Shown here one piece after another: positions 1 through 64,000 of a stretch of DNA of 64,000 nt. Position numbers and translations under genes: made by a program. Every line of letters begins with the position of its first letter. Position 1 is the first letter of the stretch. Origin of the DNA: Siphonodentalium dalli (taxonomy: Eukaryota > Mollusca > Scaphopoda > Gadilida > Siphonodentaliidae); assembly GCA_032622095.1 (NCBI GenBank), contig CP136068.1:121277989-121341988 (forward strand), written 5' to 3'. The notes beneath the pieces are model-generated. The model saw nothing but the letters and a program-made list of their open reading frames with translations, ran no database searches and was not told the DNA's origin.

Positions 1-519
1 CCTTTTCCTCTCCTTGATAATTTCCCATTTTACTCCCTTGGTAGATACCCATTTGCTGTCCTTGATAGTTTCCCATTTTACTCCCTCCTTGATAGTTTCC
101 CATTTTACTCCCTCCTTGATAGTTTCCCATTTTACTCCCTCCTTGATAGTTTCCCATTCCCTGTCCTTGGTAGTTTCCAATTTCATGTCCTTGATAGTTT
201 CCCATTTCACTTGTGCCTTGATAGTTTCCCATTTTATTTCTTTCTTGGTACTTTCCCATTTCACTTGTGCCTTGGTAGTTTCCCATTTCACTTGTGCCTT
301 GGTAGTTTCCCATTTCACTGCCATATTGATAGTTTCCCATCTCACTTCCTCCTTGGTAGCTTTCCGTCTCATTCCACGACCCACCTGATTGTGGCTGTTG
401 AAACCCTGACATATTGTGTTGATAACTATTCATTGTATCACCCATTGCTCCATTATCATACTGGTTACCAGTGGTATGCCTTCCATTGTTGCCCCTTCCA
501 CCATACATAATCTGATCAC
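1..519 (-). CDS. Exon of a G/N/Y/Q-rich low-complexity repeat protein (partial, runs off window)
   Basis: Read on the minus strand from a splice acceptor at 520-522 (TTTATTTCAG before GTGATCAG), the sequence is open for 172 codons to the window edge. It starts in phase 2 (GT completes a codon). The first ~60 residues are rich in G, N, Q, M and S (GDQIMYGGRGNNGRH at the start). After that come 14 imperfect repeats of 8 to 11 residues around the core MGNYQG, with variants GTSE, GGSK, GQ and GH between cores. Three consecutive repeats are nearly identical, so they are recent. Such Tyr/Gln/Asn/Gly-rich tracts are typical of prion-like regions of RNA-binding proteins and of some secreted structural proteins. 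No folded domain is visible, so the family is not recognised. The remaining exons lie outside the window (3' side) or could not be found (5' side). Confidence 0.6.
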
Positions 520-548
520 CTGAAATAAAATGTAAACTGAATATCGTG

Positions 549-820
549 TTAACCCTTTCATGATGGGAGCTATGGTGGCACGCATTATAGATCCCATGCC
601 AGTGCATTCTCTTATATATACGAGTCTCCCATATATATATATATATATATATATATAAATTTAAGAGAATGCACTGGCTTACAAGGTCAAGGTAAATATT
701 GTTAGGCCAATGTATTCTCATATATATGTGAGGCTCCCTATGGGACTCACATATATAAGAGACTGCATTGGCAAAGGGTTTTCGCAAAATTTCAGGACGC
801 TCCAGTCATGGAAGGGTTAG
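549..820. mobile_element. TTAA-type MITE, family A copy 1 (double hairpin)
   Basis: Begins TTAACCCTTTCATGATGGGAGC and ends GCTCCAGTCATGGAAGGGTTAG, an imperfect terminal inverted repeat. Inside are two hairpins built from arms like GCATTCTCTTATATA and TATATAAGAGAATGC. The loop of the first has been replaced by a (TA)n run near 630-656. No coding sequence. CCC ends next to TTAA are the hallmark of piggyBac-like elements. The 3' TTAA is degenerate (TTAG). Confidence 0.7.
630..656. repeat. (TA)n microsatellite
   Basis: Alternating TA run inside the first hairpin of the family A element, probably a replication-slippage expansion of the native TATATA arm. Confidence 0.8.
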
Positions 821-1131
821 CCATGATATGTTAACATTCATATGGCACATGTCTTAGCATGTTAGTGGATTAAGCATGACATAAAACTACTAGTACATTA
901 GTACTGTCGACATTATTTTTAAATTCAAGGATGTCTGTCTCCATATATATTTTCCATACTCTAATTCTCTAAATTCCAAACAAAATTTCAAATGATGTGA
1001 TGATCTGTCGTTTTGCGAAATAACTAAGGGTGCCGGTACTATACAGCTGGCAAAAACAACAAATCCTGAACAAAAATTACTCATAGCTTGTGTCACAAAG
1101 AGATCAAATTTCACCTTCGAGTTAAGATTTA

Positions 1132-1394
1132 TCAACCCTTTCATGACAGGAGCTGCACTGGTGCAGCACTAAAGATCCTGCGCCAGTGCATTCTCTTATA
1201 CATGCAAGTCTGCATTGCATATATAAGAGAATGCACTGGCTTACAAGGTCATGGTAAATATTGTTAAGACAATGTATTCTCTTATATATGTGACTCGAAG
1301 CGAGGTTCCCTATGGAAGACTTGCATATATAAGAGAATGCATTGGCACATGGTATTCGCAAGATTTCAGGAAGCTCCAGTCATAGAAGGGTTAA
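1132..1394. mobile_element. TTAA-type MITE, family A copy 2 (double hairpin)
   Basis: Starts TCAACCCTTTCATGACAGG and ends CATAGAAGGGTTAA. It carries two ~60-80 bp hairpins with arms GCATTCTCTTATA/TATATAAGAGAATGC and the family A phrase GCTTACAAGGTCATGGTAAA between them. The 5' TTAA has mutated to TCAA. Non-coding, non-autonomous. Confidence 0.7.
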
Positions 1395-3499
1395 GGTCAT
1401 TACTTGACACTTGTAATAAATGGAGCTTGTATTTTCGGTTCCAGATGTGCTGTTCCTTTTGTGTACATCGCTTTAGTTAACATAAATATGCAGAACACAA
1501 CGATGTCACATTTATTGAAAGTATCGACAATTGTCGGGTATACTTCATATTGTTATTCTGAAATAATGCTGACCTCAGGAAAATTCGTAAAAGTTAGTTT
1601 TAATCCAAAAATTAAATGGTTGAAATATATTATAGCACCCTGACAAAATTAATACAAATGTAGCCAAGAATGCCATTCCCCCCGGCCAAATGAGTCAAAG
1701 AATGAATTGGGCGATTCCTAAATTTCTGACAGGTGATGGGTTTCTCAATGGTGCATTGTGCTTTATTATTTCTAAACGAATGGTGTGGTCTTTTGTTTGT
1801 ATGAATATTCACATTTCATATTTCAAGTTGCCGTCGCTTGATGACAAGGAAATATGACACCAGTAAAGTTTAACCATAACTTATGCACAGAACATACAGG
1901 ATATGCGATCGATATGAACAAAATCTGCTGAGATTTCTTACTTCCAAAGCGTTTAATGGCCAAATTATGCAATACCTTGTAATTATTTTTCTACACAGGG
2001 ACCACTTTGTGGAATAATTATGTGAAACATATTGAACCTGGAATCACTTAGTAATACAGGAATTATTTGATCAAATTTTAGGTACTGAGGAATCTGACTT
2101 TGTATATTATTAATATTATGACCTCATGAGAACTTGTGTTGTGGCCTGTCAGTCATGTGACCAGGTACCATTAAGGACCACAGTGGACATAAGTGAGCTT
2201 TGGCTTGCTTTCTTTGCTCCTCGATGGCAATTGATGGCATGACTTGTCAGACCGAGCATATCCATACATGTGTATATGTCTCCTCTACTTCTCTATCTAC
2301 CTCCATCTCCACCTTTCATTGTCTTACTTATCTCCTGTTATCTTACTGGTATCTGTTAAGCAACATGACAGTCCTGTTGAGGGAGGAGGGTAGGATAGCA
2401 TGGGTCGATTATCATGTTTTTATATAAGGTAGGAGTATGTATTTAGTACGTAGTTACTACTAAGCTGGGTTTATGCACTATCTTGTCTGTCTGCAGAACA
2501 GTCAAGCTGCCTTCCTGTTATATTTATATATCTATATTTTAATATATATGAATGTAACACTCTGTATTGCTCTTTTGTATATGTGCTTATGCTCACCTGT
2601 CCACTTGTTATGCACCATTAAATAATTATCTATCTGTCTATCTATCGCACTCGCAACGTAATACGATCATGCTCATAGCAGTCGTCAGGAATATATAGCT
2701 GATGAAACGCCTTAATTTCATTTTGCAAACTCCCGACAGAAATTCTCTGGACACAGCATATTCTTACTACGCTCAGCTGTAATACAACATGTTTTGTTAA
2801 AAACATGTATTGGTAGGTAATGCTCAACAAAATCTACCCAGTGCTGTAAAATGCAATACAAATTAAAAAAATTAAATCGACCCCTGGCCAGTTTCTTAAA
2901 GGATTGCTATCCTGATGAATACGACAAAACACTATCGGAAAGCCACCCCTATTATTATGATCACAATGATCCAAGTCCCCTAACAATAGCGTAATAAATA
3001 AGCTGAAAAATAAATAAATAATACCCCCACCGGTTGTTAGCTATCTCCGTCGCAAATCCTCATATGACGTCAAATGAGTAGACTAATTAAAAACACGGAA
3101 TCGGAATCGGAGTTGGAGTTAATTGTGTCTACCTATATGATGTCATCTGAATGGTGATGTAAAATGTGGAATCGACATGAGCATGTGAGCATAATGGAAT
3201 TACTGCGGGGATCAATAATATTGTGTATATGTGGTGAATTGTCATCGCCCGGTGAGTTATCTTCACTTGTGATTTATCATAAGAGCTGTTTGGAAAGTTA
3301 TTGTTTTCACAAAAATATAGAAGGCCAATTGAGCGGGGTAGTTTAACACTGTCGTGTCAAAAATAAAGCTAATAAAAACACGAGCCGACATGTGAACTCT
3401 ATTCGGATGCGTGTTCACAATGTTGATTAATTTTTCATATACATGCACTTGGAGTGTCCCGTATATTCACAATCATGTTTCGTTCCTTCATTCGTGACA
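1395..3499. other. Intergenic or intronic stretch without recognised genes
   Basis: No supported exon is seen on either strand. A short TCTA-type microsatellite (TATCTATCTGTCTATCTATC) lies at about 2624-2645. The rest is unremarkable AT-rich sequence. Confidence 0.5.
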
Positions 3500-4560
3500 A
3501 TGCCAAATAAATGCAGCGTTTTCGGCTGTGGCAGGTGACTCTCAATTAGGAATAATTCTACATTCATTTCCAAACGATGTTCAGTTACGTAACATTTAAA
3601 TTTGGTGGGATTTCTGTGGGAAACCTGTTACACAAAAATAGGGGTAGGAGGTACTGTCGCGATACGATACGTATCGCGATATGCGGGTCGCGATACAATA
3701 CGTATCTAGATACGTACCCTAGTATTTCTGGATGCAGCCCTTCATATGGAATTCATGAATTGGTTGAAAAAAAACATATATTCAATCATAGTCATTATTT
3801 AATAGTTCATTATTTGATTAATCCTTCAATACCAGCTACTTCAGTTCATTGGAATGTTTTATTTAAGGCCAAGGTCGTATGGGATTACACGACTTTCAGG
3901 TACAAAAATATACCACGTTTGTTGTTTAATTCATTTAAATACAGTCCAGGGGGAGTAATCCAAAAATACCACGTCGGAAGTTCGGAACGCTGTCTGTATT
4001 GACGCAGTTTACTACGAGTCTTGCGATGAGACACGTTTATGTCAATTGGGTATCGGTGACTGTTAACAGGAATGATTTAATTCTCTAATATGCAGTTCAA
4101 GTCCGATGAACGACAAATGATTAGCACGACATACATTTTTAGCCTTTTGGCGACATCATTTCTATGAATGAACTCTTCTGTGTGCCAACGGTGACAATGG
4201 TATATCAATCTTTACACAAAAACAACAACGCCCACGCATATGACCGACGAACAGGTAGCTGACCTATTTAATCGGCGCTTTGAAGTAGAACGACTTGATC
4301 ATGCTTCTTTGCAAGTTTGCATGCCGTTGTATTTAATTCTTATTCTCCTGCGTGAATATAGCAATTTTAAAGAACGAATAATGGATAATAGATAAATAAA
4401 ATTGTGTATCGCGATGCACGATTTTTTGGCTATGGAACCGGTGCGTGTATCGTAGAACTCTGATTCGCGATACACCGGTGATATCTCGCACCCCTACACA
4501 AAAATGGCCCAGAAATTGTTCCGTCCACTTCGTTTTGAGCACAACGTGAATACACTTGGC
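3500..4560 (+). pseudogene. Decayed THAP-domain sequence, split by a hAT insertion
   Basis: From the ATG at 3500 the frame reads MPNKCSVFGCG, the C-x4-C start of a THAP zinc finger. After a short corrupted stretch (stop at about 3536) it continues LHSFPNDVQLRNI, matching the FPxDxxLRxxW part of THAP domains. Across the inserted element at 3639-4496 it resumes with KWPRNCSVHF, the closing C-x2-H-F. Stops in frame (at about 3536 and after RNI) show it is dead. THAP domains bind DNA and occur in host proteins and in P-element-type transposases; this fragment cannot tell which was the source. Confidence 0.6.
3639..4496. mobile_element. hAT-type non-autonomous DNA transposon (858 bp) with 8-bp TSD
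   Basis: The element begins TAGGGGTAGGAG and ends TCGCACCCCTA. It is flanked by a perfect 8-bp direct repeat CACAAAAA at 3631-3638 and 4497-4504. Both ends are rich in TATCGCGATAC-type palindromes, common in hAT termini. No transposase motif is visible and internal ORFs are short. It sits inside the THAP relic, so it is younger than that sequence. Confidence 0.85.
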
Positions 4561-4752
4561 CCAAACAGTGGCTACCAACGACAACTCAGAAGAGATGCAA
4601 CACCCACATTAAACATCCGACCAGCGTATGCATATACCAAATAGAGAGCATTTAATTTTACAAGTCGGGCATGGTTACGAATACATAAAATAGCAGTAAT
4701 AAAGTGGGAAGTATATTGATGAATAATTTAGTAAATATTCACAATTATACTA

Positions 4753-5008
4753 TGTCGAGTCCCCACTTTTCTTCACCATGACTCAATAAAGAGCGTTCCA
4801 TGTTAAGCGTATTCCTGATATGGTTCAAATAAAAAACGTTTAATAAACCGGAAATTGCTATGAGTTTGATGGGTATATAAAGCATATATATCGAAAGTTT
4901 GTGTATATGTATTTACATGTATTGATGTAATTAGTAAATATTCACGATTGACAACTATTTTAAGTCGAGTCCCCATTTTCCTTTACCATGACTCAATAAA
5001 GAGCGTTT
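4753..5008. repeat. Dispersed direct repeat pair
   Basis: The phrase GTCGAGTCCCCA followed by CACCATGACTCAATAAAGAGCG occurs at about 4754-4796 and, slightly changed, at 4966-5005. Each is preceded by AATTAGTAAATATTCAC-type sequence. Confidence 0.6.
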
Positions 5009-5378
5009 ATATGTATAAAATATGTATAAAAAGTCGAAACTCGTAGAAGCTTATGGCTGTCGTTTTGTTTTGATAGTAACAGGAATTCCCCTAAATCACT
5101 ACGTCATTGTCACGTATTAAGTCATTTGACCGCACCGACCGCTGATCATGTGACTTCAATCACATGACTTCGTCTACAACATGTATAATAAAGAGCGTTT
5201 ATATGTATAAAATATGTATAAAAAGTCGAAACTCGTAGAAGCTTATGGCTGTCGTTTTGTTTTGATAGTAACAGGAATTCCCCTAAATCACTACGTCATT
5301 GTCACGTATTAAGTCATTTGACCGCACCGACCGCTGATCATGTGACTTCAATCACATGACTTCGTCTACAACATATTA
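4995..5378. repeat. 192-bp tandem duplication
   Basis: The block starting AATAAAGAGCGTTTATATG is repeated with an offset of 192 bp and almost no differences (4995-5186 and 5187-5378). Each copy ends in an internal palindrome, TGTGACTTCAATCACATGA. Confidence 0.85.
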
Positions 5379-5436
5379 TGTTGTTGACGTACAACATATT
5401 ATGTTGTAGACGAAGTCATGTGATTGAAGTCACAAG
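5344..5436. repeat. Foldback around ACAACATATTATGTTGT
   Basis: The second tandem copy ends CACATGACTTCGTCTACAAC and is followed by its inverted partner TGTAGACGAAGTCATGTG. ACAACATATTATGTTGT palindromes lie between, giving a strong hairpin. Confidence 0.75.
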
Positions 5437-5639
5437 ATCTTTGGAATTGTTTTTTGTTTATAAAAACCGAATTAGCGATCAAACACAAGATTATTTGGGC
5501 AAATTAGACATTTTAATTATATAATATAGGTATGTTGAAAGAAAATACTAAAAAAAATTCAGAATAATATTCCTTAAATAAAATAACCTCATTTTATAAG
5601 CCAACAAGACAGATCGAAAAATCGCCGTTATATGACAAT

Positions 5640-5774
5640 CAGGGACGCCAGAAGCACCAAAGAGCAAGGGGGGCAAACCAGTCAGGAGGGTACTTTCGGG
5701 TACCCACTGGACTCCTCTGGGTCAGGGCAAGAAGACAAATGTCCCTGCATGCCCCCCCTTCTCTGGCGTCCCTG
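5640..5774. mobile_element. 135-bp hAT MITE with perfect 8-bp TSD
   Basis: Terminal inverted repeats CAGGGACGCCAGA and TCTGGCGTCCCTG enclose 135 bp. The flanks are the direct repeat ATGACAAT (5632-5639 and 5775-5782). A CAGGG end plus an 8-bp duplication is typical of the hAT superfamily. No coding capacity. Confidence 0.88.
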
Positions 5775-6582
5775 ATGACAATATATCTGGTTGTCATATC
5801 GGTTGACAATCATGTCTTCAGCCAAAACGGGCTGTCAAGCCATCATCAAATTGTCCCGATGTATCGCTGGTGGAACCTAAGGGATCATTCTGTTCGTTAA
5901 CGCAATAAACGGTCACATCCACAGCGTTATGTTGCTTCGACGGTCATTTCCACCGCGTTGAGGAACATTTACATTGCAACCGCGTTGAAACAATGTTTGT
6001 TCCACGTTGCATTAACACTAGAACCGCGTTGATGCAGATGGTCTCATGACATGAGTCATGGTAAAATTTTTATAACATTAACAATATTAACATTGATCCA
6101 ATCAGCATTACTGATTCATCATGCATAAATTACTTACAAATTAGAGTTTGCAAGGAGCGATGGTTACCCGCTCGTCTTCGATTCGAAGTTCGAATGCGAC
6201 GGCGAGACGAGACTTGAGAGGTCTCTGAGACTCTCTGAAGACTGTTCTGACGTTTGTTTTGACTCAAAATTTGTAACTAATGTAAGACTTGAGAGTGAGA
6301 CTTGAGTCTGAGCGCTTTGACTGGTTACAGTTGTGACTTTGCGTTCTTGGGAAATAACATCAAACAATCGTGCACCTAATGGTCACAACAACAATTTTAA
6401 TGACGCTATTGCTGAACATAAGTCGAAAACATTCGTGGAAATACGCCATTATTTTACCAAAATTTGCTGTGCGTAAAATGCCAGAGACTAAAGGTACATC
6501 GCCTCTTTCGTAACCATATTTTTTATAATTTTGTTTGTTTTCGTACCCACACATGGGTGAGATAATGTCAGGCGGAAAAAAG

Positions 6583-6700
6583 TACATATCTCGAGAAATA
6601 ACAGACTTCAAAAATCGATATATGATCATTCTGAGCTTTGATGACTCGAACACAAAGAAATGGTAATTCACGGGTGTTTAATCGGATAGTGCATCTTTAA
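6583..6700. mobile_element. Fragment of family C element
   Basis: The run TCTCGAGAAATAACAGACTTC, then GATATATGATCATTCTGAGC and a tail ending GATAGTGCATCTTTAAA, matches the 3' part of the family C element at 48951-49373. Only this end is clear; its 5' limit is uncertain. Confidence 0.5.
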
Positions 6701-6758
6701 ATCCATCAATGGCGACACACTATAAAGTGTAAGCCGAGGCCGTGCCCGGCTCCATTTG

Positions 6759-7088
6759 AATAAAAGGTGGAAGCGGGGTGTTATGTGGCGTTTGGTCCGT
6801 TGTTTCTCAATGGATATGAATGAAATTTGGTATATATGTCCGGGCTGAGACATGGAATACACTACCGTTTGAATTGTTTTTAAATTCACAAATGTGTTGA
6901 TTTTATTTAACTTTTTCGTTCTAGAGCACACTAAAAAGTGTAAGCGACTCGGCTCCAAAATAAAAGGTGTAAGCGGACTTGATGTCGCATTATCTTGTTT
7001 GTTTATAAATAGATATGACTGAAATTAGTACATATGTCCGGGTTACGACATGGAATACATTAACGTTTGAATTGTTTTTATATTTATT
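6759..7088. repeat. Two diverged direct repeats of ~200 bp
   Basis: AATAAAAGGTGGAAGCGG...ATATGTCCGGGCTGAGACATGGAATACA is followed ~200 bp later by AATAAAAGGTGTAAGCGG...ATATGTCCGGGTTACGACATGGAATACA, each ending GTTTGAATTGTTTTTA. Origin not recognised. Confidence 0.7.
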
Positions 7089-7294
7089 TTAAATGATAAC
7101 TTTATTTAGTCATAATACATATATGATCATATATAATAAACACATAAAATATAATTTAAATAAATATATGTCACAAGTGGCCTTAGGCGCTCCTCGTACA
7201 TTGTCCTAAAACAATATATGAGACGATTATCGCCAGTTTTCGTCGCGATATATTCAATCCGAGATCAGGCAGGACAAAAAAAACTTGCGTTCTC

Positions 7295-7311
7295 GGGGGG
7301 GGGGGGGGGGG
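7295..7311. repeat. Poly-G run (17 G)
   Basis: Uninterrupted guanine homopolymer followed by TGGGG. It is a likely quadruplex former, and its length is prone to sequencing error. Confidence 0.9.
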
Positions 7312-7929
7312 TGGGGTCGGGTCCCAATAATTAAAAAAAACAAAAATTTCAACCTTATATCCTGGGTTTACCTTTACGTGTATTCAGGCAACCTTCATTT
7401 TGACTTTCCGTTACCACCATTCAACGTTTGGCTACGACGTTATGAAATGATGATCATGAGAGACACTAGTTGGTGGACCCAACTATTCAAACAGAGCTAA
7501 ACGCTCTCGAATATGGAGCTTGGCTCTGATTATAAACGTCAGGTTTACGGACTAGAGTTATACTTTAATTTTGACTACACGCGGATGATATACGTTATCA
7601 ACACAATTAATGACAACACAAGATGAACTTAATATCTAGTTGTAGACCACAGAATGTCCATTTTAGCTGCCATTTTCGGTGATTCTGTCATGACGTTCGT
7701 AATCACTCCTGTATGGAGTGGTTACGAAAGTGAGTTCCGTTTCTAGAGGTTAGGTTACGTGTTTTATCAAAACCTATTGATTTGAATTTCCTATTTTCGT
7801 GTTAAACTTAATGTCAAATCGAGTGCCTGCACTGGAGACAGAACCTACTAGGTGTTGTACATAATGCAAAGTTGTAACATATATAGACATTAATAAATAT
7901 GTTATATACTAGTGATGTACATGTATCAA

Positions 7930-8188
7930 GTGTTATTGTCCGCCGAAATTCCGTCGGAGGACTATAGTATTGATGACCCCTTCACCCTCGTCTGTGCGTC
8001 CGTGCGTCGGTCCGGAACATTTTCAGAGCCTGTGTTCTGTCATTTTCTGGTATTTTTTTTATAAAAACTTGGCACATATATCAACCAGCATGCGCACCTG
8101 CGATTTTGAGTTCAGACTCATTTTGGCAGAGTTATTGGCATTTTTCAACAAAGAGTCAAAGAATCGTTGTATTCTTTGATCACTGACA
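7930..8188. repeat. Dispersed repeat, family J
   Basis: It starts at a small hairpin (CCGCCGAAATTCCGTCGGAGG region) and contains AACTTGGCACATATATCAACC and GCGATTTTGAGTTCAGA. Related sequence occurs at 16812-16960 and 17995-18070. It continues after the MULE insertion (TTGATTCAAGGTGTTGTAAT at about 9198). Common in molluscan-type intergenic DNA; class unknown. Confidence 0.5.
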
Positions 8189-8197
8189 CTATTTCGT

Positions 8198-9189
8198 GGG
8201 AACGGGACTACCCGCCCCCGAGACAACCCGCCCCTATGCTATTTTGGGGGCGGGTTGTCCCGAAATTTTTAAGAGTGATTATATTCTTTTATGATATATT
8301 ATTACAGATTTTGATCAACAAAACATGTGTTTATTCATTAATTATGTCAATGCCTGGACTGGGATAAAGAATGACACGATGTTTTCACAACTGAACGGCA
8401 CATAGGGTAAGTGAAGACTAATTAAAACGGGTGCTTTCAAAACAAACAATTGATGCAAATGGTTCATTATCACAGTGTACTGGGTATATTAACTCTTGAG
8501 TGTGGGACATCTGCGAGGTGTGTACCACTGTTATACTATATACTCTCTTAAACATGGACAAACAAACAACTATTATACTGCATAACTAAAAAATAAATAT
8601 ACTTTATATATTACAAATATTCTAAATTCTCATAAATTCTATCATAGACAAACAACTATTATACTTTATATATTAAAAATATTCTAAATTCTCTTAAATT
8701 CTAACAATTGTTTTCTATTTTACAGCGGCTTGGAAAGCTGTGAAAGAAGTATATATTTCCAGATACAGATGCTGCTTCCATTGGACGCAGGCCGTGAAGA
8801 GACACACATCAACCGTCGGCCTTAAGACGGCATATGGTCAGAAGGGTCCATTGCACAACTTCATCCGTCAGCCCCAAATTAATCATTGTTCGTTTGTTAA
8901 ACTTATTTTTAATCTTCGTTCATATTCATTCATTCCGTTTTTAAATTTCGTTCATTAAACTTCGTAATAAATAAACATATTAACGTTGATGCATTTTTGT
9001 GTTCATAAGTTATATTATATTACATGTGCATTTATTGTTGTCCATGTTGTTAAATCAAATAAAAATCCCCTCACACCTCCTAATGAGCCACTGATTACCG
9101 CTAATTGATTTTTGGGGGCGGGTTGTCCGGGGCGGGTGTCTCAGAGTGAAAGGGGGCGGGTTGTCTCGGGGGCGGGTAGTCACGGACCC
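8198..9189 (+). mobile_element. MULE (Mutator-like) DNA transposon, defective, with 9-bp TSD
   Basis: The 992-bp element is flanked by the perfect 9-bp duplication CTATTTCGT (8189-8197 and 9190-9198). The GC-rich ends are inverted: GACTACCCGCCCCCGAGACA at the left and its complement GGGGGCGGGTAGTC at the right, with further GGGCGGGTTGTC blocks subterminally at both ends. Nine-bp duplications and long inverted ends are MULE hallmarks, and the internal transposase remnant (8726-8890) agrees. It has inserted into a family J repeat. The interior is AT-rich and mostly non-coding, so the copy is non-autonomous. Confidence 0.85.
8726..8890 (+). pseudogene. MULE transposase fragment
   Basis: After a good acceptor (TTCTATTTTACAG) the frame reads AWKAVKEVYISRYRCCFHW, then TQAVKRHTSTVGLKTAYGQ and HNFIRQ. 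The spacing CxxHW-xQAV-xR...GL..AY is the signature region of MULE-type transposases. Only this one exon-like piece survives; flanking catalytic parts are absent. Confidence 0.6.
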
Positions 9190-9439
9190 CTATTTCGTTG
9201 ATTCAAGGTGTTGTAATAATTTGCTTGACCCTCGGCACGTTAAACACTAGATACTGTCCTGGGTGCTTCATATAAAGTTAAACCAACTGCAATATAATAA
9301 CGGGAACAGGACTAGTGAGATATATATGTAATTATATATAGTTTATTTACTCAGACACAATATGTGCAACATGAGACAAGAATAAGATAAATAACATGGA
9401 TAAATTAACTCACTATACAGAAAACAACACAAATATAAG

Positions 9440-9595
9440 CATCACCCTTCATCACCATCAGTGTCGTCATCGTCTACGTCATTATAGTCATCATCATTAT
9501 CGTTATCATAATCAACATCAACGTCACTATCACCAGTATCACCGTCGTCATCATTATCATTATCATCATCATCATCATCATCACCATCGGTATCA
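9440..9595. repeat. Trinucleotide-rich microsatellite (ATC/TCA)n
   Basis: Imperfect CAT/TCA repeats, purest at about 9544-9590. Read on the minus strand this is a (GAT)n tract directly downstream of the retrotransposon stop at about 9621, so it is probably the 3' tail of that element. Confidence 0.8.
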
Positions 9596-9620
9596 TCGCC
9601 TTGGTCGAAGCTGTATAATA

Positions 9621-10480
9621 TTAATTGCTGTGCTCGGTTAACTTAAGACCCTTATTTATGAACATCGATAGGTTGCGCAATGTATTAATATCGGTTTCGT
9701 TTAATAATGCATAACACGATTCTTTGGACACGACTTTTCGATAACATTCTGGTAAATATTTAATTCTAAGTTCACGGAGATTAGGGCATTTCATCAGGAA
9801 ATGATACTCGTCCCCTTGTTCCACTTTGCATATGCTACACAATGCATCGTTGGTAGCCACTGCTTGTTTGCGCTTTCCTTTTTTCCATCGAGTCACTTCT
9901 ACAGCAAGTCTATGATTTGCTGTCCTCAGTCGTTGTATATGAATACTAAATGAAAAGTTCAAAGTGTAACATTTGGAAAAAGACGGTTTATCTTTCAAGT
10001 GGGTATAAAATGCCCCCCCTTGATGATTTTGTAACGTCATCAGTCCACATTATGGGAAAGTTGTTTATCAAAGCCTTATGTAAGCTACGTACCATAATCG
10101 GGGTAAGTGAAGATTGATTTTCCCACGCCCATGTAAATCCAGTTTGAGTCAGTGTATTTTTATAAAGGTCAATAATTTTGAACTGTTTGCCGAGTGTACT
10201 CATTTTATAAACAAGAGTATACAATTTCGCAGCTATTCTCTCTTGGTTGGTACTATCAACTAATTTGGACCAAAATGATACCATGCGCTTTTTAATCTCG
10301 ATATCTAGAGGCCATCGTCCAAGTTCACCATATACTATGTAATTTGGCGTGCTTGATTTCATACGCGTTAATAATTTGCAAAATTTCAAATGCACAGCTT
10401 CTATAGTCTTGGTGTTTTCAAATCCCCAGACTTCACACCCGTATAATAATATCGGTTGAATCAAGTAATCTACCCGCCCC
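9621..10480 (-). pseudogene. 3' end of a non-LTR retrotransposon ORF2 (reverse transcriptase C-terminal region), frameshifted
   Basis: On the minus strand the upstream part (from about 10480) reads IQPILLYGCEVWGFEN, the conserved block after the reverse transcriptase core in CR1/RTE/Jockey-like elements, then TPNYIVYGELGRWPL. The downstream part (10040 to 9621) contains a zinc-knuckle-like C-x2-C-x8-H-x4-C in ALCSICKVEQGDEYHFLMKC. The two parts lie in different frames, and the shift coincides with a run of seven C on the plus strand (about 10013-10020), so a single indel there is likely. The fingers/palm and endonuclease are missing (5' truncation, normal for target-primed reverse transcription). 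The (GAT)n tract beyond the stop fits an RTE/CR1-type 3' tail. Confidence 0.8.
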
Positions 10481-10540
10481 GAGACAATTAACCGCCCTTC
10501 TGCTTTTTTCGGGGCGGGTTGTAGAGCCCGAAGCCGCCAT
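10470..10540. mobile_element. MULE terminal fragment (65 bp)
   Basis: CTACCCGCCCCGAGACAATT and GGGGCGGGTTGTAGAGCCC match the left end of the MULE at 8198. The fragment abuts the truncated retrotransposon, so the retroelement's upstream boundary is this junction. Confidence 0.6.
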
Positions 10541-11889
10541 CGCACACCACCGCCGCCAGCCATATTGGCCACAAGACGCCACCAGCCATATTATCTCTAC
10601 GCCAGGCACATAAAAATATCTCCGCTGCCAGAATTGTCAAATGACTGAGCTGCAGGCATGGGCTTATATGTAGCGATGACACAAGTTTTTGAAAAAAATC
10701 AAGTGGCGATCAAATTTTCAATGTTTTTCAAAGCCAGAGACATCTACCATCATATAGAAAGCAACAAAAAAAATTCCTATGAATATTTTTGTTTGCCAAT
10801 TTTTTTTAATTCGGACTTCGAAAAAAAAATTCTGTCAACTCATTATGTCACCCAGAAGTTGCCAAATAATGTCTGTGGACACTGCTAATGTGCTTTCCAC
10901 TCATAATTCAGTGTAGTAATATCTCTCCTACATTAGTCTGTTGGTCGTGGTGGTGTATTAAGGGACAAAAAGCTTGTAACATCAATTGTCTATTTTCAGT
11001 TACCGGTAGGATATGTGAAGATTGTATGTTATATATTTGGTTTCCAGCAATAACACTAATAAATGTAGAATGATTGGTTGAAAACTTGTATATGCCTGAG
11101 AAATCATCAGCACATTTGGTTAAATTTAACCTGGAGGTTGATTGACATGAGACAACAACGAAGACAATCGCCAGGTATACAAGTAACAGATATTGGGCAA
11201 GACCTAGGGTTAATTTTTATTACAGAATACAAAACTATCCTGTAATGCAACTTCATGTGCCCAAGCATCAAGACTACAATAAATAAAACTGGCGTCGGAT
11301 GAATACATATAAGGTGATCTTGAGAAGTTGAGTTGTACAGCACCGGTAGTATTAAAGGACATGATAGACTCCAGTTATTATCGATTAACCATTTTCACAT
11401 GTACTAAATGGAAGTTCCCACTCAGTTATAAAAGTGCATTGGAATAGTCTATAATCATTTGGTGGGTTTTCAGGAAAAAATAAGGTGGGTTTTCAGGAAA
11501 AAATAAGCAGACAACAGATGCAAGTATAACACAAATAAAAGTACATTTTAGGGAAATGTTCAGATAATAAGTTCAACAATTACAACCTATCATTTGATTT
11601 GTTAAACTTATGAGTATTTGCTAGAATAGTTTTAAGAAAATACCACATACTTTCTTTTCATAAATGAAAATTGACTAACATTTGAGTTGATGTGTATGTT
11701 GTACCTAAATCATGGAATACATGTAGTACCTCAATCTTGGGGTTTCTTTTACCCGCAGATTTACATGAACATGCTCAAACAATGTAAACAGGAAGTTGTC
11801 TAACCTAAAAGGTTGCTCACAATATATTATGTTCTCTTGTGTGAGGCAAATGTTAATGTCTTTGGGAAGGATATGAGCAGAATGTCAAC
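10541..11889. other. Stretch without recognised genes
   Basis: No exon or element could be supported, apart from a 24-bp tandem duplication (GGTGGGTTTTCAGGAAAAAA) at 11460-11507 and a short GGGAAATGTTCAGATAATAA block at about 11550 shared with 25785-25863 and 48054-48100. Confidence 0.5.
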
Positions 11890-13190
11890 AGCATTGATTT
11901 TTGATGGACATCGGCATTAACTAAGTCATAACACGATTAAAATGCCTACAAAAATAAAGTTATGTACTCCATAGCGAATTGGATTACCAATTACATGGCA
12001 TGAAAGTTATTGAACATTTGTTCATTTTTTTTGCATGAAAATAGGCTATCTATTCAGATGATTATTACATACAAAAAAATGTAAGCTTGGAATTTGGCCA
12101 TGTCTATGATTAATATCAATGTTCATTGTGCACTGTTACTTATTATTCCCCCAACATTTTAATTATTTAATGTTTAAATGGTTATATACATAATCAAATC
12201 ATTATTTGTTATGGTCATTCGTCAAAATGACAGCCACCACAACACTATTAAATTAAACTAAATTTGTTTCAATATATTATCTTTGACAAAATTGCACCTC
12301 AAACTTAATTACAATTGTCTGGTTCACATCCCGGTGTGTTGCTTGTTCAACGCTTTATTTAATACTTTTTTTATACTCTTTAAATCGCTACAAAAATTAC
12401 AAGTTTGTTCAGTGACAGGTCTGACCAGACTTCTGTTGTCGCCAACACGTGTAGGCCTACTATATGTACTAGCATTGTTGTTTCCCGAGAATTTGGTCAG
12501 AACTTCCGCTGGAGGCGCTTGTCAGATCCTTAACACCACCCATAGCCAATCAAATTAAAAAATTGGGCAGAACTTCCCCTAGAGGCGCAAGCCAGATCAT
12601 TATAATCAATCAAATTGATAATTTAGGCAGTTAATGCACATTGAAGAATACTACTGTGGCTAGAGAACTTAAATCATAGTCATGTTGGTAGAACTTCTCA
12701 TACTGTTCCCTCCATACCATTGCCGCACAATGTAAATAACGTTGATTCTTGTTGGGTAGTGGTATTTACTAAGTCAAAACACAATGAAAATTCTAGCCAA
12801 AAATAAAATAAAAATATGCATTCCATAGCCAATTGGATTACCAATAACATGGCACGTGAGTTACTGGAAGTTACTGATGATTCCTTTAACTTTTTTATGC
12901 ACGAAAATAGACTACTTTTTCAGACGATTATTACCTTCAAAAAAATAATAACATGGATTTCAACCTTGTCCAACATTAATGCCAATATTTATTGTGCATT
13001 GTCATTTATTTGTATTCTAAAATTTTAACGTATAACTTATTACAAAATCAAAGCAAAGTTCGATGGGGTCATTTATCGACATCAAAATGGTGGCCACACA
13101 ACAAAAGTCAAACGGAATTTATTTCACTTACAGTTGACAATATTTCACCTGAAACTCGATTACAATTGTCTGGTGCACACTCCGATTGTC
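11890..13190. repeat. Diverged ~450-bp direct duplication
   Basis: Sequence at about 11890-12345 (AACTAAGTCATAACACGAT, CCATAGCGAATTGGATTACC, ATTACAATTGTCTGGTTCAC) recurs in the same order at about 12750-13190 (TACTAAGTCAAAACACAAT, CCATAGCCAATTGGATTACC, ATTACAATTGTCTGGTGCAC). The copies differ by many substitutions and indels, so the duplication is old. No function recognised. Confidence 0.65.
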
Positions 13191-13739
13191 CATTTACCTA
13201 TTTTAAACAGAAAAGTAAGTAGTTTATCCAATAATTTATTGAATTTATATCACTTTTGAGCTCTGCAAAAAGACACGTTTTCCTCATTCACAGATTGAGA
13301 AACCGGAAATGGCCGGAACACTGTTGTCGCTATTATATGTCAAGCACAACTTCACTGTGAATCGCAAAGAACTAAACCACATTGCCCATATTGGTATATA
13401 TATTCGCAAGGACTCGGAATGGTTGTTATATTATCAGAACACCCGGGCCTCTCAATGTGGAATAGACTATTCCAATGAATGCTTTCACATAACTGAATGG
13501 GAGAATCCGTTCAGTATTGAAAGGGTTAAAGTATAAAATGTTTACATGTATTTCGACACGACTCAGTCTCAGATATACCTGGAATTTGTCAATATATGCA
13601 CATAACCTGTAGAAGAGAATAGAAAATAGTTTGAAATAATATATCATTAGGGCATATCGGATTCATCATTCAATGATGCATGCATATATCGCCAGATGCC
13701 AGTGATGATATAGCAGTCTGAAGTCGACAAAACTGCCAA

Positions 13740-13770
13740 GATAAGATAAGATAAGATAAGATTTATTGCA
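13740..13770. repeat. (GATAA)n pentanucleotide run next to TTTATTGCATAAAAC
   Basis: About five AAGAT units followed by TTTATTGCATAAAACACCAC. Pentamer tracts like this often mark 3' ends of retroposons, here on the minus strand; no body of such an element was identified. Confidence 0.6.
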
Positions 13771-14360
13771 TAAAACACCACATTCTGGCAGTATGCTAAC
13801 ATATTAGATCACATTTCTGTTCAACAGTAGGATATATATATATAGATATACAGAACAACATATCATATAACAAGTGAATGGATGTCCCGTTGATTTAGGT
13901 CCATGTGCTATGAAGATCAACTTATTTGAAATTTATCGTATATAAATGATTTAGCAGTCTCGCGCTGCAAATATTTCGCCAATAGCTTTGCCTATTATTC
14001 TACATGCATCAACATCGTCATTGCATCGTCAATGTAACTTAAATATACCGATTAGATGGGAAACCGCATAGTACATCCATGCCAGTCATTGGTGTATTTT
14101 TGCCAAATTGGAAAAGCCCAACACCAAAAAGAGCACATGTGGTCTGGGATTCAACGGGTTCACCACAAACGCTAAAACAAACGGGGTCTATAACCGGGGA
14201 TTAGGAAAATTTTATAAACGAAAATACGCTGATTGATAACGTCTCAGCTGGCTGAGCCACCATATTTCGTCAGCCACGAACGTCGCGACTGAGCCGGCTT
14301 AGCTAGCTAACCAGCCACAAAATTGGTTGAGCCAGCCGCGAAAACTATTTGTCGTGACTT

Positions 14361-15300
14361 CGGGGTCTAGCGGGTTGTCTCGATAAACACGGGCGGGTTG
14401 TCCAGAAATTGTTATTAGTAATTATGTTCTTTGATGATATATTATTAAAGTTTTTGACCAATAAAACATGTGTCTATTCATTAATTATGTCAATGCGTGG
14501 ACTGGAATAAAGAATGACATGATGTTTTGGTAACTTAATGGCACTTAAGGTACTGTAAGTGATGACTAATTAAAAGGGGTGCTTTCAAAACAAACATTTG
14601 ATGCAAAGGGTTCATAATCACAGTGTGTTATCACAACACTTAGTGATATGGGTTCATCTCACTGATGTTAACTGCGAGGAGACATACAGTCCTGTATTCT
14701 GTAAATGCACTTTGTAATACTACATGTATGATTTTAGTAAAAGATCTATTGATCATATAAATATAATGTAAGAATGGATACATAATATATAGGCTACATA
14801 CGTACTAAAAACACATTCTCGACGAAGAAATGTTGTGAAGTATATGCAAAGAAGAAGAGACCACCTCGGTGCAGACGACGATCTACCACAGTAGCCCCAT
14901 CGACAACTTAAATTGTCAACCATTGGATCGTTCATATCACATTTCGTTCATTAAACTTCGTTTTAAAATTTTGTTTTTAAACTTCGTTCATTAAACTTTG
15001 TTCATATTATACTTCGTTCGTATTATACTTTGTTCATTAATCTTTGTTTTTAATTTTTTTTTTAAACTTCGTTCATTAAACTCGAATAAACATATTATCG
15101 TTGATACATTGTTGTGTTTACATTATATTATATTACATGTGTATATTATTTATTATTACATCAAATAAAAATAAATAAAGAGCAACCCAGTTTCTTTAAA
15201 CAAACATCTCACACCTCCTAATTACAACAATTTTTAGGCGGGCGGGTTGTCCCGGGGTGGGTTGTCCCGGAGTGAAATGGGTGGGTTGTCTCAGGGGCCC
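14361..15300. mobile_element. Decayed MULE relative of the 8198 element
   Basis: Left end GGGTCTAGCGGGTTGTCTCG and GGGCGGGTTGTCC. Then come blocks collinear with 8280-8460 (AAAACATGTGT, TTCATTAATTATGTCAATGC, GGTGCTTTCAAAACAAACA) and a right end with GGCGGGCGGGTTGTCCCGGG and GTGGGTTGTCTCAGGGG. Ends are eroded and no target duplication could be assigned. A polyadenine-rich block with repeated TTCGTTCATTAAACTT lies at 14940-15080. The transposase remnant of the other copy is not recognisable here. Confidence 0.7.
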
Positions 15301-15394
15301 AATAATAACTGTTGTCTTCTTATGGATCCAGTTGTGACCAAGTAATATCAGGAAATAATAATAAAGATGCATTATCCGAATTAATGCTCCCAAA

Positions 15395-15814
15395 TTATAC
15401 TATTTCTGGCTTCGGGGAAAAAAAATATTTGATTCGAGTCGAGGAACCCACTCATCAAAGCTCAGAGTGATCAGATATTGAGTTTTGAAGTTTGTTATTT
15501 CTCGGCTTGTGCAATTATTTATGGCCCAGAAAACAGTCGTCAAACCAAAGGTCTCGGACAAATTTGTGGATGAAGATGGATAACTCTAAAATCAAGTGGT
15601 AATACGGCCAAATTTTGTGATAATACAGCCATATTTCGTTAAATAAAATGTTGATAAATAACATGTTTTGGGAAATTTGATACCATAGTTGACAGTGGTT
15701 AGCATTATTTTGTTGCAATTAATCGATTCTTAACTAAAGCGTATTTTGAAGAAATGTTGTTGTTGTTGTATCTTGATGATATGGGGACTGTCTGATCGGA
15801 TTGAGTACCTTTAA
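15395..15814. mobile_element. Family C element (5' truncated)
   Basis: Contains GGCTTCGGGGAAAAAAAATA, TTTGATTCGAGTCGAGGAAC and the terminal GATCGGATTGAGTACCTTTAA of family C. A family B MITE is inserted exactly at its terminal TTAA. Confidence 0.7.
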
Positions 15815-16178
15815 CCCTTTCAGTGCCAGGGTTTAATTGTTTTTAGGTATGCTTAAGCATGCTATAGCGAATTTAAAAATTACTGGATAAAACCTTAGGG
15901 GCATGTTATAACTCAAAACTATCACCAAGTATTCATAGTAATAATTTTGATGCCCATGAAAAACCTAAGATTCCCTGGCACTAAACCTACAAAATAAGTC
16001 TGTTAAAGAATATAAGAAAAATTGTAAAAAATAATAACAAATGATGAAAAATTGTTAGGCCAATGCATTCTCTTATATATACGAGGCGACCTATGGTCGA
16101 CTCGCATATATAAGAGAATGCATTGGCACAGGGTATATGGGTTGATACAAAAATCGGACCTGGCACTGAAAGGGTTAA
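15811..16178. mobile_element. TTAA-type MITE, family B copy 1
   Basis: TTAACCCTTTCAGTGCCAGG at the left, TGGCACTGAAAGGGTTAA at the right, TTAA on both sides. It contains one copy of the shared ~70-bp hairpin cassette (16061-16128) and a long AT-rich left half with ATGCTTAAGCAT. Non-coding, piggyBac-like by ends and target site. Confidence 0.85.
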
Positions 16179-16213
16179 GCAGTTTAATTTCAGAAAAAGT
16201 ACTGTGATTCTTG

Positions 16214-16812
16214 GAAATTAGGATGATATAGTACATATAATCATACATAGAATCGTATATCCTCAGCTGATCCTATGATATAGTACATAGAATCATACAT
16301 AGAATCGTATATCCTCAGCTGATCCTATGATATAGTACATAGAATCATACATAGAATCGTATATCCCAGGATGATATAGTACTTCGAATCATACATAGAA
16401 TCGTATATCCCAGGATGATATAGTACATAGAATCATACATAGAATCATACATAGAATCGTATATCCTCAGCTGATCCTATGATATAGTACATAGAATCAT
16501 ACATAGAATCATACATAGAATCGTATATCCTCAGCTGATCCTATGATATAGTACATAGAATCATACATAGAATCATACATAGAATCGTATATCCTCAGCT
16601 GATCCTATGATATAGTACATAGAATCATACATAGAATCGTATATCCCAGGATGATATAGTACTTAGAATCATACATAGAATCGTATATCCCAGGATGATA
16701 TAGTACATAGAATCATACATAGAATCGTATATCCTCAGCTGATCCTATGATATAGTACATAGAATCATACATAGAATCATACATAGAATCGTATATCCTC
16801 AGCTGATCCTGG
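16214..16812. repeat. Minisatellite, ~52-65 bp units
   Basis: About eleven units containing GATATAGTACATAGAATCAT, ACATAGAATCGTATATCC and, in most, TCAGCTGATCCTAT. Units differ by loss of the CTCAGCTGATC part or doubling of the AGAATCATACAT part, so the array has a mosaic structure. Confidence 0.9.
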
Positions 16813-17089
16813 GATGCATTTTTTGTCCGAGTCTGTATTCCATCATTTTCCAGTCAATTTTTTAAAACTTAGCAAATATGTCAAACAGCATGGGGACATG
16901 CGCAGCTGCGATTTTGAGTTCAGTCGGAGTAATTGACATTTTTTGACATAGAATTGTACATCCTCGGAGGCATCTTTGTCCGAACCTGTATGCTGTCATT
17001 TTCCAGTAAATTATTTTATTTGCCCATTGAAAAAATGTCTGTATTATGTGATTGATATGTTCGTCTGTCTGTCCGTCCATTAGCAGTTT

Positions 17090-17830
17090 TGGTTTCCGGT
17101 GATGACTTTAGTTTGGGTAATTTTATCGGAACTAAATTTGGTATGTGAGTTTTCCAGACCAAGTTACAGGTCAGTTCGAATTTGGGTTCGTTCCGATTAT
17201 TTTGTACTGACTAAGTCTGACTTAAATGGCTCTTATCGACTTAGAATTTTCAATATTTGAGGTTTCCGGATGATAACTTTAGTTTGGGTTATTTTATCGA
17301 AACCAAATTTGGTATGTGAGTTTTCCAGACCAAAATACAGGCCAAGTTCGATTATAGGTTCGTTCCGAATATTTTTTACTGACAAATGGCTCTTTTTAAC
17401 TTAGAATTTTCAATATTTGAGGTTTCCGGATGATAACTTTAGTTTCGGTTATTTTATCGAAACCAAATTTGGTATGTGAGTTTTCCAGACCAAAATACAG
17501 GCCAAGTTCGATTATAGGTTTGTTCCGAATATTTTTTACTGACAAATGGCTCTTTTCAACTTAGAAATTTAAATATTTGAGGTACCAAATTTGATCTGTG
17601 AGTTTTCCAGACCAAAATATAGGTCAAGTTCGAATATGGGTTTGATCCGAATATGGGTTTGATCCGAATATTTTTTACTGACTTATGGCTCTTTTCAACT
17701 TAGAATTTTCAATATTTGAGGTTTCCGGATGATAACTTTAGTTTGGTTTATTTTATCGGAACCAAATTTGGTATGTGAGTTTTCCAGACCAAAATACAGG
17801 TCAAGTTCTATTTTTATGTTCAGACTGCAT
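17090..17830. repeat. ~160-bp tandem repeat (GGTTTCCGGATGATAAC unit)
   Basis: Four to five units, each with GGTTTCCGGATGATAACTTT, AACCAAATTTGGTATGTGAG, TTTTCCAGACCAAAATACAG and ACTGACAAATGGCTCTTTT. One unit (about 17579-17700) has lost its start. Related single units occur near 51700-52060 and 52700-52920. Confidence 0.85.
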
Positions 17831-18360
17831 GGAATGATAAATGAACTTCATAAATGTACCACAGACCCTATTAACATAGCTTGTTTTTTATTTGACTTAG
17901 AAAATTCAGCATCCGCCATAATATCATTTCCAATACTACAATTTAGTGTCACTGCCATTGTTTGTTTGTGTACAGTTCATAAAAGCACACCAGGCGTATT
18001 TTAAACTTGGCACAGATATTAACCATCATTAGAACCTGGGATTCTGAGTTTGGTTGGACCCATTTTGGTGTTCTTGCAATTTTTGCCAATTTTTCTTAAT
18101 TTTCAGCTCGTTAGTGAAATAACTTGAACGAATATTGACTGATTTTAACAATGTTTAGCATAGGATCTGGTTTTCAAAATATCTTGGAATGAGTTCAAAA
18201 ACCAGATTTGTCCAATTTTTTTCTACCACAGTTATGGCCCTTAGTTTTCCCCAATATTTGAGGTTTCCAGATGATGACTGTTATTCTGAACATAGCCAAT
18301 CCTTCAGTTAGCCACCATGTCGGGGGATATTGTGGTCGGTCGACCTTTTATTTTATTAGA

Positions 18361-18397
18361 GGAGTGGATAGCTCAGTTGGTTAATGGGCTGACCTCA
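18361..18397 (+). repeat. tRNA-like 5' fragment (possible SINE head)
   Basis: GGATAGCTCAGTTGGTTAAT contains a good Pol III A box (TAGCTCAGTTGG) in the context of a tRNA acceptor/D-arm. No B box follows and no cloverleaf can be completed, so this is a truncated tRNA-derived SINE or tRNA relic, not a tRNA gene. Confidence 0.45.
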
Positions 18398-18729
18398 GAA
18401 AGAACAATCGTAAATGTCCAAATATAAAATATCACAATACAAACCCTTTACTGAAACTTTTTAACTTTCTTTCTTTATCATTCTATTGAATACTCAGCAT
18501 AAAATGAATGCCTCCCCAAATTGAGCTACAGTATCACTGACACTTTCATTGAACCATGCCACAATAGTTATTCCCTTGAAATACGATTTTCTCTCGATTT
18601 CTTATCATGGAAGTTGTCTTACTCCAATAAGTCTTTTTATTTTTCAGGTACTGCATCTGTTGGTTAACAAAGGCTAAATGTGGATTGTTCATAAGAAGTA
18701 ACTCTAGTGTGCTGAAGACTCTGCTCAAA

Positions 18730-18868
18730 AGGAAACTGCTTGTAGTCCATCATATCAATAAATGCTGGGTCATATAGATTGCTTTACAAGTGTGTTACTT
18801 TGACTGCTTTCTAAGAAAGTACACGTACAAAAAACAATTAGGAAATTAAGAATATCCTGCATAAGAAA
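18730..18868 (+). promoter_or_regulatory. Putative TACO1 promoter / 5' leader
   Basis: The region just upstream of the chosen start has no clear TATA box or CpG-rich core. The transcription start cannot be placed from sequence alone. In-frame stop at 18839-18841. Confidence 0.25.
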
Positions 18869-21800
18869 ATGTCTGTAAATGTACTGTATCACAGGATTTG
18901 TTCATCAGTAGGAATGCTTCGATTTTTGAATAGATTGCCGTTATGTTCAGCAAAGTTCACTGAAGACTTCGTGACACAAATAAACAATCGTGGAATTAGT
19001 CACTTATGTGGAGGAGCTAACCGACAGATCTGGTATCAACCATGTCGATGTATGGCCGGTCATTCGAAGTGGCAAAATATAAAGGCCACCAAAGGAGAGA
19101 AGGATACAGCCCGATCATTACGGAATAGCAAAATATTCTACAAGATGCGGGTTGCAATAAAGAGTGAGTATGCTGTCTTAGCTGGGGCCCAACGATTCAT
19201 CAATTCACGAAGTTTGATTCTTGATTCTGTTCGCAGTATATGAACTCCACTATGTTGTCATTAATATCAAATGCTATGATCAAACAATTTCGTCGCTGAT
19301 TGGAATCTTTTACGACATTTCCCCATCAACTCCTCATACTTCCGATGTCAAACACACTGTCATAGACTCGTAATCACTTGCCATGACCTATTACGAAATC
19401 TGCTACAATGCACAGAAGCTGGGAAATAATGTCTTCTGCAACATAAGATTAACCCTTTACCCAACAAACCGGCCAAAACCGGCCAAATAAAGCTTCAACA
19501 GCCTAAAATATCTTCGGTCTGTCTCAATAGAACCATACAAATATGGATATCATTGGAACCGGCTCCTTGACCACATTGTGATAGTTACAGTTATGCCCTG
19601 TGCCAATGCATTCTCTTATATATGCGAGTCGACCATAGGTCGCCTCGCATATATAAGAGAATGCATTGGCCTAAAACAAATCTGTTTTTAACACTTTTTA
19701 CCATTTTTTCTTACATTCTTTAACAATTTTATAATTTTTAATGTGTTAAGCCAATGCATTCTCTTATATATGCGAGGCGACCTATGGTCGACTCGCATAT
19801 ATAAGAGAATGCATTGGCACAGGGCCGTTCTGTTGGGTAAAGGGTTAACCCTCTCATGACTGGAGCTGTGCTGGTGCAGCATTAAAGATCCTATGCCAGT
19901 GAATTATCTTCTATATGTGAGTCGCCGATATGGAGCCTTGTATATTTACATGTAAGAGAATGCACTGACTTACAAGGTAAATATTGTTATGCCAATGCAT
20001 TCTCTTATATATGCTTGGCTTCCTATGGGAGACTCACATATATAAGAGTTTGCATAGGAACAGTGTTTTCGAAAAATTTCAGGAAGCGCTCCAGTCATGG
20101 AAGGGTTGAAAAAGAATCAGTAAGGAAACCCGAACTACAAATATTTTCGTTTCGACCTTATATAGATGATAATGAGTGGAGAGTTTAACCCTTTGAGTGC
20201 CAGGTCGATTTTTGTATCAACCCATATACCCTGTGCCAATGCATTCTCTTATATATGCAAGTCGACCATAGGTCGCCTCGCATATATAAGAGAATGCATT
20301 GGCCTAACAATTTTTTATTGTTTTTTTTTACAATTTTTTACAATTTTAATAATTTATTCTTATATTCTTTAACAGACTTATTTTGTAGGTTTAGGGCCGA
20401 TGAGATCGGCCCCTGGCACTCAAAGGGTTAATGCACCATGGAGGTCATTGGGTACAACCGTAATATATTTTAATAAATTATTTATTGAAAATCTGATAAT
20501 CGTGATAGTTTTACTCCATTGTTATTTTATACTTTTGTGTCTAATTTACAATATAATGCTCTCACAGGTGATGGATCAGACCCTGCAGCAAATGCCGAGT
20601 TAGCTCGCTGTATCTCAGAAGCTAAGAAGAATGATATTCCAAGAAGCAGGATTGAAGATGTCCTCAAAGCAGGAGTATGTAGTTTACTATAGTCCATTTA
20701 TTTATCAGTCAAACCTTGAATGTTGAGCTAGAGTAATGCCCTAAATAATTGACTCAGTGAGAGCTTTCCGATGAATGGCAACAAGCCATATTTCCGACTA
20801 AATCCTGAAAATTACCCATAATTCTGCTGTGGTTAACCCTTTGGCGAGTAGAACGACATATATGTCGTCTATCGGTTGAGGAGTAGAACGACATATATGT
20901 CGTTTCAGGAAGTGTTATTTTATGTAGACATAACTTCAATAAATCATATGATTTATAAATGATTTGTATAGGACTTATTTTGATTAATATAATGTCCCGA
21001 ATGTATAAGTGCAATCGATTATGATAACACACGTTAACAAAAAATGCACATAAATTAAAACGAATTATTGGACACTTTTGACCCGAACTTGTTTATAATT
21101 ATTGCTTAATGCTATGACGTTGACGTTAAATTTACTCATGACGTTCATGTATATGACGTTACAGATACTCTCCAAAGGGTTAAGGAGTTGATTATTTAGG
21201 GCATTACTGTAGCTACACATTCGATAGTCAGAAATAAATAACAGGGAATTCCATTACTTCTAAGAAGCGTTATGTCAGTACTAGCCAATCACAACATTCC
21301 ACAGTAAAAAGATGAAGCCAATCAAAAGATTGTCAGTGTTCCTTCAGTGACCACGATTCCAGTATAGGGGTGCCACGATTAATTATATAATCAATGAACT
21401 GTTGATAAAGCAGATAAACCAGATGCACATTGATTGCAGGGTGACAGCCTTAATTGATTTTCACACTCTCCCAAAACCATGATTCTGTCATGATGTGTGA
21501 AAATGCTGTATAAACACGGACACTTCACAGGTGACCACAGAAGTGAAAAATGACTGACATGACAATGTAAACAATAGAAGGGGGAAAACTGCCACAGCTG
21601 GCAGGTTATAGCTGGCTACAGCCTGCGCACTCAAATACCACCATCAGTCGTTGACTCGTTCATATTCACAGTCGGACCTCCAGAGAGCTTGGATCGCCAC
21701 CTCTCAGGATGAACTCACCACCGTTAATACCAATTAGTGTCACTAATATGCTGGACGCCATGCATGTCACGCCTTGTCTGAGCTGGTCACTTCATGCTCA

Positions 21801-24800
21801 TAAAGGCGGATACCAGCTGGTTCTGGATTTCCAAACCGGCCCGGCACAGCCCTTTTCAGGGCTCCCTACCGGACCGGAAAATACCAGATCAGCATGGAAA
21901 CCACGACAAACGATGAACAAGAAAAAGAAGAAAACACCATCAAGGAAAAAAAGAGATGCCGAGAGACTAGCCGCGTGGAAAGAGAAGAAGGCGACGGATG
22001 TTACACCAGCCAGCTCCTCCCATGCAGTAGAGATCCCGGCCCAGTCTGTCCAGGAGATGGAATCACCACCACCATCGCCTCCACGGACAGACGCGGACAC
22101 CTCCGACTTCAACCCGAAGACTCCGGAATACATCGAGCCGGAGCCTGCCAATCCTATATCACCGGTAACCGAACAAGAAACAGATGCCACCCGCCTATGG
22201 AGAGAAAACTACATGACAGAATCATCTAAATATCTCGCCAGAGTAGACGAATCAATTAAGAAAGCAGAAGAGACTAGAATAAAAGCAGAAGAGACTAGAA
22301 TAAAAGCAAAGACAGTCTTAGACGAATTAGATCCACCGAAAAGTAAAAACAAAAAAAGGAAAAAACTAAAAGCAACCAGCAAAAACTAAACATCTCAACC
22401 TCACTTTGCCTCCGGTCAGCCTCCGCATCTGAACAGCATCAACAGCCTCAAAAATCGATCTCCATCGAATATATCAAGAAAGGGTGAAGGGACTTGCACA
22501 CTGCAGTCCGACCACCCTACCCGGCCTTCGGCCGGAAACGACTCAACAACAACTCAAATACGGCCACTATTTCTCAGCTGTTCAAAACATTGTATTATTT
22601 TATATAACATGCATGCATCTCACATTAGCTGTATAAAACTCTGCTTTCATTACTGTTTTGTTTAGGTATATATATTTATAAAATAAACACAAATAGAAGC
22701 TCATAAAATTACATAAACTTCATCACAATTATATAAAAAGATGAATTAAATTAATATTTTTTTATTAACATTCCACTCATGAGCATATTTGGGCATACCT
22801 CCTGCAAAAATCTCCCGGATGGCCATTTTCAAAACTTAACAGGTCTGATACTGCATGAAGGTTATAAGCAACTAAATACTTGAAATTATGCCCCTTGGCA
22901 TTTGTGTAGGGAAACTCGAGTCAGCATAAAAAAAATACCGGCAGCTGAATGGTGTACAATATCTTCGGTTGTTTAATGTGAAAAGAAAAAAGAAATTCAT
23001 AGGCTATGTTAATTCCTCGGCCATTTGTGTGGGATTGTTCATCAAGCGGCTACATTGGTCGCCAAATTTGGTAGGGGGTGGGGGTATTTTTCTATATTAA
23101 AATTTTGTGCACAAAAGGGGGTAGTTGTGGAAATGCCAATTTATATCCAGGAATAAGTATGGTGATGCACCATTTCTTTTTTGACAACTTATGTCCGACA
23201 TGGAGTTCTACGCGCAAAAGTATTTAAAGTTTGGCTCAGTAGGGTAATGAATCGTCGGGATGGCTTAACCCTAACACTGTCGCCTATGGGAAATATTTAG
23301 TTGATTGTAACCTGAAGCAACCATACAGATTGCAAATACAGATTACCTGTATGTGAAGGATAAACAATTATCTCTGTAGCAGTGTGGCACTGCTGCCATG
23401 GACCAAAGTTTAATACAGGTATATCATATATCAATGCTAATGTGTCAGGTGGTCAGTTTGGAGAATATTAAGACTTCCACTCCACACATTCACATATACA
23501 TGTACTATCTGATTTGCTAACTCAAATAATTTACGTAAGTGTTCATATTTCATGTTGAAATTTATGACATACTAATCACCTGTATCCTTTGGTATTATTT
23601 GTTGGTTTGCTTAATAATATTAACCCTGTCCTACATTCCACAGACACTTGCTATCGACTGTAATAACTCACATATTTTTCACCCAACCATTATCATGGTT
23701 CATATCCAGATCTACCGTGACACTCTTTAAGCATGTATAGATTTTGGTATCAATTGACCGTTTTTTGAAACATTAACCCGACTCTATATATCACTAATAT
23801 ACTTCATTTATTGTCATTTTCCAGAATTCTCAGAAATCACATACTGTTGCTATAGTAACACTATTTTTGAGGCAACTAAGCGTTAAGAAGCTTGTCAACA
23901 TTGGTTTCCAATCTCCAGTATATGGGCTTTAAGAACAAATATGTTGCCATAATTCCCCAATTTTTTTTTACAAACCCGTTTTTTTTTACAAATGACAGGC
24001 CACTGCTTAGCAGAAATTATTCTTTTGTGGTATGTCAGTTTATAGTTTCCTTCGACATAAACCAGCCAATGAAATCGGTATGGATATTAATGGTTTACGT
24101 CGAAGTACAGTTGCCTTACTCTTCTATAGTCAAGCCTTGAAATAGGGTGTCTGTCATTTGCAGAATGAGGTCCCCAGAGGGTGAATTTAGTGATGCTACC
24201 CCGCATAGCGGGCTAGCATCACCAAATTCACCCTCTGGGGAAATCATTCTGCTTACACCTCAGCAGAATGAGGTTCCCAGAGGGTGAATTTGTTGATGCT
24301 AGCCCACTATGCGGGGTAGCATCACTAAATTCACCCTCTGGGGACCTCATTCAAGGCTTGTCTATAGTGGAATAAGCGTAAATCACATACTCATCTAAAA
24401 TCCCCAGTGACGATAATAAAATCTCACAATTATCACAGTAATCCAGTTTATTCATAGAAAACATATTTGTTCTGAACTCCACAAAAGTTGTCAACTGAAA
24501 TTAGTAATTTAATGTGAAAAATATTTTATATCACAATGTTTACATAAATTCAAAGAATATAAATTTTTTGACCTCGCAAACTTCGTAACAATTCGGGTCT
24601 TCTCTAGATGTAAACAAACAGATCAAATGTGAGTTTAGTCCTAATTATGCGGCATATTCTGTGTGAAGTTTTACACAACAGTTAGATTATAATACATTTT
24701 ATGACCGAAGTTATCATGTTTTCCAATAAATATAGCATTTTCTATTGAATTGTATGATAAAGTAGATTGAAATTGACGAAAAATCTCGCCACTGGATCTG

Positions 24801-27800
24801 GGTGTAAAGTCTGCTTTAGAAAAGTAAGGCAACCATCCTTCGATGTAAACCAGTATTATCCCTACTGATTTCACTAGCTGGTTTACGTCAAAGGAAACTT
24901 GGGAATAGTCAGTTTGTAGATAAATAACTTGAAAAAGTAGCCATGTCCTCTAGAGAATAAAACTTCTTTTTTTTTTCACTGTATGCAGTCAGCGATGAAA
25001 GATCAGATTCAGAGCTATACACTCGAGCTGCAGGGACCTGGACGGTGTTGTATTATTATTGAAGTAGATTCAGACAATATAAGAAAGCTAAGAAATGATT
25101 TGTCTCCTGGGCTCAAAGGAAAATTTGGGTGAGTTTTCACAGCCAGCTTATATTAACCTTTTCTTTACTGAACATAGTTCGCGCTGCCACTTGCCAAATT
25201 TGCCAATGGCAAAAATAATTCACATTTGGCAAAAAATATTTTCATTTGACAACAATGTTGGCAGTCACTTTTGATTCATCAAGAAAGTTTAATATTTGTC
25301 AACCAATACCACTCATTTCAGGAAACTCTTTCATTAATCGTATTATTGGTGGTGATTTATAAGGTTATGAAAAGTTAACACCTCTATCAAGATGCAGTTA
25401 ACCTGATATCATTAGTAATGGGTGGAGGGTTTGCTATTTTATGTCTGGTGGTGGTGTTTACATAGCTAATCCTCTTTGTTTCATCTTCTGATGAAGAAAC
25501 CCTTATGCAATTTCACTGTTATGCCATTGGTTTATTGTTCTCTGATAAAACCAAGTATAGAGGCGAGAATTATTGATAATGAACTGCTTTCCTATCGATA
25601 TCAAAGGTCGCTCAAGCAGCGATTGTCGATATAATCAAAATAAAAGACACAATGTTGTAGAAACTGATAGCATTTGGCAACTTCTAACAGCATTTGGCAA
25701 AAATTATTTTCATTTGGCAAAAGTAAAATATTGGGCCAGCGCGGACCCTGTCACTGAATACTCATTGACAATTATTTCCCTTATGAAATGTTCAGATAAT
25801 ATTAAAGTTGAACAAATGATATGTTGTTTGTTTGTTGAACTTATTATCTGAACATTTCCCCACCAATGAATATGAATTCTTCTGATCTTGTATCATCTTT
25901 TTGTATGTCTGTTGTCTGGTCATTTTCTATGAATATAAGAGAATGCACTGGCACAGGGCCTTTTATGCTGTGCCAGCGCAGCTCCCATCATGAAAGGTTA
26001 ATAAAATATCAACAAAGAACATATTACTGTCAACAACATCAAGTGACCACAACAGCGTAATATGTTCCACATTAAATAAATGTACAAAATATCCATCTAT
26101 CCTCAGTTCGATGTTCTCTATTAAACTAGGTCAAAATGGTTGCCACAAGGTGGCACAAATTATGCATTCAGTTGTCAAGGTGTCTGTGATGTTGCTACTG
26201 ATGACCCTGAGAATATAAAAATGGATGATGTTCTGGGTACTGCTATTGAAAGTGGAGCAGAAGACGTAACTATGGAAACCGATGAAGAGGGCAAGAAATT
26301 TCTTCGGGTGAGTTTTATTGAAATGCATGTAAATTAATGGTTGCCAATTTATTAATGCTTAAAATTAGATTGTATTGCAGGGAAGAATATTGTCATCCAT
26401 CCATAAAAATATTTTGTTGCATGTGACTATCTTGGATTTCTGTTATATTTTCCTTCAGCATGCCCAGAGCCTTTAACCTCGAGTCCTGATCCTATAACAT
26501 TTTATCCGGCGCTGACTGCCTCCATAAATCCTGATTGATAAACATTAAGTTTATTATGCCAACACCTGTTTATTTGGTGAACATAGCTTTATTAGGTGAG
26601 TATTACTTTCATGATGTAATTATATGGGCAAATTGCGCAGATAACTCGGGACGTCAACCAGACTAAATGACGTCCTTATGATTCGGAACATTTTATCATA
26701 ACTCGGGACATCAACCAGACTAAATGACGTCATTATGATTCGGAACATTTTATCATCCCTAACTCACTCCAATTGATACAAAATGATAAAAACAGGAATT
26801 GTTATTCGTTCTGAAATATCTATAAACTATTAGAGAAAGGTTAGTATCAAACAAGTGCCCAACAACCAAAGAACTATTTATTTTTCTTCTGCACTCCGGT
26901 TTGCCACATCATGAGTACTACTGCAATTGGTTTTGATTCCATTGACATCAATTTTCGTGGTTTGTCATCAAAAGGCTTTTTTATCGGTACATGAATTCGT
27001 GGATCATATATCATTTTTATGCACATCAACATGTCCTACAATAGCAGCTGCATGACAAAAATTATTTGTACTATTGAGAAATTTGACCCCAAGGTATTCC
27101 TGCACTGATAGCACATCACGCAATCATTAACATAACAGCTACCAGCTTCATTTCAAACTTTGGTCAAGTAGGTATTTATTATATAATGCATTCTGCACGA
27201 TGTGACTAGCAAACCAATAGCCTTTAAAGAAACCAATGCATTGAGTATTGTTATATAAACTATCACAGCCGAGATCAGATGATGTAGCATATCAGTTGCG
27301 GTGAATGAATGATATTGTATTGAAAAAGATTACGTTTCATCTCGTCTTCTGTGTTTTTCTGCATACATTTTACGACTTATCGAAAACAGACGTCTCGTAT
27401 ATTATATGGGTTTTTGCTCATTCCACGCAAGAGTCGATTATTTCGTTGGTTGTTAAAGGTACTCAATCCGATAAAACTCCTCTCAATTACTATTTCAATG
27501 GCTTCGGGGGTCAAAAATATTTGATTCGAGTCGAGGAAGTCACCCATCAAAGCTCAGATTTGTTAGATATTGATTTTAGAAATCTATTATTTTTCATTAT
27601 CGGGAATTCTTTCTGGCCCAGAAGACAGTCAAAATTTTGTTATTATTACCTCTTGATTATAGAGTTATCCATCCTTGTCTGTTTGAATAGAGTTTTGGCG
27701 TAAAATCTCGAGCAGGTTACCAAATTGACGGCAGTTATTAGTACTCATCTTGAGCAATTAACAAATTTCAAAAATCAATATCTAATAACTCTGAGCTTTG

Positions 27801-29088
27801 TTTGATGGGTTCCTCGACTCGAATCAAATATTTTTTACCCCCAAAGCCAAAGAAATAGTAATATAGGACCCTCTGATCGAATTGTTGTTGTTGGAATCTG
27901 TTGAGATGGGGACCCTCTTTACGGATTGAGTACCTTTAATTTCATGGTTGAGCGAAACCACAAAATCAATGAATAGCAGACCCCCACTAATTAAAAGGAT
28001 TTTACAGTAATTGGCTTTCTTGGACTCATCGAGGAAATGAATGAAACAACTCGGAAAATGACACTTTTCCTATGCAAATGAAAAGTTTTGTGCAATCGAT
28101 AAATAAAATATGTTTCTCTTATATACGTTTACATTATAAGCCAGTGCAATTCTCGTATATATGAGAGGCTCTCTAAGAGAATGCAGGGACCAGCTTGGAG
28201 GTTTTAAATTGGGAGAAGTCACTTTTCCCTCTTCGGTTATTTAGGGAGTAGTGGATTGTTATCAGATAGAAGTCTTAATGCGTGAAGTTGGAGTGACATC
28301 TTCATTGTGCTTCAGAACAATAGGCCCATGTTCATACGTTTGGACTCAAAAGCCTTTGAAATAGAAAACCTTCAGAATAAAGAACAGGAATATCTTGCCA
28401 ATGCCCAAGCCTGAGTTTAGTGTTCCTGTCATTTGCAGAATGAGGTCCCCCAGAGGGTGAATTTAGTGATGCTATCATTGCTATCCTGCATAGTGGGACA
28501 GCATCATCAAATTCACCCTCTGGGGACCTCATTCTGCATGGCCTCATCTGCTATGGGAGACATAGACTCAGATTGAAGTTCCCAAATGGTGAAAAGTGTG
28601 ATGTACACCTATTGGGAACCTTGATTATGCAAATGTGTCGTCTGCCAATTTGGGGATATAGAGAAACTAAACTAAAAAAGAAATAGAATCTATGTGAAGA
28701 AGTTTCTATAGAAATTTGATAATAAAGAAACTTCCAGAGAAGATGAGGCCTAAGCAGAATGAGGTCCCCAGAGGGTGAATTTAGTGATGCTAGCCCACTA
28801 TGCGGGATAGTGTCACTAAATTCACCTTCTGGGGACCTCATTCTGTTATTGATGTGATTATTCTAATGTTTTTTCTTTCAGTTTGTAACATCAGCGGGAG
28901 ACCTGTTTGCAGTCAAAAAAGAATTACAGAAAACGTACGCAGTACGACTCACAGAGAAAGTCTATTCTCCATCACAGGAGGTGAAACTAAGTGATGCTGA
29001 CCTTAAACTAGCCGTCAAACTACTATCTAGAATGGACGAATTCGATGAAGTCTCCAGTATACATACAAACATTTCTAATCTACAATAA
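18869..29088 (+). CDS. TACO1: Mitochondrial translational activator of COX1 (TACO1), YebC/PmpR family; five exons
   Basis: Coding exons: 18869-19163, 20568-20674, 24989-25128, 26130-26307 and 28882-29088, giving 308 residues and a TAA stop. All introns are GT-AG (donors GTGAGT, GTATGT, GTGAGT, GTGAGT) and phases agree at every join. The start was chosen because an in-frame TAG lies 30 bp upstream at 18839. Residues 1-61 are Arg-rich with few acids, like a mitochondrial presequence. Residue 62 begins MAGHSKWQNIKATKG, the hallmark YebC start, followed by SKIFYKMRVAIKS, DPAANAELARCISEAKKNDIP and GTAIESGAEDVTMETDEEG. Human TACO1 is of similar length and is needed in the mitochondrial matrix for translation of the COX1 mRNA; that role is inferred for this homologue. 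All four introns contain MITEs. The segment joining exons 3 and 4 diverges from the usual KNGG loop (reads KFGSKWLPQGGTNYAF) but is in phase. Confidence 0.92.
19449..19848. mobile_element. TTAA-type MITE, family D copy 1 (in TACO1 intron 1)
   Basis: TTAACCCTTTACCCAACAAA at the left and TTGGGTAAAGGGTTAA at the right, TTAA on both sides. The left part contains ACCGGCCAAAACCGGCC. Two copies of the hairpin cassette (19601-19670, 19750-19820) lie in opposite orientation around an AT-rich spacer. Non-coding. Confidence 0.87.
19845..20108. mobile_element. TTAA-type MITE, family A copy 3 (TACO1 intron 1)
   Basis: Shares its left TTAA with the right end of the family D element, so the two sit back to back. 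TTAACCCTCTCATGACTGGA at the left, CCAGTCATGGAAGGGTTGA at the right, two hairpins inside. The right TTAA is mutated to TTGA. Confidence 0.75.
20185..20431. mobile_element. TTAA-type MITE, family B copy 2 (TACO1 intron 1)
   Basis: TTAACCCTTTGAGTGCCAGG and GGCACTCAAAGGGTTAA, TTAA duplicated. One hairpin cassette at 20232-20304. Ends 137 bp before exon 2. Confidence 0.87.
20732..21211. mobile_element. Family G foldback element, split by a family F MITE (TACO1 intron 2)
   Basis: Outer ends AGTAATGCCCTAAATAATTG and ATTATTTAGGGCATTACTGTA match the intact copy at 47702-48043. The right flank TA fits a Tc1/mariner-type TA target, but this is weak. The element is interrupted at its internal TTAA by 20833-21183. 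Confidence 0.75.
20833..21183. mobile_element. TTAA-type MITE, family F, nested in family G
   Basis: TTAACCCTTTGGCGAGTAG at the left, CTCTCCAAAGGGTTAA at the right. The left part carries two ACGACATATATGTCGT palindromes. The uninterrupted paralogue at about 47730 (CTCCTTAACCACAG) shows a single TTAA, so the four bases are the target duplication. Confidence 0.88.
21376..21480. mobile_element. Possible hAT end (single terminus)
   Basis: TAGGGGTGCCACGATTAATT resembles hAT left ends, but no matching right end or duplication could be found. Kept as a weak call. Confidence 0.3.
21709..22389 (+). CDS. Intact 226-residue ORF within TACO1 intron 2 (probable transposon-derived protein)
   Basis: Intronless ORF on the same strand as the host gene. 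Residues ~1-50 contain TNMLDAMHVTPCLSW and GGYQLVLDFQTG. Then a basic stretch KKKKKTPSRKKRDAERLAAW, a Pro/Ser/Thr-rich acidic middle (ESPPPSPPRTDADTSDF, PEYIEPEPANP), a coiled-coil-like tract with duplicated KAEETRI units, and a Lys-rich tail (KSKNKKRKKLK) fit for nuclear or nucleic-acid binding. The KKRDAERLAAW style recurs, from memory, in mollusc transposon-associated proteins. It is GC-richer than the surrounding intron. No enzyme domain is visible. It could be an ORF1/gag-like protein or a retrogene; not recognised with certainty. Confidence 0.5.
   Translation: MNSPPLIPISVTNMLDAMHVTPCLSWSLHAHKGGYQLVLDFQTGPAQPFSGLPTGPENTRSAWKPRQTMNKKKKKTPSRKKRDAERLAAWKEKKATDVTPASSSHAVEIPAQSVQEMESPPPSPPRTDADTSDFNPKTPEYIEPEPANPISPVTEQETDATRLWRENYMTESSKYLARVDESIKKAEETRIKAEETRIKAKTVLDELDPPKSKNKKRKKLKATSKN
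22682..22687 (+). terminator. Candidate polyadenylation signal AATAAA for the intronic ORF
   Basis: AATAAA about 290 bp after the stop of the 226-codon ORF, as expected if that ORF has its own transcript. Confidence 0.3.
22690..24044. other. Intron 2 sequence without recognised genes
   Basis: AT-rich intronic sequence with T-rich runs (about 23961-23990). No coding signal supported. Confidence 0.5.
24045..24898. mobile_element. Double-hairpin element K (TACO1 intron 2)
   Basis: The arms 24045-24123 and 24820-24898 are inverted copies of each other (TTTCCTTCGACATAAACCAG and CTGGTTTACGTCAAAGGAAA). Each arm is itself a hairpin. A family E MITE is inserted 7 bp inside the left arm's end. The right arm ends ~90 bp before exon 3. 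Superfamily not assigned. Confidence 0.7.
24131..24360. mobile_element. hAT-like double-hairpin MITE, family E copy 1, 8-bp TSD
   Basis: CAAGCCTTGAAATAGGGTG at the left, AAGGCTTG at the right, flanked by the perfect duplication TCTATAGT (24123-24130 and 24361-24368). Two ~80-bp hairpins with arms GAGGTCCCCAGAGGGTGAA and TTCACCCTCTGGGGACCTC. Nested in element K. Confidence 0.92.
25155..26001. mobile_element. Degraded TTAA-type sequences (families I and A) in TACO1 intron 3
   Basis: TTAACCTTTTCTTTACTGAAC at the left and GTCACTGAATACTCATTGAC resemble family I ends. 25785-25863 is an inverted repeat (GAAATGTTCAGATAATA / TTATCTGAACATTTC). 25929-26001 is the right end of a family A element (TATAAGAGAATGCACTGGC ... 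CCCATCATGAAAGGTTAA). Boundaries are uncertain. Confidence 0.5.
26640..26757. repeat. ~60-bp tandem duplication (TACO1 intron 4)
   Basis: AACTCGGGACGTCAACCAGA ... GATTCGGAACATTTTATCAT is repeated immediately with two or three differences. Confidence 0.9.
27453..27942. mobile_element. Family C element, complete (TACO1 intron 4)
   Basis: TTAAAGGTACTCAATCCG at the left, CGGATTGAGTACCTTTAA at the right. The interior is an imperfect foldback (TTTGATTCGAGTCGAGGAAG versus GGTTCCTCGACTCGAATCAA). All copies begin and end with TTAA, so TTAA may be the target, although the base that follows is A, not C. Internal ORF of 132 codons crosses its boundary and is not convincing. Confidence 0.8.
28406..28847. 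mobile_element. Family E MITE copy 2, 3'-truncated, next to TACO1 exon 5
   Basis: CAAGCCTGAGTTTAGTG at the left, both hairpins present, a spacer with GATTGAAGTTCCCAAATGG and GAAGTTTCTATAGAAATTTG. The right terminal CAAATGACAGGC...AGGCTTG part is missing. The remaining edge lies only 34 bp before the exon 5 acceptor. Confidence 0.85.
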
Positions 29089-30237
29089 CATTATATTTAT
29101 CATATGAAAAAGATTTTATATTGTACAAGACTTCATTTCTTGCCTTTCTAACATGAACCTAGATCATACTCTGGCTCAGGGTTCGTATGCAAAATGAAAA
29201 GTGCTTAAATTCAGGCTTTCCGCTAGTAGGACAGGGGGTCCCTTTAAGGGTCCCATTCCCCCAGCCAATTTTACCCCTTCTTCCGTATGTATAAAGATGT
29301 TTACTTCCAATTTTGTTGGGACAGTACTAATAAATTTAAATAGTTGACAACTTTATTTGATTTCTAGCGAGAATACACACTCGGACCGATCTAATACTAA
29401 AAGTTGGATGGCAGTATGTCTGTAGGCCAGATCTAATGTTCAACGTGCAGTGTCAATGTGTTCCATTTAGAATAAAGAGTACACTTTATTTAGTTTTTAC
29501 TGAAATGCTCCGGATTCTGAACGAGCACACCTGGCTCTGCACGTTGCATGCTAGCTCCAACCTGCAGACACAGTTACCGTTACAGTTACAGTTACCGTAG
29601 ATGAACTGAGGAAGTTATCATACCCGACATTGCTAGAACACATGCTTTGGAGTCCGCTGGTTACGTTGCTGCGGTGAGGTTACGAAAAATGACCGCCGAT
29701 AATTTAACCCACTGATTCTACATGTCGTAAAATATATATATCACTCCATTTTTTTCAAAGCATCTTATCTATGTTTATTATAATATAGGTTGATATTTAG
29801 AACTAAAACATTGCGCCTTTATTCTATTCCTTCATTGCTTCCAACCTGCTAATCGTCTATCTGCTGAGTATTATATTCCGGCACGTTATGCATCTGAACT
29901 GTCTGCCGAGTCTTGAATAGTGAGTCGTTTAACTTCAAAGGGCGCGTTTCCATATACTGGGAACAACGCAAGGCATTCACCACCGGTGATCTATAACCTG
30001 GCAATTAATTTTTATCTAATAAATTTTCTAGGTTTTAAAGTTATTGCAGTTGATAGCATAGTAACTTGGGTAGAAAATGGATGCAAAACGATCAGCAAAT
30101 CTACTCTCTGATTCTTCTATTGGCCCATACAACAAAAGTAGGTCCACTAGTATTTCCACGACATTGAAAACATTGACTGCATTTTCCCCTCGGCGGATAC
30201 AGGACCCGTTCACCAAAACCTGGCGGAAAGCCTGTTA
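29089..30237. other. TACO1 3' UTR and intergenic sequence
   Basis: Contains two AATAAA signals (29329, about 29470) and a short GTTAC/GTTACA repeat at about 29573-29598. A 53-codon ORF at 30077-30238 (MDAKRSANLLSDSSIG) looks protein-like, but no splice donor of matching phase was found, so it is not called. Confidence 0.4.
29329..29334 (+). terminator. Candidate TACO1 polyadenylation signal AATAAA
   Basis: First canonical AATAAA after the stop codon, 241 bp downstream. Another lies at about 29470. Which is used is not determinable here. Confidence 0.4.
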
Positions 30238-30355
30238 AATTTGACCCACATCTTTAATATATCTCAAATAGATTTCTTCCTTGAAAAGTCCTTAAATTTG
30301 ACCCACATCTTTAATAGATCTCAAATAGATTTCTTCCTTGAAAAGTCCTTAAATT
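30238..30355. repeat. 57-bp tandem duplication
   Basis: AATTTGACCCACATCTTTAA ... CTTGAAAAGTCCTTA occurs twice in tandem, differing mainly by ATATCTC versus AGATCTC. Confidence 0.9.
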
Positions 30356-30476
30356 TGGCATGAAATGGTTCGCATGGGTTAATTTATCAGAGATCTCAAG
30401 CAAAAACGTGAAGCAGCGATGTCATTCAGCCTATATTAATGTTGTTGATAGCCATTACTATAAATAGCTATCCCAG

Positions 30477-30657
30477 GATTCCCACTAGGCCAGTGGGGGT
30501 CCGTAAAACGGACCCGTGTTTGGTGCCCAATAAAAATTTAAAAAAAGGAGACGTCAATAAATATAAATGGAAATATTTTGAAAAAGTCTTGTTGGATTTG
30601 GATTCTGATGCCCAGTCACCAATGCCACAAACTACAACAGATCAATGTTTTTCAGGG
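30477..30657 (+). CDS. Candidate internal exon of an unrecognised gene, ending where the satellite starts
   Basis: After an acceptor AGCTATCCCAG the frame reads IPTRPVGVRKTDPCLVPNKN, then KKGDVNKYKWKYFEKVLLDL and DSDAQSPMPQTTTDQ. It stays open to a possible donor TTCAGG/GTGGGA at 30657/30658. Composition looks like protein rather than random AT-rich ORF. The exon would enter and leave in phase 2. The next exon that fits is at 50725, 20 kb away. No homologue recognised; an upstream exon was not found. Confidence 0.3.
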
Positions 30658-30999
30658 TGGGATAAATGTTTGTTCTGGGGACCTGTCGATTGATCTTGAA
30701 TCTGAGATACGTTTGATTACTCATGATGGGATAAATGTTTGTTCTGGGGACCTGTCGATTGAATTTGAGATATGTTTGATTACTCATGATGGGATAAATG
30801 TTTGTTCTGGGGACCTGTCGATTGATCTTGAATCTGAGATATGTTTGATTACTCATGATGGGATAAATGTTTGTTCTGGGGACCTGTCGATTGAACTTGA
30901 ATTTGAGATAAGTTTGATTACTCATGATGGGATAAATGTTTGTTCTGGGGACCTGTCGATTGAACTTGAATTTGAGATATGTTTGATTACTCATGATGG

Positions 31000-33300
31000 G
31001 ATAAATGTTTGTTCTGGGGACCTGTGGATTCATCTTGAATCTGAGATATGTTTGATTACTCATGATGAGATAAATGTTTGTTCTGGAGACCTGTGGATTG
31101 ATCTTGAATTTGAGATATGTTTGATTACTCATGATGGGATAAATGTTTGTTCTGGTGACCTGTGGATTGATCTTGAATTTGAGATATGTTTGATTACTCA
31201 TGATGGGATAAATGTTTGTTCTGGGGACCTGTGGATTGATCTTGAATCTGAGATATGTTTGATTACTCATGATGGGATAAATGTTTGTTCTGGGGACCTG
31301 TGGATTGATCTTGAATTTGAGATATGTTTGATTACTCATGATGGGATAGATGTTTGTTCTGGGGACCTGTCGATTGATCTTGAATTTGAGATATGTTTGA
31401 TTACTCATGATGGGATAAATGTTTGTTCTGGGGACCTGTGGATTGATCTTGAATTTGAGATATGTTTGATTACTCATGATGGGATAGATGTTTGTTCTGG
31501 GGACCTGTGGATTGATCTTGAATTTGAGATATGTTTGATTACTCATGATGTGATAAATGTTTGTTCTGGGGACCTGTCGATTGAACTTGAATCTGAGATA
31601 TGTTTGATTACTCATGATGGGATAAATGTTTGTTCTGGGGACCTGTGGATTGATCTTGAATTTGAGATATGTTTGATTACTCATGATGGGATAAATGATT
31701 GTTCTGGGGACCTGTCGATTAATCTTGAATCTGAGATATGTTTGATTACTCATGATGAGATAAATGTTTGTTCTGGGGACCTGTCGATTAATCTTGAATC
31801 TGAGATATGTTTGATTACTCATGATGGGATAAATGTTTGTTCTGGGGACCTGTGGATTGATCTTGAATCTGAGATATGTTTGATTACTCATGATGAGATA
31901 AATGTTTGTTCTGGGGACCTGTGGATTGATCTTGAATCTGAGATATGTTTGATTACTCATGATGGGATAAATGTTTGTTCTGGGGACCTGTGGATTGATC
32001 TTTAATTTGAGATATGTTTGATTACTCATGATGGGATAAATGTTTGTTCTGGTGACCTGTGGATTGATCTTGAATCTGAGATATGTATGATTACTCATGA
32101 TGTGATAAATGTTTGTTCTGTGGACCTGTGGATTGATCTTGAATTTGAGATATGTTTGATTACTCATGATGGGATAAATTTTTGTTCTGGGGACCTGTGG
32201 ATTGATCTTGAATCTGAGATATGTTTGATTACTCATGTTGGGATAAATGTTTGTTCTGGGGACCTGTAGATTGAATCTGAGATATGTTTGATTACTCATG
32301 ATGGGATAAATGTTTGTTCTGGGGACCTGTGGATTGATCTTGAATTTGAGATATGTTTGATTACTCATGATGGGATAAATGTTTGTTCTGGGGACCTGTA
32401 GATTGAATCTGAGATATGTTTGATTACTCATGATGGGATAAATGTTTGTTCTGGGGACCTGTGGATTGATCTTGAATTTGAGATATGTTTGATTACTCAT
32501 GATGGGATAAATGTTTGTTCTGGGGACCTGTGGATTGATCTTGAATTTGAGATATGTTTGATTACTCATGATGGGATAAATGTTTGTTCTGGGGACCTGT
32601 CGATTGATCTTGAATTTGAGATATGTTTGATTACTCATGATGGGATAAATGTTTGTTCTGGTGACCTGTGGATTGATCTTGAATTTGAGATATGTTTGAT
32701 TACTCATGATGGGATAAATGTTTGTTCTGGGGACCTGTAGATTGAATCTGAGATATGTTTGATTACTCATGATGGGATAAATGTTTGTTCTGGGGACCTG
32801 TGGATTGATCTTGAATTTGAGATATGTTTGATTACTCATGATGGGATAAATGTTTGTTCTGGGGACCTGTGGATTGATCTTGAATTTGAGATATGTTTGA
32901 TTACTCATGATGGGATAAATGTTTGTTCTGGTGACCTGTCGATTGATCTTGAATCTGAGATATGTTTGATTTACTCATGATGGGATAAATGTTTGTTCTG
33001 GGGACCTGTCGATTGATCTTGAATTTGAGATATGTTTGATTACTCATGATGGGATAAATGTTTGTTCTGGGGACCTGTGGATTGATCTTGAATTTGAGAT
33101 ATGTTTGATTACTCATGATGGGATAAATGTTTGTTCTGGTGACCTGTGGATTGATCTTGAATTTGAGATATGTTTGATTACTCATGATGGGATAAATGTT
33201 TGTTCTGGTGACCTGTGGATTGATCTTGAATCTGAGATATGTATGATTACTCATGATGTGATAAATGTTTGTTCTGTGGACCTGTGGATTGATCTTGAAT
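31000..33300. repeat. Higher-order block, first copy
   Basis: This ~2.3-kb run of variant monomers recurs in the same order 5146 bp further on (about 36150-38450). The shared markers include the extra-T frameshift (32967/38113), the GATGTTTGTTC variants and the 60-bp monomers. It points to segmental duplication within the array. Confidence 0.8.
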
Positions 33301-36149
33301 CTGAGATATGTTTGATTACTCATGATGGGATAAATGTTTGTTCTGGGGACCTATCGATTGATCTTGAATTTGAGATATGTTTGATTACTCATGATGGGAT
33401 AAATGTTTGTTCTGGGGACCTGTGGATTGATCTTGAATCTGAGATATGTTTGATTACTCATGATGGGATAAATGTTTGTTCTGGGGACCTGTGGATTGAT
33501 CTTGAATTTGAGATATGTTTGATTACTCATGATGGGATAAATGTTTGTTCTGGGGACCTGTGGATTGATCTTGAATTTGAGATATGTTTGATTACTCATG
33601 ATGGGATAAATGTTTGTTCTGGGGACCTGTAGATTGATCTTGAATTTCAGATATGTTTGATTACTCATGATGGGATAAATGTTTGTTCTGGGGACCTATC
33701 GATTGATCTTGAATTTGAGATATGTTTGATTACTCATGATGGGATAAATGTTTGTTCTGGGGACCTGTGGATTGATCTTGAATTTGAGATATGTTTGATT
33801 ACTCATGATGGGATAAATGTTTGTTCTGGGGACCTGTAGATTGATCTTGAATTTGAGATATGTTTGATTACTCATGATGGGATAAATGTTTGTTCTGGGG
33901 ACCTGTGGATTGATCTTGAATTTGAGATATGTTTGATTACTCATGATGGGATAAATGTTTGTTCTGGGGACCTGTGGATTGATCTTGAATTTGAGATATG
34001 TTTGATTACTCATGATGGGATAAATGTTTGTTCTGGGGACCTGTGGATTGATCTTGAATTTGAGATATGTTTGATTACTCATGATGTGATAAATGTTTGT
34101 TCTGTGGACCTGTGGATTGATCTTGAATTTGAGATATGTTTGATTACTCATGATGGGATAAATGTTTGTTCTGTGGACCTGTGGATTGATCTTGAATTTG
34201 AGATATGTTTGATTACTCATGATGGGATAAATGTTTGTTCTGTGGACCTGTGGATTGATCTTGAATTTGAGATATGTTTGATTACTCATGATGTGATAAA
34301 TGTTTGTTCTGTGGACCTGTGGATTGATCTTGAATTTGAGATATGTTTGATTACTCATGATGTGATAAATGTTTGTTCTGTGGACCTGTGGATTGATCTT
34401 GAATTTGAGATATGTTTGATTACTCATGATGGGATAAATGTTTGTTCTGTGGACCTGTGGATTGATCTTGAATTTGAGATATGTTTGATTACTCATGATG
34501 TGATAAATGTTTGTTCTGTGGACTTGTGGATTGATCTTGAATTTGAGATATGTTTGATTACTCATGATGGGATAAATGTTTGTTCTGTGGACCTGTGGAT
34601 TGATCTTGAATTTGAGATATGTTTGATTACTCATGATGGGATAAATGTTTGTTCTGGGGACCTGTAGATTGATCTTGAATTTGAGATATGTTTGATTACT
34701 CATGATGGGATAAATGTTTGTTCTGGGGACCTATGGATTGATCTTGAATTTGAGATATGTTTGATTACTCATGATGGGATAAATGTTTGTTCTGGGGACC
34801 TGTGGATTGATCTTGAATTTGAGATATGTTTGATTACTCATGATGGGATAAATGTTTGTTCTGGGGACCTGTGGATTGAACTTGAATCTGAGATATGTTT
34901 GATTACTCATGATGGGATAAATGTTTGTTCTGGGGACCTGTGGATTGATCTTGAATCTGAGATATGTTTGATTACTCATGATGGGATAAATGTTTGTTCT
35001 GGGGACCTGTGGATTGCTCTTGAATCTGAGATATGTTTGATTACTCATGATGGGATAAATGTTTGTTCTGGGGACCTGTGGATTGAACTTGAATCTGAGA
35101 TATGTTTGATTACTCATGATGGGATAAATGTTTGTTCTGGGGACCTGTGGATTGATCTTGAATTTGAGATATGTTTGATTACTCATGATGGGATAAATGT
35201 TTGTTCTGGGGACCTGTGGATTGATCTTGAATTTGAGATATGTTTGATTACTCATGATGGGATAAATGTTTGTTCTGGGGACCTGTAGATTGATCTTGAA
35301 TTTGAGATATGTTTGATTACTCATGATGGGATAAATGTTTGTTCTGGGGACCTGTCGATTGAACTTGAATTTGAGATATGTTTGATTAATCATGATGGGA
35401 TAAATGTTTGTTCTGGGGACCTGTGGATTGATCTTGAATTTGAGATATGTTTGATTAATCATGATGGGATAAATGTTTGTTCTGGGGACCTGTGGATTGA
35501 TCTTGAATTTGAGATATGTTTGATTACTCATGATGGGATAAATGTTTGTTCTGGGGACCTGTAGATTGATCTTGAATTTGAGATATGTTTGATTACTCAT
35601 GATGGGATAAATGTTTGTTCTGGGGACCTGTAGATTGATCTTGAATTTGATATATGTTTGATTACTCATGATGGGATAAATGTTTGTTCTGGGGACCTGT
35701 AGATTGATCTTGAATTTGAGATATGTTTGATTACTCATGATGGGATAAATGTTTGTTCTGGGGACCTGTAGATTGAATCTGAGATATGTTTGATTACTCA
35801 TGATGGGATAAATGTTTGTTCTGGGGACCTGTGGATTGAACTTGAATCTGAGATATGTTTGATTACTCATGATGGGATAAATGTTTGTTCTGGGGACCTG
35901 TGGATTGAACTTGAATCTGAGATATGTTTGATTACTCATGATGGGATAAATGTTTGTTCTGGGGACCTGTGGATTGAACTTGAATCTGAGATATGTTTGA
36001 TTACTCATGATGGGATAAATGTTTGTTCTGGGGACCTGTGGATTGAACTTGAATTTGAGATATGTTTGATTACTCATGATGGGATAAATGTTTGTTCTGG
36101 GGACCTGTCGATTGAATTTGAGATATGTTTGATTACTCATGATGGGATA

Positions 36150-38450
36150 AATGTTTGTTCTGGGGACCTGTGGATTCCTCTTGAATTTGAGATATGTTTG
36201 ATTACTCATGATGGGATAAATGTTTGTTCTGGAGACCTGTGGATTGATCTTGAATTTGAGATATGTTTGATTACTCATGATGGGATAAATGTTTGTTCTG
36301 GTGACCTGTGGATTGATCTTGAATTTGAGATATGTTTGATTACTCATGATGGGATAAATGTTTGTTCTGGGGACCTGTGGATTGATCTTGAATCTGAGAT
36401 ATGTTTGATTACTCATGATGGGATAAATGTTTGTTCTGGGGACCTGTGGATTGATCTTGAATTTGAGATATGTTTGATTACTCATGATGGGATAGATGTT
36501 TGTTCTGGGGACCTGTGGATTGATCTTGAATTTGAGATATGTTTGATTACTCATGATGGGATAAATGTTTGTTCTGGGGACCTGTGGATTGATCTTGAAT
36601 TTGAGATATGTTTGATTACTCATGATGGGATAGATGTTTGTTCTGGGGACCTGTGGATTGATCTTGAATTTGAGATATGTTTGATTACTCATGATGTGAT
36701 AAATGTTTGTTCTGGGGACCTGTCGATTGAACTTGAATCTGAGATATGTTTGATTACTCATGATGGGATAAATGTTTGTTCTGGGGACCTGTGGATTGAT
36801 CTTGAATTTGAGATATGTTTGATTACTCATGATGGGATAAATGTTTGTTCTGGGGACCTGTCGATTAATCTTGAATCTGAGATATGTTTGATTACTCATG
36901 ATGAGATAAATGTTTGTTCTGGGGACCTGTCGATTAATCTTGAATCTGAGATATGTTTGATTACTCATGATGGGATAAATGTTTGTTCTGGGGACCTGTG
37001 GATTGATCTTGAATCTGAGATATGTTTGATTACTCATGATGAGATAAATGTTTGTTCTGGGGACCTGTGGATTGATCTTGAATCTGAGATATGTTTGATT
37101 ACTCATGATGGGATAAATGTTTGTTCTGGGGACCTGTGGATTGATCTTGAATTTGAGATATGTTTGATTACTCATGATGGGATAAATGTTTGTTCTGGTG
37201 ACCTGTGGATTGATCTTGAATCTGAGATATGTATGATTACTCATGATGTGATAAATGTTTGTTCTGTGGACCTGTGGATTGATCTTGAATTTGAGATATG
37301 TTTGATTACTCATGATGGGATAAATTTTTGTTCTGGGGACCTGTGGATTGATCTTGAATCTGAGATATGTTTGATTACTCATGTTGGGATAAATGTTTGT
37401 TCTGGGGACCTGTAGATTGAATCTGAGATATGTTTGATTACTCATGATGGGATAAATGTTTGTTCTGGGGACCTGTGGATTGATCTTGAATTTGAGATAT
37501 GTTTGATTACTCATGATGGGATAAATGTTTGTTCTGGGGACCTGTAGATTGAATCTGAGATATGTTTGATTACTCATGATGGGATAAATGTTTGTTCTGG
37601 GGACCTGTGGATTGATCTTGAATTTGATATATGTTTGATTACTCATGATGGGATAAATGTTTGTTCTGGGGACCTGTGGATTGATCTTGAATTTGAGATA
37701 TGTTTGATTACTCATGATGGGATAAATGTTTGTTCTGGGGACCTGTCGATTGATCTTGAATTTGAGATATGTTTGATTACTCATGATGGGATAAATGTTT
37801 GTTCTGGTGACCTGTGGATTGATCTTGAATTTGAGATATGTTTGATTACTCATGATGGGATAAATGTTTGTTCTGGGGACCTGTAGATTGAATCTGAGAT
37901 ATGTTTGATTACTCATGATGGGATAAATGTTTGTTCTGGGGACCTGTGGATTGATCTTGAATTTGAGATATGTTTGATTACTCATGATGGGATAAATGTT
38001 TGTTCTGGGGACCTGTGGATTGATCTTGAATTTGAGATATGTTTGATTACTCATGATGGGATAAATGTTTGTTCTGGTGACCTGTCGATTGATCTTGAAT
38101 CTGAGATATGTTTGATTTACTCATGATGGGATAAATGTTTGTTCTGGGGACCTGTCGATTGATCTTGAATTTGAGATATGTTTGATTACTCATGATGGGA
38201 TAAATGTTTGTTCTGGGGACCTGTGGATTGATCTTGAATTTGAGATATGTTTGATTACTCATGATGGGATAAATGTTTGTTCTGGTGACCTGTGGATTGA
38301 TCTTGAATTTGAGATATGTTTGATTACTCATGATGGGATAAATGTTTGTTCTGGTGACCTGTGGATTGATCTTGAATCTGAGATATGTATGATTACTCAT
38401 GATGTGATAAATGTTTGTTCTGTGGACCTGTGGATTGATCTTGAATTTGA
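36150..38450. repeat. Higher-order block, second copy
   Basis: Offset 5146 bp from the block at 31000-33300, with few differences. A sub-block of four variant monomers (GTATGATTACTCATGATGTG ... AAATTTTTG ... CATGTTGGG ... TGTAGATTGAA) occurs at 32086, 37232, 38388 and 38727, showing further local duplication. Confidence 0.8.
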
Positions 38451-40504
38451 GATATGTTTGATTACTCATGATGGGATAAATTTTTGTTCTGGGGACCTGT
38501 GGATTGATCTTGAATCTGAGATATGTTTGATTACTCATGTTGGGATAAATGTTTGTTCTGGGGACCTGTAGATTGAATCTGAGATATGTTTGATTACTCA
38601 TGATGGGATAAATGTTTGTTCTGGGGACCTGTGGATTGATCTTGAATTTGAGATATGTTTGATTACTCATGATGGGATAAATGTTTGTTCTGGTGACCTG
38701 TGGATTGATCTTGAATCTGAGATATGTATGATTACTCATGATGTGATAAATGTTTGTTCTGTGGACCTGTGGATTGATCTTGAATTTGAGATATGTTTGA
38801 TTACTCATGATGGGATAAATTTTTGTTCTGGGGACCTGTGGATTGATCTTGAATCTGAGATATGTTTGATTACTCATGTTGGGATAAATGTTTGTTCTGG
38901 GGACCTGTAGATTGAATCTGAGATATGTTTGATTACTCATGATGGGATAAATGTTTGTTCTGGGGACCTGTGGATTGATCTTGAATTTGAGATATGTTTG
39001 ATTACTCATGATGGGATAAATGTTTGTTCTGGGGACCTGTAGATTGAATCTGAGATATGTTTGATTACTCATGATGGGATAAATGTTTGTTCTGGGGACC
39101 TGTAGATTGAATCTGAGATATGTTTGATTACTCATGATGGGATAAATGTTTGTTCTGGTGACCTGTGGATTGATCTTGAATTTGAGATATGTTTGATTAC
39201 TCATGATGGGATAAATGTTTGTTCTGGGGACCTGTCGATTGATCTTGAATTTGAGATATGTTTGATTACTCATGATGGGTTAAATGTTTGTTCTGGGGAC
39301 CTGTGGATTGATCTTGAATTTGAGATATGTTTGATTACTCATGATGGGATAAATGTTTGTTCTGGGGACCTGTCGATTGATCTTGAATTTGAGATATGTT
39401 TGATTACTCATGATGGGATAAATGTTTGTTCTGGTGACCTGTGGATTGATCTTGAATTTGAGATATGTTTGATTACTCATGATGGGATAAATGTTTGTTC
39501 TGGGGACCTGTGGATTGAACTTGAATTTGAGATATGTTTGATTACTCATGATGGAATAAATGTTTGTTCTGGTGACCTGTGGATTGATCTTGAATCTGAG
39601 ATATGTTTGATTACTCATGATGGGATAAATGTTTGTTCTGGGACCTGTCGATTGATCTTGAATTTGAGATATGTTTGATTACTCATGATGGGATAAATGT
39701 TTGTTCTGGGGACCTGTGGATTGATCTTGAATTTGAGATATGTTTGATTACTCATGATGGGATAAATGTTTGTTCTGGGGACCTGTCGATTGAACTTGAA
39801 TCTGAGATATGTTTGATTACTCATGATGGGATAAATGTTTGTTCTGGGGACCTGTCGATTGATCTTGAATTTGAGATATGTTTGATTACTCATGATGGGA
39901 TAAATGTTTGTTCTGGGGACCTGTCGATTGATCTTGAATTTGAGATATGTTTGATTACTCATGATGGGATAAATGTTTGTTCTGGGGACCTGTGGATTGA
40001 TCTTGAATCTGAGATATGTTTGATTACTCATGATGGGATAAATGTTTGTTCTGGGGACCTGTGGATTGATCTTTAATCTGAGATATGTTTGATTACTCAT
40101 GATGGGATAAATGTTTGTTCTGGGGACCTGTGGATTGATCTTGAATCTGAGATATGTTTGATTACTCATGATGGGATAAATGTTTGTTCTGGGGACGTGT
40201 GGATTGATCTTGAATTTGAGATATGTTTGATTACTCATGATGGGATAAATGTTTGTTCTGGAGACCTGTGGATTGATCTTGAATTTGAGATATGTTTGAT
40301 TACTCATGATGGGATAAATGTTTGTTCTGGGAAAATGTGGATTGATCTTGAATTTGATATATGTTTGATTACTCATGATGGGATAAATGTTTGTTCTGGG
40401 GACCTGTCGATTGATCTTGAATTTGAGATATGTTTGATTACTCATGATGGGATAAATGTTTTTTCTGGGGACCTGTCGATTGATCTTGAATTTGAGATAT
40501 GTTT

Positions 40505-41411
40505 AAGCTCTCATCTGGTTTTGTACTGTACGATAAATAAATCATCTGTTAATCCATCCATATACTATTATTTCTGTTAGAAAATTATGAATTTAAATGG
40601 GAATGTATTATCATGATTGTGTCATGAAAATTAACAATTTCAAAAATAGTAATTCCGCGTCCAAGATTAGATTGATCTGATATTACAATGACATCTATAT
40701 TGGTGACAAGGGTTGTCTTTTATTCATAGATGATAAATTCAGTGAAATTTCTTAATATTTATGGAAATAACATGTAATCGGATGTAACACGGTGTAATTT
40801 TCAAATTACGGTTGCAGGTGCATATCGAAATGAACATTCCGGCGTCGGGCCTGTCGGCTTGCAGGCGACCATCCTTTTGCCAGTTTCGTGCCCCCGTGTG
40901 GTCAGCCCATCCTATTCTGGGCTCTATGGGCACTACATATTAACCCTAGCGGAAACCATGCTATCTGGATTTCCAACTTCCACAAAACGTCATCAGGGTA
41001 CGTTGTCACATGCAGGCATGCGCAGTTTCAACCAATAGTGCATTCTAACACGTTTCTTTCGGGAATATGTGTTTTGAAGGTGACATGCAACCGTTAGATT
41101 GGTCTATGCCCCTCATATCAGTGTGCCATGATCATCCCTGATCCCAACACGTGGAAAAGCGAATTCTCTAGACAGCCGGGAAGCCAAGAAATCACTGTTA
41201 AGCCAACTCCCCAAAGTTTGCGCAAAGACAAAACGTCATGACTTATTTCCCATGAATTGTGACGTCACGGATTGATGTAACAGTAATGGCATCCATAGAT
41301 GAGTGCCCAGTGTTGCAGTACACCATTAGTCCAGATGTCATGGAATTATTATAGTATTCCTTATGTTGTAGACGTGCATACCTTTGTAACTTGTCAGTGA
41401 GATGAGATCAA
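40505..41411. other. Non-repetitive sequence within the duplication (copy 1)
   Basis: No gene supported. Short ORFs of 64-69 codons on both strands show no recognisable motif. The second copy is 42750-43656. Confidence 0.5.
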
Positions 41412-41632
41412 GCCTTGAAATAGGGTGTCTGTCATTTGCAGAATGAGGTCCCCAGAGGGTGAATTTAGTGATGCTACGCCGCATAGCGGGCTAGCATCAC
41501 CAAATTCACCCTCTGAGAACCTCATTATGCTGAGGTGTAAGCAGAATGAGGTCCCCAGAGGGTGAATTTGGTGATGCTAGCCCACTATGTGGGTAGCATC
41601 AATAAATTCACCCTCTGGGGAGCTCATTCTCA
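41405..41632. mobile_element. Family E MITE copy 3, truncated by the duplication breakpoint
   Basis: CAAGCCTTGAAATAGGGTG left end and both hairpins are present. The sequence stops at GGGGAGCTCATTCT and jumps into satellite. The missing right end is present in the other copy. Confidence 0.9.
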
Positions 41633-43877
41633 TTTGAGATATGTTTGATTACTCATGATGGGATAAATGTTTGTTCTGGTGACCTGTGGATTGATCTTGA
41701 ATTTGAGATATGTTTGATTACTCATGATGGGATAAATGTTTGTTCTGGGGACCTGTGGATTGAACTTGAATTTGAGATATGTTTGATTACTCATGATGGA
41801 ATAAATGTTTGTTCTGGTGACCTGTGGATTGATCTTGAATCTGAGATATGTTTGATTACTCATGATGGGATAAATGTTTGTTCTGGGACCTGTCGATTGA
41901 TCTTGAATTTGAGATATGTTTGATTACTCATGATGGGATAAATGTTTGTTCTGGGGACCTGTGGATTGATCTTGAATTTGAGATATGTTTGATTACTCAT
42001 GATGGGATAAATGTTTGTTCTGGGGACCTGTCGATTGAACTTGAATCTGAGATATGTTTGATTACTCATGATGGGATAAATGTTTGTTCTGGGGACCTGT
42101 CGATTGATCTTGAATTTGAGATATGTTTGATTACTCATGATGGGATAAATGTTTGTTCTGGGGACCTGTCGATTGATCTTGAATTTGAGATATGTTTGAT
42201 TACTCATGATGGGATAAATGTTTGTTCTGGGGACCTGTGGATTGATCTTGAATCTGAGATATGTTTGATTACTCATGATGGGATAAATGTTTGTTCTGGG
42301 GACCTGTGGATTGATCTTGAATCTGAGATATGTTTGATTACTCATGATGGGATAAATGTTTGTTCTGGGGACCTGTGGATTGATCTTGAATCTGAGATAT
42401 GTTTGATTACTCATGATGGGATAAATGTTTGTTCTGGGGACGTGTGGATTGATCTTGAATTTGAGATATGTTTGATTACTCATGATGGGATAAATGTTTG
42501 TTCTGGAGACCTGTGGATTGATCTTGAATTTGAGATATGTTTGATTACTCATGATGGGATAAATGTTTGTTCTGGGAAAATGTGGATTGATCTTGAATTT
42601 GATATATGTTTGATTACTCATGATGGGATAAATGTTTGTTCTGGGGACCTGTCGATTGATCTTGAATTTGAGATATGTTTGATTACTCATGATGGGATAA
42701 ATGTTTTTTCTGGGGACCTGTCGATTGATCTTGAATTTGAGATATGTTTAAGCTCTCATCTGGTTTTGTACTGTACGATAAATAAATCATCTGTTAATCC
42801 ATCCATATACTATTATTTCTGTTAGAAAATTATGAATTTAAATGGGAATGTATTATCATGATTGTGTCATGAAAATTAACAATTTCAAAAATAGTAATTC
42901 CGCGTCCAAGATTAGATTGATCTGATATTACAATGACATCTATATTGGTGACAAGGGTTGTCTTTTATTCATAGATGATAAATTCAGTGAAATTTCTTAA
43001 TATTTATGGAAATAACATGTAATCGGATGTAACACGGTGTAATTTTCAAATTACGGTTGCAGGTGCATATCGAAATGAACATTCCGGCGTCGGGCCTGTC
43101 GGCTTGCAGGCGACCATCCTTTTGCCAGTTTCGTGCCCCCGTGTGGTCAGCCCATCCTATTCTGGGCTCTATGGGCACTACATATTAACCCTAGCGGAAA
43201 CCATGCTATCTGGATTTCCAACTTCCACAAAACGTCATCAGGGTACGTTGTCACATGCAGGCATGCGCAGTTTCAACCAATAGTGCATTCTAACACGTTT
43301 CTTTCGGGAATATGTGTTTTGAAGGTGACATGCAACCGTTAGATTGGTCTATGCCCCTCATATCAGTGTGCCATGATCATCCCTGATCCCAACACGTGGA
43401 AAAGCGAATTCTCTAGACAGCCGGGAAGCCAAGAAATCACTGTTAAGCCAACTCCCCAAAGTTTGCGCAAAGACAAAACGTCATGACTTATTTCCCATGA
43501 ATTGTGACGTCACGGATTGATGTAACAGTAATGGCATCCATAGATGAGTGCCCAGTGTTGCAGTACACCATTAGTCCAGATGTCATGGAATTATTATAGT
43601 ATTCCTTATGTTGTAGACGTGCATACCTTTGTAACTTGTCAGTGAGATGAGATCAAGCCTTGAAATAGGGTGTCTGTCATTTGCAGAATGAGGTCCCCAG
43701 AGGGTGAATTTAGTGATGCTACGCCGCATAGCGGGCTAGCATCACCAAATTCACCCTCTGAGAACCTCATTATGCTGAGGTGTAAGCAGAATGAGGTCCC
43801 CAGAGGGTGAATTTGGTGATGCTAGCCCACTATGTGGGTAGCATCAATAAATTCACCCTCTGGGGAGCTCATTCTGC
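41633..43877. repeat. 2245-bp tandem duplication, second unit
   Basis: Starts mid-monomer (TTTGAGATATG) right after the truncated MITE end CTCATTCT and runs to the same point in the second, complete MITE. The satellite portion here is 41633-42749 (about 16 monomers). Confidence 0.92.
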
Positions 43878-43907
43878 AAATGACAGACACCCTATTTCAA
43901 GGCTTGG
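43654..43907. mobile_element. Family E MITE copy 4, complete, 8-bp TSD
   Basis: CAAGCCTTGAAATAGG ... CCTATTTCAAGGCTTG, flanked by perfect GATGAGAT on both sides. Two hairpins with arms GAGGTCCCCAGAGGGTGAA and TTCACCCTCTG. Confidence 0.93.
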
Positions 43908-45863
43908 ATGAGATTCCATCATATATAATGATAGTTCAAAGAATACGTGGCATATTCACATTGATGGCACATTAGGCCTATAGCCAAGAAATTAAACAAT
44001 ATTATAAAACAGAAATATTACTTATTTTGGCATTAGGAGTTTACACTCCCAGAGGTCTGCCCATGACTTGTCTCCATGGCTATATTATAAATAAAAATGC
44101 TACATTTGTCAGTAAAGTAGGCAGGTCATCTAGCGATATGTTAAAGCGGTAGCCCATTTGACCTACCAGAGTAGCAGTAATTTGACTGTCCTTGTAATGG
44201 TCAATTTAGTGATACTGTGTGTGTATTTACTAAGATTTGTGCATTGTTCACATAATCGTGACCACATGTTTTTAATACAGCATACTTAGAAACACACAGT
44301 GGCAATTTGACTAAGAATTAATCATGTGCACCCTAGAATTACTTCATTGTCTCTGTTCATTTCAAGATGAATGATTGGTGACTACTTCAAAGCCAAGACT
44401 CAAATGTTCACAATCATTTGAAACACATTTTGTGTAAATTAGTGCAGGAATATATAAAATATTATAATACCACTCGTTTGTTTGTTTTCCAAAGAGTTAC
44501 GTTGGGATATAGGATTTTATGAATCGAGTTTGATAAATTTGATTCACGAGTCGTAGAAGAGTTGTGAATCAAATTTATCAAATGAGTTTTATAAAATTTT
44601 ATAGAGTTGTGAATCAAATTTATCAAATGAGTTTTATAAAATTTTATATCACAACATAACGAGTTGAAAATCTTTCATATCTCATAAAAAAACTAGATCT
44701 TTAAAAGAAGCTGGAAAATGCATGCAGAATGCATACATGCACGGCGTTGGCTGAGACGCTTCACAACCGTATACGACAGTATTGCGTGCTCTGAACGGCG
44801 ACGAACAATATAGTCCTCCAATATAGTCCTCCAATTTGGCTCTTTGTTTTTGTGCCTATTTTCGTTAGTGCAACGAAGTTGGACTAGAATTTAACTTTAT
44901 TGAACAAAGCAACCATTTTTTGCAATGTCTGGTAATGGTCTCATGCACAGCTTTTCTGAAAATAGTATTAATCCATGCAGTAATTTTTTTGGCGCGATGC
45001 CAAGTATTTCTCCTATTCATCACTATACGATATAAGATATGAGATATATAGAGGATATGAAATGAGTGTTTCTCTATATGATATTTATGAAACGAGTCTA
45101 AGAATTTTCAGTTTTCTATCATATGAGAGAAACACGAATTACATATTCTATTTATCATATGACACCTATAAATTGATTATGATGTCCAAAACGCACACAA
45201 ATCACTAAATAGCTATATGACATCGGCAGCAGAAGGTTAATGTGACGTCACTTCATTGCACCGGAAGCCCAATTACACCTGGTGAACTAGCAGAAATAAT
45301 ATGCACGCGAAGATATAGTGCGCTATTCTGTTCTCAGTTTGTGACATTATATCTTATGTTTATTAGATAAATACGAATTACAAAATCTATTTATCGTATA
45401 ACAATGTCCAAAACTATATATTTCAAGATTATAATTGCGAGAATTTCGGCATCGCGTTGATTGACGCACACGAATTTGACCTGCATTTAGTTAGAGATGC
45501 GGCTCGGCCCAGGCTGCCATTCAGCCAATCAGAACACACTTTTTGTCAACAAACCAATCAAATTATCGGAAGGTGATATGAACTAGTAGTTCATATGAAA
45601 TTGATTTATGACATACTTTCCAACGTAAATAATGATTGAGTCATATGATAAAAGGAAATATGTAATGGCATTTTTAATGATATAATAGGGGTTTCACGTG
45701 ATCTAAGTATATATCTCAATCTTGGTAGGGTGGTTCCATTGAGAACACCATTTTACTGAGGAATGTGTAGATCTAATGATGGGAAATTCATAAGGTGATT
45801 ATTAGGAGAACATGCATTCTCATTTGGAATTCCATCAGCATTTTTCTGATGCAGATTCCCAGG
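43908..45863. other. AT-rich stretch without recognised genes
   Basis: Includes a ~60-bp tandem duplication at 44560-44650 (GTTGTGAATCAAATTTATCA ... TTTATAAAATTTTATA) with an inverted neighbour at 44520-44548. No exon supported. Confidence 0.5.
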
Positions 45864-46116
45864 CAAGCCTTGAAATAGTATGCCTGTCATTTGCAGAATG
45901 AGGTCCCCAGTAGGTGAATTTAGTGATGCTACCCCGCATAGTGGGCTAGCATCACCAAATTCACCCTCTGGGAACCTCATTCTGCTGAGTTGTAAGCAGA
46001 ATGAGGTCCCCAGAGGGTGAATTTGTGATGCTAGCCTGCTATGTGGGGTAGCATCACTAAATTCACCCTCTGGGGACCTCATTCTGCAAATGACAGGCAC
46101 ACTATTTCAAGGCTTG
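45864..46116. mobile_element. Family E MITE copy 5, 8-bp TSD (one mismatch)
   Basis: CAAGCCTTGAAATAGTATG ... ACTATTTCAAGGCTTG. Flanks TTCCCAGG and TTCCCGGG. Two hairpins, short spacer. Confidence 0.92.
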
Positions 46117-46777
46117 TTCCCGGGATACATGACATTTGACCTCTGACATTTCCCATAACCATAGAACTGTAGTTCAGGAAATGAGCATGTTGACAAATGT
46201 TAATCAATGACCTTCACATGTATGACATCGTGCTTTTTATGCTAAATTAGTTGAGTCGGAGTTTTTTTTTGTGACAGATGGAGTGAAGGAGTGAAAGAAT
46301 GTGTAATCTTGAAAATGTGACATATAATGCACGAGCAATGTGTTAACTTCATTTTTGAGGTAGATGTTATCGGATTTTGTAAGCAATTTTGAGACAGGCC
46401 ATAAAATCTGCTTTGTCTTGTCAATCTGTGATGTCACAAACTATGGGGAGATAAGTAAGTGATGACATTTTCACTGAAATGGGAAACCTATCTCAAAACA
46501 GTAAAACATTGATTCCGCATATTGACAGATAGGCACATCAGTAAAATATCGTGTTTGTGGGATATGTTTTCTGTCCAAACCGGCGACCAATTTAATTCAT
46601 TTTTAGCCAAATGATGAAAACCATTGCATGTCACCTTTAATCACATTTGGGGGAAAAAGTATGAATGGATGAGTGCTGTGAAAGGGAATATATTTAATTA
46701 AGAGTGCTCACTACACTATGCAAGAAGGAGAAGGCCATGAGTACTGGAGTTCATTTTAACATTTTAAACACTGTAAA

Positions 46778-47467
46778 CTGATGTAGATTGAATTGTTTAT
46801 TGTAGATGATAGTAAAACAGTCCTTAAAAACTCTTTACTCAGTCCTCAAAAAGGACTACCGGTAATTCAAACATTTCAACATAAAGAAAATTTCCCGCCA
46901 ATGAACAGTAATTCTTCTGCACTTGTATTATCTTTTCATCTGTTTGTTGTCTGCTTCAATTTCATGAACATCCCTCCTGATGAATAATAGACCATTCCAA
47001 TCTATTATTTTAAAACTGATGGCAGAATTCATTTCGTAAAAAAAAGGGTTCCTATCATAATGTCAAAATTTATGTGAAAGTAAAGACATACAGAATGACA
47101 AAAATATAGAGTTGTTCTTCCTTGGAAAGTAATGTAGAGTGAATAGTTTATTGTAGATGATAGTAAAACAGTCCTTAAAAACTCTTTAATCAGTCCTCAA
47201 AAAGGACTACCGGTAATTAAAACATTCCAACATAAAGAAAATTTCCTGCCAATGAACAGTAATTCTTCTGCACTTGTATTATCTTTTCATCTGTTTGTTG
47301 TCTGCTTTAATTTCACGAACATCCCTCCAGATGAATAATAGACCATTCCAATCTATAATTTTAAAACTGATGGGACATTTCATAAAAAAGGGTTAATATC
47401 ACAATGTCAAAATTTATGTTAAACTGAAGACATACAGAATGACAAAAATATAGAGTTGTTCTTCCTT
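46778..47467. repeat. ~351-bp tandem duplication (family I-related)
   Basis: GTAGATGATAGTAAAACAGT, AAAAAGGACTACCGGTAATT, CTTCTGCACTTGTATTATC and GAATAATAGACCATTCCAAT occur in both units, offset 351 bp. The same phrases appear in the family I element at 47666-48256 and at 25865-25925. Confidence 0.85.
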
Positions 47468-47665
47468 GTTCATAAGCCTCTTTATGACTGAGTAAAACTG
47501 ATGGTGGTAAGAGTTGAGTCCCATACTTCCACCCTTCTCTTTATATCAACCATAATCTTTTTGAACAAATTTACACTACAGGGCTTGAAATGTTCTGAAA
47601 TTTCTACTTGTCACAGGTAAATTTTGTTCCCACCTGTCACTTATCACTTGGCATAGTCTAAACTG

Positions 47666-48256
47666 TTAACCCTTTCTATACTAAATACTCAATGACAAGT
47701 ACAGTAATGCCCTAAATAATCAACTCCTTAACCACAGCAGAGTTATGGGTAACTTTTCAGGATTTAGTCGGAAATATGGCTTGTTGCCATTCATCGGAAA
47801 GCTCTCAGAGAGAGATTTCCGATGAATGGCAACAAGCCATATTTCCGACTAAATCCTGAAAAGTTACCTCTGAGAGCTTTCCGATGAATGGCAACAAGCC
47901 ATATTTCCGACTAAATCCTGAAAAGTTACCCATATTGAGAGCTTTCCGATGAATGGCAACAAGCCATATTTCCGACTAAATCCTGAAAAGTTACCCATAA
48001 TTCTGCTGTGGCTAAGGAGTCAATTATTTAGGGCATTACTGTCGATCCCTTTGGAAATGTTCAGGTAATATATCAACAATCATTTTATCTGAACATTGCC
48101 CATCGAATAATATGAATCCTTCTGCACTTGTATTATCTTTTCATCTGTCTGTCGTCTGCTTTTATTACCTGAACATCCATCAAAATGAACAATAGACCAT
48201 TCCTCTGTATACTTTTATAGTTGAATGGTAGAATTCATTCAGTATAGAAAGGGTTA
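47666..48256. mobile_element. TTAA-type element, family I, with a nested family G element
   Basis: TTAACCCTTTCTATACTAAA at the left, TCAGTATAGAAAGGGTTA at the right. The right TTAA is mutated to TTAC. The interior carries the TTCTGCACTTGTATTATC phrase. Family G is inserted at 47702-48043. Confidence 0.75.
47702..48043. mobile_element. Family G foldback element, uninterrupted by other insertions
   Basis: CAGTAATGCCCTAAATAATC ... ATTATTTAGGGCATTACTG. The interior consists of alternating inverted copies of TTTCCGATGAATGGCAACAA and GCCATATTTCCGACTAAATC, one unit being repeated three times. It contains CTCCTTAACCACAG, the empty site for the family F insertion in the 20732 copy. Confidence 0.85.
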
Positions 48257-48348
48257 CTGTAGCTGTCATGAACGGAATGGTTATTTTGAGGTGAGGATAG
48301 TTTTCTTCAAAATTTGACTTCATGGTCTCAAAACAAAGAATATGCTTT

Positions 48349-48863
48349 TCATGATGGGAGCTTCCTGAATTTTTGTGAAAACCCTGTGCCAATGCATTCT
48401 GTTATGTATGTGAGTCGACCATAGGTCGTCTCGCATATAAAGAGAATGCATTGGCCTAGCAAATTTTATATTTATTTTTTATAATTGTTAAAAAATGTAA
48501 GAATCAAAATTTAAAAAAATGATAAAATATTGTTTAAGAATATAAGAAATAATGATAACAAAATGTTAAAAATTGTTAAAGAATGTAAGAAAAATTTATA
48601 AAAATTTATAAATAATGTAAGAAAAAAGACAAAATGATAAAATTGTTAAAGAATATAAGAAAAAATGATATAAAAAAAGATAATAATTGTTAAAGAATGT
48701 AAGAAAAATTGATAAAAAAAAAAGATAAAAAATTGTTAGGCCAATGCATTCTCTTACATATACAAGGCGACCTATGGTATGGTTGACCTGAATATATAAG
48801 AGAGTGCATTGGCACAGGGTCTTTAATGTTACGCCAGGGCAGCTCCCATCATGAAAGGGTTAA
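48349..48863. mobile_element. TTAA-type MITE, family A-like copy 4, expanded spacer
   Basis: Right end CTCCCATCATGAAAGGGTTAA is intact; the left end TTTTCATGATGGGAGC has lost its TTAACCC. Hairpin cassettes at 48389-48456 and 48737-48815. The spacer holds many AATGTAAGAAAAA-type repeats and is longer than in other copies. Confidence 0.75.
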
Positions 48864-48950
48864 GCATTTCATTTTGAAATCTTCTACTCTGAGCGCAAGT
48901 CACAACATGTTTTTTAGTGTAATTTCGCACCATACTGTCTGCTAATGACT

Positions 48951-49373
48951 TTAAAGGTACTCAATCCGATTCGATGGTCCCCATATCAGATTACAACAAC
49001 ATAAACAACATTTTTTGAAATACCCCTTCAGTTGACAGAATCGATTAATTGCCCAAAAATAATGCTAACCAGTATAAACTTATCCAAAACATGTTATTTA
49101 TCAACATTTTGTTCAATGAAATATGACCGGATTGTCAACGCCAAAGCCACTTGATTTTAGAATTATCCATCTTCATCTGCAATTTGGTCCGAGACCGTAG
49201 GTTTAATGACTTTTTACCAGGCCACCAATCTCGAGAAATAACAAATTTCAAAAATTGATATCTGATCACTCAGCTTTGATGAGTGGGTTCCTCTACTCAA
49301 ATCAAATATGTTTTACCCCAAAGCCAAAGAAATAGTAATTTGGGAGTGTTAATTCAGGTTATGCATCTTTAAA
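48951..49373. mobile_element. Family C element
   Basis: TTTAAAGGTACTCAATCCG at the left, GGTTATGCATCTTTAA at the right. Collinear with the copies at 27453, 53927 and 54894. It contains the TTAA sites that are occupied by family D MITEs in those copies. Confidence 0.75.
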
Positions 49374-49833
49374 AATACCAGTATTTACAGACATCAACTG
49401 TTTTGTTTTAGACACATAAATCTTGCCTGTTATTTTATTACCCTTTTAAGATTTTCAGAGTCCTGTTCGGCAATTGGTCAACTGCCAATTGGGTCATGTG
49501 TTTCATATCTCAACAAAACACACAATAACATGAACTGACATCACACCTTGTTGACCTAGATAATTAAACTTGGTGGACAGAACAACTGGGCATGTATTTT
49601 ATGTGTGCATCCATAGATTAATTGATTGATAATTCATAGATGGAATATTGGGCCAAGATACCGCGCTGCATACTATCCAAACTGCAGACAAATTCAGAAA
49701 AAAAATAAGCTGAGATTAAAGAAATTTATAATGAATAAGCTATATAAATATAATAATTGAATGTAGTTTCTGTGTGTTTTATTGAGGGGTATGCCTCTGG
49801 TCATACAGTGCCATACCCTTCAATAAAACACAC
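49374..49833. other. Stretch without genes; minor repeats
   Basis: 49490-49540 (TGGGTCATGTGTTTCATATC, AAAACACACAATAACATGAA) matches 59585-59630. 49770-49833 contains an inverted pair TGTTTTATTGAGGGGTATG / CATACCCTTCAATAAAACA. Confidence 0.5.
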
Positions 49834-50034
49834 TTAACCCTTTCAGTGCCAAGTCCAATTTTTGTATCAAACCATATTTCCCTGATAATTTTTCAAATTT
49901 ATTGATTATAATAATGTGATACATTGATGGAAAGAGCTCTTAATGTATCACATTATTATAATTAATGAAATTTGAAAAATGATCAAGGAAATATGGGTTG
50001 ATACAAAAATCGGACTTGGTACTGAAAGGGTTAA
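49834..50034. mobile_element. TTAA-type palindromic MITE, family B ends without the cassette
   Basis: TTAACCCTTTCAGTGCCAAG and TGGTACTGAAAGGGTTAA with TTAA on both sides. The 201-bp element is a nearly perfect single palindrome (ATAATAATGTGATACATTGA / TAATGTATCACATTATTATA). It lacks the shared hairpin cassette carried by the other family B copies. Confidence 0.87.
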
Positions 50035-50160
50035 ACTAAATTTATTTCTTAAATGACATCTTGTGCTGCTGGGCTGTTGACATGGCAATTATGCAGTGGA
50101 AAAATATAAATGGGGAATGTCACAAAAAACGTAAAACTGACTCCATGCAAAGGCTATGAT

Positions 50161-50622
50161 AAAGCCTGATTATAGTGTGTCTGTCATTTGCAGAATGAGG
50201 TCCTCAGAGGGTGAATTTAGTGATACTATCCCGCTCAGTGGGCTAGCATCACTAAATTCAACCTCTGAGGACCTCATTCTGCTTAGGCCTCATTTTCTCT
50301 GGAAAAGTTTCTTAATTATAAAATTTCTATAGAAACTTCTTCACATAGATTCTATTTCTTTTTTTAGTTTAGTTTCTCTATATCCCCAAATTGGCAGACG
50401 ACACATTGCATAATCGAGGTTCCCAATGGGTGCACATCACAATATTCACAATTTGAGAAATTCAATCTGAGTCTCTGTCTCCCATAGCAGATGAGATCAT
50501 GCAGAATGAGATCCCCAGAGGGTGAATTTTGTGATGCTAGCTGGCTCTGCGGGATAGTGTCACTAAATTCTCCCTCTGGGGACCTCATTTAGCAAATGAC
50601 AGGAACACTAAACTCAGGCTTG
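50161..50622. mobile_element. Family E MITE copy 6, 8-bp TSD (one mismatch)
   Basis: AAAGCCTGATTATAGTGTG at the left, ACACTAAACTCAGGCTTG at the right. Flanks GCTATGAT and GCTATCAT. The long spacer (about 160 bp) is in reverse order relative to copy 2. Confidence 0.9.
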
Positions 50623-50724
50623 GCTATCATCATATGCTGAGATACACTGGCTCCGAGGCACAAATTAAGTTCCTGTTATTGGTGATGGCTGTCTGCGAGT
50701 GCACTGAAATATGTCTGTACTCAG

Positions 50725-50951
50725 TATGAATGTTACTGGGACGTATGGCACACAATGTGACATTTTACATGCGTTCTCAGTACGGACATCTGTACCAAGT
50801 ATGGACGTAATTTCACGTAAAGCAACCAAGAGGTTAAGACACAATTTTATCCAGGTTTCCCCGGAGAACATTGTTCAGCTGTCTTTAAATAGTGTTATAT
50901 CAGATTCTGATCAGTATATTGACAGATTTAATTTGCCCATGTTATACTCCA
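50725..50951 (+). CDS. Candidate exon of an unrecognised gene (penultimate)
   Basis: Acceptor TGTACTCAG before TATGAATG; donor A/GTGAGG at 50951/50952. The frame reads MNVTGTYGTQCDILHAFSV, then VPSMDVISRKATKRLRHNF, IQVSPENIVQLSLNSVISDS and DQYIDRFNLPMLYS. It enters in phase 2 and leaves in phase 1, and joins in frame to 56447 (codon AGT). Without the splice a TAG follows nine bases later, so it could also be a terminal exon. No homologue recognised. Confidence 0.42.
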
Positions 50952-51639
50952 GTGAGGCACCATAGAGCAAAATTGACAGTTCATTTATTTCCTTATATTC
51001 CTTACCTACTGTGGTTAGCAGTTTTAATTTCCCAGACTTGTGACTGCCACATTGTTTGTGTCTGTGTCATTGACTCCTAATATCTGAAGCAGCAAAAGAT
51101 GCCTCTAGCACTTTAAACTATAACACCATTGAATATAAAGCAAACATTTATTGACATTTTGAAATCCGAATATTGCGTTATACAAATCTCAGCACACCCT
51201 GTAGCTCGCATTTATGGTTGGATCTTTGTTTTTATATGCCATTTGGAAAAAAAGGTTGTATTATGTAGTCTCCAGGTTGAGTTACAGTGTCGTGGACACT
51301 TTCATAATGGTTCTGAATAATATTTAGCCAAAGTGGATTGGATGCAATGACATTTGATGTGAAGGTTTATTAGCAAAAAGTTCAGGACACATGAGCATGT
51401 TCAATTATGAATTTTGCACACTCATTTTACTCGAGTATATATGGACAGTTGTTTCTGCGAAGTTTTTGTTAACAGATGAATACTTTTAGTTATGAGGAAC
51501 GAATTGAATGGAATTTTGCATGTGGGCTTTAGCATAGCATACAGTACAAGACTACAAGTTAATTTTCTGGGTTTGAACACATATTTTTACCATAGTTATG
51601 GTCCTTAGTTCTAATTACTTTATTGTCCCCTAAAACAAA

Positions 51640-52070
51640 ATTGGGGCACTATAGAAATGAGCGGTGTCAGTCCATCTGCATGTCTTCTTCCAAAATGTTT
51701 GTTGCCCAGATGATAACTTGGAAGTTGAATAGTATTTTGACAGAAATTTATTAAACTTGGTATGTGTCTTTCATATGACAAACTACCGATCAAGTTCAAA
51801 TTTGGATCCGGTCCAACAATTTATGGCAGAATTATGTCCCTTTTAACCCTTTGAGTGCCAGGGGCCGATCTCATCGGCCCTAAACCTACAAAATAAGTCT
51901 GTTAAAGAATATAAGAATAAATTATTAAAATTGTAAAAAATTGTAAAAAAAAAAATAAAAAAAATTGTTAGGCTAATCACATGAAAGTACAGGTGACGTG
52001 AGAATTTGGGTTCGGTCCGACCATTTCTGACAGAGTTATGCCTTTTTTCGTCTTAGAATTTTTTAATTTA
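51640..52070. repeat. Family J-like repeat interrupted by a family B MITE
   Basis: AACTTGGTATGTGTCTTTC, AAGTTCAAATTTGGATCCGG and GGCAGAATTATGTCCC, then after the MITE AATTTGGGTTCGGTCCGACC and GACAGAGTTATGCC. Same style as 17090-17830. Confidence 0.6.
51845..51975. mobile_element. TTAA-type MITE, family B, 3'-truncated
   Basis: TTAACCCTTTGAGTGCCAGG, then GGCCGATCTCATCGGCCC and an A-rich tract ending TTGTTAGGCTAATC. The hairpin cassette and the right end are missing. Confidence 0.75.
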
Positions 52071-52966
52071 GACTGAATAAAATAAAAATTGGTATCAGGC
52101 ATTATTCGCACCAAGTTCTCTAATTTAAATTCCACTGCAAAGATTCATTCCCCTTTAATAAGCAATATCCCAGGACCGTGACATGAACAGTGTATATGCT
52201 GGATAAATGACATGTGAATTGGGTTGTATTCAATCAGTAGAATGTATGCATCTCTTTTCAGGATGACAATTGCGTTGTGTTTCACTTTTATTGGTGTGGG
52301 ATAAAATTAATTGCAATGCTCAGGGTTTTATGGCCCATAACTTTTCCAATTGCAATCTATTGTTGCTGGAGTCTTGAGACTAGAACATTATTCCACAACT
52401 AAAAGTTATGGGTGAGCGAGTATATCCGTACTTAAATCTCCCATCATTCTGTCTGGGATGTTTCTGTTGAACAACTCAACTTATTCAAGTTTACGGTGTT
52501 AGGGGCGCCGGAAACAAACGAGGGTAAGGGGGCATGGCACAATTTCTGAAAAGGACACTTATTTCAGTCAAATGTAATGGCATAAATGCAGAAACCTGCG
52601 AAACTATTTATAATGCTAAATGACAACAAAACATTTGCCATTTTTTTGTAAACAAGAGCATCACTAGGGCGTGGCACAATACGCCTGGGGTAATTCCAAC
52701 AAAGGGCCATAACTCTAGTGAAAATTGGCAGGCAGAACCCAAATCGAATTTAATTTGTATTTTGGGCTAGTAAACTCACATCCCAAGTTTCATTCCATTC
52801 AGTTGAGACTATCTAAAGTTATCATCCGGAAACAAAAGTTGAGTGCAAATTCCGAAAATTTGCAGGCAGAACCGAATTTGAACTTGACCTGTATTTTGTG
52901 CCTGTAAACCCACATTTCATATCCTCTTACCAGTTCTTGATATTTGACCAGTTATTTCATCAGTAG

Positions 52967-53701
52967 CAAGCCTGAGTTTAGTGTGGCTGTCATTTGCAGA
53001 ATGAAGTCCCCATGCAGGCGGGTGAATTAACCCTTTACCCAACAGAACGACCCTGTGCCAATGCATTCTCTTATATATGCGAGTCGACCATAGGTCGCCT
53101 CGCATATATAAGAGAATGCATTGGCTTAACACATTAAATATTATAAAATTGTTAAAGAATGTAAGAAAAAATGATAAAAAGTGTTAAAAAAAGATTTTTT
53201 TTAGGCCAATGCATTCTCTTATATATGCGAGGCGACCTATGGTCGACTCGCATATATAAGAGAATGCATTGGCACAGGGCATAACTGTAACTATCACAGT
53301 GTGACGCTATCCCACATAACAGTCTAGCATCACCAAATTCACCATATGGGGACCTCATTCTGCATGGCCCCATATGCTATGGGAGACTTAGACTCAGATT
53401 GAAGTTCCCAGATGGTGAATATTGTGATGTACACCCATTGGGAACCTTGATTATGCAACGTGTCATCTGTCAATTTGGGGACATAGTCAAAGAGAAACTA
53501 AACTAAAAAAGAAATAGAATCTATGTGAAGAAGTTTCTATAGAAATTTGATAATAAAGAAACTCCAGAGAATGAGGTCAGCAGAATGAGGTCCCCAGAGG
53601 GTGAATTTAGTGATGCTAGCCTGCTATGCAGGATAGCATCACTAAATTAACCCTCTGGGGACCTCATTCTGATTATGACAGGCACACTAAACTCAGGCTT
53701 G
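52967..53701. mobile_element. Family E MITE copy 7, 8-bp TSD, with nested family D MITE
   Basis: CAAGCCTGAGTTTAGTG ... CACTAAACTCAGGCTTG flanked by perfect ATCAGTAG (52959-52966 and 53702-53709). The left hairpin is broken by the MITE at 53027-53303. Confidence 0.93.
53027..53303. mobile_element. TTAA-type MITE, family D, 3'-truncated, inside family E
   Basis: TTAACCCTTTACCCAACAGA at the left. Two hairpin cassettes (53048-53124, 53200-53278) in opposite orientation, then GGGCATAACTGTAACTATCA. The sequence breaks off there into family E. Confidence 0.8.
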
Positions 53702-53926
53702 ATCAGTAGGAGACTCTTATGATGTAATTATTTTCGACAAATGTTGCAGTTTTCAACAAATTAAATATGGTTATTTGTGTTTTATAGCCCCATAACTTAT
53801 CCAATTGCAATTTATTGTCGCCAGAGACTTGAGACCATCTTTATTCCACTAAAGTTATGGGTGAGGGAGTTTGTCGGTACTTAACCCTTCCATGACTGGA
53901 GCAACAGAAAATATCCATTAAAAGAA

Positions 53927-54757
53927 TTAAAGGTACTCAATGCGATTTGGTGGTCCCCATTTAATCAGTTTCAACATTTTTAGAAATGTTGCTTCAGTTA
54001 TCAGAATTGATTAATTACCCCAAAATTATGCTAACCACTGCCAACTATAGTATAAAATTGCCCGAAACGTGTTATTTATCAATATGTTGTTCGATGAAAT
54101 TTGGCTTTAATATCAACAGAAAGCCTCTTGATTTTAGGGTTAACCATCTTCATCCGCATTTTGGTCTGAGACTGTCGGCTCGTCGACTGTTTAACCCTTT
54201 ACCCAACAAACCGGCCAAAACCGGCCAAATAAAGCTTCAACAGCCTAAAATATCTTCGGTCTGTCTCAATAGAACCATACAAATATGGATATCATTGGAA
54301 CCGGTTCATTGACCACATTGTGATAGTTACAGTTATGCCCTGTGCCAATGCATTCTCTTATATATGCGAGTCGACCATAGGTCGCCTCGCATATATAAGA
54401 GAATGCATTGGCCTAAAAAAATAACACTTTTTACCATTTTTTCTTACATTCTTTAACAATATTATAATTTTTAATGTGTTAAGCCAATGCATTCTCCTAT
54501 ATATGCGAGGCGACCTATGGTCGACTCGCATATATAAGAGAATGCATTGGCACAGGGCCGTTCTGTTGGGTAAAGGGTTAATGGGCCACTAATAATTCTT
54601 GATGGTGAAAAATTATAGCTTTTAAAAATTGATATCTAATAACTCTGAGCTTTGATAGGTGGGTTCCTCGATTCAAATATTTTTTACCCCCGAATCCAAA
54701 TAAACAGTAATTGAGGGGCGCTTACCGGTAATCGGATTATGCATCTTTAATATGATT
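53927..54757. mobile_element. Family C element with nested family D MITE
   Basis: ATTAAAGGTACTCAATGCG at the left, ATCGGATTATGCATCTTTAA at the right. Interrupted at a TTAA by 54191-54581. Confidence 0.78.
54191..54581. mobile_element. TTAA-type MITE, family D copy 3
   Basis: TTAACCCTTTACCCAACAAA ... TTGGGTAAAGGGTTAA with TTAA on both sides. Two hairpin cassettes at 54342-54412 and 54484-54553. The related family C copy at 49208 has a single TTAA at the equivalent place. Confidence 0.88.
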
Positions 54758-54893
54758 CAATAATAATAAATGTATTGAGCACTCATTCCTGGTTCAAATT
54801 CATTCATTTGTTGCATATTTTCTGTGAATATAACACAAGATGGCCTCATAATTGGCTGGATTTAGGTACAGTCTCCCTTCATGCAACAATTTT

Positions 54894-55690
54894 TAAAGGT
54901 ACTCAATCCGACCCTTTACCCAACAAACCGGCCAAAAACGGCCAAATAAAGCTGCAACAGCCTAAATTATCTTGGGTCTGTCTCAATAAAACCATACAAA
55001 TATGGATATCATTGGAACCGGCTCATTGACCACATTGTGATGGTTACAGTTATGCCCTGTGCCAATGCATTCTCTTATATATGCGAGTCGACCATAGGTC
55101 GCCTCGCATATATAAGAGAATGCATTGGCCTAAAAAACTCGTTTTTTAACACTTTTTACCATTTTTTCTTACATTCTTTAACAATTTTATAATTTTTAAT
55201 GTGTTAAGCCAATGCATTCTCTTATATATGCGAGGCGACCTATGGTCGACTCGCATATATAAGAGAATGCATTGGCACAGGGCCGTTCTGTTGGGTAAAG
55301 GGTTAAGCACCCCTAAATTACTATTTCTTTGGCTTCAGGGGTAAAAAATATTTGATTCAAGTCAAGGAACCCACCCATCAAAGCCCAGAGTGATCAGATA
55401 TTGATTTTTGAAGTTTGTTATTTCTCGAGATGTGTACTAATAATTGTCACAGAAACACTTATTCAAACGGACGAAGGTGGATAACTCTAAAATCAAGTGG
55501 TAATAATAACGCAATTTTGACCGAGACCATCCTTTTGACGGCGTGTTTCTTGGCCACAAACAATAGAAATAACAAAACTTCAAAAATTGATATCTGATCA
55601 CTCTGATAATTCGAATCAAATATTTTCTACACCCGAAGCCAAAGAAATAGTAATTTATGAGGGTCTGATCGGATTGAGTACCTTTAACAA
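54894..55690. mobile_element. Family C element with nested family D MITE (second case)
   Basis: TTAAAGGTACTCAATCCG at the left, CGGATTGAGTACCTTTAA at the right. Interrupted near its left end by 54910-55306. Confidence 0.8.
54910..55306. mobile_element. TTAA-type MITE, family D copy 4
   Basis: ACCCTTTACCCAACAAACC at the left (left TTAA lost), TTGGGTAAAGGGTTAA at the right. Two hairpin cassettes at 55052-55131 and 55206-55278. Confidence 0.85.
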
Positions 55691-55860
55691 AGAGATATAT
55701 GTCATATATCAATTGCGATTTTTTTTTCAATGTTATAAAGTGAGTGCCCCTCCCACCATCAGAACATTAAAAAGTTCCCAGGTTTTGAACTGGTGGGAAT
55801 ATTATCTCTATGGGAATAGCATAGTACGATCTAAACTTACTCAAATTTTCTCAACACATC

Positions 55861-56387
55861 TAAGTCTGGATAGTGTCTGACATTTGCAGAATAAGGTCCC
55901 TAGCAGGCTATCATCACCAAATTCACCCTCTGTGGAACTCATTATGCTTAGGCCTTATCTTCTGGTAAATATCTATCGTCTAAAATTAATATTGTTTTAG
56001 TTATGTTTTCCCATCTGTTCAGTTTCTATATCCCCTAATTTGCAGAAGATAAAATGCATAATCGAGGTGATAAGGGTGAACATCACTAACCTCAACTGGG
56101 GAACTTCAATCTGATCCTTGGTCTCTCATAGCATTTGAGGCCTAAGCAGAATGAGGTTCCCAGAGGGTGTATTTGATGATGCTAGCCCGTTATGCTGGAT
56201 ATCGTCACCAAATTCACCCTCTGAGGACCTCATTCTGCAAATGACAGACACATTATTTGCAGGCTTGAATACAAGCTCAAGAATTATTGTATTTGATGAT
56301 GCTAGCCCATTCTGCAGCATATCGTCACCAAATTCACCCTCGGAGGACCTCATTCTGCAAATGACAGACACACTATATCTAGGCTTG
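55861..56387. mobile_element. Family E MITE(s), rearranged (copy 8)
   Basis: Left end eroded (GATAGTGTCTGACATTTGC). The right end is doubled: ACATTATTTGCAGGCTTG at about 56267 and, after ~120 bp, ACTATATCTAGGCTTG at about 56387, each preceded by TTCACCCTC and GAGGACCTCATTCTGC. The last hairpin half has been duplicated. Confidence 0.75.
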
Positions 56388-56446
56388 TACACATTTTGAA
56401 CAGAACCAGCTTAACTCACTTATTCATCTCTTAACATTCTGATTAG

Positions 56447-56637
56447 GTAAGAAATTCATGAGGAATAGAGTATCGTCTAATGTACAACAACCAATCAATG
56501 AAGGACCTCTTGATCCTCTTGGGGCTGAAACCTCCACAAAACCCAATAAACCGAGCCTTGAAGAGGCAACACAGCAGGTTGATTGGAATGGTGCTGACAC
56601 ATATTGGAAAGTAACGAGCTATTTACTAGATATCTGA
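56447..56637 (+). CDS. Candidate terminal exon of an unrecognised gene
   Basis: Acceptor TTCTGATTAG then GT completing a codon. The frame reads KKFMRNRVSSNVQQPINEG, then PLDPLGAETSTKPNKPSLEE and ATQQVDWNGADTYWKVTSYL before LDI and TGA (56635-56637). The composition is clearly protein-like, and the phase matches the donor at 50951. The tail is rich in polar residues and has no recognised domain. An AATAAA lies ~1.1 kb downstream (about 57727). Confidence 0.5.
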
Positions 56638-56989
56638 AGTGAAATGTCACCCTGCCCCACATGAAATGGGCACAGAAGCCACTTGGTGAGGAAAATGTGG
56701 GTATATGCTACATGTAGCTAATACTCAGCTTTCAGTTGTCCTTTTTGTACAACTGAAATGGTTATGTTCTGGGTCTGTCCCTCTGGGTGTCCGTCCGTTT
56801 GCTTTTTTTCATTTTTGGTTGGATAACTTTGGTAAGACTGAAAATTTGGTATGCAGGTATATTAGCACAAAATATTGGTCAAGTTTGAATTCGGGTTCCT
56901 CCCAGTATTTTATTAAAGACCGTGTGCCAATGTATTCTCTTATATATGTGAGTCAACTGTTTTAGTCATGTTTGGGCTATTGCCATTGG

Positions 56990-57640
56990 TTGGCGTGCGT
57001 CGTCCATACATGTGTCCATCACTAATTTTCGTTGACATACCCTACAGGCCACATCCATCATCCAATCGTCACAAAACTCTTTGACTTTACTCTTTACCAA
57101 ATCCTTTAGCACATCCTACAGGTCACATCTCTCATCCAATCATCACCAAACTTAATATGTTAAAAATATGACTGAGTGCAGCCATCTTCGATTTTACTCT
57201 TTGGATTACGAAATCCTTTGGCTCCCTGCAGGCCACATCTCTCATCGGATTGTCACCAAACTTCATATGGATCCTAGTGGTGACCTCTCAATGGGAGCTT
57301 ACTATATTTTCCGAATTCTGTTAAAAAACAGGGCTGTCAGTGGCTATCTTGGATTTTACTCTTCGTATGACTAAATATGTTGGCACACCCCACAGGCCAC
57401 ATCGTTCATTCAATCATCACCAAACTCTTTGATTTCACTCTTTGTATGACTGAATCCTTTAGCACACCCTACAGGTCACATCTCTTATCCAATAATCGCC
57501 AAACTTCATATGTTAAAAACATTGCTGCTGGCAACCATATTGGATTTTACTCTTGCATCACTAAATCCTTTGGCACACCCTGCAGGCTACATCCCTCATC
57601 CGATTATCATCAAACTTCATATGGATCTTCGGGGTGACCT
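56990..57640. repeat. ~160-bp tandem repeat (CACACCCTGCAGGCCACATC unit)
   Basis: Four or more diverged units, each with ACCCTACAGGCCACATC, CATCCAATCATCACCAAAC, TTCATATGTTAAAAA and GGATTTTACTCTT. Common style in bivalve-like genomic DNA. Confidence 0.8.
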
Positions 57641-57810
57641 ATAGTTTACTTTCCTTCTTCTTTTATATCATTCTATTCATTGTTCAGCAAAAACTTAAAA
57701 AAGGATGACAAACAGCTTTTTCAAAAATAAAATAGACAAAACTGAAGATTGTGCATATTATTTGTCTATAGAGGTATAACAAAGTGGTTTATTTCTGATG
57801 CTTCCCCGCA

Positions 57811-57931
57811 TAATTATTAGAGGTTATTACTTGGTCAGTCGAATATCGGCCGTGATATCTGCACGAGGTAATTTCATATCAGCCTGAGACCTGATATCCA
57901 ACTAACCAAGTAATAACCTCGTTATTAATTA
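57811..57931. repeat. Foldback GAGGTTATTACTTGGT
   Basis: TTAGAGGTTATTACTTGGT and its complement ACCAAGTAATAACCTCGTTA enclose ~70 bp that also pairs partly (GATATC motifs). Possibly one end of a larger element: GATATCAGCC motifs recur to 58335. Confidence 0.75.
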
Positions 57932-58687
57932 GATCAACAGTTTATGGTAATACCATCACTATATCCATACCAATTTCAGTTCATCGGTGTAAATATAAAA
58001 TTGAATAGACAGATATAATATGAACGAAATAACTAAATTTACATCTTAAATACAATATTGAAGATTTGTAAATTTGTGTATGACCACGTACATTATATCC
58101 GAGTAGATATTCATGATTTCCATTTAAATTACGGAGTAAATACCAGTTCGAAATAACTTGAAACACACCATGAAACGTCATTACATCAAGTCCATTGTGA
58201 AATTGTCATTATATCGGCCTAGCACGCTGACTGCATCCCCGAATGGCTGTTACGTTTGATGTAAACACTATGCTTTGCTCGGTGACATCAGCCATGTTTA
58301 GTGAGTTATCAGCCTGGTTTGGAGTGATATCAGCCGAGGTCAATAATAGGTCGCCCAAGGCAAAAATATATAATTATTAACCAGTAAAATCTCTCAGTTG
58401 AAATAAAACTTTCCTTGATTGAGGGTGCTAACAGCATAGAGTTCTCCCGCTTGGTACACTACAAACATTTTCGGAAGATTTCTGTTCTAAAAATATCCCA
58501 TTTTACTGTTCCGGGAATGTATTAAGAAATTCTAAAATTCTAAATCAAACTGATATTAATTGATAAAAGCTTTTCTGGACAGGTGTCCTCGACTCCTCGT
58601 ATTATTTTATACCCCATAATCTATGAAATTTGTCAGGAAAAGATACACTATCTTATAAACAAGTGCAATGGCAAGTGTGGTATATAA

Positions 58688-58710
58688 CCCCCCCCCCCCC
58701 CCCCCCCCCC
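58688..58710. repeat. Poly-C run (23 C)
   Basis: Uninterrupted cytosine homopolymer; length likely inexact in any assembly. Confidence 0.9.
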
Positions 58711-58978
58711 ATAAATACTGTGAGGGTTTATCAGATCAAAATTCCTTGACTATATTGCCAAAAAGTGAAGCACAATGCTAATGTTTGGATGTTATCAACA
58801 TTAATAGTTATCTCCCATACATGGACATTTGACACCCAAATGTCAATTTTCAAACACAGGTATCAAATATCCATTTACCTCTGAATTTGCTGAAGATAAC
58901 AATTTTGTCCCCACAACAATAGTGATACAATCTGGTTTTGGGTGCTTTGTTAGCGGATTCTCTCATTCACAACCACAC

Positions 58979-59368
58979 CAAAGCCTGCAAATAGTCTGTC
59001 TGTCATTTGTAGAATGAGGTCCCCAGAGGGTAAATTCAGTGATACTATCCCACTGCATGCTAGAATCACTAAATTCACCCTCTGGGAACCTATTCTGCTT
59101 TAGGCCTAATCTTCTGGGAGGTTTCTATATGCCTCAAAATGCAGAATATAAAATGCATAATCGATGTGACTAATGGGTGAACATCACCAAATTCAACTGG
59201 GGAACTTCAATCTAATCATAGGTCTCTTATATAGTTGAGGCCTAAGCAGAATTAGGTTTCCAGAGGATGAATTTATTGATGCTAGCCCGCTATGCGTGAT
59301 AGCATCACTAAATTCACCCTCTGGTGACCTCATTCTGCAAACGACAGGCACACTAAACTGAGGCTTGG
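58979..59368. mobile_element. Family E MITE copy 9, diverged
   Basis: CAAAGCCTGCAAATAGTCTG ... CACTAAACTGAGGCTTG. Both hairpins are eroded and the spacer has a MITE-specific TTGAGGCCTAAGCAGAAT. No target duplication visible. Confidence 0.8.
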
Positions 59369-59630
59369 ATAAAAACTTGAAGATAATGTTTGTTCGATTG
59401 CAGTGAGTAGACCCATAATAATTAATATATCACCTGTATTCTGTATTATATTTGTCATGTTTCGCTGTGTGGGAAAATTGTTAACTATCGTTAGGACTAT
59501 ATGTTTGATGAGGATTTGTTTATTTGGATAATATTTACAGGTTTTACAAAAAATTTGGATGCCCAATAAGTCAATTCCCATTTGGGTCATGTGTTTCATA
59601 CCCAAATAAAACACACCATAAAATGAACTG

Positions 59631-60105
59631 TTAACCCTTTCAGTGCCAGGTCCGATTTTTGTATAAACCCATATACCCTGTGCCAATGCATTCTCTTATA
59701 TATGCGAGTCAACCATAGGTCGCCTCCCATATATAAGAGAATGCATTGGACTAACAATTTTTCATCATTTGTTATTATTTTTTACAATTTTTTACAATTT
59801 TAATAATTTTTTCTTATATTCTTTAACAGACTCATTTTGTAGGTTTAGTGCCTTGGAATCTTACGTTTTTCATGGGCATCAAAATTATTACTATGAATAC
59901 TTGGTGATAGTTTTGAGTTATAACATGCCCCTAAGGTTTTATCCAGTTTGTTTTTAAATTCGCTATAGCATGCTTAAGCATACCCAAAAAAAAATTCAAC
60001 CCAAAAATATCTAAAAAAAAAAAAAAAAAAAAAAATTTTTAGGGCCGATTTTACAGACGGTAAATTAGGGCCGATGAGATCGGCCCCTGGCACTGAAAGG
60101 ATTAA
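59631..60105. mobile_element. TTAA-type MITE, family B, long form
   Basis: TTAACCCTTTCAGTGCCAGG ... GGCACTGAAAGGATTAA with TTAA on both sides. Hairpin cassette at 59685-59752. The right half contains the inverse of the AT-rich left half of the copy at 15811 (CTATAGCATGCTTAAGCATA) and a 22-base A run. Confidence 0.85.
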
Positions 60106-60599
60106 CACATGGCCAAATGAAATGAAACATAAACAGATTGATACATCACAGGTAGAAATCAAGTTAATATTGGGTTTTATTACATATCTATCAACGTAAT
60201 TCGCATGATCGCACGAGTTTCCAGGCGTGTGATAATTCTCAGAATCGCACTAGTGCAATCTGTCGACGGAACTATTTCATTCAGTGTTGTTAGACTGGTT
60301 CTCGCCGTTACTATTTTTACTTTTTCAATCACGACAATAAAGAAACAATAAGCGATCAATCGATGAGATGATCCATTCAAGTAGTTTCATTTCAAGAATA
60401 TGTTTGTCGAGGGACAGAATTTTAATTCAAACGCATAATTAAAGATGGGTCGAGGTCACTCGTGGATAGTCGGGCTCCCTGTCTAATTGTTGCGTTATAA
60501 CCCTAAAATGCCGTTAAAACTCAATTAAATTCACATTTTCTGTACCGGAGATGTACGATTGTGAGTCAATTTACTAGGATACGGAGATATGTAATAAAA

Positions 60600-60760
60600 A
60601 TAGAACCGCATAAGTGTCTGGATTTTGACAAATTATCGCACTCGATTTGTTGGCGGAGCGATACCTCTCGTGCGGGACTGCGTCCCGCACTCGAGATATC
60701 GCTCCGCCAACAATCTCGTGCAATAAATTCGTCAAAATCCAGACACTCATGCGGTTCTAT
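60600..60760. repeat. 161-bp near-perfect foldback
   Basis: ATAGAACCGCATAAGTGTCT pairs with AGACACTCATGCGGTTCTAT, and pairing continues to a GTGCGGGACTGCGTCCCGCAC centre. GC-rich centre in an AT-rich setting. Likely a palindromic MITE; no target duplication assigned. Confidence 0.85.
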
Positions 60761-61620
60761 CTATAACTTATGGTGCTGTCCGGGCCAGCTCCAAATAAAA
60801 AATTATTTCCATTGATTTTATGCAAATTAATTAGCAAAAAGCTATATAACTAAGAAAATAACAAGATGTGCTGTACTCTCAGGTGCCTAATAATTGTGAT
60901 GGCCTAATGATGGGTGGGGGTTAGGCTCAATTTAATAATAGTGATAGCAATTTCGCTCTAAGAGTGATCCTTGGGAATTTTCTCCAAAATTAAAGTGATG
61001 TGAAACACTCAGGTAGGGTCATCAAATAGAAATGGAGAATAATCTTGTTCAAAGTAGTAATTTTTACAAATATTATTATCCAAATTGTCAACAAACACCA
61101 TCTTTCTTATATATTAACTAACTGCGGTAACTCTCGATGGCGAAATCGTTTTCGTTAATTTATCGCTGATAGATGCATCCCGAACCAAATAGTAAATATT
61201 TACAATTAAGCATAGTTCAGACGATGTTTTCTATGGAGTAGTACGATCGATTTGCTTCAAATTTTCTGCAACGTTAGTTGAAAGTTACATTCCTTCTGTT
61301 GGCATATAGCACCTGAATTCTAACTTATCAGTTCAATACTCCCGATCAAGTACATAACATGTCTTTAATAATTGTGCTGACACTATTGTTAGGCACCTGA
61401 GAGTATTTCATTGTGAAATATGGCATTGTGGCATGTTTAGTGTGAATCGCTAAATGTGCCTAACAGCCATAGAGCCCTATTCTTCATCAAAACACACCTA
61501 ATTTATATTCATTTCTTAAATTATCATCAGTATGAGTAAGGATTTCAAAGCATTGCAACATTCTCGGCTTTCAAATCATACTCAGGGTATGTTAGGAAGT
61601 TTCTAATTTAGTGTCTCAGA
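60761..61620. other. Stretch without recognised genes
   Basis: No exon or element supported. GGTGCCTAATAATTGTGATG and TAATTGTGCTGACACTATTG with GGCACCTGAGAGTA around 60885-61400 form a loose inverted pair of CTCTCAGGTGCCTA / TAGGCACCTGAGAG, perhaps ends of a degraded element. Confidence 0.45.
60880..61404. mobile_element. Possible element bounded by CTCAGGTGCCTAA inverted repeats
   Basis: ACTCTCAGGTGCCTAATAAT at 60877 and TGTTAGGCACCTGAGAGTA at 61386-61404 are inverted. The ~525 bp between are non-coding. No target duplication was verified. Confidence 0.45.
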
Positions 61621-62083
61621 CTTAGGCCTGAGAATAAGGTGCCTGTTATTTGCAGAATGAGGTCCCCATAGGGTGAAATTTGGTGATGCTCGCCCGCTAT
61701 GCGGGATAGCGTCACCAAATTCACCCTCTGGGGACCTCATTCTGCATAGATTCATCTGCTATGGGAGACATAGATTCAGATTGAAGTTCCCAAATGGTGA
61801 ATATTGTGATGTGTACCCAATGGGAACCTCAATTATGCAATGTGTCATCTGCCAATTTGGGGGATATAGAGAAACTATAAATAAAAAGAAATAGAATCTA
61901 TGTGAGGAAGTTACTTTTGAAATTTGATAATAAAGAAACTTTCCAGAGAATATGAGGCCTAAGCAGAATGAGGTCCCCAGAGGGTGAATTTAGTGGTGCT
62001 AGCCCGCTATGCGGGATAGCGTCACTAAAATCACTCTCTGGGGACCTCATTTTGCAAATGACAGGAACACTAAACTCGGCTTG
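61621..62083. mobile_element. Family E MITE copy 10
   Basis: Left end worn (TTAGGCCTGAGAATAAGG), right end CACTAAACTCGGCTTG. Both hairpins clear (GCCCGCTATGCGGGATAGCG loops). Spacer like copy 2. Confidence 0.87.
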
Positions 62084-62405
62084 TGCATGTTGCTCATTTG
62101 GGTCTGCATGTTTATTTCATATTCTCTAGCCACCGTAAACTTGAGTATGTTTTGTTGACAAAAATCACTGGGAGGTGTTGTTTATTTCTTCATTGATGCC
62201 AGCTGTATATGTTTTTACATCAGCTGCACATAACCACCCACAATTTACATGACTAGTATTAATACCAAACTATGATGTCAAATACACCTGGATCGAGAAC
62301 GGGACTTCTAACTCCGTCTAAGATGTCATGTTTGTTTATGTTTTTATAACTGCACAGAAGAGGAACACAGAAACATGAACATGAACTACCTCACAGACTG
62401 GACAG

Positions 62406-62797
62406 CAAGTCTGCAAATAGTGTGTCTGTCATTTGCAGAATGAGGTCCCCAGAGGGTGAGTTTAGTTACAAAATTCACTGTCTGGGGACCTCATCTTCTG
62501 GGAAGTACATATACCGTATCTAGAGTCTCAAATTAACTTTGTTTTCAGCTACTTTTTCACATCTGGAAAGTTTCTATATCCCCTAATTTGCAGAAGATAA
62601 AAAGCATTATCGAAGCGTCTAATGGGTGAACATCACCAACTTAAACTGGAGAACTTCAATCTGATCCATAGAAGTTGAGGCCTAAGCAGAATGAGGTTCC
62701 CAGAGGGTGATATTGGTGATGCTAGCTAGCCCACCGTGCGGGATAGCGTCACTAAATTCATCCTCTGGGGACCTCATTCACGGTATTTGCAGGCTTG
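62406..62797. mobile_element. Family E MITE copy 11, diverged
   Basis: CAAGTCTGCAAATAGTGTG ... GGTATTTGCAGGCTTG. The left hairpin has a large internal deletion; the right hairpin is recognisable. Confidence 0.78.
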
Positions 62798-62917
62798 CAG
62801 ACTGAATAGATGCACCCTTGTGGAAACTCCAGTTTTATGTTTATGCCGGACAATTTCTCTAACACATAATTACAAACGTCAACAGTTATAATGGTCTCGA
62901 ACTGCTCATCCCTGCAC

Positions 62918-63000
62918 ATTTATTTGGATCTGCACTACTCGTTTATTTGGATCTGCACTACTCGTTTATTTGGATCTGCACTACTCGTTTATTTGGAATA
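62918..63000. repeat. 27-bp tandem triplication
   Basis: TTATTTGGATCTGCACTACT occurs three times in tandem at 27-bp spacing. Confidence 0.95.
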
Positions 63001-63078
63001 CTAGAATAGCTCCTTTGATATGGCCAATAATATTTCACGATTTCTAGCTCCTGGGATTTGTTACCACTCCTATAGCAA

Positions 63079-63548
63079 CAGGAGTGTCATAAAGCCAAGC
63101 TCTCAGGTTTTTTTCAAAGTTTTATATCACAGGAAAACTGCAAATCAAGAGAGATATTCATATTCTATACATAGAGAGAACACAACAGGCATCTAAATTG
63201 CGAATGTTTAATCGAATGAGTGGCGGATACCACAATGATATATTTCACGAAAGCAGAGCTTAAGTGAAATGTGACTATGCACCATCCGCAATGAGTTTGA
63301 TAAAAGATTCTCGATTATGATACAAGTTGTGCATATTCTGAACCAATATCGGTCACATCCGCCATGTGCATCATGTGCATCATAATCAACTATTCTGTGC
63401 ATAATCGAATATTCTATAGAAACAGGAGTGTCATAAAGCCAAGCTCTCAGGTTTTTTTCAAAGTTTTATATCATAGCAAAACCAGAGTTCACACTGGAAA
63501 TCAAGAGAGATATTCATATTCTATACATAGAGAGAACACAACAGGCAT
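63079..63548. repeat. Direct repeat pair of ~120 bp
   Basis: ACAGGAGTGTCATAAAGCCA ... GAGAGAACACAACAGGCATC at 63079-63194 is repeated at 63422-63548. The second copy abuts the family E MITE at 63549. Confidence 0.9.
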
Positions 63549-64000
63549 CAAGTCTGAGTTTAGTGTGCCTGTCATTTGCAGAATGAGGTCCCCAGAGGGT
63601 GAATTTAGTGGTGCTATCCCGCTATCACCAAATTTGCCCTCTGGGGACTCTCATTCTGCATGGCCTCATCTGTAATGGGAGACATAGACTCAGATTGAAG
63701 TTCCCGAATGGCGAATATTGTGATGTACACCCATTGGGAACCTCGGCTATGCAATGTGTCATCTGCCAATTTGGGGATATAGAGAAACTAAATTAAAAAA
63801 GAAATAGAATCTATGTGAAGAAGTTTCTATAGTAGAAATTTTATAATAAAGAAACTTTCCATAGAAGATGAGGCCTAAGCAGAATGAGGTCCCCAGAGGG
63901 TGAATTTGGTGATGCTAGCCCACTGTGCGTGATAGCATGACTAAATTCACCCTCTGGGGACCTCATTCTGCAAATGACAGGCACACTAAACTCAGGCTTG
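63549..64000. mobile_element. Family E MITE copy 12, complete to the window edge
   Basis: CAAGTCTGAGTTTAGTGTG ... CACTAAACTCAGGCTTG. Its last base coincides with the end of the window, so the right target duplication cannot be read; the eight bases before it are CAGGCAT preceded by A. Confidence 0.9.

Follow-up and report, generated by a model that had tools for sequence, protein, structure and literature searches.

The 64-kb window, i.e., the whole stretch of DNA analysed here, harbors 19 full hairpin cassettes within 11 TTAA elements, besides partial copies. Ends are the usual basis for defining MITE families. A hairpin of ~70 bp reused across the TTAA MITE families A, B, and D had been reported in the preliminary description of this DNA, and this was confirmed, as was the presence of one cassette in B and of two opposed cassettes in A and D; the range given there for the cassettes (16061-59752) was too narrow, as four of them, at 599-1345, fall outside it. 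The typical cassette is 67 nt long with a stem of 31 bp. Full hairpins number eight in A (four elements), three in B (three elements), six in D (three elements), and two in the D variant at 48346-48863, and the complete elements measure 247-518 bp with one or two hairpins each. The cassette-bearing elements are as follows.

549..820, + strand: family D element; hairpins 599-677 and 707-771; ends TTAA..TTAG
1132..1394, + strand: family D element; hairpins 1183-1239 and 1269-1345; ends TCAA..TTAA
15811..16178, - strand: family B element; single hairpin 16060-16126 near the b1 end; TTAA on both sides
19449..19848, + strand: family A element; hairpins 19603-19669 and 19751-19817; TTAA on both sides
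19845..20109, + strand: family D element, its left TTAA common with the A element 19449..19848; hairpins 19896-19969 and 19992-20058; ends TTAA..TTGA
20185..20431, + strand: family B element, short; single hairpin 20236-20302; TTAA on both sides
48346..48863, - strand: D variant whose ends are of D type but whose loops are A/B-type, its AT spacer expanded; hairpins 48389-48454 and 48741-48812; low-coordinate tip lost, TTAA at 48860-48863 only
53027..53303, - strand: family A element, long arm truncated; hairpins 53058-53124 and 53206-53272; TTAA at 53027 only
54191..54581, + strand: family A element; hairpins 54345-54411 and 54484-54550; TTAA on both sides
54912..55306, + strand: family A element, tip intact, without the left TTAA; hairpins 55062-55128 and 55209-55275
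59631..60105, + strand: family B element, long; single hairpin 59683-59749; TTAA on both sides; b2 tip TCCTTT

The cassette-free, broken, and degenerate copies are listed below.

20833..21183, + strand: cassette-free TTAACCCTTT element, control for TTAA insertion; target copy with one TTAA at 47710-47800
25932..26001, - strand: D end fragment, break inside the hairpin arm
28134..28185, - strand: degenerate cassette-like stretch, no visible TTAA ends (nhmmer E=0.0087)
49834..50034, no strand assigned: cassette-free palindromic element, the b1 end twice; its own reverse complement aligns at 87.5% over 208 columns
51843..51973, + strand: half B element (b2 end and spacer), stopping at the foot of the missing hairpin
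56921..56958, + strand: half hairpin, break near the loop; weak D-like flank by eye

Scanning of the window for the cassette arm gave 37 matches at ≤3 mismatches against 0 in 100 shuffles, and the loop gave 13 matches against 0.02 expected, the sole one outside cassettes being at 58339 (3 mismatches). Stem pairs were found to co-vary, with both-side changes in 13 cells against a shuffled mean of 5.5, in a set of 13 of the 19 cassettes from which six further A cassettes were left out and in which one hairpin was one base short. No Rfam family reached its threshold anywhere in the window, searching viral_contigs and genome_contigs for exact patterns of the arm returned 0 stretches each, as expected for an animal repeat, and short strings of the cassette and the ends had no match in a literature text search. 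A promoter role, suggested earlier from CCAAT and TATATA motifs in the arms, was unsupported, as the 64 kb contains 165 CCAAT and 99 TATATA motifs. All counts come from one 64-kb window and every one of them is therefore small; the pairwise counts are also non-independent.

Similar to piggyBac-type MITEs, the cassette elements show TTAA target duplications, exact on both sides in 5 of the 11 and on one side in the other 6, and inverted CC[C/T]T tips, the intact ones being CCCTTT, CCCTTC, or CCCTCT and the sole exception TCCTTT at b2 of 59631-60105. An empty target copy with a single TTAA was clear for the cassette-free element at 20833. Related element-free sites of the A element at 54191 were identified at 15470-15570 and 49175-49275, with the TTAA diverged there. 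A piggyBac transposase domain was found in none of the 40 ORFs scanned among the 81 window ORFs of at least 85 aa. We infer that the A, B, and D MITEs are mobilised by a piggyBac transposase.

CCCTGTG precedes the hairpin, and CCTAA followed by the AT-rich spacer comes after it; homology stops at the same base, CCCTGTG, in five end contexts. Such a sharp edge, the likeness of CCCT to a piggyBac tip, and the degenerate stretch at 28134 without visible TTAA ends would suit a cassette that is its own mobile unit inserting into MITEs, and separate movement of the cassette had indeed been proposed for this DNA. However, none of the 19 full copies in this window lies outside TTAA elements or has a target duplication of its own outside a host element, neither TTAA nor any other direct repeat was seen at the cassette edges inspected, the orientation towards the nearest end is identical for 19/19 cassettes, and A, B, and the D variant also share a homologous adjoining spacer. 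Movement of the cassette by itself is hence very unlikely. Also rejected as the main reading was the nested insertion of an entire core element tipped by CCCTGTG/CACAGGG, as the four bases outside these tips are never TTAA (TATG, ACGG or ACGA, and TATA; in D, forms such as AAGA and AAAA).

Comparison of the A, B, and D ends revealed no likeness beyond TTAACCCTTT (one representative per end type), and past the first 10 bp the end modules gave shuffle p-values of 0.40 to 1.00 in every between-family comparison (one representative each). Spacers match across A, B, and the D variant, with 0/300 shuffles reaching the score in each of five between-family comparisons; these alignments are low-complexity, and one of the five reverse-strand comparisons (D variant with the B element at 20185) was likewise above all shuffles. 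Under generous gaps, the A-B spacer mismatch is 9-22%. Within a family, copies share 95-99% identity at the long A end and 93-98% at the b1 end. It could be argued that the families A, B, and D are anciently related and that their ends diverged past recognition around a protected cassette, owing to the TTAACCCTTT tip or a near form kept by all three and the equal tip-to-hairpin distance in B and D. This seems unlikely, as A-B cassettes are as close as B-B cassettes and ends that are 93-99% identical within families (long A, b1) are yet at chance between families.

Between A and B, 16 of 804 compared positions (2%) differ in the cassette and 161 of 606 in the AT spacer, for which the within-family value is about 5%. 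Within A, differences amount to 0/402 in the cassette and 24/456 in the spacer, and within B to 8/201 and 9/191, respectively, the pooled counts comprising four long-side A and three B cassettes with the four short-side A cassettes excluded. Of three Fisher tests of cassette against spacer, one was non-significant (p=0.088). The A-B cassette divergence is no greater than that between B cassettes, so the cassette phylogeny does not coincide with that of the ends. In A, with its two inverted cassettes, single-copy substitutions were found at 1 of 592 cassette bases versus 19 of 872 elsewhere (Fisher p=0.0008); in single-cassette B, the values were 4/222 versus 8/409 in the rest (p=1), the latter excluding a 140-bp b2 stretch that only two copies have (6/280). 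In family D, the two cassettes within an element are diverged from each other and the three L cassettes group at 98/98; within-element conversion is therefore not general. Among the three D elements, right-side cassettes differ by 0.09-0.19 and ends by 0.09-0.12, and left-side cassettes by 0.18-0.25 and ends by 0.14-0.26. Monophyly of D is weakly opposed by the cassette data (p-AU 0.0195 in one test out of five, without correction).

By analogy with known transposon ends, the hairpin might be a subterminal transposase-binding site under selection in active lineages, with the tip-to-hairpin sequence free to change. All 19 hairpins have the same orientation to the nearest end, and the hairpin foot lies 49-52 bp from TTAA at three B and seven D ends despite the unrelated B and D ends. 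The piggyBac ends have identical 19-bp palindromes, asymmetric from the tips and bound by two CRDs (PMC11707139), and internal MITE sequence of mPing can alter the transposition rate (PMC9921582). However, the corresponding distances in A are 31 and 154 bp, B has one cassette only and the elements at 49834 and 20833 have none, the B cassette is no better conserved than the rest of B, family D lacks a consistent excess conservation of cassettes over ends, and the stem is far longer than 19 bp. Selection for binding is thus conceivable but doubtful as the explanation of the shared hairpin.

The cassette-free element at 49834 had been described as having the same ends as the cassette-bearing B elements. 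Compared with b1 of 59631, its two sides are 91% and 93% identical across 44 bp, and its likeness to the other B end, b2, extends no further than the first 18 bp; the element therefore has the b1 end on both sides and is a palindrome of one B end, not a simple deletion of the cassette. Truncation at the hairpin as a rule was judged weak, as the breakpoint falls in or at the hairpin in the copies at 25932, 51843, and 56921 but not in those at 53027 and 53881, and the D variant is missing one tip.

The shared cassette, unrelated ends, homologous spacer, fixed orientation, and uneven divergence led us to the reading that these are probably piggyBac-type MITEs with a common hairpin core, unrelated outer ends swapped in, and cassette-sized homogenisation. 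The half copy at 51843, which stops at the hairpin foot, was counted in favour of end turnover. The cores would descend from one another, with outer ends replaced by unrelated sequences keeping the tip TTAACCCTTT, and the families would therefore differ by end turnover and not by a jumping cassette. The end switch may have taken place at the hairpin foot, through recombination or template switching, while excision or replication breaks were being repaired; the hairpin block may also have been homogenised by gene conversion, for which the two inverted copies within an A element give the clearest case. Possibly, the hairpin is kept because it would help transposase binding. A stronger proposal, rather unlikely in our view, is that the hairpin is a hotspot of recombination and gene conversion letting MITE lineages swap ends as modules, whereby a core outliving its transposase could adopt the ends of another family and spread, the paired inverted hairpins being kept identical by within-element conversion.

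The closest known case, as far as it is described in PMC2872659, is the coral CMITE of Acropora (Wang et al. 2010), in which the internal region is better conserved between families than the TIRs; likewise, the internal region here is more conserved between A, B, and D than the TIRs. Both have TTAA duplications, tips such as CCCTTT, and several families with different TIRs, and the left TIR of CMITE family VI, CCCTTTCACTGCCA, differs by one base from the B tip here, CCCTTTCAGTGCCA (PMC2872659). CMITE is, however, about 100 bp with a single 75-base internal region, unlike the complete elements here, which measure 247-518 bp and have an AT spacer next to one or two inverted hairpins (PMC2872659). 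As reported in PMC11707139, T. ni piggyBac and piggyBat ends also have palindromes just inside the tips, asymmetric from the tips in piggyBac, but these are ≤19 bp and transposase-bound, whereas the hairpin here has a 31-bp stem. Bivalve pearl-family MITEs are modular mollusc MITEs too, and in one of them, DTC84, a palindrome close to a repeat junction is conserved, but they are built on internal tandem satellite-like repeats, and TTAA is absent from the main text of that paper (PMC5139131). In the foldback element Tetris, the TIR-220 repeats of 2/3 complete elements group together, which was read as possible homogenisation; Tetris has tandem 220-bp TIR repeats, in contrast to the 67-nt hairpin here (PMC4079207).

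MITE families with unrelated ends and a common hairpin suggest that such elements can trade ends and keep a core. If cores persist while ends turn over, end-defined MITE families are not lineages, and transposase switching by MITEs becomes testable from sequence; comparing paired with single hairpins also offers an easy way of testing for gene conversion within elements of very small size. The D variant at 48346-48863, with D ends and an A/B-like core, is not claimed as proof of recombination; because its R end is the most divergent D right end (0.19-0.25), no recombination is needed to explain it if a D-variant-like parent gave rise to A and B. The hairpin spacing in A, 31/154 bp versus 49-52 bp in B and D, is an observation that also goes against end turnover.

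A scan of the window with the cassette arm returned 37 matches at ≤3 mismatches, compared with none in 100 shuffles. In this single 64-kb window, from which all figures on cassettes and elements are drawn, 19 full hairpins were located (eight in family A, three in B, six in D, and two in the D variant, an element with D ends and A/B-type loops), which agrees with the preliminary count of about 20 cassettes in families A, B, and D. A typical copy (19603-19669), folded as DNA, gave 26 + 5 base pairs with a 3-nt loop and a fold energy of -33.2 kcal/mol (z -14.2). All 19 hairpins were found within 11 elements carrying TTAA and CCCTTT-like tips on at least one end; exact TTAA flanked both sides in five of these and a single side in six. 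One A and one D element have a single TTAA in common (19845-19848), as if one target had received insertions from two different families.

The hairpins showed the same orientation when read inwards from the nearest element end (19/19), with CCCTGTG or an altered form of it directly before each, and a profile built from one A cassette and its flanks scored higher on the inward-read strand in every case. The 19 hairpins represent only ∼5 independent end contexts, so that by simple arithmetic the chance of shared orientation alone is ∼0.06. The hairpin foot lay 49-52 bp from the TTAA start in the B and D ends measured (three and seven, respectively); for A the distance was 31 bp in the four short ends and 154 bp in the three long ones, the 154-bp value for copy 54912 presuming a full-length tip in the absence of its left TTAA. 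This element lacks that TTAA and retains an exact tip (54905-54915).

Sequence comparison indicates that the element ends do not share the history of the core. After removal of TTAACCCTTT, ten end modules, with each type represented once or twice, were compared in 45 pairs (300 shuffles each). Shuffle p values between A, B, and D modules ranged from 0.40 to 1.00, and those between the two ends within one family from 0.03 to 0.06; the short A end against both ends of the cassette-free C element gave 0.040 and 0.037, which is not notable among 45 pairs. The AT-rich spacers lying inward of the cassettes were homologous among A, B, and the D variant (score reached by 0/300 shuffles), nearly always in one direction, except that the D variant matched the B element at 20185 on the reverse strand too. 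The short spacers of the remaining D elements gave weaker matches (p 0.00 to 0.12). On a multiple alignment A and B differed by 2% in the cassette and 27% in the spacer (9-22% with generous gaps), and within-family differences were 0-5% for both. By eye, the D-variant spacer (48454-48740) appeared to owe its extra length to repeated copies of a TTGTTAAAGAATGTAAGAAAAA-like unit.

The cassette trees were short and weak (67 columns in one and 80 in the other), with bootstraps not settled. In five uncorrected tests, grouping was disfavoured for all D cassettes (p-AU 0.0195), all B cassettes (0.033), and D left with variant left (0.044); p-AU was 0.055 for all A cassettes and 0.21 for D right with variant right.

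The copy at 49834-50034 had been described as a family B element with the same ends minus the cassette. This did not hold, as it is a near-palindrome with a b1-type end on both sides, and b2, the other B end, is absent past its first 18 bp. Conversely, the copy at 51843-51973 is a b2 half that stops where the foot of the absent hairpin would be. A further TTAACCCTTT element without a cassette (20833-21183) lies within a repeat; copies of this repeat without the element, 96-98% identical (47710-47800, 47940-48040), have one TTAA or CTAA at the insertion point, a clean insertion record.

Single-copy substitutions were counted with the hairpin plus CCCTGTG as the cassette unit. The four A elements showed 1/592 bases in the units and 19/872 in the remainder (p=0.0008); their ends alone showed 10/558 (p=0.005 against the units). 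The three B elements showed 4/222 and 8/409, respectively (p=1). Between A and B, the cassettes differed (p=0.02) and the remainders were alike (p=1). This contrast would be expected if the two inverted hairpins of a pair converted each other, but not from selection acting on dead copies. However, the paired hairpins of D elements have diverged from one another, which speaks against conversion. Stem pairs co-varied across 13 distinct cassettes: 13 cells were changed on both sides against a shuffled mean of 5.5 (reached in 0/500 shuffles; 7/31 pairs affected), a level inflated by related rows and compatible with either arm-templated correction or selection. We infer both steps, gene conversion and the end swap.

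A similar arrangement is described for coral CMITEs, where the internal region is better conserved than the TIRs between TTAA families, as is the core relative to the ends here; the authors of that study called the origin of the internal region a mystery and suggested a role in transposition (PMC2872659). Palindromes are carried by piggyBac ends (PMC11707139), and by analogy a transposase-binding role for the hairpin is plausible; both the spacing in A and the elements without a cassette speak against the hairpin being strictly required. In one mollusc satellite, palindromes are reported as junction sites, with 13/16 breakpoints at the longer palindrome (PMC5139131), which would fit breakage or switching at palindromes. 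Among the papers listed by the literature search, none besides the CMITE report was seen to describe a hairpin core common to TTAA MITEs with unrelated ends, and a search for sequence strings gave no match.

The DNA is eukaryotic and probably animal, and its repeats have a mollusc-like look. Other features of the window were as follows.
18842-19243: TACO1-like exon (Pfam hit with E 3.4e-5, short of the cut-off set for the model; TACO1 match in the PDB with E 8.5e-5)
30621-40580 and 41860-42825: extended array built of a 69-bp repeat (63 bp in some copies), with ∼150 or more of them in register
24127-24352, 28434-28845, 41421-41630, 43666-43894, 50162-50622, 53571-53701, and 63549-64000: abundant further inverted-repeat family with CCTCTGGGGACCTCATTCTGC-like motifs

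The 69-bp repeat array contained long open frames on both strands, and a ∼2-kb stretch starting at ∼39615 occurred a second time 2245 bp further on.
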